44,512 nt of DNA from assembly GCA_017619375.1 (NCBI GenBank), contig JAFZSL010000037.1, positions 1 through 44,512 of the forward strand, read 5' to 3'. The position numbers and the translations under genes were made by a program. The DNA is from Prevotella sp. (lineage in GTDB: Bacteria; Bacteroidota; Bacteroidia; Bacteroidales; Bacteroidaceae). This document shows positions 1 through 44,512 of the stretch, piece after piece. The notes under the pieces were generated by a model. The model saw only the letters and a list, made by a program, of their open reading frames with translations, did not search any database and was not told the DNA's origin. Each line of letters begins with the position of its first letter. Positions within the stretch are counted from its first letter, which is position 1.

Positions 1-321
1 CCAATATGATGTGTTGGTGGGGCGATAATCGGCAAAACTATTATTGAAAAAGATTGCGACATACGACACTGAATTTGGAATGTTGAGTTTTCCGCCGTTT
101 TGAGGAAGCAGGTAGGTCTCACCTCTGGAACTTCGTAGGTTGTCATAATAGAATGTGACGTTTACGCCCCAATATATCCATTCCTGGTAATATTCGACAT
201 ATTCCTTAAAATCTATCTCCACGGCATAATATGCCTCTTTGGTGGAGTTTTGGGCATTCAGTCCCAAACTCCCCGACAAGCCCATAAGCATGAGCAACAG
301 TAATAGAATTTTTTGTTTCAT
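1..321 (-). CDS. Secreted protein, N-terminal part (runs off the window)
   Basis: An open frame of 107 codons starts at the ATG at 319-321 on the minus strand and continues past the left edge, so the C-terminus is missing. Residues 1-24 form a Sec signal peptide: MKQK, a run of leucines and methionines, then a GLNAQ-type cleavage site that is common in Bacteroidota. The mature part is rich in Tyr, Trp and Asn (for example EYYQEWIYWGVNV), which suggests a beta-rich exported or surface protein, but I do not recognise the family. A TATATTTG -7 box at 446-453 on the same strand gives a leader of roughly 120 bases. The reading frame and export are clear; the function is unknown. Confidence 0.75.
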   Translation of the reverse strand, partial: MKQKILLLLLMLMGLSGSLGLNAQNSTKEAYYAVEIDFKEYVEYYQEWIYWGVNVTFYYDNLRSSRGETYLLPQNGGKLNIPNSVSYVAIFFNNSFADYRPTNTSYW

Positions 322-445
322 GATATTTATATTTTTAGTTGATAATCAATTTTTTTATGGTATTACTAATGGTTTTCGACGGTATTGAAAAACGACATCG
401 TTAGCAAGGGTCTTGTAAATGTGCTCAATGTACACAATTCAGTTG

Positions 446-453
446 CAAATATA
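446..453 (-). promoter_or_regulatory. Probable -7 promoter element of the secreted-protein gene
   Basis: On the minus strand the sequence reads TATATTTG, a full match to the Bacteroidota -7 consensus TAnnTTTG, and the following downstream gene is on the same strand. No TTTG or TTGG is seen at the usual 19-base distance, so the -33 element is weak or absent. Confidence 0.45.
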
Positions 454-595
454 CGATTTTTTGCCCAAAATGTTGTTGTTTAATCAACGTTTTTTGATGT
501 CTAATTGATATTTTTGTCTAATTGTTATTTTTTTGATGTCCAAAAGATGTTTTTTTTGTCTGTCGAGTGCATTCCGTCAAAAACAAAAAAACGCA

Positions 596-655
596 TTGGA
601 GAGATTTGTAATCCCGGATTGGAGAGATTTGTCATCCCGAATTGGAGAGATTTGT
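596..655. repeat. Three direct copies of a 14-bp core at 23-bp period
   Basis: TTGGAGAGATTTGT occurs at 596-609, 619-632 and 642-655, each exactly 23 bases after the previous copy. The intervals between cores, AATCCCGGA and CATCCCGAA, are also alike. The spacing is about two helical turns, so the copies lie on one face of the DNA. They could be a protein-binding array or the remains of a minisatellite. There are too few copies and no spacer structure for a CRISPR array. Confidence 0.7.
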
Positions 656-868
656 GGAAGCCCCAAGACCGATAGGGAGTAATTAGAGAATTATTTCGGG
701 TGTGTCTTGTTCCTGTATGAACACCAAAATATCCCACGTAGTCGTAGGGGCGGGTCTTTGATTGGCTGATTATCAATAGCCATGGTGCACGGGAAGCCGA
801 AGGGTTCACCTCTCAATAGCCGAGTGTGCGTAATACTCCCAGATGGGAATACAATGTGGGACATATTA

Positions 869-895
869 GGGGCGGGCACAAGGCCCGCCCCTTTT
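869..895. terminator. GC-rich stem-loop downstream of the lactate permease gene
   Basis: GGGGCGGGC (869-877) pairs perfectly with GCCCGCCCC (883-891) around the loop ACAAG. It lies about 40 bases past the end of the minus-strand permease gene, a suitable place for transcript termination or 3'-end stabilisation. The T-tract (892-895) is on the plus strand, so as a classical terminator it would work better for plus-strand transcription. On the minus strand the stem is followed only by TAATATGT. Confidence 0.45.
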
Positions 896-931
896 GCGTG
901 AGCAACTTCGACCGAAGGTCAATTCCCGATT

Positions 932-2536
932 TTAGAACACGTGCAGTCCAAGGAACACCATCAGGCCGTTCATCAAGATCCAGAAGATAGCGAAAGGCAT
1001 CGTCTTGCGCATGATGTCGCCATCCTGGCCCTCCATGTCGCATGCTGCAGTGGCGATGGCAATACTCTGTGGCGAGAGCAGCTTGCCACCCTCAGAACCT
1101 GCACAGTTGGCTGCGGCCAGCCAGTTTGTCTCATTACCCGATACGCCAAAGAATGTACTTTGGTTTACAAGTCCAAGGTCATGGGCTGCAGTTGCTTGCA
1201 ACTTGCCGAAGAGGATGTTGGCGTTGGTGGCACTGCCAGTGACGAAAGTGCCGATGGAGCCGATGAGTGGTGCGAAGAAGGGGAATACAGAGCCGGTGAG
1301 TGCTACAAGCCCCTTGGCAATGTCATTGGTCATGCCAGCATTGTTCATCAACATGGCCATGGCGACAAGACAGCAGATGGTGACGACTGTCTTCTGTAGA
1401 TTGATGGTGGTCTTGGCCAATAGTTTCATCAGTTTGCCGAAACTCATTCCTTGGATCAGGCCACCGATTACGGCACCAAGGAAAATCATCAGACCTGCGT
1501 TGGATAGCCAGCCAAACTTGAAGGTGTTTCCCACGACAGGAAGTTCAAACTGTGTCACCAATGTAGAACCCAGCAATGTGTTGATGGATGGAACAATCTT
1601 GCTCGAAATGAGGATGAAGAAAATGATGAGTCCGTAAACACTCCATGCCTTCAGGGTCTTGACCAAGCCAAATTTCTTCTTCTCCACCTTCACCTCGTCA
1701 TTGGGATTCTCATCATGGATGAATAATTTGTTATATATCAACATGGCGATGATGGCGGCGACACTTCCCAAGATGGCAGGGGTTTCCGGACCGATGAAAT
1801 GTGCACAGCAGAACTGCACGATGATGGAGAACGTTCCTACGAAGAGGGCCAAGGTAAGGTTCTTTACAATCTTCTTCCTATCGGTCATCATCAAAATAAG
1901 GAATGGAGTGATGAAGAACATCAATGCCAACTGAATGATGATGAAAGTAGCCACTTCGCAAAGTTCTTCAGGTGTAGCAGTACCTGATGCAGCAACCTGG
2001 TTGGCCAGGGTCGTTGCAGGAAGTCCCACGGCACCGAACCCTACGGCAACAGTGTTGGCAATCAAACAGATGACGGCCGAGAACATCGGTTTGAACCCAA
2101 GGCCGATGAGGATGGCGGCGGGAATGGCGACGGCTGTGCCAAAACCTGCCATACCTTCGAGTACACCACCAAGACCCCAAGTCAGTAACAAAACGAGAAG
2201 TCCCTTGTCTGAGGTCATCTGGATGAACTGAGTCTTGATGGTCTCTATCTCCTTGGTCTCACATAATATATTATAACTGAAGATAGCGCAGATGATGATG
2301 AGGATGATAGGGAAGCAGGCTTTGAGCAATCCTTCAACTACAGACCAAAGCGTGATGCCATAGATGGAGGCACTTGCATATTTTTCAGGAATGATGTTCA
2401 ATGCAGGAGCAACAAACAATGCAAGAAGGATTGTTACAATAAGTGTGACGATGGCGCTTTTGTAACCAGAAACTTTGAAGCCCATCATCAATACAATGAG
2501 CAGAACAATTGGTATGACCGAAACTAAAGCTGACAT
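932..2536 (-). CDS. lctP: L-lactate permease (LctP family)
   Basis: The 534-aa protein is a polytopic inner-membrane carrier of the LctP/LldP family, which imports L-lactate with protons and in some members glycolate. About twelve or more hydrophobic helices cover the whole length. Family-like stretches include GVLEGMAGFGTAVAIPAAIL around residues 120-145, which carries the glycine-rich re-entrant segment typical of this family, and TGSATNANILFGKLQ near residues 430-445. Length is normal for the family (about 530-560 aa). It lies 144 bases downstream of deoD on the same strand with a hairpin between them, so it may be partly co-transcribed or have its own promoter; I see no clear -7 box directly upstream. 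The family is confident, the substrate is inferred. Confidence 0.9.
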   Translation of the reverse strand: MSALVSVIPIVLLIVLMMGFKVSGYKSAIVTLIVTILLALFVAPALNIIPEKYASASIYGITLWSVVEGLLKACFPIILIIICAIFSYNILCETKEIETIKTQFIQMTSDKGLLVLLLTWGLGGVLEGMAGFGTAVAIPAAILIGLGFKPMFSAVICLIANTVAVGFGAVGLPATTLANQVAASGTATPEELCEVATFIIIQLALMFFITPFLILMMTDRKKIVKNLTLALFVGTFSIIVQFCCAHFIGPETPAILGSVAAIIAMLIYNKLFIHDENPNDEVKVEKKKFGLVKTLKAWSVYGLIIFFILISSKIVPSINTLLGSTLVTQFELPVVGNTFKFGWLSNAGLMIFLGAVIGGLIQGMSFGKLMKLLAKTTINLQKTVVTICCLVAMAMLMNNAGMTNDIAKGLVALTGSVFPFFAPLIGSIGTFVTGSATNANILFGKLQATAAHDLGLVNQSTFFGVSGNETNWLAAANCAGSEGGKLLSPQSIAIATAACDMEGQDGDIMRKTMPFAIFWILMNGLMVFLGLHVF

Positions 2537-2637
2537 AAGGTTAATTGGGAGTTGAAGTGATGATATAAGTTGTCTGTTTAGGTGAAGTAGAAATAAACTT
2601 TTGCTACCTCAAGCAGGGGTGGAAAAACATTGGTTGT

Positions 2638-2674
2638 TTTTCATCCCATCGAGGAACCCCCGATGGGATGAAAA
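2638..2674. terminator. Perfect 14-bp stem-loop after deoD
   Basis: TTTTCATCCCATCG (2638-2651) and CGATGGGATGAAAA (2661-2674) are exact reverse complements around a 9-base loop. The structure starts seven bases beyond the deoD stop codon, on the path towards the permease gene. The stem itself ends in A-T pairs, so it lacks a separate U-tract. It may be a weak terminator or attenuator between the two genes. Confidence 0.6.
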
Positions 2675-2680
2675 GATGAG

Positions 2681-3388
2681 TTACACCAATGAGAAGGCGA
2701 CATCCATCATGTGGGTGAACGACGTCTGGCGTTCTTCGGCTGTTGTGGCCTCTCCGGTGAGGATGTTGTCGGAGATGGTGCAGATGGTGAGGGCCCGATT
2801 GCCCGACCTGGCTGCGTTCATGTAAAGGGCGGCAGCTTCCATTTCCACGGCGAGCACACCCATCTTGATCCATGGGCCGTTGGTGTCGGTCTCGTTGTAG
2901 AACGTGTCGGATGAGAACACATTGCCCACCCTGTAGTTATAGCCAAAACGCTCGCATGCTTCTGCTGCGGCACGGCAAAGGCCAAAGTCGGCGATGGGAG
3001 CGAAAGTGCCAGCCATCTCATATTGCATGCCATAGTTGGAATTGGTGCAGGCACCCATGGCAATAGCCAAGTCTCCAAGATTCAAATCCTTGCTGATGGT
3101 ACCAGCGGAACCTACGCGGATGATGCTTTTCACACCATAGAAATTGAACAACTCATAACTATAGATGCCAATTGAGGGGATACCCATTCCGTGCCCCATC
3201 ACGCTGACGCGCTTGCCGTTGTGAGTGCCGGTGAAACCAAGCATGCCTCTTACGTTGTTGAATTGCACGGGATTGTCCAAAAAACGTTCAGCCATGAACT
3301 TTGCCCTCAAGGGGTCGCCTGCCATGATGACAAATTCGGCTATTTCTCCGTATTGTGCCCCAATGTGGGGAGTTGGTGTTTTTGCCAT
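2681..3388 (-). CDS. deoD: Purine-nucleoside phosphorylase, DeoD type
   Basis: This 235-aa enzyme cleaves purine ribo- and deoxyribonucleosides with phosphate, giving the free base and (deoxy)ribose-1-phosphate in cytoplasmic purine salvage. It is close to E. coli DeoD along its whole length: TPHIGA near the start (the His that reaches into the neighbouring subunit's site), GDPLRAKF (phosphate loop), [29 protein letters not shown], the ribose-binding VEMEAAALY, and the catalytic Asp in TISDN followed by the Arg of EERQTSF. The frame is open upstream, but I place the start at 3388 ([11 protein letters not shown]) because the preceding 29 residues are phenylalanine-rich, have no family counterpart and overlap the promoter. 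Transcription probably starts at the promoter 3433-3463. Confidence 0.95.
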
Positions 3389-3432
3389 AATAGTGATTCT
3401 TGTTGATGTTTGACATATATTGGATTTGATTG

Positions 3433-3463
3433 CAAAAATAATAAAAAAAAACTGATGTTCCAA
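3433..3463 (-). promoter_or_regulatory. Bacteroidota promoter of deoD
   Basis: On the minus strand TTGG (3463-3460) is followed after exactly 19 bases by TATTTTTG (3440-3433), a full match to the Bacteroidota -33/-7 arrangement. The start of transcription would fall near 3426, about 38 bases ahead of the chosen deoD start codon, which supports that start. Confidence 0.7.
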
Positions 3464-3624
3464 CAAAAACAGCATTTTTTTTCAAAAATACGAGAAGAAC
3501 ATCAACAATCGAATCTTCCCATATGAGATTCCCATATGACTTGTCAATCAACCCCAAAGGGAAGAAAGGAGAAAAAAAAAGAAAAAAAAGAGGTGTGTTA
3601 ACCATAGTTTTATTGTCATTTTTG

Positions 3625-3632
3625 TATTTTTG
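3625..3632 (+). promoter_or_regulatory. Probable -7 element of birA
   Basis: TATTTTTG matches TAnnTTTG and is followed by GCATC, with the birA start codon 21 bases downstream. No good -33 element is seen at 19 bases. The same promoter probably serves the birA and RND efflux genes, because the intergenic gaps downstream are tiny. Confidence 0.45.
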
Positions 3633-3653
3633 CATCGTTAAAATCCTCTTTTC

Positions 3654-4403
3654 ATGAACATTCGCCATATCCATCTTGACAAGGTGGACTCCACCAACAA
3701 CTATCTTCAGTGCTACAAGCAAGCACCAGATGAAGACATCACCTTCGTCTGGACTGATGCACAAGAGGCGGGGCGTGGTTGCGATACCAATTCTTGGGAG
3801 AGTGAGGAAGGAAAGAACCTCACGTTCAGCATCCTGTTTCATCCTAAACACATACCAGCATCCAAGCAGTTCATCATTTCCATGGCTAATGCCTTAGCCC
3901 TGAAGGAAGCACTTGAGCAATACACAGATGACATCACCGTGAAATGGCCTAATGACATCTATTGGAAGGATTTCAAGATGGCAGGCACGTTGATTGAACC
4001 TTCCTTGAGAAAAGGCATGGTGGCCGACTGCATCATTGGAACGGGAATCAATGTGAACCAGACGGCGTTTCATAGCGATGCCCCAAACCCTGTTTCGCTC
4101 AAAGAAGTTTGTGGACATGGGGTGGGGCGAGAGGAACTGGCTTCCATCGTAACAGAAAAACTGTTATATTACATTTCCATACTTGAGGTCCCTGACACTT
4201 GGCCTTCCATCCGGGAATCCTATCGCAAAGCCCTGTACAGGAAAGAAGGCGTCCATTGTTACCAAACCGCCTCTGAGGAACCTTTTAAAGCCACCATGCA
4301 TACTGTCGAAGACAACGGCAACTTGGTGCTTGAAATACCAACAAGTGATGGAAAGACGGAGTTGAGAAAGTTTGCATTTAAAGAATTAAAATACATCATT
4401 TAA
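3654..4403 (+). CDS. birA: Biotin--[acetyl-CoA-carboxylase] ligase
   Basis: This 249-aa enzyme activates biotin with ATP to biotinyl-AMP and attaches it to the lysine of biotin carrier proteins. Catalytic landmarks are in order: KVDSTNNYL (residues 9-17), the biotinyl-AMP loop GRGCDTNSWES (about 39-49, a variant of the usual GRGRRG), FSILFHP, KWPNDIYW with the following K-AGTLIE (about 98-116), and IIGTGINVN (about 126-134). It has no N-terminal winged-helix domain, so unlike E. coli BirA it is a ligase only (group I). It is followed after four bases by the RND adaptor gene, an association that is probably just a shared transcript. Confidence 0.95.
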   Translation: MNIRHIHLDKVDSTNNYLQCYKQAPDEDITFVWTDAQEAGRGCDTNSWESEEGKNLTFSILFHPKHIPASKQFIISMANALALKEALEQYTDDITVKWPNDIYWKDFKMAGTLIEPSLRKGMVADCIIGTGINVNQTAFHSDAPNPVSLKEVCGHGVGREELASIVTEKLLYYISILEVPDTWPSIRESYRKALYRKEGVHCYQTASEEPFKATMHTVEDNGNLVLEIPTSDGKTELRKFAFKELKYII

Positions 4404-4407
4404 TCAT

Positions 4408-5529
4408 ATGATCAAGAAAAGCCCCTTGACGACCATAGTCGCAATGGCACTGACGACATTGTTGTTGCTTTTAAGTAGTTGTGGCAAGAAACAAACAACG
4501 ACCACCAAAGGCCCCATTCGTGTGAAAACAGAAGAAGTGTCGCTGTCAGGCGGCAATTATGGCAAGCAATACGTGGGCATCGTGGAGGAGCGAGAGGCGA
4601 CGGCGGTCAGTTTCACCAGCATGGGGGTGGTGCGCCGCGTGTTGGTGGACGAAGGCCAATATGTCAGCCGCGGACAACTATTGGCAGAGATGGATGCCAC
4701 CACCATGGACAACAGCGTTGAGGTTGCCCGGGCCTCCACCAGCCAGGCACACGACATGGTGGCTCAGGCACAAAGTGCATACGACCAAGCCAAGGATGCA
4801 TACGACCGGATGAAACTGCTTCACGACAACGGTTCGCTACCGGAAATGAAATGGATAGAGGTGGAGACTCGACTGCAACAAGCGGAAACGGCACTTCGCA
4901 CAGCACAAGCTGGCGTTAAGTCGGCCAATGCAGCAGAAAAAATCGCACGGAAAGGACAGGCTGACACGCGTCTCGTCGCACCCGTCAGCGGCATCATCGG
5001 AAGCAAGCATCTCGTAGCGGGCGAAACGGCGTTGCCTTCACAGGCAGTCGTCACTATCCTTGACATCAGCAGCGTCAAGGTGAAGGTGTCCATCCCTGAG
5101 ACGGAAATGCGAAGCCTCGGCAGCCACACTTCATCCTACATAGAAGTGGAGGCCGCAGGCGCCAGGGTGGGAGGCGGCTTGATTGAAAAAGGTGTGAAAG
5201 CCGACGCCTTGACCCATACCTATGATGTAAGGGTGCATGTACCCAACACCGACCACCGCATCCTTCCCGGCATGGTGGCCAACGTGATGTTCACCGGAGA
5301 GGGAGGACATGGGATTCTCACAGTACCCGTCACTTGCGTGCAGAAGAAATCAGACGGCTCGCTCTTTGTTTGGACGATAGGGAAAGACAGTACAGCACAT
5401 CGGACAAAGGTGGAAACAGGTCTGACACAGGGCAATCGCCTGATCATCAAGCAAGGAGTCACCGCTGGCACGCGGGTCGTTGTTGAAGGTTACCAAAAAC
5501 TGAGTGAGGGTTCGAAAGTGAAGTATTGA
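4408..5529 (+). CDS. RND efflux periplasmic adaptor (membrane fusion lipoprotein)
   Basis: The 373-aa protein is an AcrA/MexA-like adaptor that links an inner-membrane RND pump to an outer-membrane channel. A lipoprotein signal peptide ends in LLLSSC (Cys about 25). The mature protein follows the family layout: a barrel-sandwich half (VRRVLVDEGQYVSRGQLLAEMD, given here only as a landmark near residues 75-95), an alpha-helical coiled-coil hairpin (about 98-185, rich in Ala and Gln heptads), the second half of the sandwich (RLVAPVSGIIGSKHLVAGE), and beta-barrel and membrane-proximal domains to the end. Its stop codon lies next to the pump gene's start (two bases between TGA and ATG), so translation is probably coupled. 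The substrate cannot be deduced. Confidence 0.92.
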   Translation: MIKKSPLTTIVAMALTTLLLLLSSCGKKQTTTTKGPIRVKTEEVSLSGGNYGKQYVGIVEEREATAVSFTSMGVVRRVLVDEGQYVSRGQLLAEMDATTMDNSVEVARASTSQAHDMVAQAQSAYDQAKDAYDRMKLLHDNGSLPEMKWIEVETRLQQAETALRTAQAGVKSANAAEKIARKGQADTRLVAPVSGIIGSKHLVAGETALPSQAVVTILDISSVKVKVSIPETEMRSLGSHTSSYIEVEAAGARVGGGLIEKGVKADALTHTYDVRVHVPNTDHRILPGMVANVMFTGEGGHGILTVPVTCVQKKSDGSLFVWTIGKDSTAHRTKVETGLTQGNRLIIKQGVTAGTRVVVEGYQKLSEGSKVKY

Positions 5530-5531
5530 TT

Positions 5532-8500
5532 ATGGAAAGTGCATCCAAGAATTGGTATCGATGGCCGTTGGACCATTACCCCATCACTCTGCTCGTCGTG
5601 CTCATCTTCTTCGGCTTGGGCATCTACGGAATGTACGACATGCCGAAAGATGAGTTTCCACAGTTCACCATCCGTCAAGGCGTGGTCATCGCCGTCTATC
5701 CAGGCGCCACTTCCGAGGAAGTGGAAGAACAAGTGGCAAAACCCTTGGAGCGATTCCTCTTCACTTATGGAGAGGTCAACCGCGCCAAAACCACCACAAC
5801 CGCCCAAAACGGAATGTGCATCGTCATGGTGCGTCTCAATGACGAGGTGAACAATAAGAACGAGGTGTGGAGCAAGATCAAGCATGGCTTGACACTTTAT
5901 AAGCAAAACTTGCCCGGAGGCGTGTTGGCATTGGTGGCCAATGATGATTTCGGCAACACCTCCGCCTTGCTCATAGCCATAGAAAGTCCAGAAAGAAGTT
6001 ACAGGGAACTGCACAATTACAGCGACGGTCTTGGCGACCGGCTGAGGCGAATCGCCTCCGTGGCCAACGTGCGTGTCTATGGTGAGCAACAAGAGCAAAT
6101 CAGCCTTTATGTCGACCGGCAAAGACTTCAAGCATACGGGATAGGACAACAAACGCTGTTCTCCAAACTCCAAAGCGAGGGACTAACCACCCTTAGCGGC
6201 AGCATAGATGACTCCGACCAAAAAATCCCTATTCACATCGCGCCGACGGAAAACACAGAGGAAGAGGTGGCCAATCTCATCATCTTCAGCGACCCCGTAA
6301 CAGGCAAGATGGTGCGAGTGAGAGACGTGGCGAAGGTGGTGAGGGAATATGACCAGTCTGACAGTTACATCCAGCAAGACGGACATCCATGCATCCTGCT
6401 CTCATTGGAGATGACGCCAGGTAACAACATCGTGGCGTATGGAGATGAGGTGGACCGTGTAATTGACGATTTCCGTAAAGAAGAACTTCCCGAAGATGTG
6501 ACCATCACACGCATCGCCGACCAACCAAAAGTAGTGGAAGGGAGCATCAGGTCGTTCCTCAGAGACCTGCTCATATCCATGGCGGTCATCATCATCGTGA
6601 TGATGATACTTTTCCCCATACGGTCAGCCATCGTGGCGGCCATCACCATACCCTTGAGCACCTTCATATCCGTCTCTGTCATGTACATGGTTGGCATAGA
6701 GTTGAACATTGTCACCTTGGCCGCCCTTATCGTGGTGCTGGGGATGGTGGTGGACAACTCCATCGTCGTCATCGATGGATATCTCGAATATTTGGGAAAA
6801 GGGTTTGAAGCCCGAAAGGCTGCCATTATGTCGGCACGGCAATATTTCATGCCCATGATGCTGGCCACCATCTGCATCTCCGTCATCTTCTTCCCGTTGC
6901 TGGTCACAATGAAAGGAGGATTCGGCGATGCCATAAAAGACTTCCCTTGGACCATTTTCATCAACCTCATGGTCTCGTTGGTCCTCGCTGTGACTGTCAT
7001 ACCCTTCCTTGAAGTGCTCATCATCAAGCCAAAAGACCCAGAGAAGGAGAAAGCACGGAAAAGGAACATCACGGATGTGGTGCAAGAAATCTACAGCAAG
7101 TTGCTTGCATTCACATTCCGGCACCCATGGCTCACCATTGGTGGGGGTGTGGCCATGGTTCTGCTTTCCACCCTCATCATGCCATTCCTCAAAATACGTG
7201 TCTTCCCTTATGCCGACAGAGACCAGTTTGCATTGGAAATCTTCCTGCCAGAGGGAAAAGGCTTGAATGAAACCCGCATGGTGGCCGACTCCATGTTCCA
7301 AGTGCTCCAATCCGATGAACGGGTGAAATGCATCACCAGTTTCATCGGTTGCTCCTCCCCACGCTTTATGACCTGTTACGCACCTCAAATGGCAGGACGC
7401 AATTATGCACAATTCATTGTCAACACCACCTCGCAAGATGCCACACTCAAACTCTTGGCTGAATATCAGCCAAAATATAGCGATGCATTTCCCCAGGCTT
7501 ATGTCAAATTCAAACGCCTTGACTTTCTTGAAGTGCAGGAATTGGAATACAGGTTTTACGGCAATGACCTCGATTCCATTCAAACGGCAGGCGAGAGATT
7601 GATGGAAAAAATGCAGGAAATGCCTGAACTTGAGTGGGTGCATACCGACTACTTGCAACCCTTCCCAATCATCAACGTGGAACTCGACCCCGTCGCCTCG
7701 GCCCAACTCGGCATCAGTCGCACCACCGCCGCACTCGCCCTTGGAAGTGTCACCAACGATTTGAAAGTGGGACAAATATGGGAGAATGACTACGAAGTGC
7801 CCATCATCGTCAAGGATGACAGCGACATGACGTTCTCCGACATTGAAAACCTTGGGATAGCATCACCCATGGCCATCGCCTCTTCTGGACTTCACACACT
7901 CACAGGTGATGAATACGCATCCAACAGCACCGTCCCCCTCCGACAAGTGGCTAAAGTGGGCCCCAGTTGGAGCCAAAGTCGAATCATGCACAGGGGCGGA
8001 GAGCGCTGCCTGACGGTGACGGCACAGTTTGCTCAAGGTGTTTATGCCACACCCGTGGAAAATCGTATCGCAAAAATGATGAAAGACGACATCATCCTGC
8101 CGCAGGGAGTGAGGAGCGAGGTTGGAGGAGAAATAGAATACAACGCGGAGGCAATGCCGCAAATCATGAGCGGGGTAGGCATCGCCATGGTCATCATTTT
8201 CTTCTTCCTTCTGCTGAATTTCAAAAAATACGGCATCACGACGGTGTGCATGGCGGCACTCGCACTCATGATGCCTGGAGCGTTGATAGGACTGGGACTC
8301 ATGAACCGTACGCTTGGCTTGACTTCCGTCATGGGGCTCATCACGCTTATGGGAATGATCATGCGCAATGAGATACTCATATTCGAACACGCCAACAACC
8401 TGATGAAAAAATATGTGGAAACCCATCCGGGGGGCGACCTAAAGAGTTACAATGAAGCTGTCAAGAAGGCTGCCTATGATGCGGGGCGCAGACGAATGGT

Positions 8501-8723
8501 GCCCATCTTCCTCACCACAGCCACTACCGCCGTGGGAGTCGTTCCGATGATCATCGCCCAGTCGTCCTTCTGGATGCCCGTAGGAGTCACCATCTTTGCA
8601 GGAGGCATAGGTTCGCTCATCCTTGTGGTCACCATCCTTCCGGTGGTCTATTGGAAAGTAAACCTGATTTCACACGAACCATCCCTCCGTACACAACCCT
8701 ACAATCCTATTGAAAAAGTATGA
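5532..8723 (+). CDS. RND efflux transporter, inner-membrane pump
   Basis: The 1063-aa protein belongs to the AcrB/MdtB/CusA superfamily and has the usual size. One TM helix lies near the N-terminus (ITLLVVLIFFGLGIYGMYDM), then a large periplasmic porter domain, TM2-6 around residues 340-500, a second periplasmic domain, and TM8-12 near the C-terminus (about 880-1050). The proton-relay region in TM4 reads VVLGMVVDNSIVVIDGYLEY, with one Asp rather than the common pair. Substrate is unknown; homologous Bacteroidota pumps export drugs, bile salts or metals. I start it at the ATG at 5532; a TTG at 5526 overlaps the adaptor's stop codon and would add two residues. The end overlaps the next gene as ATGA. 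Confidence 0.93.
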   Translation: MESASKNWYRWPLDHYPITLLVVLIFFGLGIYGMYDMPKDEFPQFTIRQGVVIAVYPGATSEEVEEQVAKPLERFLFTYGEVNRAKTTTTAQNGMCIVMVRLNDEVNNKNEVWSKIKHGLTLYKQNLPGGVLALVANDDFGNTSALLIAIESPERSYRELHNYSDGLGDRLRRIASVANVRVYGEQQEQISLYVDRQRLQAYGIGQQTLFSKLQSEGLTTLSGSIDDSDQKIPIHIAPTENTEEEVANLIIFSDPVTGKMVRVRDVAKVVREYDQSDSYIQQDGHPCILLSLEMTPGNNIVAYGDEVDRVIDDFRKEELPEDVTITRIADQPKVVEGSIRSFLRDLLISMAVIIIVMMILFPIRSAIVAAITIPLSTFISVSVMYMVGIELNIVTLAALIVVLGMVVDNSIVVIDGYLEYLGKGFEARKAAIMSARQYFMPMMLATICISVIFFPLLVTMKGGFGDAIKDFPWTIFINLMVSLVLAVTVIPFLEVLIIKPKDPEKEKARKRNITDVVQEIYSKLLAFTFRHPWLTIGGGVAMVLLSTLIMPFLKIRVFPYADRDQFALEIFLPEGKGLNETRMVADSMFQVLQSDERVKCITSFIGCSSPRFMTCYAPQMAGRNYAQFIVNTTSQDATLKLLAEYQPKYSDAFPQAYVKFKRLDFLEVQELEYRFYGNDLDSIQTAGERLMEKMQEMPELEWVHTDYLQPFPIINVELDPVASAQLGISRTTAALALGSVTNDLKVGQIWENDYEVPIIVKDDSDMTFSDIENLGIASPMAIASSGLHTLTGDEYASNSTVPLRQVAKVGPSWSQSRIMHRGGERCLTVTAQFAQGVYATPVENRIAKMMKDDIILPQGVRSEVGGEIEYNAEAMPQIMSGVGIAMVIIFFFLLLNFKKYGITTVCMAALALMMPGALIGLGLMNRTLGLTSVMGLITLMGMIMRNEILIFEHANNLMKKYVETHPGGDLKSYNEAVKKAAYDAGRRRMVPIFLTTATTAVGVVPMIIAQSSFWMPVGVTIFAGGIGSLILVVTILPVVYWKVNLISHEPSLRTQPYNPIEKV

Positions 8724-10105
8724 GAAGAATAGACAAATGGTCAATAAGTGTCGTCATGATGATGGCATGCGCATGTCTTTCAGCTTTCGCCCAAGGGGAT
8801 TCCCAAAAGGTATCAAATCGTAAGACGTTCACGCTCAACCAGATTCTCGACTCGGCCAGAGCCAACAGCATCAACGTTCGCACCGCCCAAATAGGCATCA
8901 AAGCGGCAGAGGAGCAAAGGAAAGAGGCTTTCACCAAATATTTCCCCAACGTAAATGCCACGGGCATGTGGTTCAACGCCAACAGGAGCATGGCGAAAAT
9001 GGACATCAACCTTGCGGAGACCATGCCGCCAGCCCTCGGCGCTTCCCTCGCTCAGACATTGCCTCCAGAGGCCCTTGTGGAATTGGGCTCTCCCGTCAGT
9101 ATCGAAATGATGAAAAAAGGCACCATCGCCGGAGTGAGTGCCGTCCAACCTGTTTTCGCCGGAGGACAGATCGTCAATGGTAACCGTCTGGCCAAGGTGG
9201 GGGAGGAGGCTTCGAAGCTGCAGTTGCAACTCTCAGAAAATGAAGTGGAAAGAACTGCGGAACAATATTTCTGGCAGATTGTAGCCTTGGAAGAAAAGAT
9301 GAACACCATCCTGACGGTTGAGAAATGGCTCAAAGACATCTGCAAAGACGTGAATACGGCAGTTGCAGCCGGAGTGACGATGAAAAACGACTTGCTACAA
9401 GTGCAAATCAAGCAAAACGAGGTGGAGAGCCAGAAACTCAAGTTGGAGAATGGCATCAGCATTGTCAAATTGCTGCTCGCCCACCATTGCGGGTTGGAAG
9501 ACACAACGTTTGTCTTGCATTACGACCAAGAATACATTCCTCTGCCATCTTCCATAAGAAAGGACCCAGCAACTGCACTTGAAAAGACAGCAGAATATCA
9601 ATTGCTTAACAAACAAGTTGAAGCCGCCGCCTTGCAGAAGAAGATGGCCGTAGGGGAGAACTTGCCCAGCGTTGCCGTAGGTGCAGGTTACAATTTTCAC
9701 AACCTCCTGGGGAACAACCGCACCTTCGCCATGGTGTTCGCCACAGTCAACATCCCTATTTCCTCTTGGTGGGGTGGAAGCCATGCCATCAAAAGAAAGG
9801 AATTAGAGCAACAGAAGGCCGTCGACCAACTGGCAGACCATTCGGAATTATTGATCATTAAGATGCAAAAAGGCTGGAACGACGTGGTGGAAGCTTACCA
9901 ACAACTTGGCATCACCAAACGCAGCATTGAGCAGGCAAAAGAAAACCTACGTCTTCAAAGCGATTACTACAAAGCCGGCATATCCACGATGAGCGACTTG
10001 TTGGAAGCCCAAACACTTTACCAACAATCCTTGGACAAACATACGGATGCCTTCGCCGATTATCATAACAAGATACTTGAGTACAAGCAAGCTGTCGGCG
10101 ACTGA
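8720..10105 (+). CDS. TolC-type outer-membrane efflux channel
   Basis: The 461-aa protein is the outer-membrane factor of the RND trio. A Sec signal peptide (residues 1-25) ends in SAFAQ, without a lipobox cysteine. Two OEP-type repeats follow, at roughly residues 38-225 and 255-455. They are rich in Ala, Gln and Glu and contain the helical tunnel segments (for example LNQILDSARANSINVRTAQ near the start of the first repeat and the heptads around 395-455). The start codon overlaps the pump's stop codon (ATGA), so all three genes form one translationally coupled operon. A hairpin with TGTCGGC/GCCGACA arms (10093-10112) spans its stop codon. Confidence 0.92.
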   Translation: MRRIDKWSISVVMMMACACLSAFAQGDSQKVSNRKTFTLNQILDSARANSINVRTAQIGIKAAEEQRKEAFTKYFPNVNATGMWFNANRSMAKMDINLAETMPPALGASLAQTLPPEALVELGSPVSIEMMKKGTIAGVSAVQPVFAGGQIVNGNRLAKVGEEASKLQLQLSENEVERTAEQYFWQIVALEEKMNTILTVEKWLKDICKDVNTAVAAGVTMKNDLLQVQIKQNEVESQKLKLENGISIVKLLLAHHCGLEDTTFVLHYDQEYIPLPSSIRKDPATALEKTAEYQLLNKQVEAAALQKKMAVGENLPSVAVGAGYNFHNLLGNNRTFAMVFATVNIPISSWWGGSHAIKRKELEQQKAVDQLADHSELLIIKMQKGWNDVVEAYQQLGITKRSIEQAKENLRLQSDYYKAGISTMSDLLEAQTLYQQSLDKHTDAFADYHNKILEYKQAVGD

Positions 10106-10191
10106 GCCGACAACAAAAACCAAGTCGGGTTGAAACAGAAGGGCATACACCACTTTTTGCTAAATAAACATTAATTTTTCAACTTTTATTT

Positions 10192-10220
10192 TTTGATTCA
10201 TCAAAAAATCATTATTTTTG
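10192..10220 (+). promoter_or_regulatory. Probable promoter of kdgK-eda
   Basis: TTTG (10192-10195) is followed after 17 bases by TATTTTTG (10213-10220), followed in turn by a leader of about 90 bases. The leader contains a GC-rich imperfect inverted repeat (GTCCGGG ... CCCGGGAC, 10239-10270) whose role is unclear. Confidence 0.6.
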
Positions 10221-10317
10221 TACGTCATTCTACGACAAGTCCGGGCACTTCGGCATGACCGACCCGGGACCAACAAAGACAAACATCAAATCATCTATTA
10301 ATTTCAAAATCACAAAA

Positions 10318-11343
10318 ATGGCTAAAGTAGTAACATTAGGCGAGATCATGCTCCGCCTGTCTTCCCCAGGACAAAAGAGATTCATCCAAAGTGACTATTT
10401 CGACGTCGTATACGGGGGCGGTGAGGCTAATGTGGCAGTGAGTGCCGCCAACTATGGGCATGATGCCTATTTCGTATCCAAACTCCCCAAGCATGAAATC
10501 GGCCAGTGTGCCGTCAATGCGTTGAGAAGGTATGGAGTCAATACAGAATACATCGCCCGCGGAGGAAACCGCGTAGGCATATATTACCTTGAAAGTGGAG
10601 CTTCCATGCGTCCCTCGAAAGTGATTTATGATAGAGCTGGCAGCTCCATCGCTGAAGCCGATCCCGAAGATTTTGACTTTGACAAAATCATGGAAGGCGC
10701 ACAATGGTTCCATTGGAGCGGTATCACACCCGCCATCAGCGACAAGGCGGCAGAACTCACCCGTCTTGCCTGCGAGGCTGCCAAGCGCCATGGGGTGACG
10801 GTCAGCGTCGACCTTAATTTCCGCAAGAAACTGTGGACTTCAGAAAAAGCGCAGAGTGTCATGAAGCCTTTGATGAAATATGTAGATGTTTGCATTGGAA
10901 ACGAAGAGGATGCCCAACTATGTCTCGGATTCAAACCCGATGCCGATGTGGAAGGCGGAAAGACCGACGCAGAAGGCTACCATGGCATCTTCGTGGGGAT
11001 GATGGAAACCTTCGGGTTCAAATATGTGGTCAGCACTCTCCGTGAGTCCTTCTCTGCATCCCACAACGGATGGAAAGCCTTGATTTACAACGGAAAGGAA
11101 TTCTATCAAAGCAAGAGGTATGATATCAAGCCCATCATCGACCGTGTAGGTGGCGGCGACTCCTTCTCCGGAGGCTTGATCCATGGCTTGCTCACATATC
11201 CCGACGACCAAGCCAAGGCGCTTGAATTCGCCGTGGCTGCTTCCGCACTCAAGCACACCATCCCAGGTGACTTCAATCTTGTATCCAAAGAGGAAGTGGA
11301 GAATCTTGCCGGAGGTGATGCTTCGGGACGTGTACAAAGATAA
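10318..11343 (+). CDS. kdgK: 2-dehydro-3-deoxygluconate kinase (PfkB family)
   Basis: The 341-aa cytoplasmic sugar kinase phosphorylates 2-keto-3-deoxygluconate to KDPG with ATP, in the hexuronate (pectin, glucuronate) pathway. PfkB features are in order: VVTLGEIMLRLSSPG at the N-terminus, the glycine-rich YGGGEANVAV (about 31-40), the SVDLNFRKKLW segment in the middle, and the C-terminal signature DRVGGGDSFSGGL (about 276-288), which carries the anion hole and catalytic Asp. The frame extends 21 codons upstream, but the ATG at 10318 (MAKVVTLGE) matches the family start, and the upstream residues lie in the leader. KDPG aldolase follows after 24 bases, which fixes the substrate as KDG rather than fructose or ribose. 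Confidence 0.92.
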   Translation: MAKVVTLGEIMLRLSSPGQKRFIQSDYFDVVYGGGEANVAVSAANYGHDAYFVSKLPKHEIGQCAVNALRRYGVNTEYIARGGNRVGIYYLESGASMRPSKVIYDRAGSSIAEADPEDFDFDKIMEGAQWFHWSGITPAISDKAAELTRLACEAAKRHGVTVSVDLNFRKKLWTSEKAQSVMKPLMKYVDVCIGNEEDAQLCLGFKPDADVEGGKTDAEGYHGIFVGMMETFGFKYVVSTLRESFSASHNGWKALIYNGKEFYQSKRYDIKPIIDRVGGGDSFSGGLIHGLLTYPDDQAKALEFAVAASALKHTIPGDFNLVSKEEVENLAGGDASGRVQR

Positions 11344-11367
11344 AACCTCAAAAACAGAAACAAGAAA

Positions 11368-12039
11368 ATGGCAAAATTCAATAAAGTACAAGTTATCACG
11401 GCCATGCGGGAAACCGGCATGGTGCCCGTATTTTACAATAGCGACCCCGAAGTGGTCAAAAACGTGGTCAAGGCTTGTTATGATGGCGGAGTGAGGGTTT
11501 TCGAGTTCACCAATCGTGGAGATTTCGCACACGAAGTGTTTGCTGAAGTCAACAAATGGGTGATGGACAACTGCCCGGAAATGATCATGGGCGTTGGCAC
11601 AGTGGTCGACCCGGCAACAGCAGCGCTATATTTGCAATTGGGCGCCAACTTCATAGTAGGTCCCAATTTCAACCCTGCCATTTGCGAAGTATGCAACAGG
11701 CGCCTTGTCCCCTATAGTCCGGGGTGTGGTTCTGTGAGCGAAATCAACAACGCCCAAGCCATGGGATGCGATGTGACAAAAGTCTTTCCGGCGGGCAATG
11801 TAGGAGGCCCCTCATTCGTGAAAAATGTCATGGCTCCCTTGAGGTGGTCGAACATCATGGTCACGGGGGGCGTGTCTCCCGACGAGGAAAATCTTACCAA
11901 TTGGATTAAGGCAGGCGTGCTCTGTGTCGGCATGGGGTCCAAACTCTTCCCCAAAGAGGTGGTCGCGGCCAAGAACTGGAAGGCCATTTCCGATAAATGC
12001 ATCGAGGCTCTTGGATACATCTCCAAGGCACGTGGATGA
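11368..12039 (+). CDS. eda: KDPG aldolase (2-dehydro-3-deoxyphosphogluconate aldolase)
   Basis: The 223-aa class I aldolase splits KDPG into pyruvate and glyceraldehyde-3-phosphate; many members also cleave 4-hydroxy-2-oxoglutarate. Landmarks are VFEFTNRGD (about 48-56), MGVGTVVDP with its active-site region (about 74-82), the Schiff-base lysine in [13 protein letters not shown] (about 132-144), and the phosphate-binding VTGGVSPDE (about 168-176). It is slightly longer than E. coli Eda, in line with the Bacteroidota subfamily. It forms a two-gene operon with kdgK and is followed by a terminator. Confidence 0.93.
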
Positions 12040-12066
12040 TATATCCCCATAGGGAACCAGCAAATT

Positions 12067-12106
12067 CCCTCTCCCGGCACACTCAGCAGGGGGAGGGACT
12101 TTTTTA
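12067..12106 (+). terminator. Rho-independent terminator of kdgK-eda
   Basis: CCCTCTCCC (12067-12075) pairs with GGGGGAGGG (12089-12097, one G-U pair) around a 13-base loop and is followed two bases later by six T residues. Confidence 0.8.
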
Positions 12107-12136
12107 AGGCAGAAGCTTGATTGTTCTGATGTGAAG

Positions 12137-15100
12137 ATGCTTGATCTTAGACACTATGTAGAGTTGAAACTGCAAACCTTGACCTGCGAGGGAGTCACCA
12201 GCAAGGTCATGGTGTCAACACCATGCTTTCTCCATGGGTGGTGCGTGATGATTTGCGCACTGATGATGATGTGTACAGCTTGCTCCACAGGGAACAGGGA
12301 AGAAGCCGACTATCTCAATGAGCAAGCCTATGATGCTCATTACCGCAACCTTGACTCCACATTGATTTATGCCAACAAGGCCATGGAGAAGGCAGGAGGC
12401 TACGACGGAGCCATAGCAGAAGCATTCAACAACAAGGCGTTTGTCAGCATTGCCAGGATGGAATATGACCTCGCGGCACGACAGTTGGATTCCATCACGG
12501 CAATCACCGACAACCAAATAGAACTGCTTATCGCCGACATCCAACAAATGCGTCTTTGTCAAAGACAGTCGAGAAACAAGGATTTCTACACCTTCAGGGA
12601 AAGCGCGATACAGAAATTCAAGAGAATCTCAGAAGATGAGCACACTTTCAATGCGCATCATCAACGAAGGATGACCTACGCAAGGACAGAGTTCGACATC
12701 GTCACCTCCACCTATTATTATTATGTGGGACTCGAAAAACCTGCGGTGGAAGCCATCGACCAAATCGACCCATATGGGGAAATCTTGCAAGACACGGCGC
12801 AATTGCTCAATTATTTTTATAACGTAGGTGCAGGAGGAACCATCACGGAGGGCACACAAGAGGAGATCAACCAACAGGAAATGGAATATCTCTTCAGGTG
12901 TTACAACACTTCCTTGGTCTATGGCTATTCTTTCTGGACCGCCAACTCGCTGCAGGCCATCAGCGAGCACTTGCAAGTGCCTGAACTCGCCAGCAGGCTA
13001 ATCAAAGACAACAACGTCGCATTCAAAAACATCAATATAGACAACGTGCCCGACAGCATGCTTGCCGTCAACCTCGCACAACGGTCCCTCACCATGTTCT
13101 CCGACTATGGTGACGTTTACCAGACGGCAGGTTCATACCGTACACTTGCACAATGCTACCGCAATATTGGCGACAATGAGAAAACGCTGGAATACCTGAA
13201 CCTTGCCCTATCGAACGATACCGCCATCTTCCAGGCTCCCGACCTGGTGGCTTCCATATGGGAACAACTCAGTGTAATATATGCGGCCCTCAACGATAAA
13301 GTAAACTCCCACAAATATCGTAACTATTACCTTGACAAACAAGACCAAACACGACAGGACAGGTACTATGAATCAAGAGCAGACCAACTGCAACAGTCCG
13401 TCCATCAGCTCAACGTGATGACTTTCTTCATCGTCGCCCTCATTTTGGTTGGTGTGGCCATGCTCTTCGTCTTCTCGTATCTACGGAAAAAAAGGTCAAA
13501 AAAATACTCCATTGAAAGTCTGTTGGAGCCGTTGGAAAAGTGGAAGAACGAAAACAAACAGCATTTGGCCACACTCAACGAGCGACATGAGGAAACCATG
13601 GAACAATTGGCTGTAGGAAAACTGCATACTGAAACAGAAAAAAGGCTCAATCTCGAACAGCGTGCCAAAGTGTCACTCGTTGGCATGGTCACTCCCTACA
13701 TCGACAGGATGCTCCATGAGATACAAAAACTGCAGTCTGCCAATGAAACAGAGCAACTAAGAGACGAGAGATATGCCTACGTGGCAGAACTTACAGACCG
13801 AATCATCGACTATAACGATATCCTCACCCAATGGATACAACTTAGGAAAGGTGAACTCAAACTGCACATAGAGAGCTTTCCCATACAAGCATTGCTCGAC
13901 ATCGTGGCGCACAGCAGAAGAAGTTTCCAACTCAGGAACATCACTTTGGAAGTAGTGGACTCCAACGCATGGGTGAAAGCCGATAAAATCCTCACCCTGT
14001 TCATGATCAACACCATGGCCGACAATGCCAGGAAATTCACACCCTCTGGAGGCAAAGTCACCCTGGAGGCAGTCGAAGGCGACGACCATGTGGAAATAAG
14101 GATCATTGACACAGGAAAAGGAATGACTCCTGAACAAGCCGCCAATGCTTTCAGCGTGGAAAGAATGGTCTTTTCTGAAGATGAGACAAAAGAGCCGGCC
14201 AATGGCAATACGCTCACCGTCAACAGGGAAAAAGGGCATGGCTTCGGCCTGGTCAACTGCAAAGGTATCATTGAGAAATACAAGAAAATCAGTTCCGTGT
14301 TCAAAGTGTGCGACATAGGCGTTGAAAGCACTGTGGGCAAGGGGAGTCGTTTCTTCTTCAAATTACCAAAAGGTGTGGCAAGAACCTTGATGGTCTGTTT
14401 CTTGGCTTTGATGGCTGGCTCATCCCATGCTTCAGAAACTGAAAACCTGCTTGCCATGGCGTCACATTACACAGACAGCGTGTGGACTTGCAACACTAAG
14501 GATAGGTTCCAGGATGCCATAAAACATGCCCATTCCGCATTGGATTGCATCAACAAGGCATATAGGAACATCTATCCGGAGAGGACCGACACTTTGGTAA
14601 TGGAAAGCCAAAAGTCTGTGCTTCAGTCGGAAATCCTTTGGTTCCATGACCAGGTCCCCGTCAATTATGTGACCATCCTCAATTTAAGAAATGAGATTGC
14701 AGTGGCAGCACTGTCGCTTCACAACTGGTCGTTATACAACTACAACAATAAGGTATACACCCAATTGTTTAAAGAGTTGTCTGCAGACAACTCCTTGCCT
14801 GATTTTTGTAGTAGCATGCAAAAGACGCAGGCCAACCAATACATGGCCATTGTCATCCTTGTCATTTTGTTCCTTCTCATCATCTTAGCCTATTTCCTTC
14901 TTTATTACAGACATTTGGTCTACAACAGGTTCTGCTATGAAAGAGTGAAGGCCATGAGCAATGTGCTGTTGTCCGACGCCAACGACCATGACAAATTGAA
15001 GGAGATGATACAATTGGCAGGCGATGGAGATGTCGACGGGAAGATCAACAAGGTAAAGAACACCATATATGCCAACGAGAAACTGCCGGAACCTTTGCAA

Positions 15101-15826
15101 AATGTTGCAGACGAACTGATTGGAACGCTCAAACAAAGCATGGACACCCAGCAAAAGAAGTTGGAAGAAATCGAACTTGCAGAGGACGAGGTGAGGAAAT
15201 GCCAATTGGAGAACGACCAGTTGCACGTGGCCAACAGCGTGTTGGACAATTGTCTTAGCACTCTAAAGCATGAGACGATGTACTACCCCTCACGCATTCG
15301 AACCTTGGTCGAAAAAAGAGACGAGCAACTCCAAGGCATATCTGAATTGGCGGACTATTACAAGGAACTCTACACCATGCTCAGTGCACAAGCCATGAGA
15401 CAGGTGGAAAGCATCAAACTGGAGTGCGCACCAATAAAACTCTCCGACATATTGCCCCGCGCCGCCAAGGGGGCGAATGGAGATGTCACCGTCTTGGGAG
15501 ACCATCTCATGCTGAAACACTTGTTTGGAATATTGGAGAAACAGGGTGGGGGAGAAAAGCCCGTTTTCACCACAACCAACAAAGATAGCAAATACGTCAT
15601 CATAGAAGTGAAATACCCCAACTTGCATCTTACACAAGAGGAATGCTACGAACTGTTCAACCCCGGTATGAGCCATCTTCCGTTCTTGCTCTGCAGGCAG
15701 ATCGTGAGGGACGTGGGAGAATCCACCAACGCCAGAGGTTGCGGCATTGAAGCACGTCCAACGGAAAATGGAGGCACCAATGTCATGGTGACATTGGTGA
15801 AAGCGAAAAGACAAAACATCACATAG
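12137..15826 (+). CDS. Large two-module histidine-kinase-like sensor lipoprotein
   Basis: This protein of about 1229 aa (numbering below is from a possible GTG at 12131) has two sensor-like modules in tandem. Module 1 has a lipoprotein-like signal ending in MMMCTACS, TPR-like helices to about residue 420, a TM helix (about 428-452), a coiled coil, and an intact HATPase: N-box DNARKF (Asn 632), G1 DTGKGM (Asp 660), G2 GHGFGLVNCKG (702 on). It lacks a clear phospho-accepting His motif. Module 2 starts with a hydrophobic segment (about 748-766), has a TM helix (about 903-926), a coiled coil, an H-box-like LKHETMYYP (His 1047), and a degenerate ATPase-like end. This architecture resembles Bacteroidota proteins annotated with DUF5112 and DUF5113 (from memory). 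The start could also be the ATG at 12209. A response regulator follows after 20 bases, so a two-component system is likely; the signal is unknown. Confidence 0.85.
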   Translation: MLDLRHYVELKLQTLTCEGVTSKVMVSTPCFLHGWCVMICALMMMCTACSTGNREEADYLNEQAYDAHYRNLDSTLIYANKAMEKAGGYDGAIAEAFNNKAFVSIARMEYDLAARQLDSITAITDNQIELLIADIQQMRLCQRQSRNKDFYTFRESAIQKFKRISEDEHTFNAHHQRRMTYARTEFDIVTSTYYYYVGLEKPAVEAIDQIDPYGEILQDTAQLLNYFYNVGAGGTITEGTQEEINQQEMEYLFRCYNTSLVYGYSFWTANSLQAISEHLQVPELASRLIKDNNVAFKNINIDNVPDSMLAVNLAQRSLTMFSDYGDVYQTAGSYRTLAQCYRNIGDNEKTLEYLNLALSNDTAIFQAPDLVASIWEQLSVIYAALNDKVNSHKYRNYYLDKQDQTRQDRYYESRADQLQQSVHQLNVMTFFIVALILVGVAMLFVFSYLRKKRSKKYSIESLLEPLEKWKNENKQHLATLNERHEETMEQLAVGKLHTETEKRLNLEQRAKVSLVGMVTPYIDRMLHEIQKLQSANETEQLRDERYAYVAELTDRIIDYNDILTQWIQLRKGELKLHIESFPIQALLDIVAHSRRSFQLRNITLEVVDSNAWVKADKILTLFMINTMADNARKFTPSGGKVTLEAVEGDDHVEIRIIDTGKGMTPEQAANAFSVERMVFSEDETKEPANGNTLTVNREKGHGFGLVNCKGIIEKYKKISSVFKVCDIGVESTVGKGSRFFFKLPKGVARTLMVCFLALMAGSSHASETENLLAMASHYTDSVWTCNTKDRFQDAIKHAHSALDCINKAYRNIYPERTDTLVMESQKSVLQSEILWFHDQVPVNYVTILNLRNEIAVAALSLHNWSLYNYNNKVYTQLFKELSADNSLPDFCSSMQKTQANQYMAIVILVILFLLIILAYFLLYYRHLVYNRFCYERVKAMSNVLLSDANDHDKLKEMIQLAGDGDVDGKINKVKNTIYANEKLPEPLQNVADELIGTLKQSMDTQQKKLEEIELAEDEVRKCQLENDQLHVANSVLDNCLSTLKHETMYYPSRIRTLVEKRDEQLQGISELADYYKELYTMLSAQAMRQVESIKLECAPIKLSDILPRAAKGANGDVTVLGDHLMLKHLFGILEKQGGGEKPVFTTTNKDSKYVIIEVKYPNLHLTQEECYELFNPGMSHLPFLLCRQIVRDVGESTNARGCGIEARPTENGGTNVMVTLVKAKRQNIT

Positions 15827-15846
15827 ACAACCAAAATCAATGCAAT

Positions 15847-16572
15847 ATGGAACAATTCAAAATCATCATCGTCGAGGATGTCGCACTTGAACTGAAAGGT
15901 ACTGAAGGAATCATCCGCAACGACATCCCCGAGGCCCAAATCATTGGCACAGCCAACAATGAAATGGCCTATTGGAAACTGATCAAGCAGCAATTACCCG
16001 ACCTTGTGCTATTGGACTTGGGATTGGGTGGCTCAACCACCGTTGGAGTGGAGATATGCAGGCAAACCAAGGAATTGCATAAAAACGTGAAAGTGCTTAT
16101 CTTCACTGGCGAAATCCTTAACGAAAAATTATGGGTAGACGTGCTGGACGCTGGAGCCGATGGCATCATACTCAAAAGTGGGGAATTGCTGACAAGAGGA
16201 GACGTGTTCAGTGTCATGAGCGGGAAAAGGCTTGTATTCAACCAGCCCATTTTGGAGAAAATTGTAGAGAGGTTCAAATACAGTGTTGGAAGTCAACTCA
16301 TGCGGCAGGAAGCCCTTGTCAACTATGAGATTGACGAGTATGACGAGCGTTTCCTCAGGCATCTGGCTTTAGGATACACAAAAGACCAGATCACCAACCT
16401 CAGAGGCATGCCTTTCGGTGTGAAGAGTTTGGAAAAAAGGCAAAACGAACTGGTTCAAAAACTATTCCCTAACGGAAACGGGGGGTACGGTGTCAATGCT
16501 ACTCGCCTCGTGGTGAGGGCTTGTGAACTGCGAATCCTCGACATCGACAACTTGATGCCGGATGAAGACTAA
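15847..16572 (+). CDS. Response regulator with DNA-binding-like C-terminus
   Basis: The 241-aa protein has a receiver domain in residues 1-125: the acidic pair ED (10-11), the phospho-accepting Asp 57 in LVLLDLGLGG, Thr in LIFTGE (about 89), and Lys in IILKSGE (about 111). A C-terminal helical region (about 165-240, with RFLRHLALGYTKDQITNL) resembles a LuxR-type or divergent HTH and probably binds DNA. It lies directly after the large sensor kinase and overlaps the next gene by 11 bases, so all three are likely co-expressed. It is the probable output of that sensor; the target genes are unknown. Confidence 0.85.
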   Translation: MEQFKIIIVEDVALELKGTEGIIRNDIPEAQIIGTANNEMAYWKLIKQQLPDLVLLDLGLGGSTTVGVEICRQTKELHKNVKVLIFTGEILNEKLWVDVLDAGADGIILKSGELLTRGDVFSVMSGKRLVFNQPILEKIVERFKYSVGSQLMRQEALVNYEIDEYDERFLRHLALGYTKDQITNLRGMPFGVKSLEKRQNELVQKLFPNGNGGYGVNATRLVVRACELRILDIDNLMPDED

Positions 16573-17185
16573 CCGATGGTCAGATGTCCTGGTAATGGCT
16601 GTGATTGTCGTCACGATGTCACAGTTGTTGCTTTTCCTGGTGTCGTGGCTCATTGTGGCTGCATCACCCGAAACCACCATGCGCTCCCTTCTCAGCAGCG
16701 AAGGGTTCAGGTGGTTCTTCGGGTCGTTTGTCTACAATGTGACCACGCCGCCCTTGGTATGGATTATCGTGTCGGCTATGGCATATGGAACCATCAACCA
16801 CAGTTCCATCCTGAAAATATGGAGAAAAGGCAGGGGGGAGTGGACCTATCGACAAACATTCGCCTTTCGAATTGTCTTGGTTCAATTATTGGCTTTCGCA
16901 CTTTTCATCACATTGGTTGCATTCATTCCACATGCTCCTTTGCTGAGTGCCACGGGGAGCCTCCAGCATAGTTCGTTCCTTCACTCCATCATTCCTGTCA
17001 CCGCAGCGGCGATGGTCATAGCCGCAGGCACTTTTGGGATGCTCACCGCTACAATGCGAACCTTTGCTGATGTGGTGAAAGCAATGGTAAAAGGGGTGGA
17101 GCGTGCTGCCATTCTGATAGTACTCTACATTTTCGCCGCCGAATTGTTTTTCTCAGTTGCTTATGTTTTCCGATTGGAAATATAA
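16562..17185 (+). CDS. AbgT-like small membrane protein
   Basis: The 207-aa protein has about five hydrophobic helices. Residues 40-75 (LLSSEGFRWFFGSFVYN ... PPLVWIIVSAMAYG) resemble the N-terminal part of AbgT-type p-aminobenzoyl-glutamate transporters, but the protein is well under half the length of a real AbgT (about 500 aa). It could be a partial homologue with a sensory or partner role. The gene overlaps the response regulator's end by 11 bases, which suggests that it works with the two-component system. No transport activity can be claimed. Confidence 0.7.
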   Translation: MKTNRWSDVLVMAVIVVTMSQLLLFLVSWLIVAASPETTMRSLLSSEGFRWFFGSFVYNVTTPPLVWIIVSAMAYGTINHSSILKIWRKGRGEWTYRQTFAFRIVLVQLLAFALFITLVAFIPHAPLLSATGSLQHSSFLHSIIPVTAAAMVIAAGTFGMLTATMRTFADVVKAMVKGVERAAILIVLYIFAAELFFSVAYVFRLEI

Positions 17186-17264
17186 GAAAAACACTTAAGG
17201 AAAAGCACCTCTCTTTACATTTCGTACAAACAAATGGGTATTTCATACAAAACGCTTAAAACTA

Positions 17265-17297
17265 TTTGGTATGAAAGTTGATAAACACATATCTTTG
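17265..17297 (+). promoter_or_regulatory. Promoter of the repeat lipoprotein gene
   Basis: TTTG (17265-17268) and TATCTTTG (17290-17297) are separated by 21 bases and lie 59 bases before the start codon of the small lipoprotein. The direction and the -7 match are good; spacing is slightly long. Confidence 0.6.
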
Positions 17298-17356
17298 TAA
17301 CGTCTTACAAAGACAAGAGAGATATTTGTTTTATTAACTAAAAAAGAGAAAAGATT

Positions 17357-17644
17357 ATGAAAAAGATTTTGATGTTATTGGCAGCTGTTGCAGCAATCAG
17401 TTTCACTTCTTGCACGACAGACAAGACAGGCAAAACCGATGAGGGGAAACCTCAGACCGAGCTGAACGACACCACGACAAAGGAAGGTGAAAACGTAGAC
17501 GCCACAGTGAAGGAGGGCGAGAACGTCGATGCCAAAGCCAAGGAAGGTGAGAACGTTGATGCCAAGGACAAGGAAGGTGAAAACGTTGATGCTACCAAAG
17601 CAGAAAGCAAGACTGACGACAAGTCCGAAGAGAACAAAAAGTAA
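17357..17644 (+). CDS. Small lipoprotein with decapeptide repeats
   Basis: The 95-aa protein has a lipoprotein signal (MKKILMLLAAVAAISFTSC, Cys 19). Its mature part is highly charged and has four tandem decapeptides of the form KEGENVDAxx at residues 42-51, 52-61, 62-71 and 72-81, followed by a Lys/Glu/Asp-rich tail. There are no hydrophobic segments after the anchor, so it is probably an extended, disordered, membrane-tethered protein. The matching 30-bp DNA repeats (17480-17599) allow copy-number change. It sits just before a VWA lipoprotein on the same strand, with a hairpin between. Function is unknown. Confidence 0.8.
   Translation: MKKILMLLAAVAAISFTSCTTDKTGKTDEGKPQTELNDTTTKEGENVDATVKEGENVDAKAKEGENVDAKDKEGENVDATKAESKTDDKSEENKK
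17480..17599 (+). repeat. Four in-frame 30-bp tandem repeats
   Basis: Each unit encodes KEGENVDA plus two variable residues. The nucleotide units are similar but not identical (GAAAACGTAGACGCC, GAGAACGTCGATGCC, and so on), so the array is moderately old yet still a likely site for slippage without breaking the frame. Confidence 0.85.
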
Positions 17645-17667
17645 TTGAAACTTTGAATGGGAATCAT

Positions 17668-17715
17668 CAACTCCATAGGTTGCAATCATTTTTTAGATTG
17701 CAATCTATGAAGTTG
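17668..17715 (+). terminator. Long stem-loop between the two lipoprotein genes
   Basis: The 19-base arms 17668-17686 and 17697-17715 pair with only two G-U positions around a 10-base loop that itself holds six T residues. It lies 23 bases past the small lipoprotein gene. There is no T-tract after the stem, so termination may be partial and the VWA gene may be reached by read-through. Confidence 0.5.
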
Positions 17716-17761
17716 GGATTCAAGGGATTATAAATGGATTTTCAACCAAAGGAATAATAAG

Positions 17762-19349
17762 ATGAAGAACATGAATGTCACAAGGTGGTTGCCAATGGTA
17801 TTGACAACCATGTTAGTGGGATGCGCCCAATCAAGCAAGTCGCCTGAATACAATATGCAAATTGAAGCATCTGAAGCAGCCTCTTACGAGGCCAAGTCTG
17901 CTATTTCTGAAGAAATGCCTGAAAATGGTGGCAATCGATTCGACGAGTTTTCAGACAACCCATTTGTAGACGTGGCCAAACAACCCGTCTCAACATTCTC
18001 GATTGATGCAGATGGTGCCTCGTATGCCATCATGCGTCGATATGTGAGCGAAGACGTAAAAATACCATCTGAAAGTGTACGCATAGAGGAATTTCTCAAC
18101 TACTTCACGTTCGACTATCCTTCACCCACAGGTGACAACACCGTGGGCATCAATGCTGAGGTAGGGGAATGTCCATGGAATCCAGAACACAAGCTCCTCA
18201 GACTCGGTGTCAAGGGCAAGAATTTAAAGAGTGAAGAAATACCACAAGCCAATTTCGTTTTCTTGGTGGATGTGTCGGGGTCGATGAGTTCCGAGGACAA
18301 ACTGGAACTATTGAAGTCGGGCCTGGTTGAACTTCTCGACAAACTGAATCCCAACGACCGCATCTCACTCATCACATATTCGGGAAAAGTGGAAAAAATA
18401 TTGGAATCGACACCGGTTCGTGAGAAAAACACCATCAAAAAGGCCATCATGAAATTGGACGCCAATGGTTCCACTGCTGGTGGGGAAGCATTGAAAATGG
18501 CTTACGAGGAGGCTTTAACCAACTACAATCCCAAGTACAACAATCGGGTCATCATGGGAACTGACGGTGATTTCAACGTTGGTGTGACAGACGATGACTC
18601 TTTGGTTGAGATGGTCGAACAGTATGCCTCAAAGGGGATATATATGACATGCTTGGGGTTTGGTTCCGGCAATCTAAACGACAGCATGATGGAAAAAATC
18701 TCCAATGCAGGTAACGGAACATATTATTATATAGACAATGAGAAAGAGATGATGAAGGTCTTCGTTGACGAGCGAGAAAGATTTGTCAGTGTGGCCAACG
18801 ATGCCAAGTGCCAGGTCTCTTTCGAGAAGAAGATGGTAAGCCAATATCGTCTTATCGGTTATGAGAACCGAATGCTCGACAACAAAGATTTCAAGGATGA
18901 CAAAAAGGATGCAGGTGAGATAGGGGCAGGTCAGACCATCACGGCGCTCTATGAAATCGTGCCTACAGCAGAGTTCATTCATTCAATCACTCAAGAAAGC
19001 CTCAAGTGCAAAGCATATCATCGCAACTTTTGATTTCCGTTACAAGAAGTCACTCAACAGTTCAAGCATTCCTTTGAAAGTGGATGTTGCCATCGAAGAC
19101 ATGGTGAGCAATGGAGTAATCAAGCCTCTGTCTGAAAACATGAGTTTCGCAGCAGGTGTTGCAGCATTTGGCATGGTGTTGCGCTCATCGGAACATAAAG
19201 GAAAGGCTACAATGGAAATGGCTGCAGAACTGGTAGAGAAGGGGCTTGGCTACGATCCGCATCATTACCGTGCAGATTTCTTGGACATCATCAAGCTATT
19301 GAAGGGAAAGAAATCAAGTTGGATGGAAGAATCAGAAACAGATTATTGA
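17762..19349 (+). pseudogene. VWA-domain lipoprotein (YfbK-like), interrupted by a +1 frameshift
   Basis: The gene encodes a von Willebrand factor A protein of about 529 residues once the frame is repaired. A lipoprotein signal ends in LVGC. The N-terminal domain holds PVSTFSIDADGASYA, typical of YfbK-type proteins. The VWA domain starts near residue 160 with the MIDAS motif DVSGSMSS (Asp 170), and the C-terminal DUF3520-like region starts around SQYRLIGYENR. The first frame stops at 19033. The family sequence continues in the +1 frame (KHIIATFDFRYKK to the stop at 19349, including ENMSFAAGVAAFGMVLR). The likely lesion is one extra A in the AAA run at 18996-18998: total length is 3n+1. The first frame alone would still make a VWA domain. 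A sequencing error or a recent mutation is more likely than programmed frameshifting. Confidence 0.8.
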
Positions 19350-19394
19350 AGCAGGAATCATCCAACCTGCCTCATGAGTACATGAAGAAATAAA

Positions 19395-19440
19395 GGAACA
19401 AAGACACTGGGTGACTCTCCAGTGTCTTTGTTCCCTCTTT
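19395..19440. terminator. Bidirectional terminator between convergent genes
   Basis: GGAACAAAGACACTGG (19395-19410) and CCAGTGTCTTTGTTCC (19419-19434) form a perfect 16-bp stem with an 8-base loop. A T-rich tract follows on the plus strand (CTCTTTT) and also on the minus strand (TTTATTTC). It serves the VWA gene from the left and the patatin operon from the right. Confidence 0.85.
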
Positions 19441-20378
19441 TAATCTTCAGCCTTCTTTCTACTTTTCCTTCGCTTGGACTTTTGAGCGTATTTTTCGATA
19501 GCTTTCAACGTCTTCTGGCGGCCGATGGCGATTAGTTTCTCTGACTTGTTATAATCGAAACTGCTGTATCGGCTCATCTGAATGTCGACTAAAATATCAG
19601 GATTCATCAATTGGGCCATCAATTTGGAATTCTGACGAATCATCAACGAACTGGTACGAGACAGCATGGTGTAATAATTGAAATCAAGGTTGTCGGGAAT
19701 CAGCTTGTCGAGTATCATTGTCGCCAACGACTTGTCTTTCTTTCGGCGTTCTGACAATTCGTGTTTCAACTCCTCCTGAGCCTTGTAATCATATCCACTG
19801 ACATCCACGCCAACAAGGCTGTCGCCCTTATGCCGAACCACACGATTCAGCGGAATGGGATTGACCACACCGCCATCAATGAGAATCATCCCGTCACGAT
19901 GCACAGGTTTGTAAAACATGGGCAGTGAAATACTGGCACGAATGGCCTCAAACAAACTCCCGGTGCGGAAGACCACCTCGCGTCCGGAAACCCAGTCGGT
20001 CGCCACTGCACAATACGGAATCGGCAAGTCTTCGATGGCGATGTCTGGGACAAATTCCATAATGGCCTCAATGATGCGATCGCCCTTGACAAAATGGTTC
20101 AATGACAAGGAGAAATCGGTCAGTTCCAACATCTTCTTTCGGTCGATGCCTTTCATCCATTCACGGAATTCATGCAGTTTTCCTGCAGCATAGACACCAC
20201 CTACAAGAGCTCCCATGGAACATCCGGCAATCGACGTGATGTGATAACCTTGCTCCTCCAACATCTCTATTGCGCCTATATGCGCCAATCCTCTTGCCCC
20301 ACCACTGGAAAGAACCAATGCAACGTCTCTGTTTTCAGGCTTGTCCCAACCTGTTAACTGAAGCAATTTCTCTAACAT
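19440..20378 (-). CDS. Patatin-like phospholipase (RssA/YlbK type)
   Basis: The 312-aa protein has the patatin fold of serine lipid hydrolases: the oxyanion loop SSGGARGLAHIG (residues 24-35), the nucleophile elbow GCSMG (Ser 54), and the Asp of the dyad in LIDGGVVNPIP (about 166-176). There is no signal peptide, so the enzyme is cytoplasmic or membrane-associated. A basic tail of Lys and Arg residues ends the protein and may bind membranes. It is the last gene of a three-gene minus-strand operon, 44 bases after the NAGPA-like gene. The lipid substrate is unknown. Confidence 0.9.
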   Translation of the reverse strand: MLEKLLQLTGWDKPENRDVALVLSSGGARGLAHIGAIEMLEEQGYHITSIAGCSMGALVGGVYAAGKLHEFREWMKGIDRKKMLELTDFSLSLNHFVKGDRIIEAIMEFVPDIAIEDLPIPYCAVATDWVSGREVVFRTGSLFEAIRASISLPMFYKPVHRDGMILIDGGVVNPIPLNRVVRHKGDSLVGVDVSGYDYKAQEELKHELSERRKKDKSLATMILDKLIPDNLDFNYYTMLSRTSSLMIRQNSKLMAQLMNPDILVDIQMSRYSSFDYNKSEKLIAIGRQKTLKAIEKYAQKSKRRKSRKKAED

Positions 20379-20422
20379 ATGACAATCCTATTCCTTCTAC
20401 AATTTGATGCTTCCCACCTTCA

Positions 20423-21346
20423 TCACCTCTTTCTGAACACGAGCCAAGGAATGATGTCTTTCCACATTTTATAAGGATAGTCGATGATGTTGCCAATGTC
20501 GTGGAGTTTTCCGTCAACAGAGCGGTAGTAGCAATAATTTGGACCGCCCGTGATATAAATGGCATCGGAAAAGCCATACTCACGCAGGGCATATGCGAAA
20601 TCCCTGACTGTCACCTCGTCGCGTGTGGAAATGAGAATGAGCCTGTCCCCATTTTTATCAACCTTACGACCAATGGCTTTACGTATGTACTTTCCAGGCA
20701 AGAAGAATCTTGGAGGGACATCACCATTGCTCACCAAGACAAACTGACGGAAGAATGAACCTCCGTTTTCCATCACATAATCTTTCACGTCTTCGCTGGG
20801 AGAGACACCGATGACCATACGGTCGTCGACCATGGCCATATAACCAAGACGGCTTTGGGTATGTCGCCTCTCCTCACCATTGACCACCAATGTGCCCAAA
20901 TAGGTGCTATCTTCCATATGGTCAGCTGAACGACAATAGAGATAGACAGAATCGTCTGACAGATCTGGCTCTTCGAATTCTATGCTGGCTCGGAGGCCAT
21001 GCAATTCATAGAAATCAAGATGAACACCCTGCACACTGTCGCTTGTAAATACTACTTCTGCTTCTTCTTGTTTCGGTTCTTGTTTCAACTTGTTGATGTT
21101 ATCTTTTGGCGAGACAGAAATGGTGATTCCCAGTTCGCGGGCTTTCAACAAACGCCTTCCTTTGTATGCGCCATAGGTCAATGCAACAAGTGAAATAACA
21201 CCAATGGCTATCAACAACCACTTTTTCCATTTGTTTCCGTTAGGCGTATCTGTAGGGCCACTTGGAATCTCGTCATCATCACGTTCAATGATGTAAACCG
21301 GCTCTTCAGATTCCATTCTTTGAATTAAAATATCATCATTATTCAT
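20423..21346 (-). CDS. Membrane-anchored NAGPA-like (phosphodiester glycosidase-type) protein
   Basis: The 307-aa protein has an acidic cytoplasmic N-terminus (residues 1-48), one TM helix (about 49-68, KWLLIAIGVISLVALTYG) and a large extracytoplasmic domain. The C-terminal half has KNGDRLILISTRDEVTVRDF and YGFSDAIYITGGPNY, which resemble the NAGPA/DUF2233 family (phosphodiester glycosidases) where a conserved GG follows a strand. This assignment is tentative. I start it at the ATG at 21346, because GGAGG lies at a good distance in front, an unusual clear ribosome-binding site here; the start overlaps the LytTR stop codon by eight bases, which suggests coupling. Confidence 0.7.
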   Translation of the reverse strand: MNNDDILIQRMESEEPVYIIERDDDEIPSGPTDTPNGNKWKKWLLIAIGVISLVALTYGAYKGRRLLKARELGITISVSPKDNINKLKQEPKQEEAEVVFTSDSVQGVHLDFYELHGLRASIEFEEPDLSDDSVYLYCRSADHMEDSTYLGTLVVNGEERRHTQSRLGYMAMVDDRMVIGVSPSEDVKDYVMENGGSFFRQFVLVSNGDVPPRFFLPGKYIRKAIGRKVDKNGDRLILISTRDEVTVRDFAYALREYGFSDAIYITGGPNYCYYRSVDGKLHDIGNIIDYPYKMWKDIIPWLVFRKR

Positions 21347-21788
21347 TTTTAATCCTCCATTTTTTATCATCCAATAGTTCTTTCAAAGCTTTTAATGCTT
21401 CTTTGCCCACACTCACCGTGTAAATGTCCTTGTTCGGGCCACTTCCGTCATCTCGTTCAAAACGATAGGCATGAGCGTTGTCCATTCGTGGTGGAAGGAC
21501 AACATGCTTGCCCCCAAAGGTGATGGTCTGTTCGACAGTGTCTATGCCTTGAACAAAATCCTTATTCACGATAAGACTCCTTCCAACACGGATAAATTTA
21601 TTACAACTATTCAACAATTTGATTCTCTCTTCGATTGATTGCAGTTGTGATGTTATCTTGCGACTTTTCCCATTGATGAGGACAAGGTCACTATAGTTTC
21701 CGTCAGCCTTGATGTAGACAATCTCATCCACGGCGACACGTATCAGAAGCGTCGTGTAACTAATTGTAAAAAATTCCATATTATACAT
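21339..21788 (-). CDS. LytTR-type DNA-binding protein
   Basis: The 149-aa protein consists mainly of a LytTR domain (about residues 5-105): VDEIVYIKADGNYSDL (about 20-35), KITSQLQSIEERI, FIRVGRSLIVNKDFV. This all-beta domain binds DNA in AgrA/LytR-type regulators. There is no receiver domain in front, so it is a stand-alone LytTR protein; a linker and short helix follow. An internal ATG at 21779 (MEFFTIS) is an alternative start. It heads the operon with the NAGPA-like and patatin genes and may regulate its own transcription. Confidence 0.85.
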   Translation of the reverse strand: MYNMEFFTISYTTLLIRVAVDEIVYIKADGNYSDLVLINGKSRKITSQLQSIEERIKLLNSCNKFIRVGRSLIVNKDFVQGIDTVEQTITFGGKHVVLPPRMDNAHAYRFERDDGSGPNKDIYTVSVGKEALKALKELLDDKKWRIKNE

Positions 21789-21810
21789 GCATTTTCACTC
21801 TTCTAATTGG

Positions 21811-21841
21811 CAAATTTAATGAAATGCCAGCGTAAAACCAA
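21811..21841 (-). promoter_or_regulatory. Promoter of the LytTR-NAGPA-patatin operon
   Basis: On the minus strand TTGG (21841-21838), exactly 19 bases, and TAAATTTG (21818-21811) match the Bacteroidota consensus. The start codon of the LytTR gene is 22 bases downstream of the -7 box, so the leader is very short. Confidence 0.75.
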
Positions 21842-22657
21842 AAGAAACCACGTGTTTTTTATTTTAAGAAGAACTTTTCACGCTTTAATTTAATTATTCA
21901 GTGAAAGGACGCATGCCCAACTCAGCATTTGATGCCCAATGAACAGCATCATAATCATCAAGTTCCTTATCAATATTTTCTTTTTCATTAAAGACGGTAG
22001 TTATTTCTTGGGGCAAAGTTACATCAATTTGACCAATCATTCCCGATGACAGGCCGTTATTGTATGAAAGCTCTCGTTTATTGTATGAGATTGCAGAGGT
22101 TAAGGCCCTTGACGAAAAAAAAGACGAGGACACCGTCAGTTTTAACCATGGTTACAGAGAAAAAACAGATGGTAAGAGTTCTTCAACAACTATAATACGG
22201 AAAGAAAAACACTTCCAACAATGACGTAAATGCCAAAGGCGACACGGGATTAACCGCACGTTCATCAATTGAAAGTGTTTTGAGTGCAAATGTACAATAA
22301 ATTCCCGAGAATCCAAGCGATAATGTGAAATAATTCCACCCCCATCAAACGAACCATCAACCAAAGAGAACGATTAATTGATGCTCCATAAAACTTTCTT
22401 TTATAAAGATGGGAAATGTAAGAGAATACTTTACAAAAGCAAGCCGAGAATAAAAGAAGAAAGGTCTGGAGACGGTAGTACCCCAATCAGTCCTGTTGAA
22501 AACCAACAGCCGGCAGACACCGAAAATGTTTCTGCTCTTGACCATTCTTCCAACGACAAAGATAATACAAATCCTTCAAACTTGCAAGAGCTATTAATGA
22601 AAGATAAAAAAAGAAGTGATTTTGGATCAATAGTCCCAGAACCGCAGACCAAGGTTT
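21842..22657. other. Region without a confident gene; fragments on both strands
   Basis: About 800 AT-rich bases hold only short open frames. On minus, 21894-22133 has a protein-like C-terminal half (DKELDDYDAVHWASNAEL). On plus, 22033-22224 is open for 63 codons without an ATG (ALDEKKDEDTVSFNHG), and 22381-22722 encodes a charged protein. Minus-strand -7 boxes TACATTTG (22294-22287, with TTGG 18 bases before) and TAACTTTG (22021-22014) are present. The pattern fits decayed small genes rather than one functional gene. Confidence 0.45.
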
Positions 22658-22722
22658 TCAAACCAAGCGGTAGTGGCGCAAGGCATTCAAGATGCCGTTG
22701 TCGTCTACCGTGGTGGTTGTAA
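22381..22722 (+). CDS. Hypothetical charged protein, doubtful
   Basis: The 113-aa frame starts with MLHKTFFYKDGKCKRILYK and is polar and Pro/Ser/Asn/Asp-rich in the middle, with no hydrophobic segment and no family that I recognise. Composition of residues 1-95 is protein-like, but the last 20 codons run antisense into the end of the HAD phosphatase gene and look like noise (HSRCRCRLPWWL). It may be a truncated gene whose 3' end was lost when it came to abut the HAD gene. A TTG six bases earlier is not needed. Confidence 0.25.
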   Translation: MLHKTFFYKDGKCKRILYKSKPRIKEERSGDGSTPISPVENQQPADTENVSALDHSSNDKDNTNPSNLQELLMKDKKRSDFGSIVPEPQTKVFKPSGSGARHSRCRCRLPWWL

Positions 22723-23443
22723 AGTCTGCTTCTTGTTTCAGCGAATCAAGGGAATTTCCCATAGCCACGCCGATACCTGCCGCTTTTATCATTGCTGAGT
22801 CGTTTCCACCGTCGCCGAACGCCATCGTAAATTGTGGGTCAAGTCCAAAATGTGCTGCCATGGCAAGGATTCCTCTTCCCTTATCTGCCCCCCTTGCGGT
22901 GATGTCAGTGAACGCAGGGTGCCAGCGCCCTGAAATGCATCCGGGAATGCATGGCATCAATTTCTCTTCGTAATCTTCTGTGAAGAAAGGGGTAAGTTGC
23001 AGGATGCGTTGTGTGAGAACATCGTCCAATGGCTTTGCTTGATGGAGGTTGTTCACAGCCAACTCTTGTCGGAATATCCTGTCCACCTCACCATGGGGAT
23101 CAAGCACTGCAACATCTTTTTCTCCGACGACGATAAGCCCGTAATCTTTGGCCTTTGCGTCTTCTACCAATAATTGCGCATATTCTGGAGCTATATCGCT
23201 GCATTTTACAGTCTCATTACCGATGAAGCACAACGCCCCGTTGATGGTCACGTAACCATCAATCAGATGCTCAATGGCTCCAAGATTGGTGATAATCAAC
23301 GGTGGTCTTCCGGTGGCGATGAACACTTTGTGACCATTGGCCTTGGCCTGAGTCAGTGCAAATATCGTAGAAGGAGGTATCTGGTGGGTCTTGAAACTCA
23401 CCAGCGTCCCGTCAATATCAAAAAACAAGGCGTATTTTTTCAT
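22658..23443 (-). CDS. Cof-type HAD-IIB family phosphatase
   Basis: The 261-aa cytoplasmic hydrolase removes phosphate from small substrates such as sugar phosphates or nucleotides. HAD motifs are present: I FFDIDGTLV (Asp 9 nucleophile, Asp 11), II IATGRPP (Thr about 43), III the Lys of GADKGRGI (about 186-193), and IV FGDGGNDSAMI (about 208-218). A C2B cap domain lies between motifs II and III. The exact substrate cannot be deduced. It lies about 210 bases after the DIP1984-family gene on the same strand; that gap has no recognisable gene or terminator, so they may be co-transcribed. Confidence 0.92.
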   Translation of the reverse strand: MKKYALFFDIDGTLVSFKTHQIPPSTIFALTQAKANGHKVFIATGRPPLIITNLGAIEHLIDGYVTINGALCFIGNETVKCSDIAPEYAQLLVEDAKAKDYGLIVVGEKDVAVLDPHGEVDRIFRQELAVNNLHQAKPLDDVLTQRILQLTPFFTEDYEEKLMPCIPGCISGRWHPAFTDITARGADKGRGILAMAAHFGLDPQFTMAFGDGGNDSAMIKAAGIGVAMGNSLDSLKQEADFTTTTVDDNGILNALRHYRLV

Positions 23444-23654
23444 CTAAAGCATACAAGAAAACCAAAAAGGCACCCGACATTCATAGTCAACCAAATGGTA
23501 ATGCAAAGTGCGACTTCATACGTGCCTTCGAATGCTGACGTGCTGAGACTACACCATGAAAAAGGTATTGCCGGCTCCGAACAATGAGATTGCTGTTTTA
23601 CGTCAATTCCAAGGTCCTGGTTCGCCCTACAAATGCGGGTGCCCAAGTTTCACC

Positions 23655-24110
23655 TTATATCAGTTCTGTTGTGAAGTTCAAAGCTTGTATCTCTATGTCC
23701 AGTTTCCGCAGTTGTGCAGAATAGTCGTCCACAAGTTTGCCAAGAGACTTCACGTCCACGACCGTGACCATCTTTATCTCGGAACGGGAATAACGGTCCT
23801 GGCCAATGGAAGCCTTGTCAAAAATGTTGCGCAAGGTGTTAATGCGCAAAGTGAGTATTTCCTTTTTAGCCATGAGCTGAGTCACAGTCTTTCCCTCTGC
23901 GTTCTTGGTCTTCATGTTGGTGGTGTTGATACGCCACACCAACTCCTCAAGCTGCCGGAGGCAACTGTCAAGTTCCTTCATCAATTCTTCAGGTTGCTCA
24001 GAAGGCACATCGCCTTCCTGTACCTTCACATTGTACTGAATGCGCTGCCCCAATTGCTGAATGCGCTTCTGAAGGTCCTTACGAATACTTAATGCTTCTG
24101 CCAACTTCAT
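23655..24110 (-). CDS. DIP1984 family protein (septicolysin-like)
   Basis: The 151-aa protein is helical and charged, with a long predicted coiled coil (MKLAEALSIRKDLQKRIQQL from the start, heptads to about residue 70) and a second helical part to the end. N-terminal LAEAL-RKDLQ and the LxWRINTTN stretch (about 58-66) match what is known as the DIP1984 family, named from Corynebacterium and related to the so-called septicolysin; no biochemical function is established. There is no signal peptide. I use the ATG at 24110; a TTG at 24116 is less likely. Its promoter carries the shared TATAC-type box (24235-24281). Confidence 0.75.
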   Translation of the reverse strand: MKLAEALSIRKDLQKRIQQLGQRIQYNVKVQEGDVPSEQPEELMKELDSCLRQLEELVWRINTTNMKTKNAEGKTVTQLMAKKEILTLRINTLRNIFDKASIGQDRYSRSEIKMVTVVDVKSLGKLVDDYSAQLRKLDIEIQALNFTTELI

Positions 24111-24234
24111 ATTCAATCTTGTTATAGTTATACTTTGTTATTTTGCTAAGAGAAATGAGGACTGACCCGTCAACATCCAGGAGTTTGTTTTCATCCTGTT
24201 GATGGACATAGTTGCAACTCAACTAATTCGTCGG

Positions 24235-24281
24235 CAAAGGTATGGCTTTTTTCCCATTCAACAAACTTTTATATACATATA
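24235..24281 (-). promoter_or_regulatory. Promoter of the DIP1984 gene with upstream TATAC-type box
   Basis: On the minus strand: the box TATATGTATA (24281-24272), then TTTG (24265-24262), 19 bases, and TACCTTTG (24242-24235). From the first base of the box to the first base of the -7 element is 39 bases, the same as at the AAA+, NADAR, 31.4-kb and SprT promoters. This is the only member with a proper -33 element. The leader to the start codon is about 118 bases. Confidence 0.7.
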
Positions 24282-24463
24282 ACAAAAAACAAATGATGAT
24301 TTGCCCTTTTTCTCATATGACTATACAATACCGATGATCAAGCCGAATAGACACGCATTCCTCTATCGAATATACATTTCGCAATCAGTGCCTACCCATA
24401 TATGGATGTTCAAGTGATGGTAAAAGGACCTGATTTTGACTTACTTCATAATTTTTTTTCAGA

Positions 24464-24499
24464 TACGCAAAAACAAAGCATGGTTCTGTTTTACTTTTG
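24464..24499 (+). promoter_or_regulatory. Promoter with TACGCA-type operator, no gene directly downstream
   Basis: TACGCA (24464-24469) and an imperfect second half AGCATG seven bases later lie ahead of TACTTTTG (24492-24499); first base to first base is 28, as in the 32.3-kb and 44.2-kb promoters. The bases around it (CAGATACGCAAAAA, TTTTGCAT) are also shared with the 32.3-kb copy. The next credible start codon is 900 bases downstream (25405), so the promoter may have lost its gene or drive a long leader or RNA. Confidence 0.6.
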
Positions 24500-24749
24500 C
24501 ATCCAGAAAGATATAAAATGGTCTTTGAATGAGAAAAAATAGGGAGTGACGTTGATGAGACTTACTTTACGTGTTAAACCGTGTATCTTCGATTCAATTC
24601 CGACCATGGGAAGCAATTCCACGTAGCTCAGTTGACCAGAGTATCGTCATATTTATATTATAAATAAGGTGACTGCCTTTCCCAGAAAAAAAGTTCTTTC
24701 CTTTAACAATCATTAAGGATAAAAATTCTTTATTCTCAAATATTTTTTC

Positions 24750-25020
24750 TATTTTCGCGTTCGCAAAATTCAAGAGGGTGTGTCTTGCAGGCTACAGACA
24801 CCTCTTCAACTCAAAAACACAACCGTCCAATAATGAACAATCGACACACGAAGTCCGAGAGGCAAAACACCCCTACAACCAAAAACACAACCTTCCAATA
24901 ACGAACAATCGACACACGAAGCCATAAGGCAAATGAAAGACAGGTCCTACCGACCTGATGAACCAATCACCCCTAAGAGCAGGGGCACGCTCATTAGCGT
25001 TCTTTGTTTTATTGTCACAC
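24750..25020 (+). ncRNA. Candidate structured RNA
   Basis: A -7-like TATTTTCG at 24750-24757 is followed by a run of structures: a bulged stem (AAGAGGGTGTGTCT with AGACACCTCTT), two 55-base repeats at a 68-base distance, CAGGTC/GACCTG (about 24941-24957), CCCCT/AGGGG (about 24970-24986) and ACGCT/AGCGT (about 24988-25002) followed by TCTTTGTTTT. The last could be a terminator. This is a proposal from sequence inspection only; it could equally be the leader of the 25405 gene. Confidence 0.3.
24813..24935 (+). repeat. Direct repeat, two copies of about 55 bp
   Basis: The words AAAAACACAACC, TCCAATAA, GAACAATCGACACACGAAG and GGCAAA appear in the same order at 24813-24867 and again at 24881-24933, 68 bases later, with only a few differences. 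They lie in the gene-free stretch and are not coding. Confidence 0.85.
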
Positions 25021-25025
25021 ATCCC

Positions 25026-25137
25026 GAGTCAGCCTTCGAGCTGCACCAACCGAGCTACATAATCACTACGGTGGGAAAATGATGCGAATTGACTGGTTGG
25101 CCATCCAATCAACAAGTTAATTAAATTTGATTATGAA
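25026..25137. repeat. Interspersed intergenic repeat, copy 1
   Basis: About 67 bases (25026-25092) match 28906-28970 at roughly 80 percent by eye, sharing AGCCTT, ACCAACCGA, ACATAATC, ACGGT and GGAAAA in order. Both copies are then followed by an AAGTTAATT/CAGTTAATT AT-rich tail and a GATTAT word. The reverse strand reads like a tRNA D-arm (TAGCTCGGTTGGTGCAGCTC) in this copy, but no T-arm follows. Confidence 0.7.
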
Positions 25138-25404
25138 AAATCATTACATTCACTTACGTTATGAGGGGCCGGTCCGCGCCCAAGCACCGAACTTTTCTGT
25201 ACTTCACCTATTCATAGGTAGCAGAACTACTCTTATTTGTCGTTGGAATCCAACGCTGTCCTTTCTTTCAAGACAACTCGTCACTTTTCGAAGTTTTCTA
25301 TTTCAGCCTTCAAAGAGGGTTTCTCTCCCTCGGAGGTTTTCTCTTGCGCTCCATTGCGGAGTTGTCTGCTTACTAAAATTACTGTTTCACTTAAAATTGA
25401 ATGC

Positions 25405-26124
25405 ATGACTATTGAGACAAACGGACACCGCATTAACATTGACATTGACCCATTACTTTTTCTTGTCTTCCTTGGAGACAAGGTGGATAAGAAGATAGTT
25501 TCCGACATAGCCACGCCCAACTTCTCTGTCGTGGTGAGACCGTCGAGGAAAGCCAAATTCACGGCCAAGGTGGGGGATTACGATATTGTCGTCCGCAAGG
25601 ATGACGGTGAGGAGATAACCCTCGACATGCCGCACCGTGGGGCGAAAATGATGTATGTGCTTACCCTTTTTTGTCAGAAGGCTGTGGGTGGTCTGCCCAA
25701 CAAGTTCTTCACTAACGAGAAGGCTGCAGAGGTCATTAAGTCACTTTACGACAAACTCTACCGCTCTGGCGGTGGGCAATGGGTGAGGAGCAGCGCAAGC
25801 AACAAACACAACCTTTCCACGTTCCGCACACATGCGAATAATGCAGTAGTGGAGAACAAGGCATTGGACAACATGATGCGCTATTGGTGCGGTTTCGAGG
25901 ACGAGCGTCGGACTGTTGGCAAGAGACAGTTGCAATTGAGGAGAATACGCATTTCCAATGACCGCATTCTTTTCGAGGACGCAGCCAACAACAGAGTCTC
26001 TTTTGAAGAGTTGATTCGTCAACTTCCACCATTGGAAGACGTTTTCGGTTTAAGAAGCAAGACAATGGAACGTATTAATATGTTGCGTTCGCTAAAGTCA
26101 AAGGACACATTCACACTTGGCTGA
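25405..26124 (+). CDS. Hypothetical protein, 239 aa
   Basis: I do not recognise this family. The N-terminal 80 residues look like a small beta-rich domain (INIDIDPLLFLVFLGDKV, FTAKVGDYDIVVRKDDGEEI). The middle (about 85-165) is helical and basic, with HRGAKMMYVLTLFCQKA and a Ser/Asn-rich segment (RSSASNKHNLSTFRTHANNA), reminiscent of a helical nucleic-acid-binding region, which is only inference. A basic RRIRIS strand and a helical C-terminus follow. There is no signal peptide or TM helix. I choose the ATG at 25405; the frame is open back to 25237, but that extension looks like noise. A strong terminator follows, so it is transcribed separately from the AAA+ gene. Confidence 0.7.
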   Translation: MTIETNGHRINIDIDPLLFLVFLGDKVDKKIVSDIATPNFSVVVRPSRKAKFTAKVGDYDIVVRKDDGEEITLDMPHRGAKMMYVLTLFCQKAVGGLPNKFFTNEKAAEVIKSLYDKLYRSGGGQWVRSSASNKHNLSTFRTHANNAVVENKALDNMMRYWCGFEDERRTVGKRQLQLRRIRISNDRILFEDAANNRVSFEELIRQLPPLEDVFGLRSKTMERINMLRSLKSKDTFTLG

Positions 26125-26132
26125 GACATGCA

Positions 26133-26156
26133 AAAGGGAGGGCACTCCCTCCCTTT
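26133..26156 (+). terminator. Terminator after the 239-aa gene
   Basis: AAAGGGAGGG (26133-26142) and CCCTCCCTTT (26147-26156) form a perfect 10-bp stem with a CACT loop, nine bases after the stop codon. The T-tract is the end of the stem itself followed by ACTT. Confidence 0.75.
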
Positions 26157-26162
26157 ACTTCA

Positions 26163-26209
26163 TATACCTATATGAAAACTCTCCAATTCATTCTTATTTG
26201 TTAATTTCG
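26163..26209 (+). promoter_or_regulatory. Promoter of the AAA+ gene with TATAC-type box
   Basis: TATACCTATA (26163-26172, within the wider palindrome CATATA-CC-TATATG) lies 39 bases before TAATTTCG (26202-26209), a -7 variant. There is no TTTG or TTGG 19 bases ahead of the -7 box, so an activator bound at the box may replace the -33 element. The 50 bases from the box onward are close to those at the NADAR promoter (29173-29219). Confidence 0.65.
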
Positions 26210-26283
26210 CAGATGAAATGAAAGATTGGATCATGGAGCGTCATATTGACACAAAAACACTATAACATAAATTTTCAGATTTG

Positions 26284-27996
26284 ATGAGCATAGTTAAAAA
26301 CGCAAAAAAAGGCAAGACTTTGGGCAAAAAGGAAGTTGTCAAAACAGAACAACAAGAAAAGATAACCATGCTCTCGGCCATCGAGACCATCTTGTTGATA
26401 GCCGAGGACTCGTCGTTTACATTAGACATATTCGAAGAACTCAAAGAGTACCTTAAGTACATCTCCGACCTCCAAGGTATTTCCATCTCTCAAGCCCTTC
26501 TGTTTTCCATCCTCGTCGAGGGCTGTTCAGACGGCAACACGGTCACAGTCTCCAACCTCGCAAGGTTCTTGGACTGTCCAAGGGTGCGCGTGATGAAATA
26601 TCATGAGGAGATTGAAGACATGGTGAAACGCAAGTTGCTGAGGAAAGTGAAAAACAGATTCAGTGATGAAAAGGTGGGCTATGTGGTGCCAGTGGACGTG
26701 ATGGACGCCATCAAGAACGATAGTCGGTTTGTACCGAAGTCACTGAAGGCCAAAGACGGCGTGCAGTTCTTCCACATGGTCTTCGACTTGACGCATCGGC
26801 GCAAGGAGGAAGAGATAGACACTGAACAGCTCTTGGAGGAGTTTCAGCAGCTTCTCGAGGCGAACGAAGAGTTGAGGTATGTCAAGCAGCTTGAGAGGCT
26901 CAAGCTCCCTATCAACAGCCAAGTGATGGTGACGCAAATGGCACGTCATCTTGTCCTTGACCAAGACAACTATGTAACCATTGATAGTTTTGGGTTCCTC
27001 TTCGATGACAAACACGAGGCTTACTGTGAATTACGTCATCTGGAGCAAGGCAACCATATCCTCATCAAAAAGAACCTTGTGGAATATGACGGAGAGGAGG
27101 GCTTTTTCAACAAGGCGAAATACAAGTTGACAAACACCGCGAGAGAGAAACTGTTGAAGGGTTTCTCCCTACCCAAGAAAACGGAAACGAATGTGCAAGC
27201 CATACAAGCCGATAGCATCATACCCAAAAGCTTGTTCTTCAACGAGGACATAGGACGGCAGATGGAGGATTTGGCGGAGTTGTTGTCTGTGGAGAAGTTG
27301 ACAGCCATACAAACTCGTCTGAAAGAGCACGGCCGTAGGACTGGATTCGCATGTCTCTTCTACGGTGCCCCTGGCACGGGAAAGACAGAGAGCGTGTTGC
27401 AGATTGCACGAAGGACTGGACGTGACATCATACTGGTGGACATATCGGAAATCAAGAGCAAATGGGTGGGTGAGAGCGAACAGAACATCAAGGCGGTGTT
27501 CGATAACTATTGCGCCATGTGCAAGAATAGTGACATCATGCCGATTTTGCTCTTCAATGAGGCGGACGCGATACTTGGCACACGCAAGGGACAAGCCATA
27601 CATGCTGTGGACAAGATGGAGAATGCCATACAGAACATCGTCCTTCAGGAACTGGAGACGCTCGACGGCATCTTGATTGCAACTACCAATTTGGAGCAAA
27701 ACTTGGATAGCGCTTTTGAGCGTCGTTTTATCTACAAGGTGCGTTTCGAGCGTCCGAACGTTGAGCAAAGAAGGAGGATTTGGTTGTCGATGATGCCTTC
27801 GCTCAGCGAGGAAATGGCACTACAATTGGCTGCCACGTTCGACCTCAGCGGTGGTCAGATAGAGAACATCGTGCGCAAATGCGACGTGGAGTCCATCCTC
27901 TATGGCGAGTCCGCTGTTGACGCAGAAAAAATACAGCGCTTCTGCCAAGAGGAAAAGATTCAAAAGGCAAGCACGGTACACGTGGGGTTTGTGTAG
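26284..27996 (+). CDS. AAA+ ATPase with N-terminal winged-helix-like region
   Basis: The 570-aa cytoplasmic protein has an N-terminal part (about 1-310) rich in helices, including a winged-helix-like segment (VSNLARFLDCPRVRVMKYHE, about 85-105), and a C-terminal AAA+ module of the classical (FtsH/Cdc48-like) clade: Walker A YGAPGTGKTE (Lys 367), pore-like SKWVGESEQNI, Walker B LLFNEADAI (Asn 425 in place of the usual Asp, Glu 426 kept), sensor-1 IATTNLEQNLD, arginine finger FERRF, and sensor-2 SGGQIENIV. Such proteins remodel or unfold protein targets; here the partner is unknown. The ATG at 26284 is preferred over a TTG at 26281. It is controlled by the shared box promoter and followed by two hairpins. 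Confidence 0.88.
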   Translation: MSIVKNAKKGKTLGKKEVVKTEQQEKITMLSAIETILLIAEDSSFTLDIFEELKEYLKYISDLQGISISQALLFSILVEGCSDGNTVTVSNLARFLDCPRVRVMKYHEEIEDMVKRKLLRKVKNRFSDEKVGYVVPVDVMDAIKNDSRFVPKSLKAKDGVQFFHMVFDLTHRRKEEEIDTEQLLEEFQQLLEANEELRYVKQLERLKLPINSQVMVTQMARHLVLDQDNYVTIDSFGFLFDDKHEAYCELRHLEQGNHILIKKNLVEYDGEEGFFNKAKYKLTNTAREKLLKGFSLPKKTETNVQAIQADSIIPKSLFFNEDIGRQMEDLAELLSVEKLTAIQTRLKEHGRRTGFACLFYGAPGTGKTESVLQIARRTGRDIILVDISEIKSKWVGESEQNIKAVFDNYCAMCKNSDIMPILLFNEADAILGTRKGQAIHAVDKMENAIQNIVLQELETLDGILIATTNLEQNLDSAFERRFIYKVRFERPNVEQRRRIWLSMMPSLSEEMALQLAATFDLSGGQIENIVRKCDVESILYGESAVDAEKIQRFCQEEKIQKASTVHVGFV

Positions 27997-27998
27997 AA

Positions 27999-28042
27999 AG
28001 GGGCACAATGCCCCTCCAACAAACCCTCCGCAGACAGGGTTT
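27999..28042 (+). terminator. Tandem hairpins after the AAA+ gene
   Basis: AGGGGCA/TGCCCCT (27999-28005 and 28009-28015, loop CAA) is followed by AAACCCT/AGGGTTT (28021-28027 and 28035-28041) ending in a T-rich tract. The second works as the terminator. Confidence 0.65.
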
Positions 28043-28073
28043 TGCTCGGTAGACAAATTAAACCATTGATTTT

Positions 28074-28104
28074 TTTGATTTGCTCTTGTTTTGCACTATC
28101 TTTG
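28074..28104 (+). promoter_or_regulatory. Promoter of the alpha/beta hydrolase gene
   Basis: TTTG (28074-28077), exactly 19 bases, TATCTTTG (28097-28104): a textbook Bacteroidota promoter. The leader of about 130 bases contains GACCT (28121-28125), AGGTC (28132-28136), GTCCT (28134-28138) and AGGAC (28145-28149), which can form two mutually exclusive short hairpins. Confidence 0.8.
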
Positions 28105-28241
28105 TAATGGCTTTCATAAAGACCTAATGACAGGTCCTAAAAAGAGGACAGCCCCATTCTTGTTGCGTGGGCAGTTGAGAGCCTACCAGATATATATGGA
28201 GTTTATGAATACTTAACTAATAAACAAAATTAGAAACAACG

Positions 28242-28775
28242 ATGAAATTGAGTTATGTGATTTTCTCTCATGGAAAAGAGAGCGGCCCAATGGGGGCTAA
28301 GATTCAACGTCTCATGGCAGAAGGCGAACGTTTGGGATTGAAAACAATTTCTGTTGACTATCGGAATTGTGCCACGGCAAGTGAGCGTGTTGCTCTCCTT
28401 GGCGAGACCCTTAAAGAATTGAACATCCCACCGCAACAGCTGATTCTTGTAGGTTCCAGCATGGGTGGGTATGTATCAACTGTGGTGGCAAACGGTTTAC
28501 CTATTGCTGGGCTGTTCCTGATGGCTCCGGCATTATGGATGCTTGCAGAGGAATATACTGTTCAGTCATATCAGCCGCAGACATCCAAGGTCGAAATCAT
28601 ACATGGCATCAACGACGAAGTTGTTCCCTGTGAGAACAGCATCCGATTTACAAGAGGGCAGAAAGGTACGATTCTTCATCTCGTGCCCGATGACCATCGG
28701 CTGAAGGCATCGCTCGATTTCCTCGCATGTCAATTCAGGCGGTTTATAGATGAACTATCTGAAAATAACCAATAG
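28242..28775 (+). CDS. Small alpha/beta hydrolase (YqiA/UPF0227-like esterase)
   Basis: The 177-aa protein is a compact alpha/beta hydrolase without a cap domain. It has the oxyanion-type FSHGKES near the start (residues 8-14), the nucleophile elbow GSSMGG (Ser 73), the acid in GINDEVVP (Asp about 126) and the His in DDHRL (about 153), so the full catalytic triad is present. There is no signal peptide. Small hydrolases of this kind act on esters or thioesters, but the natural substrate is not deducible. It is transcribed alone from its own consensus promoter and does not carry the shared TATAC-type box of its neighbours. Confidence 0.88.
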   Translation: MKLSYVIFSHGKESGPMGAKIQRLMAEGERLGLKTISVDYRNCATASERVALLGETLKELNIPPQQLILVGSSMGGYVSTVVANGLPIAGLFLMAPALWMLAEEYTVQSYQPQTSKVEIIHGINDEVVPCENSIRFTRGQKGTILHLVPDDHRLKASLDFLACQFRRFIDELSENNQ

Positions 28776-28905
28776 ATAATTCCCTTAAGACCGATAATGC
28801 TTTATCCTCATATCATTGATTTCCTTCGCGTCACCAAATTGAAAAGTCGTCTTGGACGGCTGAGAAGAATCCACAAAAGGACTTTTCAAATCGCTTTAAT
28901 ATCAA

Positions 28906-28995
28906 GAGACAGCCTTGAGTAGACCAACCGAACACATAATCGCCACGGTAGGAAAACGATACGAGTTAACAGTAGATTTTAAACAGTTAATTTAA
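28906..28995. repeat. Interspersed intergenic repeat, copy 2
   Basis: Matches 25026-25137 (see there). Each copy lies a few hundred bases upstream of an accessory gene, on the same strand in relation to it. Confidence 0.7.
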
Positions 28996-29172
28996 TTGAG
29001 ATTATAAACATCTTTTCGAATTTTTACAAATGTCTCGTGTGGGGATTCCAATAATCTCCACACGATATTCTTGTATCTACTGTCAAGTTCATGTCTCCTG
29101 GCTGTTACACATCTTGTCTTGTCGGATACCAATGGACAGGGCGTCGTCATAGCCTCAATCCCTCTCTACTTT

Positions 29173-29219
29173 TATACCTATATAAAATCCCTCTAATTCA
29201 TTCTTATTTAGTAACTTCG
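29173..29219 (+). promoter_or_regulatory. Promoter of the NADAR gene with TATAC-type box
   Basis: TATACCTATA (29173-29182) is 39 bases ahead of TAACTTCG (29212-29219). There is no -33 element. The sequence between (CTAATTCATTCTTATTTAGT) closely matches the AAA+ promoter, which has CCAATTCATTCTTATTTGTT in the same place. Confidence 0.65.
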
Positions 29220-29278
29220 CTGTCCGAAAACAGGATAGCAAATCAGATTCAAAAACATTTAATCATACCACACCACAC

Positions 29279-30010
29279 ATGCGAAACATCATCTTAGGTC
29301 AGGTAGAAACCTACACCGCCACCCCAAACGTCTGGTCTTTCAAGAAAGTAGAGGATATCGTCAACGGCTTCAACCTTCGTCTTACCAATATGGCAGGAGG
29401 CTTCCCCTTCGAATTCAACGACACGACATGGAAAGATAGTGAAAGGCTGTATCTCTGCGGTGAGTACTCCAACGACACCGACCGACATAGGCAAATCCAA
29501 CAAGCACTACTCGACTATACCAGCGGATATGCCGCCAAACGCTTCGGCAAGGCTCGCTATCGCAAGGAGGTGAGGGAGGACTTCCCTTCATTTCGACTCC
29601 AATGGATGCTCTTCTGCGTGTGGCAGAAATGCAAGGGAAACAGCGACTTCCGAGAGTTGCTTCTGAGCATTCCGGAGTACGTGACGTTGGTTGAAAACAC
29701 TACCACCGACAAGTGGGAGAGTGCCACCATCTGGGGATGCAAGAACCCAGAGTTGCACAACCAAAGGGTGAACCTTGAGAAGGCACTCACCACACAGCAT
29801 CAGGGGATGAACCGCAAGGAGTTGGATAACCTAATCAACATCGAGACCAACAAGGTCTGCGAGGTGGGGGAGTGGAAAGGTCAGAACAACATCGGCAAGA
29901 TACTCATGATCTGCCGTGACTGCATCGCCGAAGGGATGGAACCAACCATCGACTACGAGTTGCTTCGTAGCGCCAACATCCATCTCCTCGGACAAAAACT
30001 AACATTCTGA
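29279..30010 (+). CDS. NADAR-domain protein (YbiA / DUF1768 family)
   Basis: The 243-aa cytoplasmic protein fits the NADAR (NAD- and ADP-ribose-associated) superfamily, which includes riboflavin-intermediate N-glycosidase YbiA and enzymes that remove ADP-ribose from guanine in DarT-NADAR systems. Visible features are NMAGGFPFEFND near residues 37-48, helices with Phe, Trp and Lys in the middle (QWMLFCVWQKCKG), and the C-terminal signature ATIWGCKNPEL ... GQNNIGKILMICRD, in which WG and G-N-G-LM-R are the family's characteristic residues. A DarT-type partner is not next to it. It is driven by the shared box promoter and followed by a MetK-like fragment. Family assignment is fairly firm; the exact reaction is inference. 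Confidence 0.75.
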   Translation: MRNIILGQVETYTATPNVWSFKKVEDIVNGFNLRLTNMAGGFPFEFNDTTWKDSERLYLCGEYSNDTDRHRQIQQALLDYTSGYAAKRFGKARYRKEVREDFPSFRLQWMLFCVWQKCKGNSDFRELLLSIPEYVTLVENTTTDKWESATIWGCKNPELHNQRVNLEKALTTQHQGMNRKELDNLINIETNKVCEVGEWKGQNNIGKILMICRDCIAEGMEPTIDYELLRSANIHLLGQKLTF

Positions 30011-30057
30011 CAAAAGAGTTTTCAGCATTAATTGGTAATCAAAAAAACATCATAACA

Positions 30058-30249
30058 ATGAAAAGAACAGTAATTTGTGAATTTGTGGGTCTTGCCCATC
30101 CCGACAAGGTGGCAGGCGGCAGCATCTCCGACTCTGGGGATAAAAACTTCGCTCAAGAAATCATGGTTTCCACCACATTTCTTGAGCGAAGTGTTGATTT
30201 GTGTTTTTTAGATGAAAAGATAAAAGTCTGGTTGGAAAAATATTGTTGA
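30058..30249 (+). pseudogene. S-adenosylmethionine synthetase-like N-terminal fragment
   Basis: The 63-codon frame starts 47 bases after the NADAR gene with MKRTVICEFVGLAHPDKVAG followed by GSISDSG. GxxHPDKVAxxISD is the ATP-binding start of MetK (SEGHPDKxADQISD). The similarity ends after about 27 residues; then a perfect 16-bp inverted repeat (30146-30192) and a T-tract lie inside the frame, and the remaining residues do not resemble MetK. It is best read as the truncated start of a MetK-like gene once linked to the NADAR gene, though a short functional peptide is not excluded. Confidence 0.4.
30146..30215 (+). terminator. Terminator-like 16-bp stem-loop inside the MetK-like fragment
   Basis: ACTTCGCTCAAGAAAT (30146-30161) and ATTTCTTGAGCGAAGT (30177-30192) are exact reverse complements with a 15-base loop, followed by GTTGATTTGTGTTTTTT. 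It probably ends the NADAR transcript. Confidence 0.7.
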
Positions 30250-30258
30250 ATATGTTGT

Positions 30259-31026
30259 TTAGAACTTATAGCGCACACCTGCCAAGGCGATACCCTGCTC
30301 ACCAACACCGAGTTCGGCAAAACCACGGAGTTTTTGAGAACCTACCTCCACACCGATTAACGAGGCTTGGAAATTGAAGCGAACGCTGTTGTCACTGTGA
30401 ACTTCTTTCTTGTCGCCATTGACGTCCTGCTTTTGCTTTTCAGTGACATACGTGGCACCGACAGCCACCTTCGAATACAAACCGAAATTCTTCTTACGGA
30501 GCCAGTCAAACTTGGCAGCAGGCATCACAGTGATGAAATACTTGCTCGAAGTGCCAACTTTTTCCTTGGTTCTAGTACCATTATTCCAATCGATGTTGCA
30601 GTACATGTCGCTGGTGGTTCCGCTGAAAGCGCCTATGGCACCGATGCTGATTACCGGATTCAGGTGATGGAAATATTCAACGGAGATGGCTGGTATGTCT
30701 TTTTCATTCTCGTACGATGTGGAACCAACGAGAGTGCCGCCAGTTATAACACTTGAAACCAAGGCTTCGCCCATCACGGAGAAAACTGAGGAGAAAGCGT
30801 CGAAAATCTGACTGTTAGAACCAACACCGATGGTGACGGCCACTTCGTCCTTAGTCTTGTAGTACTCATCGTTTTGGGCTTGTGCGTTCAAACTGGCACC
30901 GTAGAGGAGGACAGCGATTGCCATCGACTTCAAAAGAGTAGATGTTTTGACATTGTTCACTTTGTTTGCCTTTGCTGTTGTTTCGAAGTTGGCAACCGAC
31001 TTCAGGGAGAAATGTTTTGTTTTCAT
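30259..31026 (-). CDS. Outer-membrane beta-barrel protein
   Basis: The 255-aa protein has an unusually long N-terminal region before the hydrophobic stretch (residues 1-30 basic and polar, then about 31-50, KSMAIAVLLYGASLNAQAQ), which would be cleaved after AQA-Q. The mature part alternates polar and apolar residues in strands, with aromatic ends and a C-terminal strand GIALAGVRYKF ending in Phe, the BAM recognition signal. It fits a small 8- to 10-stranded OMP barrel domain. A shorter start at the Met before AIAV would lack a proper n-region. Its ligand or role is unknown. It has its own promoter (31090-31097) and is convergent with the NADAR transcript. Confidence 0.82.
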   Translation of the reverse strand: MKTKHFSLKSVANFETTAKANKVNNVKTSTLLKSMAIAVLLYGASLNAQAQNDEYYKTKDEVAVTIGVGSNSQIFDAFSSVFSVMGEALVSSVITGGTLVGSTSYENEKDIPAISVEYFHHLNPVISIGAIGAFSGTTSDMYCNIDWNNGTRTKEKVGTSSKYFITVMPAAKFDWLRKKNFGLYSKVAVGATYVTEKQKQDVNGDKKEVHSDNSVRFNFQASLIGVEVGSQKLRGFAELGVGEQGIALAGVRYKF

Positions 31027-31089
31027 TGCTTTTGTTTTTATTTATTATTTTTTTTGTTGTTTCTTTGTCGTTTTCTTGTTTTGTTGATG

Positions 31090-31097
31090 CAAAGGTA
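31090..31097 (-). promoter_or_regulatory. -7 element of the outer-membrane protein gene
   Basis: Minus-strand TACCTTTG (31097-31090), followed by GCATC, gives an A-rich leader of about 60 bases before the start codon. No good -33 match is seen. Confidence 0.55.
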
Positions 31098-31321
31098 GTG
31101 TTGTTTTATGGACAGGCTAAGTTTTTTCGTGAATATTCACCCAAAAGTGTACGACAGACACGTAAAATTGCGACAAATGAGAAGAGGTGCCTTCATATCT
31201 GTCGCAAAAGAGGTTTTGTTTCAGAATAATTGAGAAATCAACGGATGTCTTTCTATTGTTTCTTTTTATTGAGCAGTTCCTAATCTACGCCTTTCAGGCT
31301 CCCATGACGTTGGTCAATAGT

Positions 31322-31368
31322 TATACCTATATAAATGCTTTCCAAATTTACTTTTTACTGTATCTTTG
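31322..31368 (+). promoter_or_regulatory. Promoter of the 43-aa/194-aa pair with TATAC-type box
   Basis: TATACCTATA (31322-31331) lies 39 bases before TATCTTTG (31361-31368). The start codon of the 43-aa frame is 45 bases downstream. Outside the box and -7 element this promoter differs from those at 26.2 and 29.2 kb, so the conserved spacing is not just common descent of the whole region. Confidence 0.7.
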
Positions 31369-31412
31369 TGTCACAATTCAAACCAACACGTATCAAAAAT
31401 AACACACAACCT

Positions 31413-31544
31413 ATGAGCAATATCATTCGATTAAAGAAAAGCGTATTCGATCAGCTGCATCCAGACCTCACTGTAGAACAGTGGATCCTGACTACGATTT
31501 TTTCTGCAAAAAATTCAGACAACCATAAAAAAAACAAAGAATGA
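31413..31544 (+). CDS. Small hypothetical protein, 43 aa
   Basis: MSNIIRLKKSVFDQLHPDLT starts a 43-codon frame directly after the box promoter. The N-terminal two thirds look like an amphipathic helical peptide (EQWILTTIF), and the tail is Lys/Asn-rich. Its stop codon overlaps the next start as ATGA, which suggests that its translation feeds the 194-aa protein. I do not recognise a family; it could be a true small protein or a leader peptide. Confidence 0.5.
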   Translation: MSNIIRLKKSVFDQLHPDLTVEQWILTTIFSAKNSDNHKKNKE

Positions 31545-32125
31545 TGAACGAACCAGAACTGGAATATTTTCTTGGACACAGTGATTGGAATGGATATACA
31601 ATCGTTGAGCACCATGCCCATAGACCAGTGCATCAAGGCTTTTGTGTCTTCGAAGTGTGTGACTACTGGATTTCCGACGGTGATGGGTCACCAGCGAAAT
31701 ATGACGAAACGTATGTGGAAATAGAAGAAGACGTACGCAAGAAGGCTATGAGGATGTTCCGTGAAGTGGAGAGGAAACTCCTCGTCATCGGAAACGAAGG
31801 TTCCACCTCTATTGAAAGGAATGTCGAAGTGGGCGACTACCTCTATTCCCATGGAGAATTCTTCCACGTCGTCAGCCTGAACCAAGGCCACGAACTGTTC
31901 CAGAGATTCTATTGTGACCAGTACGACCTTGACTTTGACCCTGACCCATTCACACTGGACGACCTCGACACCACATTGGAGGAACTGATGGATGACTGCT
32001 TCCTCATTTCCAAGGAGATCTACGAGAAAGCTCTCCAAATAGCCAAAGATGGTATTGCACAAATTACCGCATACCTCAGTGATCAGTATATCCGACATGC
32101 TGGAATACAATCATCAGATCTTTGA
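31541..32125 (+). CDS. Hypothetical protein, 194 aa
   Basis: The protein is acidic and rich in aromatic residues, with no signal peptide, TM segment or known motif. Its first part (YFLGHSDWNGYTIVEHH, GFCVFEVCDYWISDGDG) is probably mixed alpha/beta. The middle has a Lys/Arg-rich helix (VRKKAMRMFREVERKLL) and the last third is strongly acidic (DLDFDPDPFTLDDLDTTLEELMDDC). The start codon overlaps the 43-aa frame's stop. A second ATG three bases later is equally possible. It is part of the putative box regulon; function unknown. Confidence 0.7.
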   Translation: MMNEPELEYFLGHSDWNGYTIVEHHAHRPVHQGFCVFEVCDYWISDGDGSPAKYDETYVEIEEDVRKKAMRMFREVERKLLVIGNEGSTSIERNVEVGDYLYSHGEFFHVVSLNQGHELFQRFYCDQYDLDFDPDPFTLDDLDTTLEELMDDCFLISKEIYEKALQIAKDGIAQITAYLSDQYIRHAGIQSSDL

Positions 32126-32289
32126 GTATTCCAAAAACAAACGAAACATCATTGACAAGTCCGTTAGGACATGTGAATCGGATGAACAACAACGTGCTGC
32201 GCGACATCATCATCCCTTTTGCCAAAAACATCCTCGATAAGGAAGCTGAATCCCATCAGGGAACTGACAAAGAGGGAAAGAAAAAGTAA
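32097..32289 (+). pseudogene. Possible small gene split by a frameshift
   Basis: A frame from ATG 32097 (MLEYNHQIFEYSKNKRNIID to about SVR) looks protein-like for 24 residues and then becomes His/Arg-rich noise. From about 32173 the next frame looks protein-like (MNNNVLRDIIIPFAKNILDK from 32182, ending in a Lys-rich tail at 32289). Joining them with a one-base skip would give a basic protein of about 63 residues overlapping the end of the 194-aa gene. Both halves are short, so this is uncertain. Confidence 0.25.
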
Positions 32290-32331
32290 AAACAACTCAA
32301 AAGGAAGGAAAATGGGAACATAAAATCCAGA

Positions 32332-32367
32332 TACGCAAAAAGACTGCATAGTCCTACATTACCTTTG
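32332..32367 (+). promoter_or_regulatory. Promoter of the 473-aa gene with TACGCA-type operator
   Basis: TACGCA (32332-32337), seven bases, TGCATA forms an imperfect palindrome; TACCTTTG (32360-32367) begins 28 bases after the first base of TACGCA. Arrangement and flanks (CAGATACGCAAAAA ... TTTGCAT) match the promoter at 24464-24499. The leader to the 473-aa start codon is about 145 bases with no gene in it. Confidence 0.65.
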
Positions 32368-32519
32368 CATACTCTTTCTATCGGAAATACATCGAAAGTG
32401 TCCAAGCCACCCCGTCGATATTCTGGTGATGGACAGAATGGTCTTACTTCTCCAAGACATTCACCGATGTTGAATCCCTGCCTGGTGCCATCAACATCGG
32501 CAGACAAACAAAGAAAGAA

Positions 32520-33941
32520 ATGGAAAAATACATTTTCAATTACGATGAGTGGCTGAGCGGACACGCCAAGCGAAAGACGATGATGGAGAAACTGGAGCGG
32601 AGCTTGATACCGTTCGAGTTGTTCGATGCCATTGACATGAAAAACGACAGACAGCCACGCTCCGGTGAGGTGAGGGTGGGGGAGAACACCTACCACTACG
32701 ACATCTCCTACGACTATCAGTGTATTGGGCATGATGTGTATGATGCCACGCTGACTGTCGTTGATTTGAAGGACAAGTGGACGAACCTGCTCATGGGCTA
32801 CAACAAGTTCAAGGTGGTGATGAACCATCAGAACATCAAGACCATCTACTCTGACCATGAGGATTTCTTCCAACAGGTGATTGACATGTTCGAAAGAGAC
32901 GACTACGCAGGACTGTACGCCAACCGCTCTGCCTACATCAACAACCTGCTGGCACGCTACACCCTGCTTAGACTGTTCGAGACTCATCTCCCCGAAATGC
33001 ACCTATTGGTGAGCATCAAGACCAAGGAGGACGGTAATGTCTCTGCCCTCGCTGCCGATGCCAACCGCAACGAGTGGTACCTTTACGCCTTCAACAAACG
33101 GGAAGCGCTGCAACTGGCGCAACGGCTAGATGGGTGCTGCAAGCGACTGACGGTATTCTACTTCTTCAACCAAGACTTCGAAATCGACGGCAACACCGTG
33201 GGATATGACTCGGGATGCACCCGCATCCTCTCGGCAAGGGCATGGATGATGAGCCTGCCCATGGAGACGATGGAACGGCGGCTGATAGAGAAAAGGATGC
33301 TCACGCTCGTCAGTCTGCTTTACAACGAACACCTGGACTGGCATTTCGACCGCATCGAACGGGTGGCTATTAACCCTCCGTATTATGGAAGTCACATGAA
33401 GGAACAGAAAAAAGCACTTAAACAAAAGAAAAAGGACAAAAACAAAAGCAAGAAAAATCAGACCAATCAGGGGATGCCGTGGTATGAGAGAGTTCCCCGC
33501 ACACTGCTCGAGGATGCGTTGAACGTCCTCGCAGATGAGCCAAATACACATGCCGACATCTTTCATTTCCTTTGTGCGGCAAACATGGTGAACGCCTACG
33601 TGAATCAATGCAACCACAAGAGTACGTTTTCGATGAAACAGGTGAACCGTATGTTCCAGACCAAGCAGCAAATCTTCAAATGTTTGATTCGTTTGGCAGA
33701 GGAGAACAACCCCAACGTGACGATATCTGTCAGCTCACTGCCTGCCGTCCTCGTCAACATGCGTGTTGAGAAACATGACTTCCAGATCAGTTTCCGTGGC
33801 ATGACACGTGAGGTCTTCGACCGTATTGTCAACACCGGCGTTAGCCGTAATGGACACTTCGAGGGTCATTATCTGCAACCCATCGCAACCGCCCTATACC
33901 AGTATTCCTACCTATTGAGGTGGAAAGGACTTCAAAATTAA
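32520..33941 (+). CDS. Hypothetical protein, 473 aa
   Basis: I do not recognise this protein. It has no signal peptide or TM segment. Residues 1-150 begin with MEKYIFNYDEWLSGHAKRK and are mixed and charged; 150-270 include an alpha/beta-like part (HLLVSIKTKEDGNVSALAAD); about 290-320 is a very Lys-rich linker (KEQKKALKQKKKDKNKSKK) that may bind nucleic acid or be a flexible hinge; the C-terminal 150 residues are helical, with FSMKQVNRMFQTKQQIFKC and a beta strand pair. A 62-aa gene follows four bases later. A 25-bp piece of its coding sequence recurs at 34156-34180. It is driven by the TACGCA-type promoter shared with the WYL stub. Confidence 0.75.
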   Translation: MEKYIFNYDEWLSGHAKRKTMMEKLERSLIPFELFDAIDMKNDRQPRSGEVRVGENTYHYDISYDYQCIGHDVYDATLTVVDLKDKWTNLLMGYNKFKVVMNHQNIKTIYSDHEDFFQQVIDMFERDDYAGLYANRSAYINNLLARYTLLRLFETHLPEMHLLVSIKTKEDGNVSALAADANRNEWYLYAFNKREALQLAQRLDGCCKRLTVFYFFNQDFEIDGNTVGYDSGCTRILSARAWMMSLPMETMERRLIEKRMLTLVSLLYNEHLDWHFDRIERVAINPPYYGSHMKEQKKALKQKKKDKNKSKKNQTNQGMPWYERVPRTLLEDALNVLADEPNTHADIFHFLCAANMVNAYVNQCNHKSTFSMKQVNRMFQTKQQIFKCLIRLAEENNPNVTISVSSLPAVLVNMRVEKHDFQISFRGMTREVFDRIVNTGVSRNGHFEGHYLQPIATALYQYSYLLRWKGLQN

Positions 33942-33945
33942 AAAC

Positions 33946-34134
33946 ATGGATTGTCTAAAGACACGGCAATCCACATTCCGAACATGCTACGAAGTTTGGG
34001 AGAAATGCAACAAAAAGGCGATGGCCAACAGGCTGACTCCGGAACAGGAGGCACAGTTGGCCACCCTTATCTGTAAGCGCAATCGCATCTACCAGGAAGT
34101 AAAACTCCTGGAAGAAATGAAAGCCACATATTAA
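33946..34134 (+). CDS. Hypothetical small protein, 62 aa
   Basis: The frame starts four bases after the 473-aa gene and encodes a basic, helical peptide with two Cys residues near the N-terminus and a C-terminal amphipathic coiled-coil-like helix (LTPEQEAQLATLICKRNRIY). An internal ATG at 34021 (MANRLTPEQ) gives a 37-aa alternative. Probably co-translated with the 473-aa protein and perhaps its small partner; no family is recognised. Confidence 0.55.
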   Translation: MDCLKTRQSTFRTCYEVWEKCNKKAMANRLTPEQEAQLATLICKRNRIYQEVKLLEEMKATY

Positions 34135-34155
34135 AATCCATTCTTTTTTCACTTT

Positions 34156-34180
34156 ACAAGTTCAAGGTGGTGATGAACCA
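34156..34180 (+). repeat. 25-bp exact copy of an internal piece of the 473-aa gene
   Basis: ACAAGTTCAAGGTGGTGATG plus AACCA occurs at 34156-34180 and, identically, at 32803-32827 inside the 473-aa gene (codons for NKFKVVMNH). The flanks do not match. A chance match of this length is not expected; it marks an old duplication, deletion or recombination event. Confidence 0.85.
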
Positions 34181-34230
34181 ATTTTTCGCATCCGCACAAA
34201 GGCTGTTGCTGCAATAATTCAACTGAGAGA

Positions 34231-34260
34231 GGGGAAATGCTGACGATTTTTCATTTCCCC
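34231..34260. terminator. Stem-loop between the 62-aa gene and the convergent AraC gene
   Basis: GGGGAAATG (34231-34239) and CATTTCCCC (34252-34260) pair perfectly around a 12-base T-rich loop; the second arm overlaps the last codons of the AraC gene on the other strand. It could end both transcripts. Confidence 0.55.
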
Positions 34261-35147
34261 AACCGATATTCGGCAGGTGTAAAGCCAGTGAGTCTGCGAA
34301 AATACTTCGAAAAAAACGATGGTGAAGGGAAATGCAGTTCATCGGCTATCTGTGCCACCGATTTGTTGGAATGCTTGAGCACCACCTTCGCCTCGGTCAC
34401 AAGCGCACGGTCTATCCACTCCTTCGCTGTGGCCCCACTCACTTGGCGCACCACACTACCCAGATAACGTTGCGTGAGACACATCCGATCGGCATAATAG
34501 CCCAATTTATGCTCTTGACGTACATGACCGTTCACCAATTGGATGAAACGGTTGAAGATGTCTGTAACATGCGACGGACTTACCTTCCGCTCTGCATCCA
34601 GGCTAAACAAGTGGTTATAGTAGTGCATAAGTGCCGCCACCTGGCAGTCGAAAGCCTCACGGCAGAATGGACTGGCATGCACCATAAGCCAAAGGCTTTC
34701 GATGAATTGTAAGATGATGGTCTGCTGACTCGGCTCTACCTGCATCCGGAAGTCACGCACACTGCCATTGAAGAGCGCAGGCACCCTGCCCACCGTGAAC
34801 GGCAGGTCATTGAACAAAGCCACGCCCTTGATTTGCATGTCGGGCGATATACTGATGGGTTCTACGATGGTTCCAGGACCAATAAAAGCCATTGTCCCAG
34901 CCGTGATGTGTCGTTCGATGAGATTTATACGTCCACAAATCTCTCCCTGCACCACCAACCCCATGCGGTAGTCGTTGATAATAAGCGGCACTCTCCGGTT
35001 GAAAAAGTAGTTGAAAAGACTTGTCCCAGGACCATGCAGCACTGCGAAATCAGTGTTGAAGAAGAATCCTAAGGTATGGTCGGTATTGTGCTCCAAAGCA
35101 TCACGTATCAGAGAAAGGTCGAAGCGCTCAGGTCGTTGTCCATCCAT
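34251..35147 (-). CDS. AraC family transcriptional regulator
   Basis: The 298-aa protein has an N-terminal sensor half (residues 1-185, cupin-like beta-rich with DYRMGLVVQGE and FIGPGTIVEP) and a C-terminal double HTH of the AraC/XylS type (about 200-298): first helix-turn-helix in LGYYADRMCLTQRYLGSVV, second in KSVAQIADELHFPSPSFFSK, ending FRRLTGFTPAEYRLGK, where the family motif FxKxFRRxxGxTPxxYR is clear. It is divergent from the TolC-HlyD-ABC operon, so it is the likely regulator of that exporter and of itself. The inducing compound is unknown. An inverted repeat between the two genes (35205-35238) is the probable operator. Confidence 0.93.
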   Translation of the reverse strand: MDGQRPERFDLSLIRDALEHNTDHTLGFFFNTDFAVLHGPGTSLFNYFFNRRVPLIINDYRMGLVVQGEICGRINLIERHITAGTMAFIGPGTIVEPISISPDMQIKGVALFNDLPFTVGRVPALFNGSVRDFRMQVEPSQQTIILQFIESLWLMVHASPFCREAFDCQVAALMHYYNHLFSLDAERKVSPSHVTDIFNRFIQLVNGHVRQEHKLGYYADRMCLTQRYLGSVVRQVSGATAKEWIDRALVTEAKVVLKHSNKSVAQIADELHFPSPSFFSKYFRRLTGFTPAEYRLGK

Positions 35148-35181
35148 TTCCTATTCCTCCTTGTTTGTTGGTTTTATAGCG

Positions 35182-35189
35182 CAAAGATA
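35182..35189 (-). promoter_or_regulatory. -7 element of the AraC gene
   Basis: Minus-strand TATCTTTG (35189-35182), matching TAnnTTTG, lies 35 bases before the AraC start codon. The left arm of the operator repeat (35205-35212) falls near the -33 position, in keeping with autoregulation. Confidence 0.6.
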
Positions 35190-35204
35190 GTCAACAATTA
35201 GACA

Positions 35205-35238
35205 TTTTGTACTTTTCCAAACTACAAATCGTACAAAA
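35205..35238. promoter_or_regulatory. Probable AraC-type operator
   Basis: TTTTGTAC (35205-35212) and GTACAAAA (35231-35238) are exact inverted repeats with 18 bases between, so the centres are about 26 bases apart. They lie between the divergent AraC and exporter genes. Confidence 0.6.
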
Positions 35239-35287
35239 AGCACATTATTCAATCATTTTGGATAGGCTTTCGGTAAGATTTTAGCCG

Positions 35288-35295
35288 TAATTTTG
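35288..35295 (+). promoter_or_regulatory. Probable -7 element of the ABC exporter operon
   Basis: TAATTTTG followed by CCATC lies 26 bases before the start codon of the TolC-like gene. The -33 region is poor, which fits dependence on the AraC regulator. Confidence 0.5.
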
Positions 35296-35321
35296 CCATC
35301 GAGAAACCAACCTTCCAAAAA

Positions 35322-36593
35322 ATGAGACAACTATTGATAGCATTGGCCATGCTGCCATTCAGCCTCTTCGCTCAGACTATCGAAGAATGTTGGCAAGCCG
35401 TCGAGCGCAACTATCCTCTTATCCGGCAATACGACTTGATTGGCAAGACCACCCAACTGACGGTGGCCAACATCCAGAAAGGCTGGTTGCCGCAAGTGTC
35501 AGCCTCGGCCCAGGCCACCCTGCAGAGCGATGTCACGTCGTGGCCTTCCGAGATGCAAGGTCTATTCAAGCAGATGGGCGTGAGCCTTGAGGGGTTGAAG
35601 AAAGACCAGTACAAAGTGGGTGTCGACATCCAACAAACGCTATTCGACGGAGGTGCCATAACCAGTCAGAAAGAGATCGCACGGAGGCAAGGCGACCTGG
35701 AAACCGCACAGACCGAGGTGACCCTCTACGGTGTGAGGCAGCGGGTGAACGACCTGTTTTTCAGTCTCTTACTCCTCGGCGACCAGGTACAACTGAACCA
35801 AAACCTGCAGGAAGTGCTCCTTGCCAACGAGGAGAAACTGGCCTCGATGTACAAACATGGCACCGCTGCTGAAAGCGACTATCTGGCAGTGAAGGCCGAG
35901 CGGCTCACTGCTGAACAGAACGGCATCAGCCTAAAAGCCCAGCAAGCCACCCTAGCCCAAATGCTCAGCATCTTCTGCGGCATTGAAGTGACCAATCCCC
36001 TGCGTCCGCCTTACGTTGAGACTGCTAGCCACACCTCCATAGCCACCCGTCCCGAATTCCGTGCCATCGAAGCCCAACTTCAGTTGGCCGATGCTCGCGA
36101 GAAAGCCCTCGACGCCTCCCTCATGCCCAAGCTTAGCGTGTTTGCCTCTGGTTTCTACGGATACCCCGGCTACAACATGTTCGAGGATATGATGCACCAC
36201 CGTTGGTCGCTCAACGGGATGGTTGGCTTGCGCATGCAATGGAACATCGGTGCACTCTACACCCACAAGAACGATAGGCAGAAGATAGCCATGCAGCGCG
36301 ACAGTTACCAAGTGCAGCGTGATGTGTTCCTCTTCAACACCCATCTGCAAGAACTACAGCAAACCCAAGAGATGGCACGCTACCAACAACTGATGGCGGG
36401 CGACAACGAGATTATCGCCCTGCGCACGAAGGTACGTATAGCCACCGAGTCGAAACTCAATCACGGCATCATCGCCACCAGCGACCTCATCAAGGAAATC
36501 AACAACGAAAACAACGCCCGTGTGCAGAAATCTACCCATGAGATAGAAATGCTGAAACAAGCATATGACCTGAGAATCACAACGAACCAATAG
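35322..36593 (+). CDS. TolC-type outer-membrane channel of the ABC exporter
   Basis: The 423-aa protein is the outer-membrane factor of this locus. A Sec signal peptide ends in SLFAQ (residue 18), and TIEECWQAVERNYPLIRQYD is the typical OEP start. Two OEP repeats (about 20-205 and 225-420) are rich in Ala, Gln, Glu and Leu; the second ends in a long helix with ATSDLIKEINNENNARVQK. It is short but complete for the family. It is first in the operon, 11 bases before the adaptor gene. Confidence 0.9.
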   Translation: MRQLLIALAMLPFSLFAQTIEECWQAVERNYPLIRQYDLIGKTTQLTVANIQKGWLPQVSASAQATLQSDVTSWPSEMQGLFKQMGVSLEGLKKDQYKVGVDIQQTLFDGGAITSQKEIARRQGDLETAQTEVTLYGVRQRVNDLFFSLLLLGDQVQLNQNLQEVLLANEEKLASMYKHGTAAESDYLAVKAERLTAEQNGISLKAQQATLAQMLSIFCGIEVTNPLRPPYVETASHTSIATRPEFRAIEAQLQLADAREKALDASLMPKLSVFASGFYGYPGYNMFEDMMHHRWSLNGMVGLRMQWNIGALYTHKNDRQKIAMQRDSYQVQRDVFLFNTHLQELQQTQEMARYQQLMAGDNEIIALRTKVRIATESKLNHGIIATSDLIKEINNENNARVQKSTHEIEMLKQAYDLRITTNQ

Positions 36594-36604
36594 TACCATA
36601 ATAT

Positions 36605-37579
36605 ATGAAAAAGACCCTACTGATAGCAAGTCTGACCATCGTCATAAGCGCTTGCAGCAAGAAAGAGAAAGAATATGACGCCACCGGCACCTTCGAGGCC
36701 ACTGAGGTGACCCTCTCGGCAGAGGCCAGCGGAGAACTAACCCTGCTCAATGCCAACGAGGGACAAGAGGTGGCTCGAGGTTCGGTGATAGGCTATGTGA
36801 ACAAGAAGCAACTCGAACTGAAAAAACTGCAACTCGAAGCCTCGTTGCTCCAACTTGATGCCACACGCGAGCAACTGGCAGCCACACACTCGTCGAACGA
36901 CAGCCGCCAGCTCGACCTCGAAAAGCAACTGGCCTCCATACGTCAGCAAATAGCCAATGCCCAACGTGAAAAGCAGCGCTTCAGCGAACTCTACAAAGAC
37001 GGGGCGGTGGCACGAAAACAAGTTGATGACATCGTTTACCAAATCAGCGTGCTGGAGAAACAACTGGCAGCCACCGAAGATCAGATACGGAGCAACAACG
37101 CTGCCTTAGACGACCAAAACCGCGGCATCGGCGCACAGATGGAAGGCGTGGCCCGTCAGGCCGAAGGTATAAAGGCCCAGATAGCCCAGATAGACGACCA
37201 GATAGCCAATGCCGATGTGGTGTCGCCCATCATGGGCATCATTATAGAGAAATATGTGGAGAGCGGCGAATATGTCACTACGGGTAAACCCCTGCTGAAA
37301 CTCGCCGACACACAGAATATGTTCATCCGCGCATATGTCACCTCGGCACAACTCCAGCACATAAAGGTGGGGCAAAAGGCTACTGTGCTAGCCGACTATG
37401 GCGACGGTCAGAAGCACACCTACGAAGGCACCGTGACATGGATAAGCAACCGCTCTGAATTCACCCCGAAGACCATCCTCACTGATGATGAGCGTGCCGA
37501 CCTGGTTTATGCCGTGAAAGTGGTCTTGAAAAATGACGGGTTCGTGAAGATAGGCATGTATGGCGAGGTGAAGTTCTAA
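36605..37579 (+). CDS. HlyD/YbhG-type membrane fusion lipoprotein
   Basis: The 324-aa adaptor has a lipoprotein signal (MKKTLLIASLTIVISAC, Cys 17), then the first half of the barrel-sandwich (YDATGTFEATEVTLSAEASG, about 23-42), a long coiled-coil hairpin (about 65-200) full of Gln, Glu and Lys heptads, the second half (ADVVSPIMGIIIEKYVESGE), and a beta-barrel domain to the end. It connects the ABC permeases to the TolC-like channel. Nine bases separate it from the ATPase gene. The order TolC, adaptor, double ATPase, two permeases matches the YbhGFSR type. Confidence 0.9.
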   Translation: MKKTLLIASLTIVISACSKKEKEYDATGTFEATEVTLSAEASGELTLLNANEGQEVARGSVIGYVNKKQLELKKLQLEASLLQLDATREQLAATHSSNDSRQLDLEKQLASIRQQIANAQREKQRFSELYKDGAVARKQVDDIVYQISVLEKQLAATEDQIRSNNAALDDQNRGIGAQMEGVARQAEGIKAQIAQIDDQIANADVVSPIMGIIIEKYVESGEYVTTGKPLLKLADTQNMFIRAYVTSAQLQHIKVGQKATVLADYGDGQKHTYEGTVTWISNRSEFTPKTILTDDERADLVYAVKVVLKNDGFVKIGMYGEVKF

Positions 37580-37587
37580 CAAATCAC

Positions 37588-39054
37588 ATGGCGATGAACG
37601 CGATAGAAGTCAACCACATTTCCAAATCCTACGGCAAGGTGAAGGCACTCGACGACGTGTCGTTCTCCGTTGGTCGGGGCGAGGTGTTCGGACTCATCGG
37701 ACCCGATGGTGCCGGGAAGACATCAATGTTCCGAATCCTTTGCACCCTGCTCCTGCCTGAGAGCGGCACAGCCAAGGTAGATGGTTTCGACGTGGTGAGA
37801 CAGATGGACGACATACGTCGCCGCGTGGGCTATATGCCGGGAAGATTCTCTCTCTATCAGGATCTCACAGTGAGAGAGAACCTCGACTTCTTCGCCACCC
37901 TCTTTGGCACCACCGTAGAAGAGGGCTATGACAGCATCAAGGCTATATACTCGCAGATCGAACGCTTCAACGAGCGCAAGGCCGGTGCCCTGTCGGGCGG
38001 CATGAAACAGAAACTGGCCCTCTCGTGCGCACTTGTCCACCAACCCTCTGTGCTCTTCCTCGACGAGCCGACCACAGGAGTGGATCCCGTGAGCCGCAAG
38101 GAGTTTTGGGAGATGCTCTCCATGCTGAAGGAGCGGGATATCACCATCGTGGCCTCCACCCCATATCTGGAGGAGGTGCGCTGTTGCGAAAGGGTGGCTT
38201 TCCTCAACCACGGAAGGGTGCGCGGCATCGACCGCCCCGAGGTGATTCTCGACCAGTTTGCCGACATCTTCAACCCTCCTGGAATCACCCATGACAAGTC
38301 CATGGGGTGCACCGAAGAAAACGTCATTGAAGTGGAACATCTTGTGAAAGCGTTCGGCAGCTTCCATGCCGTCGATGATGTCAGTTTCACCGTGAGAAAA
38401 GGCGAGATATTCGGGTTCCTAGGAGCCAACGGGGCTGGAAAGACCACCGCCATGCACATGCTCACCGGACTGAACCAGCCCACGAGCGGCACGGGCAGAG
38501 TGGCAGGATTCGACATCCGCACCGAGTATGAACAAGTGAAGAAGCACATCGGATATATGTCACAGAAATTCTCGCTTTACGAAGACCTGACGGTTGCTGA
38601 GAATATCCGCCTATTTGCCGGCATCTATGGAATGAAAGACCATGACATATCGCGCAAGACCGACGACCTGTTGCAGCGGTTGCATTTTGTCGACCACAAA
38701 AACGACCTCGTGGGGTCGTTACCTTTGGGATGGAAACAGAAACTTGCTTTCTCCGTATCCATCTTCCACGACCCCGCCATCGTCTTCCTCGACGAGCCGA
38801 CAGGCGGCGTGGATCCCGCCACCCGACGCCAATTTTGGGAACTCATTTACGATGCCGCCGCCAGGGGCATCACCGTGTTTGTAACCACCCACTATATGGA
38901 CGAGGCCGAATACTGCGACCGCATCAGCATCATGGTAGACGGAAAAATAAGTGCTATGGGCACGCCCGACGACTTGAAACGCCGATACAACCAACCCGAC
39001 ATGGACCATGTGTTCACCTATCTTGCACGACAAGCCACACGAAGCAATGATTAG
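37588..39054 (+). CDS. ABC exporter ATPase, two fused nucleotide-binding domains (YbhF type)
   Basis: The 488-aa protein contains two ATP-binding cassettes in one chain. NBD1 (about 5-230) has Walker A GPDGAGKT, signature LSGGMKQKLAL and Walker B VLFLDEPTTGVDP. NBD2 (about 248-485) has Walker A GANGAGKTT, the degenerate signature SLPLGWKQKLAF and Walker B IVFLDEPTGGVDP followed by the switch His in VTTHYMDEAE. In NBD1 the switch position reads ASTPYLEEV, with Thr-Pro instead of the His, so NBD1 may be catalytically weaker. The same asymmetry is known for YbhF-like proteins. It supplies energy to the two permeases. A shorter start at the third codon is possible. Confidence 0.93.
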   Translation: MAMNAIEVNHISKSYGKVKALDDVSFSVGRGEVFGLIGPDGAGKTSMFRILCTLLLPESGTAKVDGFDVVRQMDDIRRRVGYMPGRFSLYQDLTVRENLDFFATLFGTTVEEGYDSIKAIYSQIERFNERKAGALSGGMKQKLALSCALVHQPSVLFLDEPTTGVDPVSRKEFWEMLSMLKERDITIVASTPYLEEVRCCERVAFLNHGRVRGIDRPEVILDQFADIFNPPGITHDKSMGCTEENVIEVEHLVKAFGSFHAVDDVSFTVRKGEIFGFLGANGAGKTTAMHMLTGLNQPTSGTGRVAGFDIRTEYEQVKKHIGYMSQKFSLYEDLTVAENIRLFAGIYGMKDHDISRKTDDLLQRLHFVDHKNDLVGSLPLGWKQKLAFSVSIFHDPAIVFLDEPTGGVDPATRRQFWELIYDAAARGITVFVTTHYMDEAEYCDRISIMVDGKISAMGTPDDLKRRYNQPDMDHVFTYLARQATRSND

Positions 39055-39057
39055 CGT

Positions 39058-40116
39058 ATGAAACAGTTCATCTCTTTCATCATCAAGGAAGGCCGCCACA
39101 TCTTGCGTGACAAACGCACGATGTTGATTCTCTTCGGCATGCCTGTCGTGTTGATGCTTCTCTTCGGCTTCGCCATCACCACCGATGTTAAAAATGTGCG
39201 CACCATCGTCATCACTTCGTCGGCCGACCACCAGACAAAACTGGCCATCAACCGTCTGGCCGCCTCGGAATATTTCACCATCACCGCCACCGTGGGCACA
39301 CCAAAAGAAGCTGAACAACTCATTCGCAACCAAAAGGCCGACATGGCCATTGTTTTCGGCCAAGACTTCGCCTCAAAAAAGAGCGGTTTGCAACTCATCG
39401 TAGATGGTGCCGACCCCAATATGGCCCAGCAATGGGTAAACTACGCCACGGGAGTACTCACCAACATGACAGGAGCGCTGGTGAACACAAAGATGCTCTA
39501 TAACCCGCAGATGAAGTCGGCCTATAACTTCGTGCCAGCCATCATGGGTATGCTATTGATGCTCGTTTGCGCGATGATGACTTCCATCTCCATCGTCCGC
39601 GAGAAAGAAAGGGGCACGATGGAGGTGCTACTTGTCTCGCCCGTAAGACCCCTGGTGATCATCATCGCCAAGGTAGTGCCATATCTGGTGCTCGCCTTTG
39701 TCATCCTCACCACCATCCTGCTCATGAGTCATTATGTGCTGGGCGTGCCCCTGCATGGCTCCATCGCGGCCATTTACTTTGTGAGCACCATCTATATACT
39801 GCTCGCACTCTCGCTCGGACTGCTCATATCCAACATCGCAAACAGCCAACTGATGGCGCTGCTCCTCTCGGCTATGGTGCTGCTCATGCCAATTGTCATG
39901 CTTTCGGGAATGATGTTCCCCGTGGAGTCTATGCCTAGGATACTGCAGTGGATATCGCTCATCATCCCTCCCCGCTACTATATGGCCGCCATGCGCAAAC
40001 TCATGATAATGGGTGTGGGCATCGGCGAAGTGCTGCCCGAGGTGCTGGTCCTTACGGCTTTCGCCGTGGTGCTGCTTGCCGTATCGCTTATCAAGTTCAA
40101 CAAACGCTTGGAATAG
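39058..40116 (+). CDS. ABC-2 type permease (YbhS/YhhJ-like), first subunit
   Basis: The 352-aa inner-membrane protein follows the ABC-2 layout: an N-terminal TM helix (about 22-42), a large extracytoplasmic domain (about 45-165), then five helices (about 165-345). The helix LLLMLVCAMMTSISIVREKE is followed by GTMEVLLVSPVRP, the typical cytoplasmic motif (EREKGTxExL...P). It starts three bases after the ATPase gene and probably heterodimerises with the next permease. The substrate (drug, dye, lipid) is unknown. Confidence 0.9.
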   Translation: MKQFISFIIKEGRHILRDKRTMLILFGMPVVLMLLFGFAITTDVKNVRTIVITSSADHQTKLAINRLAASEYFTITATVGTPKEAEQLIRNQKADMAIVFGQDFASKKSGLQLIVDGADPNMAQQWVNYATGVLTNMTGALVNTKMLYNPQMKSAYNFVPAIMGMLLMLVCAMMTSISIVREKERGTMEVLLVSPVRPLVIIIAKVVPYLVLAFVILTTILLMSHYVLGVPLHGSIAAIYFVSTIYILLALSLGLLISNIANSQLMALLLSAMVLLMPIVMLSGMMFPVESMPRILQWISLIIPPRYYMAAMRKLMIMGVGIGEVLPEVLVLTAFAVVLLAVSLIKFNKRLE

Positions 40117-40119
40117 CCT

Positions 40120-41205
40120 ATGACCTTGAAATATCTCATCCAGAAAGAATTCCTGCAGATACGCAGAAATGCGTTCCTGCCCCGCCTCATCATCGTGTTT
40201 CCCATAATGATGATGTGCGTCATGCCATGGGTGATGAGCATGGAGGTGAAGAACGTGGTGGTGGATGTGGTGGACAACGACCGTTCCACTCTGTCGCAGC
40301 AACTTGTCCACCGCATTGAGGCCTCCCGCTATTTTATCTTCAATGGCCAGAAACCCACCTATCAGACAGCACTGAAAGAGATAGAGACGAGCAAGGCCGA
40401 CGTAGTGCTTGTCATCCCCCAACATTACGAACGCGATCATATACAAGGCCGCCAACCCCAGGTGTTCATAGCCGCCAATGCCGTGAACGGCACAAAAGGG
40501 GCCATGGGCAGCGCTTATCTCTCGCAGATTGTCACTGCCAACTTGGCGGGTGATGTGGCGGACATCCAGTCGGGCATCTCGACCTTGTTCCTATATAACA
40601 AGAACCTCAACTACAAGGTCTTTATGATTCCAGCACTCTTCGCCATCGTGATGATGCTGATGTGCGGCTTCCTGCCCACGCTCAACATCGTGGGCGAGAA
40701 AGAAGCGGGCACCGTCGAACAAATCAACGTCACGCCTGTGTCGAAGTGGGCGTTTATCCTGGCCAAACTCATTCCCTACTGGCTTATTGCCCTCTTCATC
40801 ATCACCATATGCCTCATCCTCTCATGGCTCATATACGGCATCACCTGTCAGGGACCGCTATGGCTCGTCTTCGTGCTTGCCATGTCACTGGCACTCTTTT
40901 GGAGTTCCTTCGGACTCATCATCTCCAACTATTCCGACACGATGCAGCAGGCCATCTTCGTTATGTGGTTCTTTGTGGTGTGTATGCTACTGCTCAGCGG
41001 CCTCTTCACCCCCACACGGTCGATGCCATCATGGGCATATGCCACGACTTACATCAATCCTATGCACTATTTTGTCGATGGAATCCGCACTGTGTTCGTA
41101 AGGGGCGGCGGACTGCAAAGCGTCCTCCATCAGGTGCTGGCCCTGTTGGGCATTTCCCTGGGCATGGGATTTTGTGCCGTGCAAAGTTACAAAAAGAACC
41201 ACTGA
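40120..41205 (+). CDS. ABC-2 type permease (YbhR-like), second subunit
   Basis: The 361-aa protein has the same layout as its neighbour (N-terminal TM, exported domain of about 140 residues, five C-terminal helices), with GEKEAGTVEQINVTPVSKW as the ABC-2 motif in the first cytoplasmic loop after the second helix. It begins three bases after the first permease and ends the operon. No terminator is seen in the 40 bases before the convergent LRR gene. Confidence 0.9.
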   Translation: MTLKYLIQKEFLQIRRNAFLPRLIIVFPIMMMCVMPWVMSMEVKNVVVDVVDNDRSTLSQQLVHRIEASRYFIFNGQKPTYQTALKEIETSKADVVLVIPQHYERDHIQGRQPQVFIAANAVNGTKGAMGSAYLSQIVTANLAGDVADIQSGISTLFLYNKNLNYKVFMIPALFAIVMMLMCGFLPTLNIVGEKEAGTVEQINVTPVSKWAFILAKLIPYWLIALFIITICLILSWLIYGITCQGPLWLVFVLAMSLALFWSSFGLIISNYSDTMQQAIFVMWFFVVCMLLLSGLFTPTRSMPSWAYATTYINPMHYFVDGIRTVFVRGGGLQSVLHQVLALLGISLGMGFCAVQSYKKNH

Positions 41206-41245
41206 CATGATATGTGGTTAGTTTATTCCTTCAAGGTGGGAGACT

Positions 41246-42463
41246 TCAGTCATTTATTGGATTTCTGGGCTGCAGCAGCGGCGACACCCTTTGATCGATG
41301 TTGAATCCATTAAAGACAGAGACCTCATATTGGCTGAATCCATATGAGAGGCGTTCTGGAACATGGATGGTACACTTGGAACGATCAATTCCATCAAAAC
41401 TCTTAGAATCAAAGAGATCTGGATGAGCGATAAAGGATATCTCCAGATTAATATCTGTCAAGGATACACATCCATCAAACACATTCATCAACAAAGAACG
41501 CAGGTTTGAGGGTAAATTGATTTGCTTCAAGTTTATACAATGAGCGAATGAGGCGGCTCCCAGATAAGTCAAAGAAGACGGAAGTTTCACTCTTTCGAGG
41601 GCATCACATCCTTCAAATGCTGACGCCTCGATGAAATCAATTCCTTCAGTAAATATAATTTCATGAAGGTTCTTGCAGTTTTTGAATGCACCACTGTTTA
41701 TTCCCTTTACTTGTTGTGGGACAACAAGCTTGACAATCTCTTGATTATTTGCAAATCGCCTGTCAACGTATTGCATATCTTTGCCAAGCACACAAATACC
41801 ATTGTAGATAGTGGTTTCATTGAATGGTCCCCATTCTGCAAAATCAGCACCCTCAGGAATATCATCATTTTTAAGAACCTTGCCTTCTGGCACCTTTACT
41901 ATGGTCTTTGAATCTTTTGTGAAAAGAATACCATTTGAAGAAGTATAAGTTTGGTTATCCTGATCAACTTCAAAACTTTCCAATACGTTACATCCTGAAA
42001 AAGCATTTCTTTTAATCGTATCCAAATATTTTGGAATAGCAATTCTTCTTAAAGATGTACAATCTGCAAAAGCCTTGACGCCAATAGAAAGAAGACCAGT
42101 TGGAAGAACAACGCTCTCTAATGATGAGCAACTCTCAAATGCATGGTCCTTGATTTCATCCAAATCTTCTGACAAACTAATACTTTGGAGAGACTCACAA
42201 CCATTAAAAGCATTGTTGCCTATGGAATGAACATTCTCCAGATTAATAGATTGCAAGGATGTGCAGCCTCTGAATACCGCGTCACCGATTTCCTTGACCG
42301 TTTCCGGAAGGTGCACTTCTTTCAATTGCTTACAATCCTTGAAGGCTCCTTCTCTTAGTTTTACAACACCTTCAGGAATCGTCACTTCAGTGAGATTCCT
42401 GTCTTTTACGTCAATAACAATTGTGCCTCGCTTACGCAGCACAAACAAATCTCTTTCACTCAT
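41246..42463 (-). CDS. BspA-type leucine-rich-repeat protein without a signal peptide
   Basis: The 405-aa protein is made of BspA/TpLRR (LRR_5) repeats of about 23 residues, of the form LKxVxLPxxVxxIGxxAFxxCxxL; I count about seven in residues 25-175 and four to five in 250-350, separated by a region without clear repeats (about 178-245). Most BspA proteins are exported, but this one starts MSERDLFVLRKRGTIVIDVK with no signal peptide or sorting domain, so it is probably cytoplasmic and binds a partner. It lies 31 bases downstream of the SprT-like protease gene on the same strand, so the two are likely one operon. Confidence 0.88.
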   Translation of the reverse strand: MSERDLFVLRKRGTIVIDVKDRNLTEVTIPEGVVKLREGAFKDCKQLKEVHLPETVKEIGDAVFRGCTSLQSINLENVHSIGNNAFNGCESLQSISLSEDLDEIKDHAFESCSSLESVVLPTGLLSIGVKAFADCTSLRRIAIPKYLDTIKRNAFSGCNVLESFEVDQDNQTYTSSNGILFTKDSKTIVKVPEGKVLKNDDIPEGADFAEWGPFNETTIYNGICVLGKDMQYVDRRFANNQEIVKLVVPQQVKGINSGAFKNCKNLHEIIFTEGIDFIEASAFEGCDALERVKLPSSLTYLGAASFAHCINLKQINLPSNLRSLLMNVFDGCVSLTDINLEISFIAHPDLFDSKSFDGIDRSKCTIHVPERLSYGFSQYEVSVFNGFNIDQRVSPLLQPRNPIND

Positions 42464-42494
42464 AAATGTTGTTTTAAAGTTTGAATTATTCGTA

Positions 42495-42926
42495 CTAACT
42501 CGCCAATTTTTGCCTCAAGTCCCTTATCCTCGACTCAAATCCCTTACAGTGGACAGAGTCGGGCAGTTTAAGATAATAATAGTCGTAATGGTGCATGAAC
42601 TCGTGAAGAAGGGTATTGATGAAGGTCCTGATGTCACAGGGAACCTTAAGGTGCCTGTCGTTCCAGAGGTCAATGTCCTTGTTGCAATATCGCCCCATCA
42701 TAGTACCCCCAACAGCAATGTCGTATGAAAGGCCGTACACATAGACTTTGCAGCGTGGAATCCCATATTTGTCGCAAAGGTAGTTGATGAGAATCTGCGA
42801 GGCTTTTGTTCTTGGTCCCACCTTGCTTCCGCTGTGGAGGAGGGCTTGGTACTCTTCATGTGAGAAGTCAGAATAATCGACAGTTGGAAACTTGTTGCTT
42901 TTCTTGATGTTCCTGATGCTTGCCAT
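42495..42926 (-). CDS. SprT-like zinc metalloprotease
   Basis: The protein has the zinc-binding motif LLHEFMHHYD (HExxH) about 35 residues from the end and a downstream His in VHCKGFESRI, matching the SprT family, in which the third ligand follows and an H-x-x-x-F-x-x-R helix ends the domain. SprT/Spartan proteases cut DNA-protein crosslinks; bacterial members are poorly known. The frame is open to 42968 (157 aa), but I prefer the ATG at 42926 (MASIRNIKKSNKF, 143 aa): the inferred -7 element GAACTTTG (42957-42950) lies inside the longer version, so a transcript from it could not encode it. Co-transcribed with the LRR gene; part of the box regulon. Confidence 0.8.
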   Translation of the reverse strand: MASIRNIKKSNKFPTVDYSDFSHEEYQALLHSGSKVGPRTKASQILINYLCDKYGIPRCKVYVYGLSYDIAVGGTMMGRYCNKDIDLWNDRHLKVPCDIRTFINTLLHEFMHHYDYYYLKLPDSVHCKGFESRIRDLRQKLAS

Positions 42927-42949
42927 ATGTTCGTTTTGGTTTTTCGTTG

Positions 42950-42996
42950 CAAAGTTCTTCATAATCATCCAATAAAGCCCCTTTTATATACGTATA
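42950..42996 (-). promoter_or_regulatory. Promoter of the SprT-LRR operon with TATAC-type box
   Basis: On the minus strand the palindrome TATACGTATA (42996-42987) starts 39 bases ahead of GAACTTTG (42957-42950), a -7 element with GA in place of TA. There is no -33 match. The same palindrome serves the divergent 308-aa gene. Confidence 0.55.
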
Positions 42997-43035
42997 ATAT
43001 GGCGGGTAATTTAATTTCTTTTATCTACTTTTGCC
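42987..43035 (+). promoter_or_regulatory. Promoter of the 308-aa gene with TATAC-type box
   Basis: TATACGTATA (42987-42996) is followed by TACTTTTG (43028-43035), 41 bases from first base to first base. This is two bases longer than at the other promoters. The start codon is 61 bases downstream. Confidence 0.6.
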
Positions 43036-43096
43036 ATCGATCAATTGCAATGTTGTGAACGTGCGCACCAATCAAGTAACCATTTAATACTGCAGA

Positions 43097-44023
43097 ATGA
43101 AATTCAAAAGATGGGGGAACCTTGTTCCACAAAAACATTTCAGAAAGAAAAACGGCCTCAAGAGTTTCAATTATGCTCCAGTGGAGAAAGGAATCTATGC
43201 CTTTCCCGCACACTATGCCAATTTGAATTATGCGTGTGGCTACAGTTGTCTCAGCAATGGCAGGATGGAGTATGTAAAAGACAAGGACGGCAGGAGAGTC
43301 ATGATGACACCAAGGGAGTTTGACGCCATCGAGGTGAAGGAAAGAGACCATAACCATTTTGTCGTGGTTTCACCATCTTTTCTACGAGGTATGGACTACG
43401 ACTCTTTATGGCTCAAAAAGACCAAGGCCGATGCCCCCTATGATCATTACGATAGTGACGAGAATGAAGACAATGACCAAGAGGTAAAAGACACCAGGGT
43501 GGAAAAGGATGATGGTTCTGAGGAGAACGCGGACAAGTCGTACCCTTTGATGAAATACAATAATCAGTCTCGTATTTTCAACTATGATGGTAACATCTGG
43601 CATCATCTGGAGACAACAGAAGCCTATGAGCGATGGTGTAGGACACCTGAAGGTGCTGCATACGTAAAGAGGAATATCCTTGACCTTAAAGACATGATGC
43701 CGAACTGGGAGAAGGCTTTGATAGATATCGACCATCCTCCTAAGATAAAGTTCAAACTACTTGTCAAGCCTGAAGACATTATCTGCAGAAGCGGGAGTTG
43801 GATACTCACCTCCATGTGCATTTATGAAAAAGCCTTGAAAAAAGCTATGCATATCGTAAAGTTCGATGTCTTCGTAAAGAGCAAACAAGAAGATTTGTAT
43901 TGTTTTTCATACAAGCCTGATTGGTGTTTCAAGTCATATAAAGCCGAAGGCCGTCATGCCGGATTACCCAATGCCATACTCGACTTTGGTGAATTCGAGG
44001 TGTTTATAGAGAAAGTGAAATGA
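43097..44023 (+). CDS. Hypothetical protein, 308 aa
   Basis: This cytoplasmic protein (no signal or TM) starts with a basic region and a motif, FNYAPVEKGIYAFP (about 24-37), that looks like a conserved substrate loop; I cannot assign the family. Residues 110-150 form an acidic, disordered linker (Asp/Glu-rich, YDSDENEDNDQEVKDTRVEK). The C-terminal half (about 155-308) is a mixed domain with many Trp, Tyr and Cys (IFNYDGNIWHHLE, RSGSWILTSMCIYEKALKKA). It is divergent from the SprT-LRR operon and shares its palindromic box. An enzyme domain joined by an acidic linker to a second domain would fit, but that is inference. Confidence 0.7.
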   Translation: MKFKRWGNLVPQKHFRKKNGLKSFNYAPVEKGIYAFPAHYANLNYACGYSCLSNGRMEYVKDKDGRRVMMTPREFDAIEVKERDHNHFVVVSPSFLRGMDYDSLWLKKTKADAPYDHYDSDENEDNDQEVKDTRVEKDDGSEENADKSYPLMKYNNQSRIFNYDGNIWHHLETTEAYERWCRTPEGAAYVKRNILDLKDMMPNWEKALIDIDHPPKIKFKLLVKPEDIICRSGSWILTSMCIYEKALKKAMHIVKFDVFVKSKQEDLYCFSYKPDWCFKSYKAEGRHAGLPNAILDFGEFEVFIEKVK

Positions 44024-44169
44024 TGTGACGTATGAGAATGGTCAATAGAATTACACTGTCATCAGAGAGCTCAACCAACTTAACATGGCATCCTAGGCTA
44101 ACGTGTCGTTCGCGGAAATTGCAAGTGTAAAAAAGGACAAAATTCCCCAAATATTGAAATATTCGAATT

Positions 44170-44206
44170 CTACGCAAGTAAAATGCGTAGTTTTTTCGTA
44201 ACTTTG
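44170..44206 (+). promoter_or_regulatory. Promoter and operator of the WYL-type regulator stub
   Basis: CTACGCA (44170-44176), seven bases, TGCGTAG (44184-44190) is a perfect palindrome; TAACTTTG (44199-44206) starts 28 bases after the T of TACGCA. The palindrome covers the -33 region, so it is well placed for repression. The same half-site and spacing occur at 24464 and 32332. Confidence 0.7.
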
Positions 44207-44254
44207 CAGTTATATGATAAGTATTCATCAACACCTTACTAGAAGCAAACGAAC

Positions 44255-44422
44255 ATGCCAGCCAATAAGAATGCGTTGATACGCTACAAAACCATTGACA
44301 ATTGTCTTCGCAACCGCTATCGCCGTTGGACTCTCGACGACCTGGTGGAAGCTTGTTGCGAAGCACTATACGACATGGATTATTCCGAGTTAAAAATTAC
44401 TCTTAACAACAATGATAATTAA
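44255..44422 (+). pseudogene. WYL-domain regulator, N-terminal stub
   Basis: The 55-residue frame starts MPANKNALIRYKTIDNCLRN, continues RYRRWTLDDLVEACCEALYD, and then loses similarity (MDYSELKITLNNNDN). This N-terminus is, from memory, characteristic of Bacteroidota WYL-domain regulators of about 300-350 aa, whose helix-turn-helix follows right here. The HTH, the WYL domain and the WCX domain are all missing, and the DNA becomes very AT-rich at the break (from about 44390). A strong operator precedes it. It is a truncated gene; the 5' end may still be transcribed. Confidence 0.65.
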
Positions 44423-44512
44423 CTAAAAATCTGCATTTTACTCTTCCATAATCCGTTATAATAATATCTTGCAAAAGATATAAGTTATACATTGTAATAT
44501 AATGATTATGGA

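Follow-up and report, generated by a model that had tools for sequence, protein, structure and literature searches.

Sites of class II activators are usually centred at -41.5, and those of PhoB are direct repeats. In the Bacteroidetes, the primary sigma consensus consists of a -7 element, TAnnTTTG, and a TTTG near -33, according to the accessible text of PMC7366714, and the -7 element is placed at -12 to -5 in that of PMC9723704. The window analysed here, a 44.5-kb stretch of a Prevotella contig, contains promoters in which a palindromic box lies at one exact distance upstream of the -7 element. The box promoters represent a real, lineage-restricted and sequence-defined promoter class, and in the open-access literature searched no description of the box or its regulon was found.

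Box and spacing in the window and its genome

The six boxes listed in a sequence-only reading of the window were all recovered exactly: TATACNTATA has 6 oriented matches at 5 sites (Table 1), with 0.03 expected from dinucleotide shuffles and none of 100 such shuffles reaching six. The offset, counted from the first base of the box to the first base of the -7 octamer, is 39 at all six promoters. It had been given as 39 for five of them, which holds, and as 41 for the SprT-like gene, which does not; since the octamer at 41 (ACTTTGCA) is no -7 element and that at 39 (GAACTTTG) is one with G instead of T as its first base, the value is 39 with an imperfect -7. Imperfect variants also precede the SprT-like genes of relatives (GACCTTTG in L080 and L083, AATCTTTG in L145). 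As had been proposed, five of the six promoters lack a good -33 element, a TTTG near -33 being present at the DIP1984 promoter only. A stretch of 48 bases around the NADAR promoter is 85% identical to that of the AAA promoter, and 39 bases separate the last base of the X240 gene from the start of the AAA box. The BspA-type leucine-rich repeat gene probably belongs to the SprT-like operon, and the SprT-like gene had no match among curated families (Pfam, NCBIfam). The 43-aa ORF is possibly a shortened remnant of a boxed 161-aa protein found in relatives, whose start its N terminus resembles. No window match reached the gathering scores of Rfam.

Table 1. Boxes, -7 elements and genes of the window
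Feature	Position	Strand	Basis or remark
DIP1984 family gene, 153 aa, boxed	23655..24116	-	NF038048 4e-55; PF20935
-7 element TACCTTTG, DIP1984-family gene	24235..24242	-	offset 39
Box TATATGTATA (coding-strand reading), DIP1984-family gene	24272..24281	-	pattern match
Candidate regulator X240, 239 aa, first of X-domain family	25405..26124	+	without own box
Box TATACCTATA, AAA gene	26163..26172	+	pattern match
-7 element TAATTTCG, AAA gene	26202..26209	+	offset 39
AAA ATPase gene, 570 aa, boxed	26284..27996	+	PF00004 1.8e-21; boxed orthologues
Box TATACCTATA, NADAR gene	29173..29182	+	pattern match
-7 element TAACTTCG, NADAR gene	29212..29219	+	offset 39
NADAR gene, 243 aa, boxed	29279..30010	+	PF08719 7.9e-9, above cut-off
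Box TATACCTATA, 43-aa/194-aa pair	31322..31331	+	pattern match
-7 element TATCTTTG, 43-aa/194-aa pair	31361..31368	+	offset 39
43-aa ORF	31413..31544	+	N terminus like start of 161-aa boxed protein (L142, L339), by eye
194-aa protein, boxed operon	31541..32125	+	no family in Pfam, PADLOC, NCBIfam, PHROGs
BspA-type leucine-rich repeat gene	41246..42463	-	PF13306 6.4e-70
SprT-like gene, 143 aa from MASIRN, boxed	42495..42926	-	HEFMH motif by eye
-7 element GAACTTTG, SprT-like gene	42950..42957	-	offset 39
Perfect palindrome TATACGTATA, common to two divergent promoters	42987..42996	.	pattern match
-7 element TACTTTTG, 308-aa gene	43026..43033	+	offset 39
308-aa protein, boxed	43097..44023	+	no family in Pfam, PADLOC, NCBIfam, PHROGs

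The 10-mer is not enriched as a word in its own genome (19 oriented matches vs 44 for the reversed control). The idea of a genome-wide enriched word was dropped, the reversed control being about equal or commoner in the genomes counted, except G096 (12 box sites vs 8 control sites). It is the fixed spacing, not word frequency, that sets the box apart. The outcome named as refuting the sequence-only reading, an equally frequent box at this spacing elsewhere, did not arise: in the genome of the window, a strict TAnnTTnG follows 6 of the 34 oriented boxes at offset 39 and 2 of them at all other offsets from 25 to 54. Five of these six lie on this contig, the sixth preceding a GNAT gene on another (L006). 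Among 80 GTDB loci with AAA homologues, some of them from genomes that also belong to the G-numbered sample (L149 and L084, for example), 62 distinct oriented boxes had the -7 element at 39 in 23 cases, at 40 in 3 and nowhere else.

The promoter class and its genes

Pooling of all loci, window and relatives, gave 86 promoters, 77 of them non-redundant. The first -7 base was left free in the promoter profile, the first-gene list, the window offsets and the count of 22 X genes (see below), the last of which also allowed A as the final -7 base. In the 77-promoter profile, A at -11, TT at -8/-7 and G at -5 were fixed by selection, and the unselected T at -12 (64/77) and T at -6 (67/77) complete the consensus TAnnTTTG. 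Further unselected features are a T at -52 (59/77), an A-rich stretch from -41 to -36, a C at -4 (66/77) and the absence of a TTTG or other element from the -33 region (0.04–0.31 bit at -34 to -31). If the -7 octamer is taken to begin at -12, the box spans -51 to -42 with its centre at about -46.5; it adjoins the -33 region upstream at a fixed distance, a layout like that of activator-dependent class II promoters. The one promoter of the 77 from a genome without X (L320) has a poor -7 (AAGTTTTG) and is a false positive. That the box is laid out as an activator site, and that it unites unlike accessory genes in a shared regulon, had both been suggested from the window, and both are supported by the exact spacing, the missing -33 element and the recurrence in many genomes.

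In a sample of 150 genomes of the genus, the AAA gene or its operon is preceded by the box at 39 in the four closest AAA loci (66–48% identity). Among 25 AAA loci from genomes with a best match of at most 42% (L044–L068), it was found in L059 (G059) only, with centre TG. AAA paralogues of about 39% identity in box-bearing genomes are likewise boxed (G049 twice, G080, G097 and G110). The box precedes the gene or its operon in the NADAR orthologues at 79% and 75%. In the one at 62% (L072), a single site has TAATTTTG at a distance of 38 towards the gene and CATCTTTG at 39 in the opposite direction, and orthologues more distant than 62% have no box. A TATRAAA tail, tried as part of the box, was dropped; it is missing in most relatives. 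Upstream of the distant AAA genes, no other palindrome was noticed at offset 39, and a TGCC..GGCA dyad was seen at offset 26.

The first gene of each promoter was taken as the longest ORF within about 420 bases, by which a few assignments may be wrong, and the counts are of similarity clusters including near-identical copies from related genomes: AAA ATPases and linked GNAT proteins together account for 22 boxed promoters, followed by RpoD-like sigma factors (6), NADAR (5), SprT-like (5), WG-repeat (4), 788-aa (4) and PfkB-like (4) proteins, SprT-like proteins of a second type (3), HAD-like (3) and deoxyribosyltransferase-like (2) proteins and the 161-aa protein (2). Singletons include Sir2-like, Ro60/TROVE-like, N-formylglutamate amidohydrolase-like and UvrD-like proteins and a 185-aa protein with a small sigma factor. 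Names were given by eye, except for AAA, NADAR, DIP1984, LRR and sigma region 2, and GNAT denotes a RimI match under its cut-off. In two genomes, G097 (L084, L085) and G080 (L086, L087), many boxed operons are clustered in islands of about 40 kb. Compared with what the window alone could reveal, the regulon is larger and richer in NAD/ADP-ribose, RNA repair, AAA and sigma functions. Its theme seems to be NAD/ADP-ribose, RNA repair, protein unfolding and peptidases, which would liken it to conflict or damage responses.

X-domain proteins as candidate regulators

A regulator gene co-occurring with the box, which the sequence-only reading had called for, has a candidate in X240, a protein not described before and similar in appearance to DNA-binding regulators. 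It matched no Pfam family up to E=1 and none in PHROGs, and its longer ORF form (25237–26124) matched nothing in PADLOC or NCBIfam; the best E value of X against PDB sequences was 0.22, and no match was found on phages, plasmids or viral contigs. X proteins exist in a short form of about 240 aa, a long form of 405–465 aa and distant forms of 185 aa, adjoining a divergent sigma gene, and about 760–805 aa. The long form is modelled with an N-terminal thioredoxin-like domain, a helical middle, a poorly modelled linker and the X domain, which would consist of strands, three helices and a terminal hairpin and whose best, weak match is the winged helix of CadC. Membership of X in the OmpR family had no support from sequence: when X was compared with 13 OmpR-family proteins from the same genomes, hhalign gave a probability of 0.2%.

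Relatives of X240 are present in many box-bearing loci. Weak distant forms counted, the X profile hits 12 of 150 and 26 of 398 genomes of the genus, and the 12 include all nine genomes already known to bear boxes (G000, G049, G059, G069, G080, G087, G097, G110 and G134); because six of these nine gave rows to the profile (A2), part of this overlap was built in, and the matches in G097 and G134 are weak. G009 and G096 were selected by X, their boxes not being known beforehand, and boxes were found; G070 has a weak X match only and its locus lacks the box. In the four genomes chosen by X (G009, G096, G238 and G369), where every listed box site was covered, 6 of 84 oriented boxes are at offset 39, vs 0 of 115 in six X-negative genomes, these 115 representing about 58 of 134 box sites (all 20 of G045; those fetched from G010 and G024 being CC-, CG- or GG-centred only). 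In G238 and G369, the 39-spaced boxes lie elsewhere in the genome, none being near X. Among the 80 AAA loci, the box occurs in all 8 with an X ORF (E < 1e-5) and in 9 of the 72 others. One of the 8 (L157) has a very different X of 192 aa directly before its AAA gene, which carries TATACATATA at 39 before TACCTTTA.

None of 22 X genes has a box of its own; a boxed promoter adjoins 14 of them (directly after the gene in 11, divergent and directly before it in 5), and a box lies within 2 kb of 16. A 23rd strong X gene (L325), which runs off a 3.5-kb contig without a box, was excluded. The neighbours vary, including AAA, NADAR, WG and SprT-like genes, sigma genes, the 185-aa/sigma operon and a 195-aa gene. 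Within 5 kb of boxes, X reaches 19 of 27 genome groups, level with AAA only, in a count biased by some groups having been fetched for X or AAA. The AAA protein is unlikely to be the regulator, because G009 and G096 have boxes with AAA matches (E about 1e-7 and 6e-8) at the level of general AAA proteins.

We consider it fairly probable that an accessory regulon of conflict genes is under the control of a new family of activators, with the X-domain protein as the most likely activator. The box (TATA-SS-TATA, also TATA-CA/TG-TATA) would be the binding site of this activator, most likely X240 and its relatives, which when bound would replace the missing -33 contact at otherwise ordinary primary-sigma promoters and turn on a scattered, mobile-looking set of conflict and repair genes. 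We infer that X binds the box, activates transcription and senses a signal. More tentatively, a regulator family with a thioredoxin-like sensor and a CadC-like winged helix, including a sensor-free short form, might govern an SOS-like and movable response in rumen Prevotella. Attack on nucleic acid or NAD, e.g. by phage, would then co-induce ADP-ribose/NAD enzymes, RNA ligase, Ro60, AAA unfoldases, peptidases and an additional sigma factor of the primary type.

It is rather unlikely that the regulon is of the activator type with a regulator encoded elsewhere, X being a fellow member of the islands. Other regulator genes do occur: WYL genes in L084, L087 and L120 and a shortened one at 44255 of the window, Nudix-like proteins in L079 and L082 (all by eye; an NrtR-like Nudix regulator was considered), and LytTR and AraC-family genes in the window. 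However, Nudix and AraC reach 2 genome groups within 5 kb of boxes; WYL and LytTR are outside the 32 families listed there, hence in at most 2 groups, and a separate dyad, TACGCA-N7-TGCGTA, accompanies two of the WYL genes. All four were rejected as box regulators for poor linkage to boxes.

A symmetric box could also be a repressor operator upstream of the promoter, but a repressor site would not need the exact spacing to the -7 element, and the loss of -33 across 77 promoters would be unexpected, making this quite improbable. Slightly less probable still is direct reading of box and -7 element by an alternative sigma factor, be it the RpoD-like one of the islands, the small divergent one or one with region 2 only. 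RpoD-like sigma genes are themselves boxed (6 promoters) and located in islands, and the 185-aa X form shares an operon with a small sigma gene; yet the -7 element follows the consensus for the primary sigma, the box is symmetric, and the gap between them, 29 bases, is about ten above that between TTTG and -7 in Bacteroides. The island sigma (90–100% identity) was found in G097, G110 and G080 only among 16 genomes searched, and not in the genome of the window; no match of 90% or more was found in box-bearing G000, G049, G069, G134, G087 and G059 (G134 being 66% and G069 84% complete). Direct sigma recognition was set aside on this absence of the island sigma and on geometry.

Significance and comparison with known systems

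With the box, the candidate regulator and the target list, dozens of accessory genes in rumen Bacteroidales that had no explanation can be approached by one test, among them NADAR, AAA, RtcB/Ro60-like and extra primary-type sigma genes. The carriers include two named strains, Xylanibacter ruminicola D31d and Prevotella sp. tf2-5, which should make testing practical; the long form of X in D31d lies at L163:8389-9786.

The site just upstream of the -33 region is shared with winged-helix activators of the OmpR/PhoB and ToxR/CadC types, and the predicted structure of the long-form X domain would be closest to the CadC DNA-binding domain. In contrast, X has no significant profile match to PF00486 or its kin, a library search found no receiver domain in it, and the box is a 10-base palindrome, unlike the PhoB sites. 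Class II activator promoters share the adjoining of the -33 region, the single exact distance and the lack of a -33 element, but the box is centred upstream of their usual position, at promoters of the primary sigma of Bacteroidetes. RtcB-like and Ro60/TROVE-like genes, the latter boxed, occur in L120 (by eye), as in RNA repair (Rtc) systems controlled by RtcR or WYL proteins; compared with the accessible text of PMC7790460 and PMC4012209, what differs here is a new box beside a usual -7 element. Similarly, a NADAR-like gene adjoins an ADP-ribosyltransferase-like gene in L084 (by eye), as in DarT-NADAR systems, whereas here, in comparison with the accessible parts of PMC11543638 and PMC11125620, NADAR is one component of a many-gene regulon.

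A second dyad at fixed spacing

The dyad TGCC-N7-GGCA was found exactly 26 bases upstream of TAnnTTTG, as a second dyad at fixed spacing; among 184 distinct dyads this distance occurred in 18 cases, with distances of 27, 45 and 62 found once each. Several of those at 26 stand upstream of distant homologues of the AAA ATPase, and the dyad probably marks another regulon.

WYL genes and sigma factors

A third dyad, TACGCA-N7-TGCGTA, lies close to WYL regulator genes. Its copy in the window is part of a 43-base repeat that has looser copies at two positions. The WYL-like ORF of the window, recognized by eye, has only 55 aa and is a shortened copy. In L120, one of the collected loci, a boxed Ro60/TROVE-like gene (i.e. 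one behind the fixed-spacing TATA box) and an RtcB-like ligase occur with a WYL regulator adjoining, all named by eye.

Among the many boxed operons of the islands is the gene of an additional RpoD-like sigma factor, which is full-length and has a box of its own. Two further sigma kinds, characterized partly by eye, are small sigma-like proteins with region 2 and an odd C terminus, and ORFs seemingly with region 2 alone, one of which stands behind a HAD-like part.

Locations of the features described (L, collected loci)
Feature	Location	Strand
TGCC-N7-GGCA	upstream regions in L049, L061, L160, L162, L164, L178, L179, L180	
TACGCA-N7-TGCGTA	window 44171-44189	
TACGCA-N7-TGCGTA	L120 11996-12014	
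Looser repeat copies	window 24460, 32328	
WYL-like ORF	window 44255-44422	
Ro60/TROVE-like, RtcB-like, WYL genes	L120 10859-14000	
RpoD-like sigma gene, boxed	L084 13394-14266	+
RpoD-like sigma gene, boxed	L087 931-1866	-
RpoD-like sigma gene, boxed	L163, L329	
Small sigma-like/region-2 ORFs, first group	L120 4772-5470	-
	L122 1116-1805	+
	L082	
Small sigma-like/region-2 ORFs, second group	L125 7443-7823	-
	L121 10287-11075	-
	L133 7167-7532	+
42-base direct repeat	window 24812-24853, 24880-24921	
X-domain piece	G000:C44:15173-15364 (L232)	
AAA-like/GNAT-like ORF	L273 2197-2796	-

Repeats and gene remnants

Upstream of X240, the candidate regulator gene, is a 42-base direct repeat whose copies are 95% identical. 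Elsewhere in the same genome (G000), ~5 kb from the box of its GNAT gene, an X-domain gene fragment of 64 residues, interrupted by a stop, is probably a decayed second copy. A boxed ORF of genome G009, in which the start of an AAA-like protein is fused to a GNAT-like protein (by eye), is apparently a deletion remnant.
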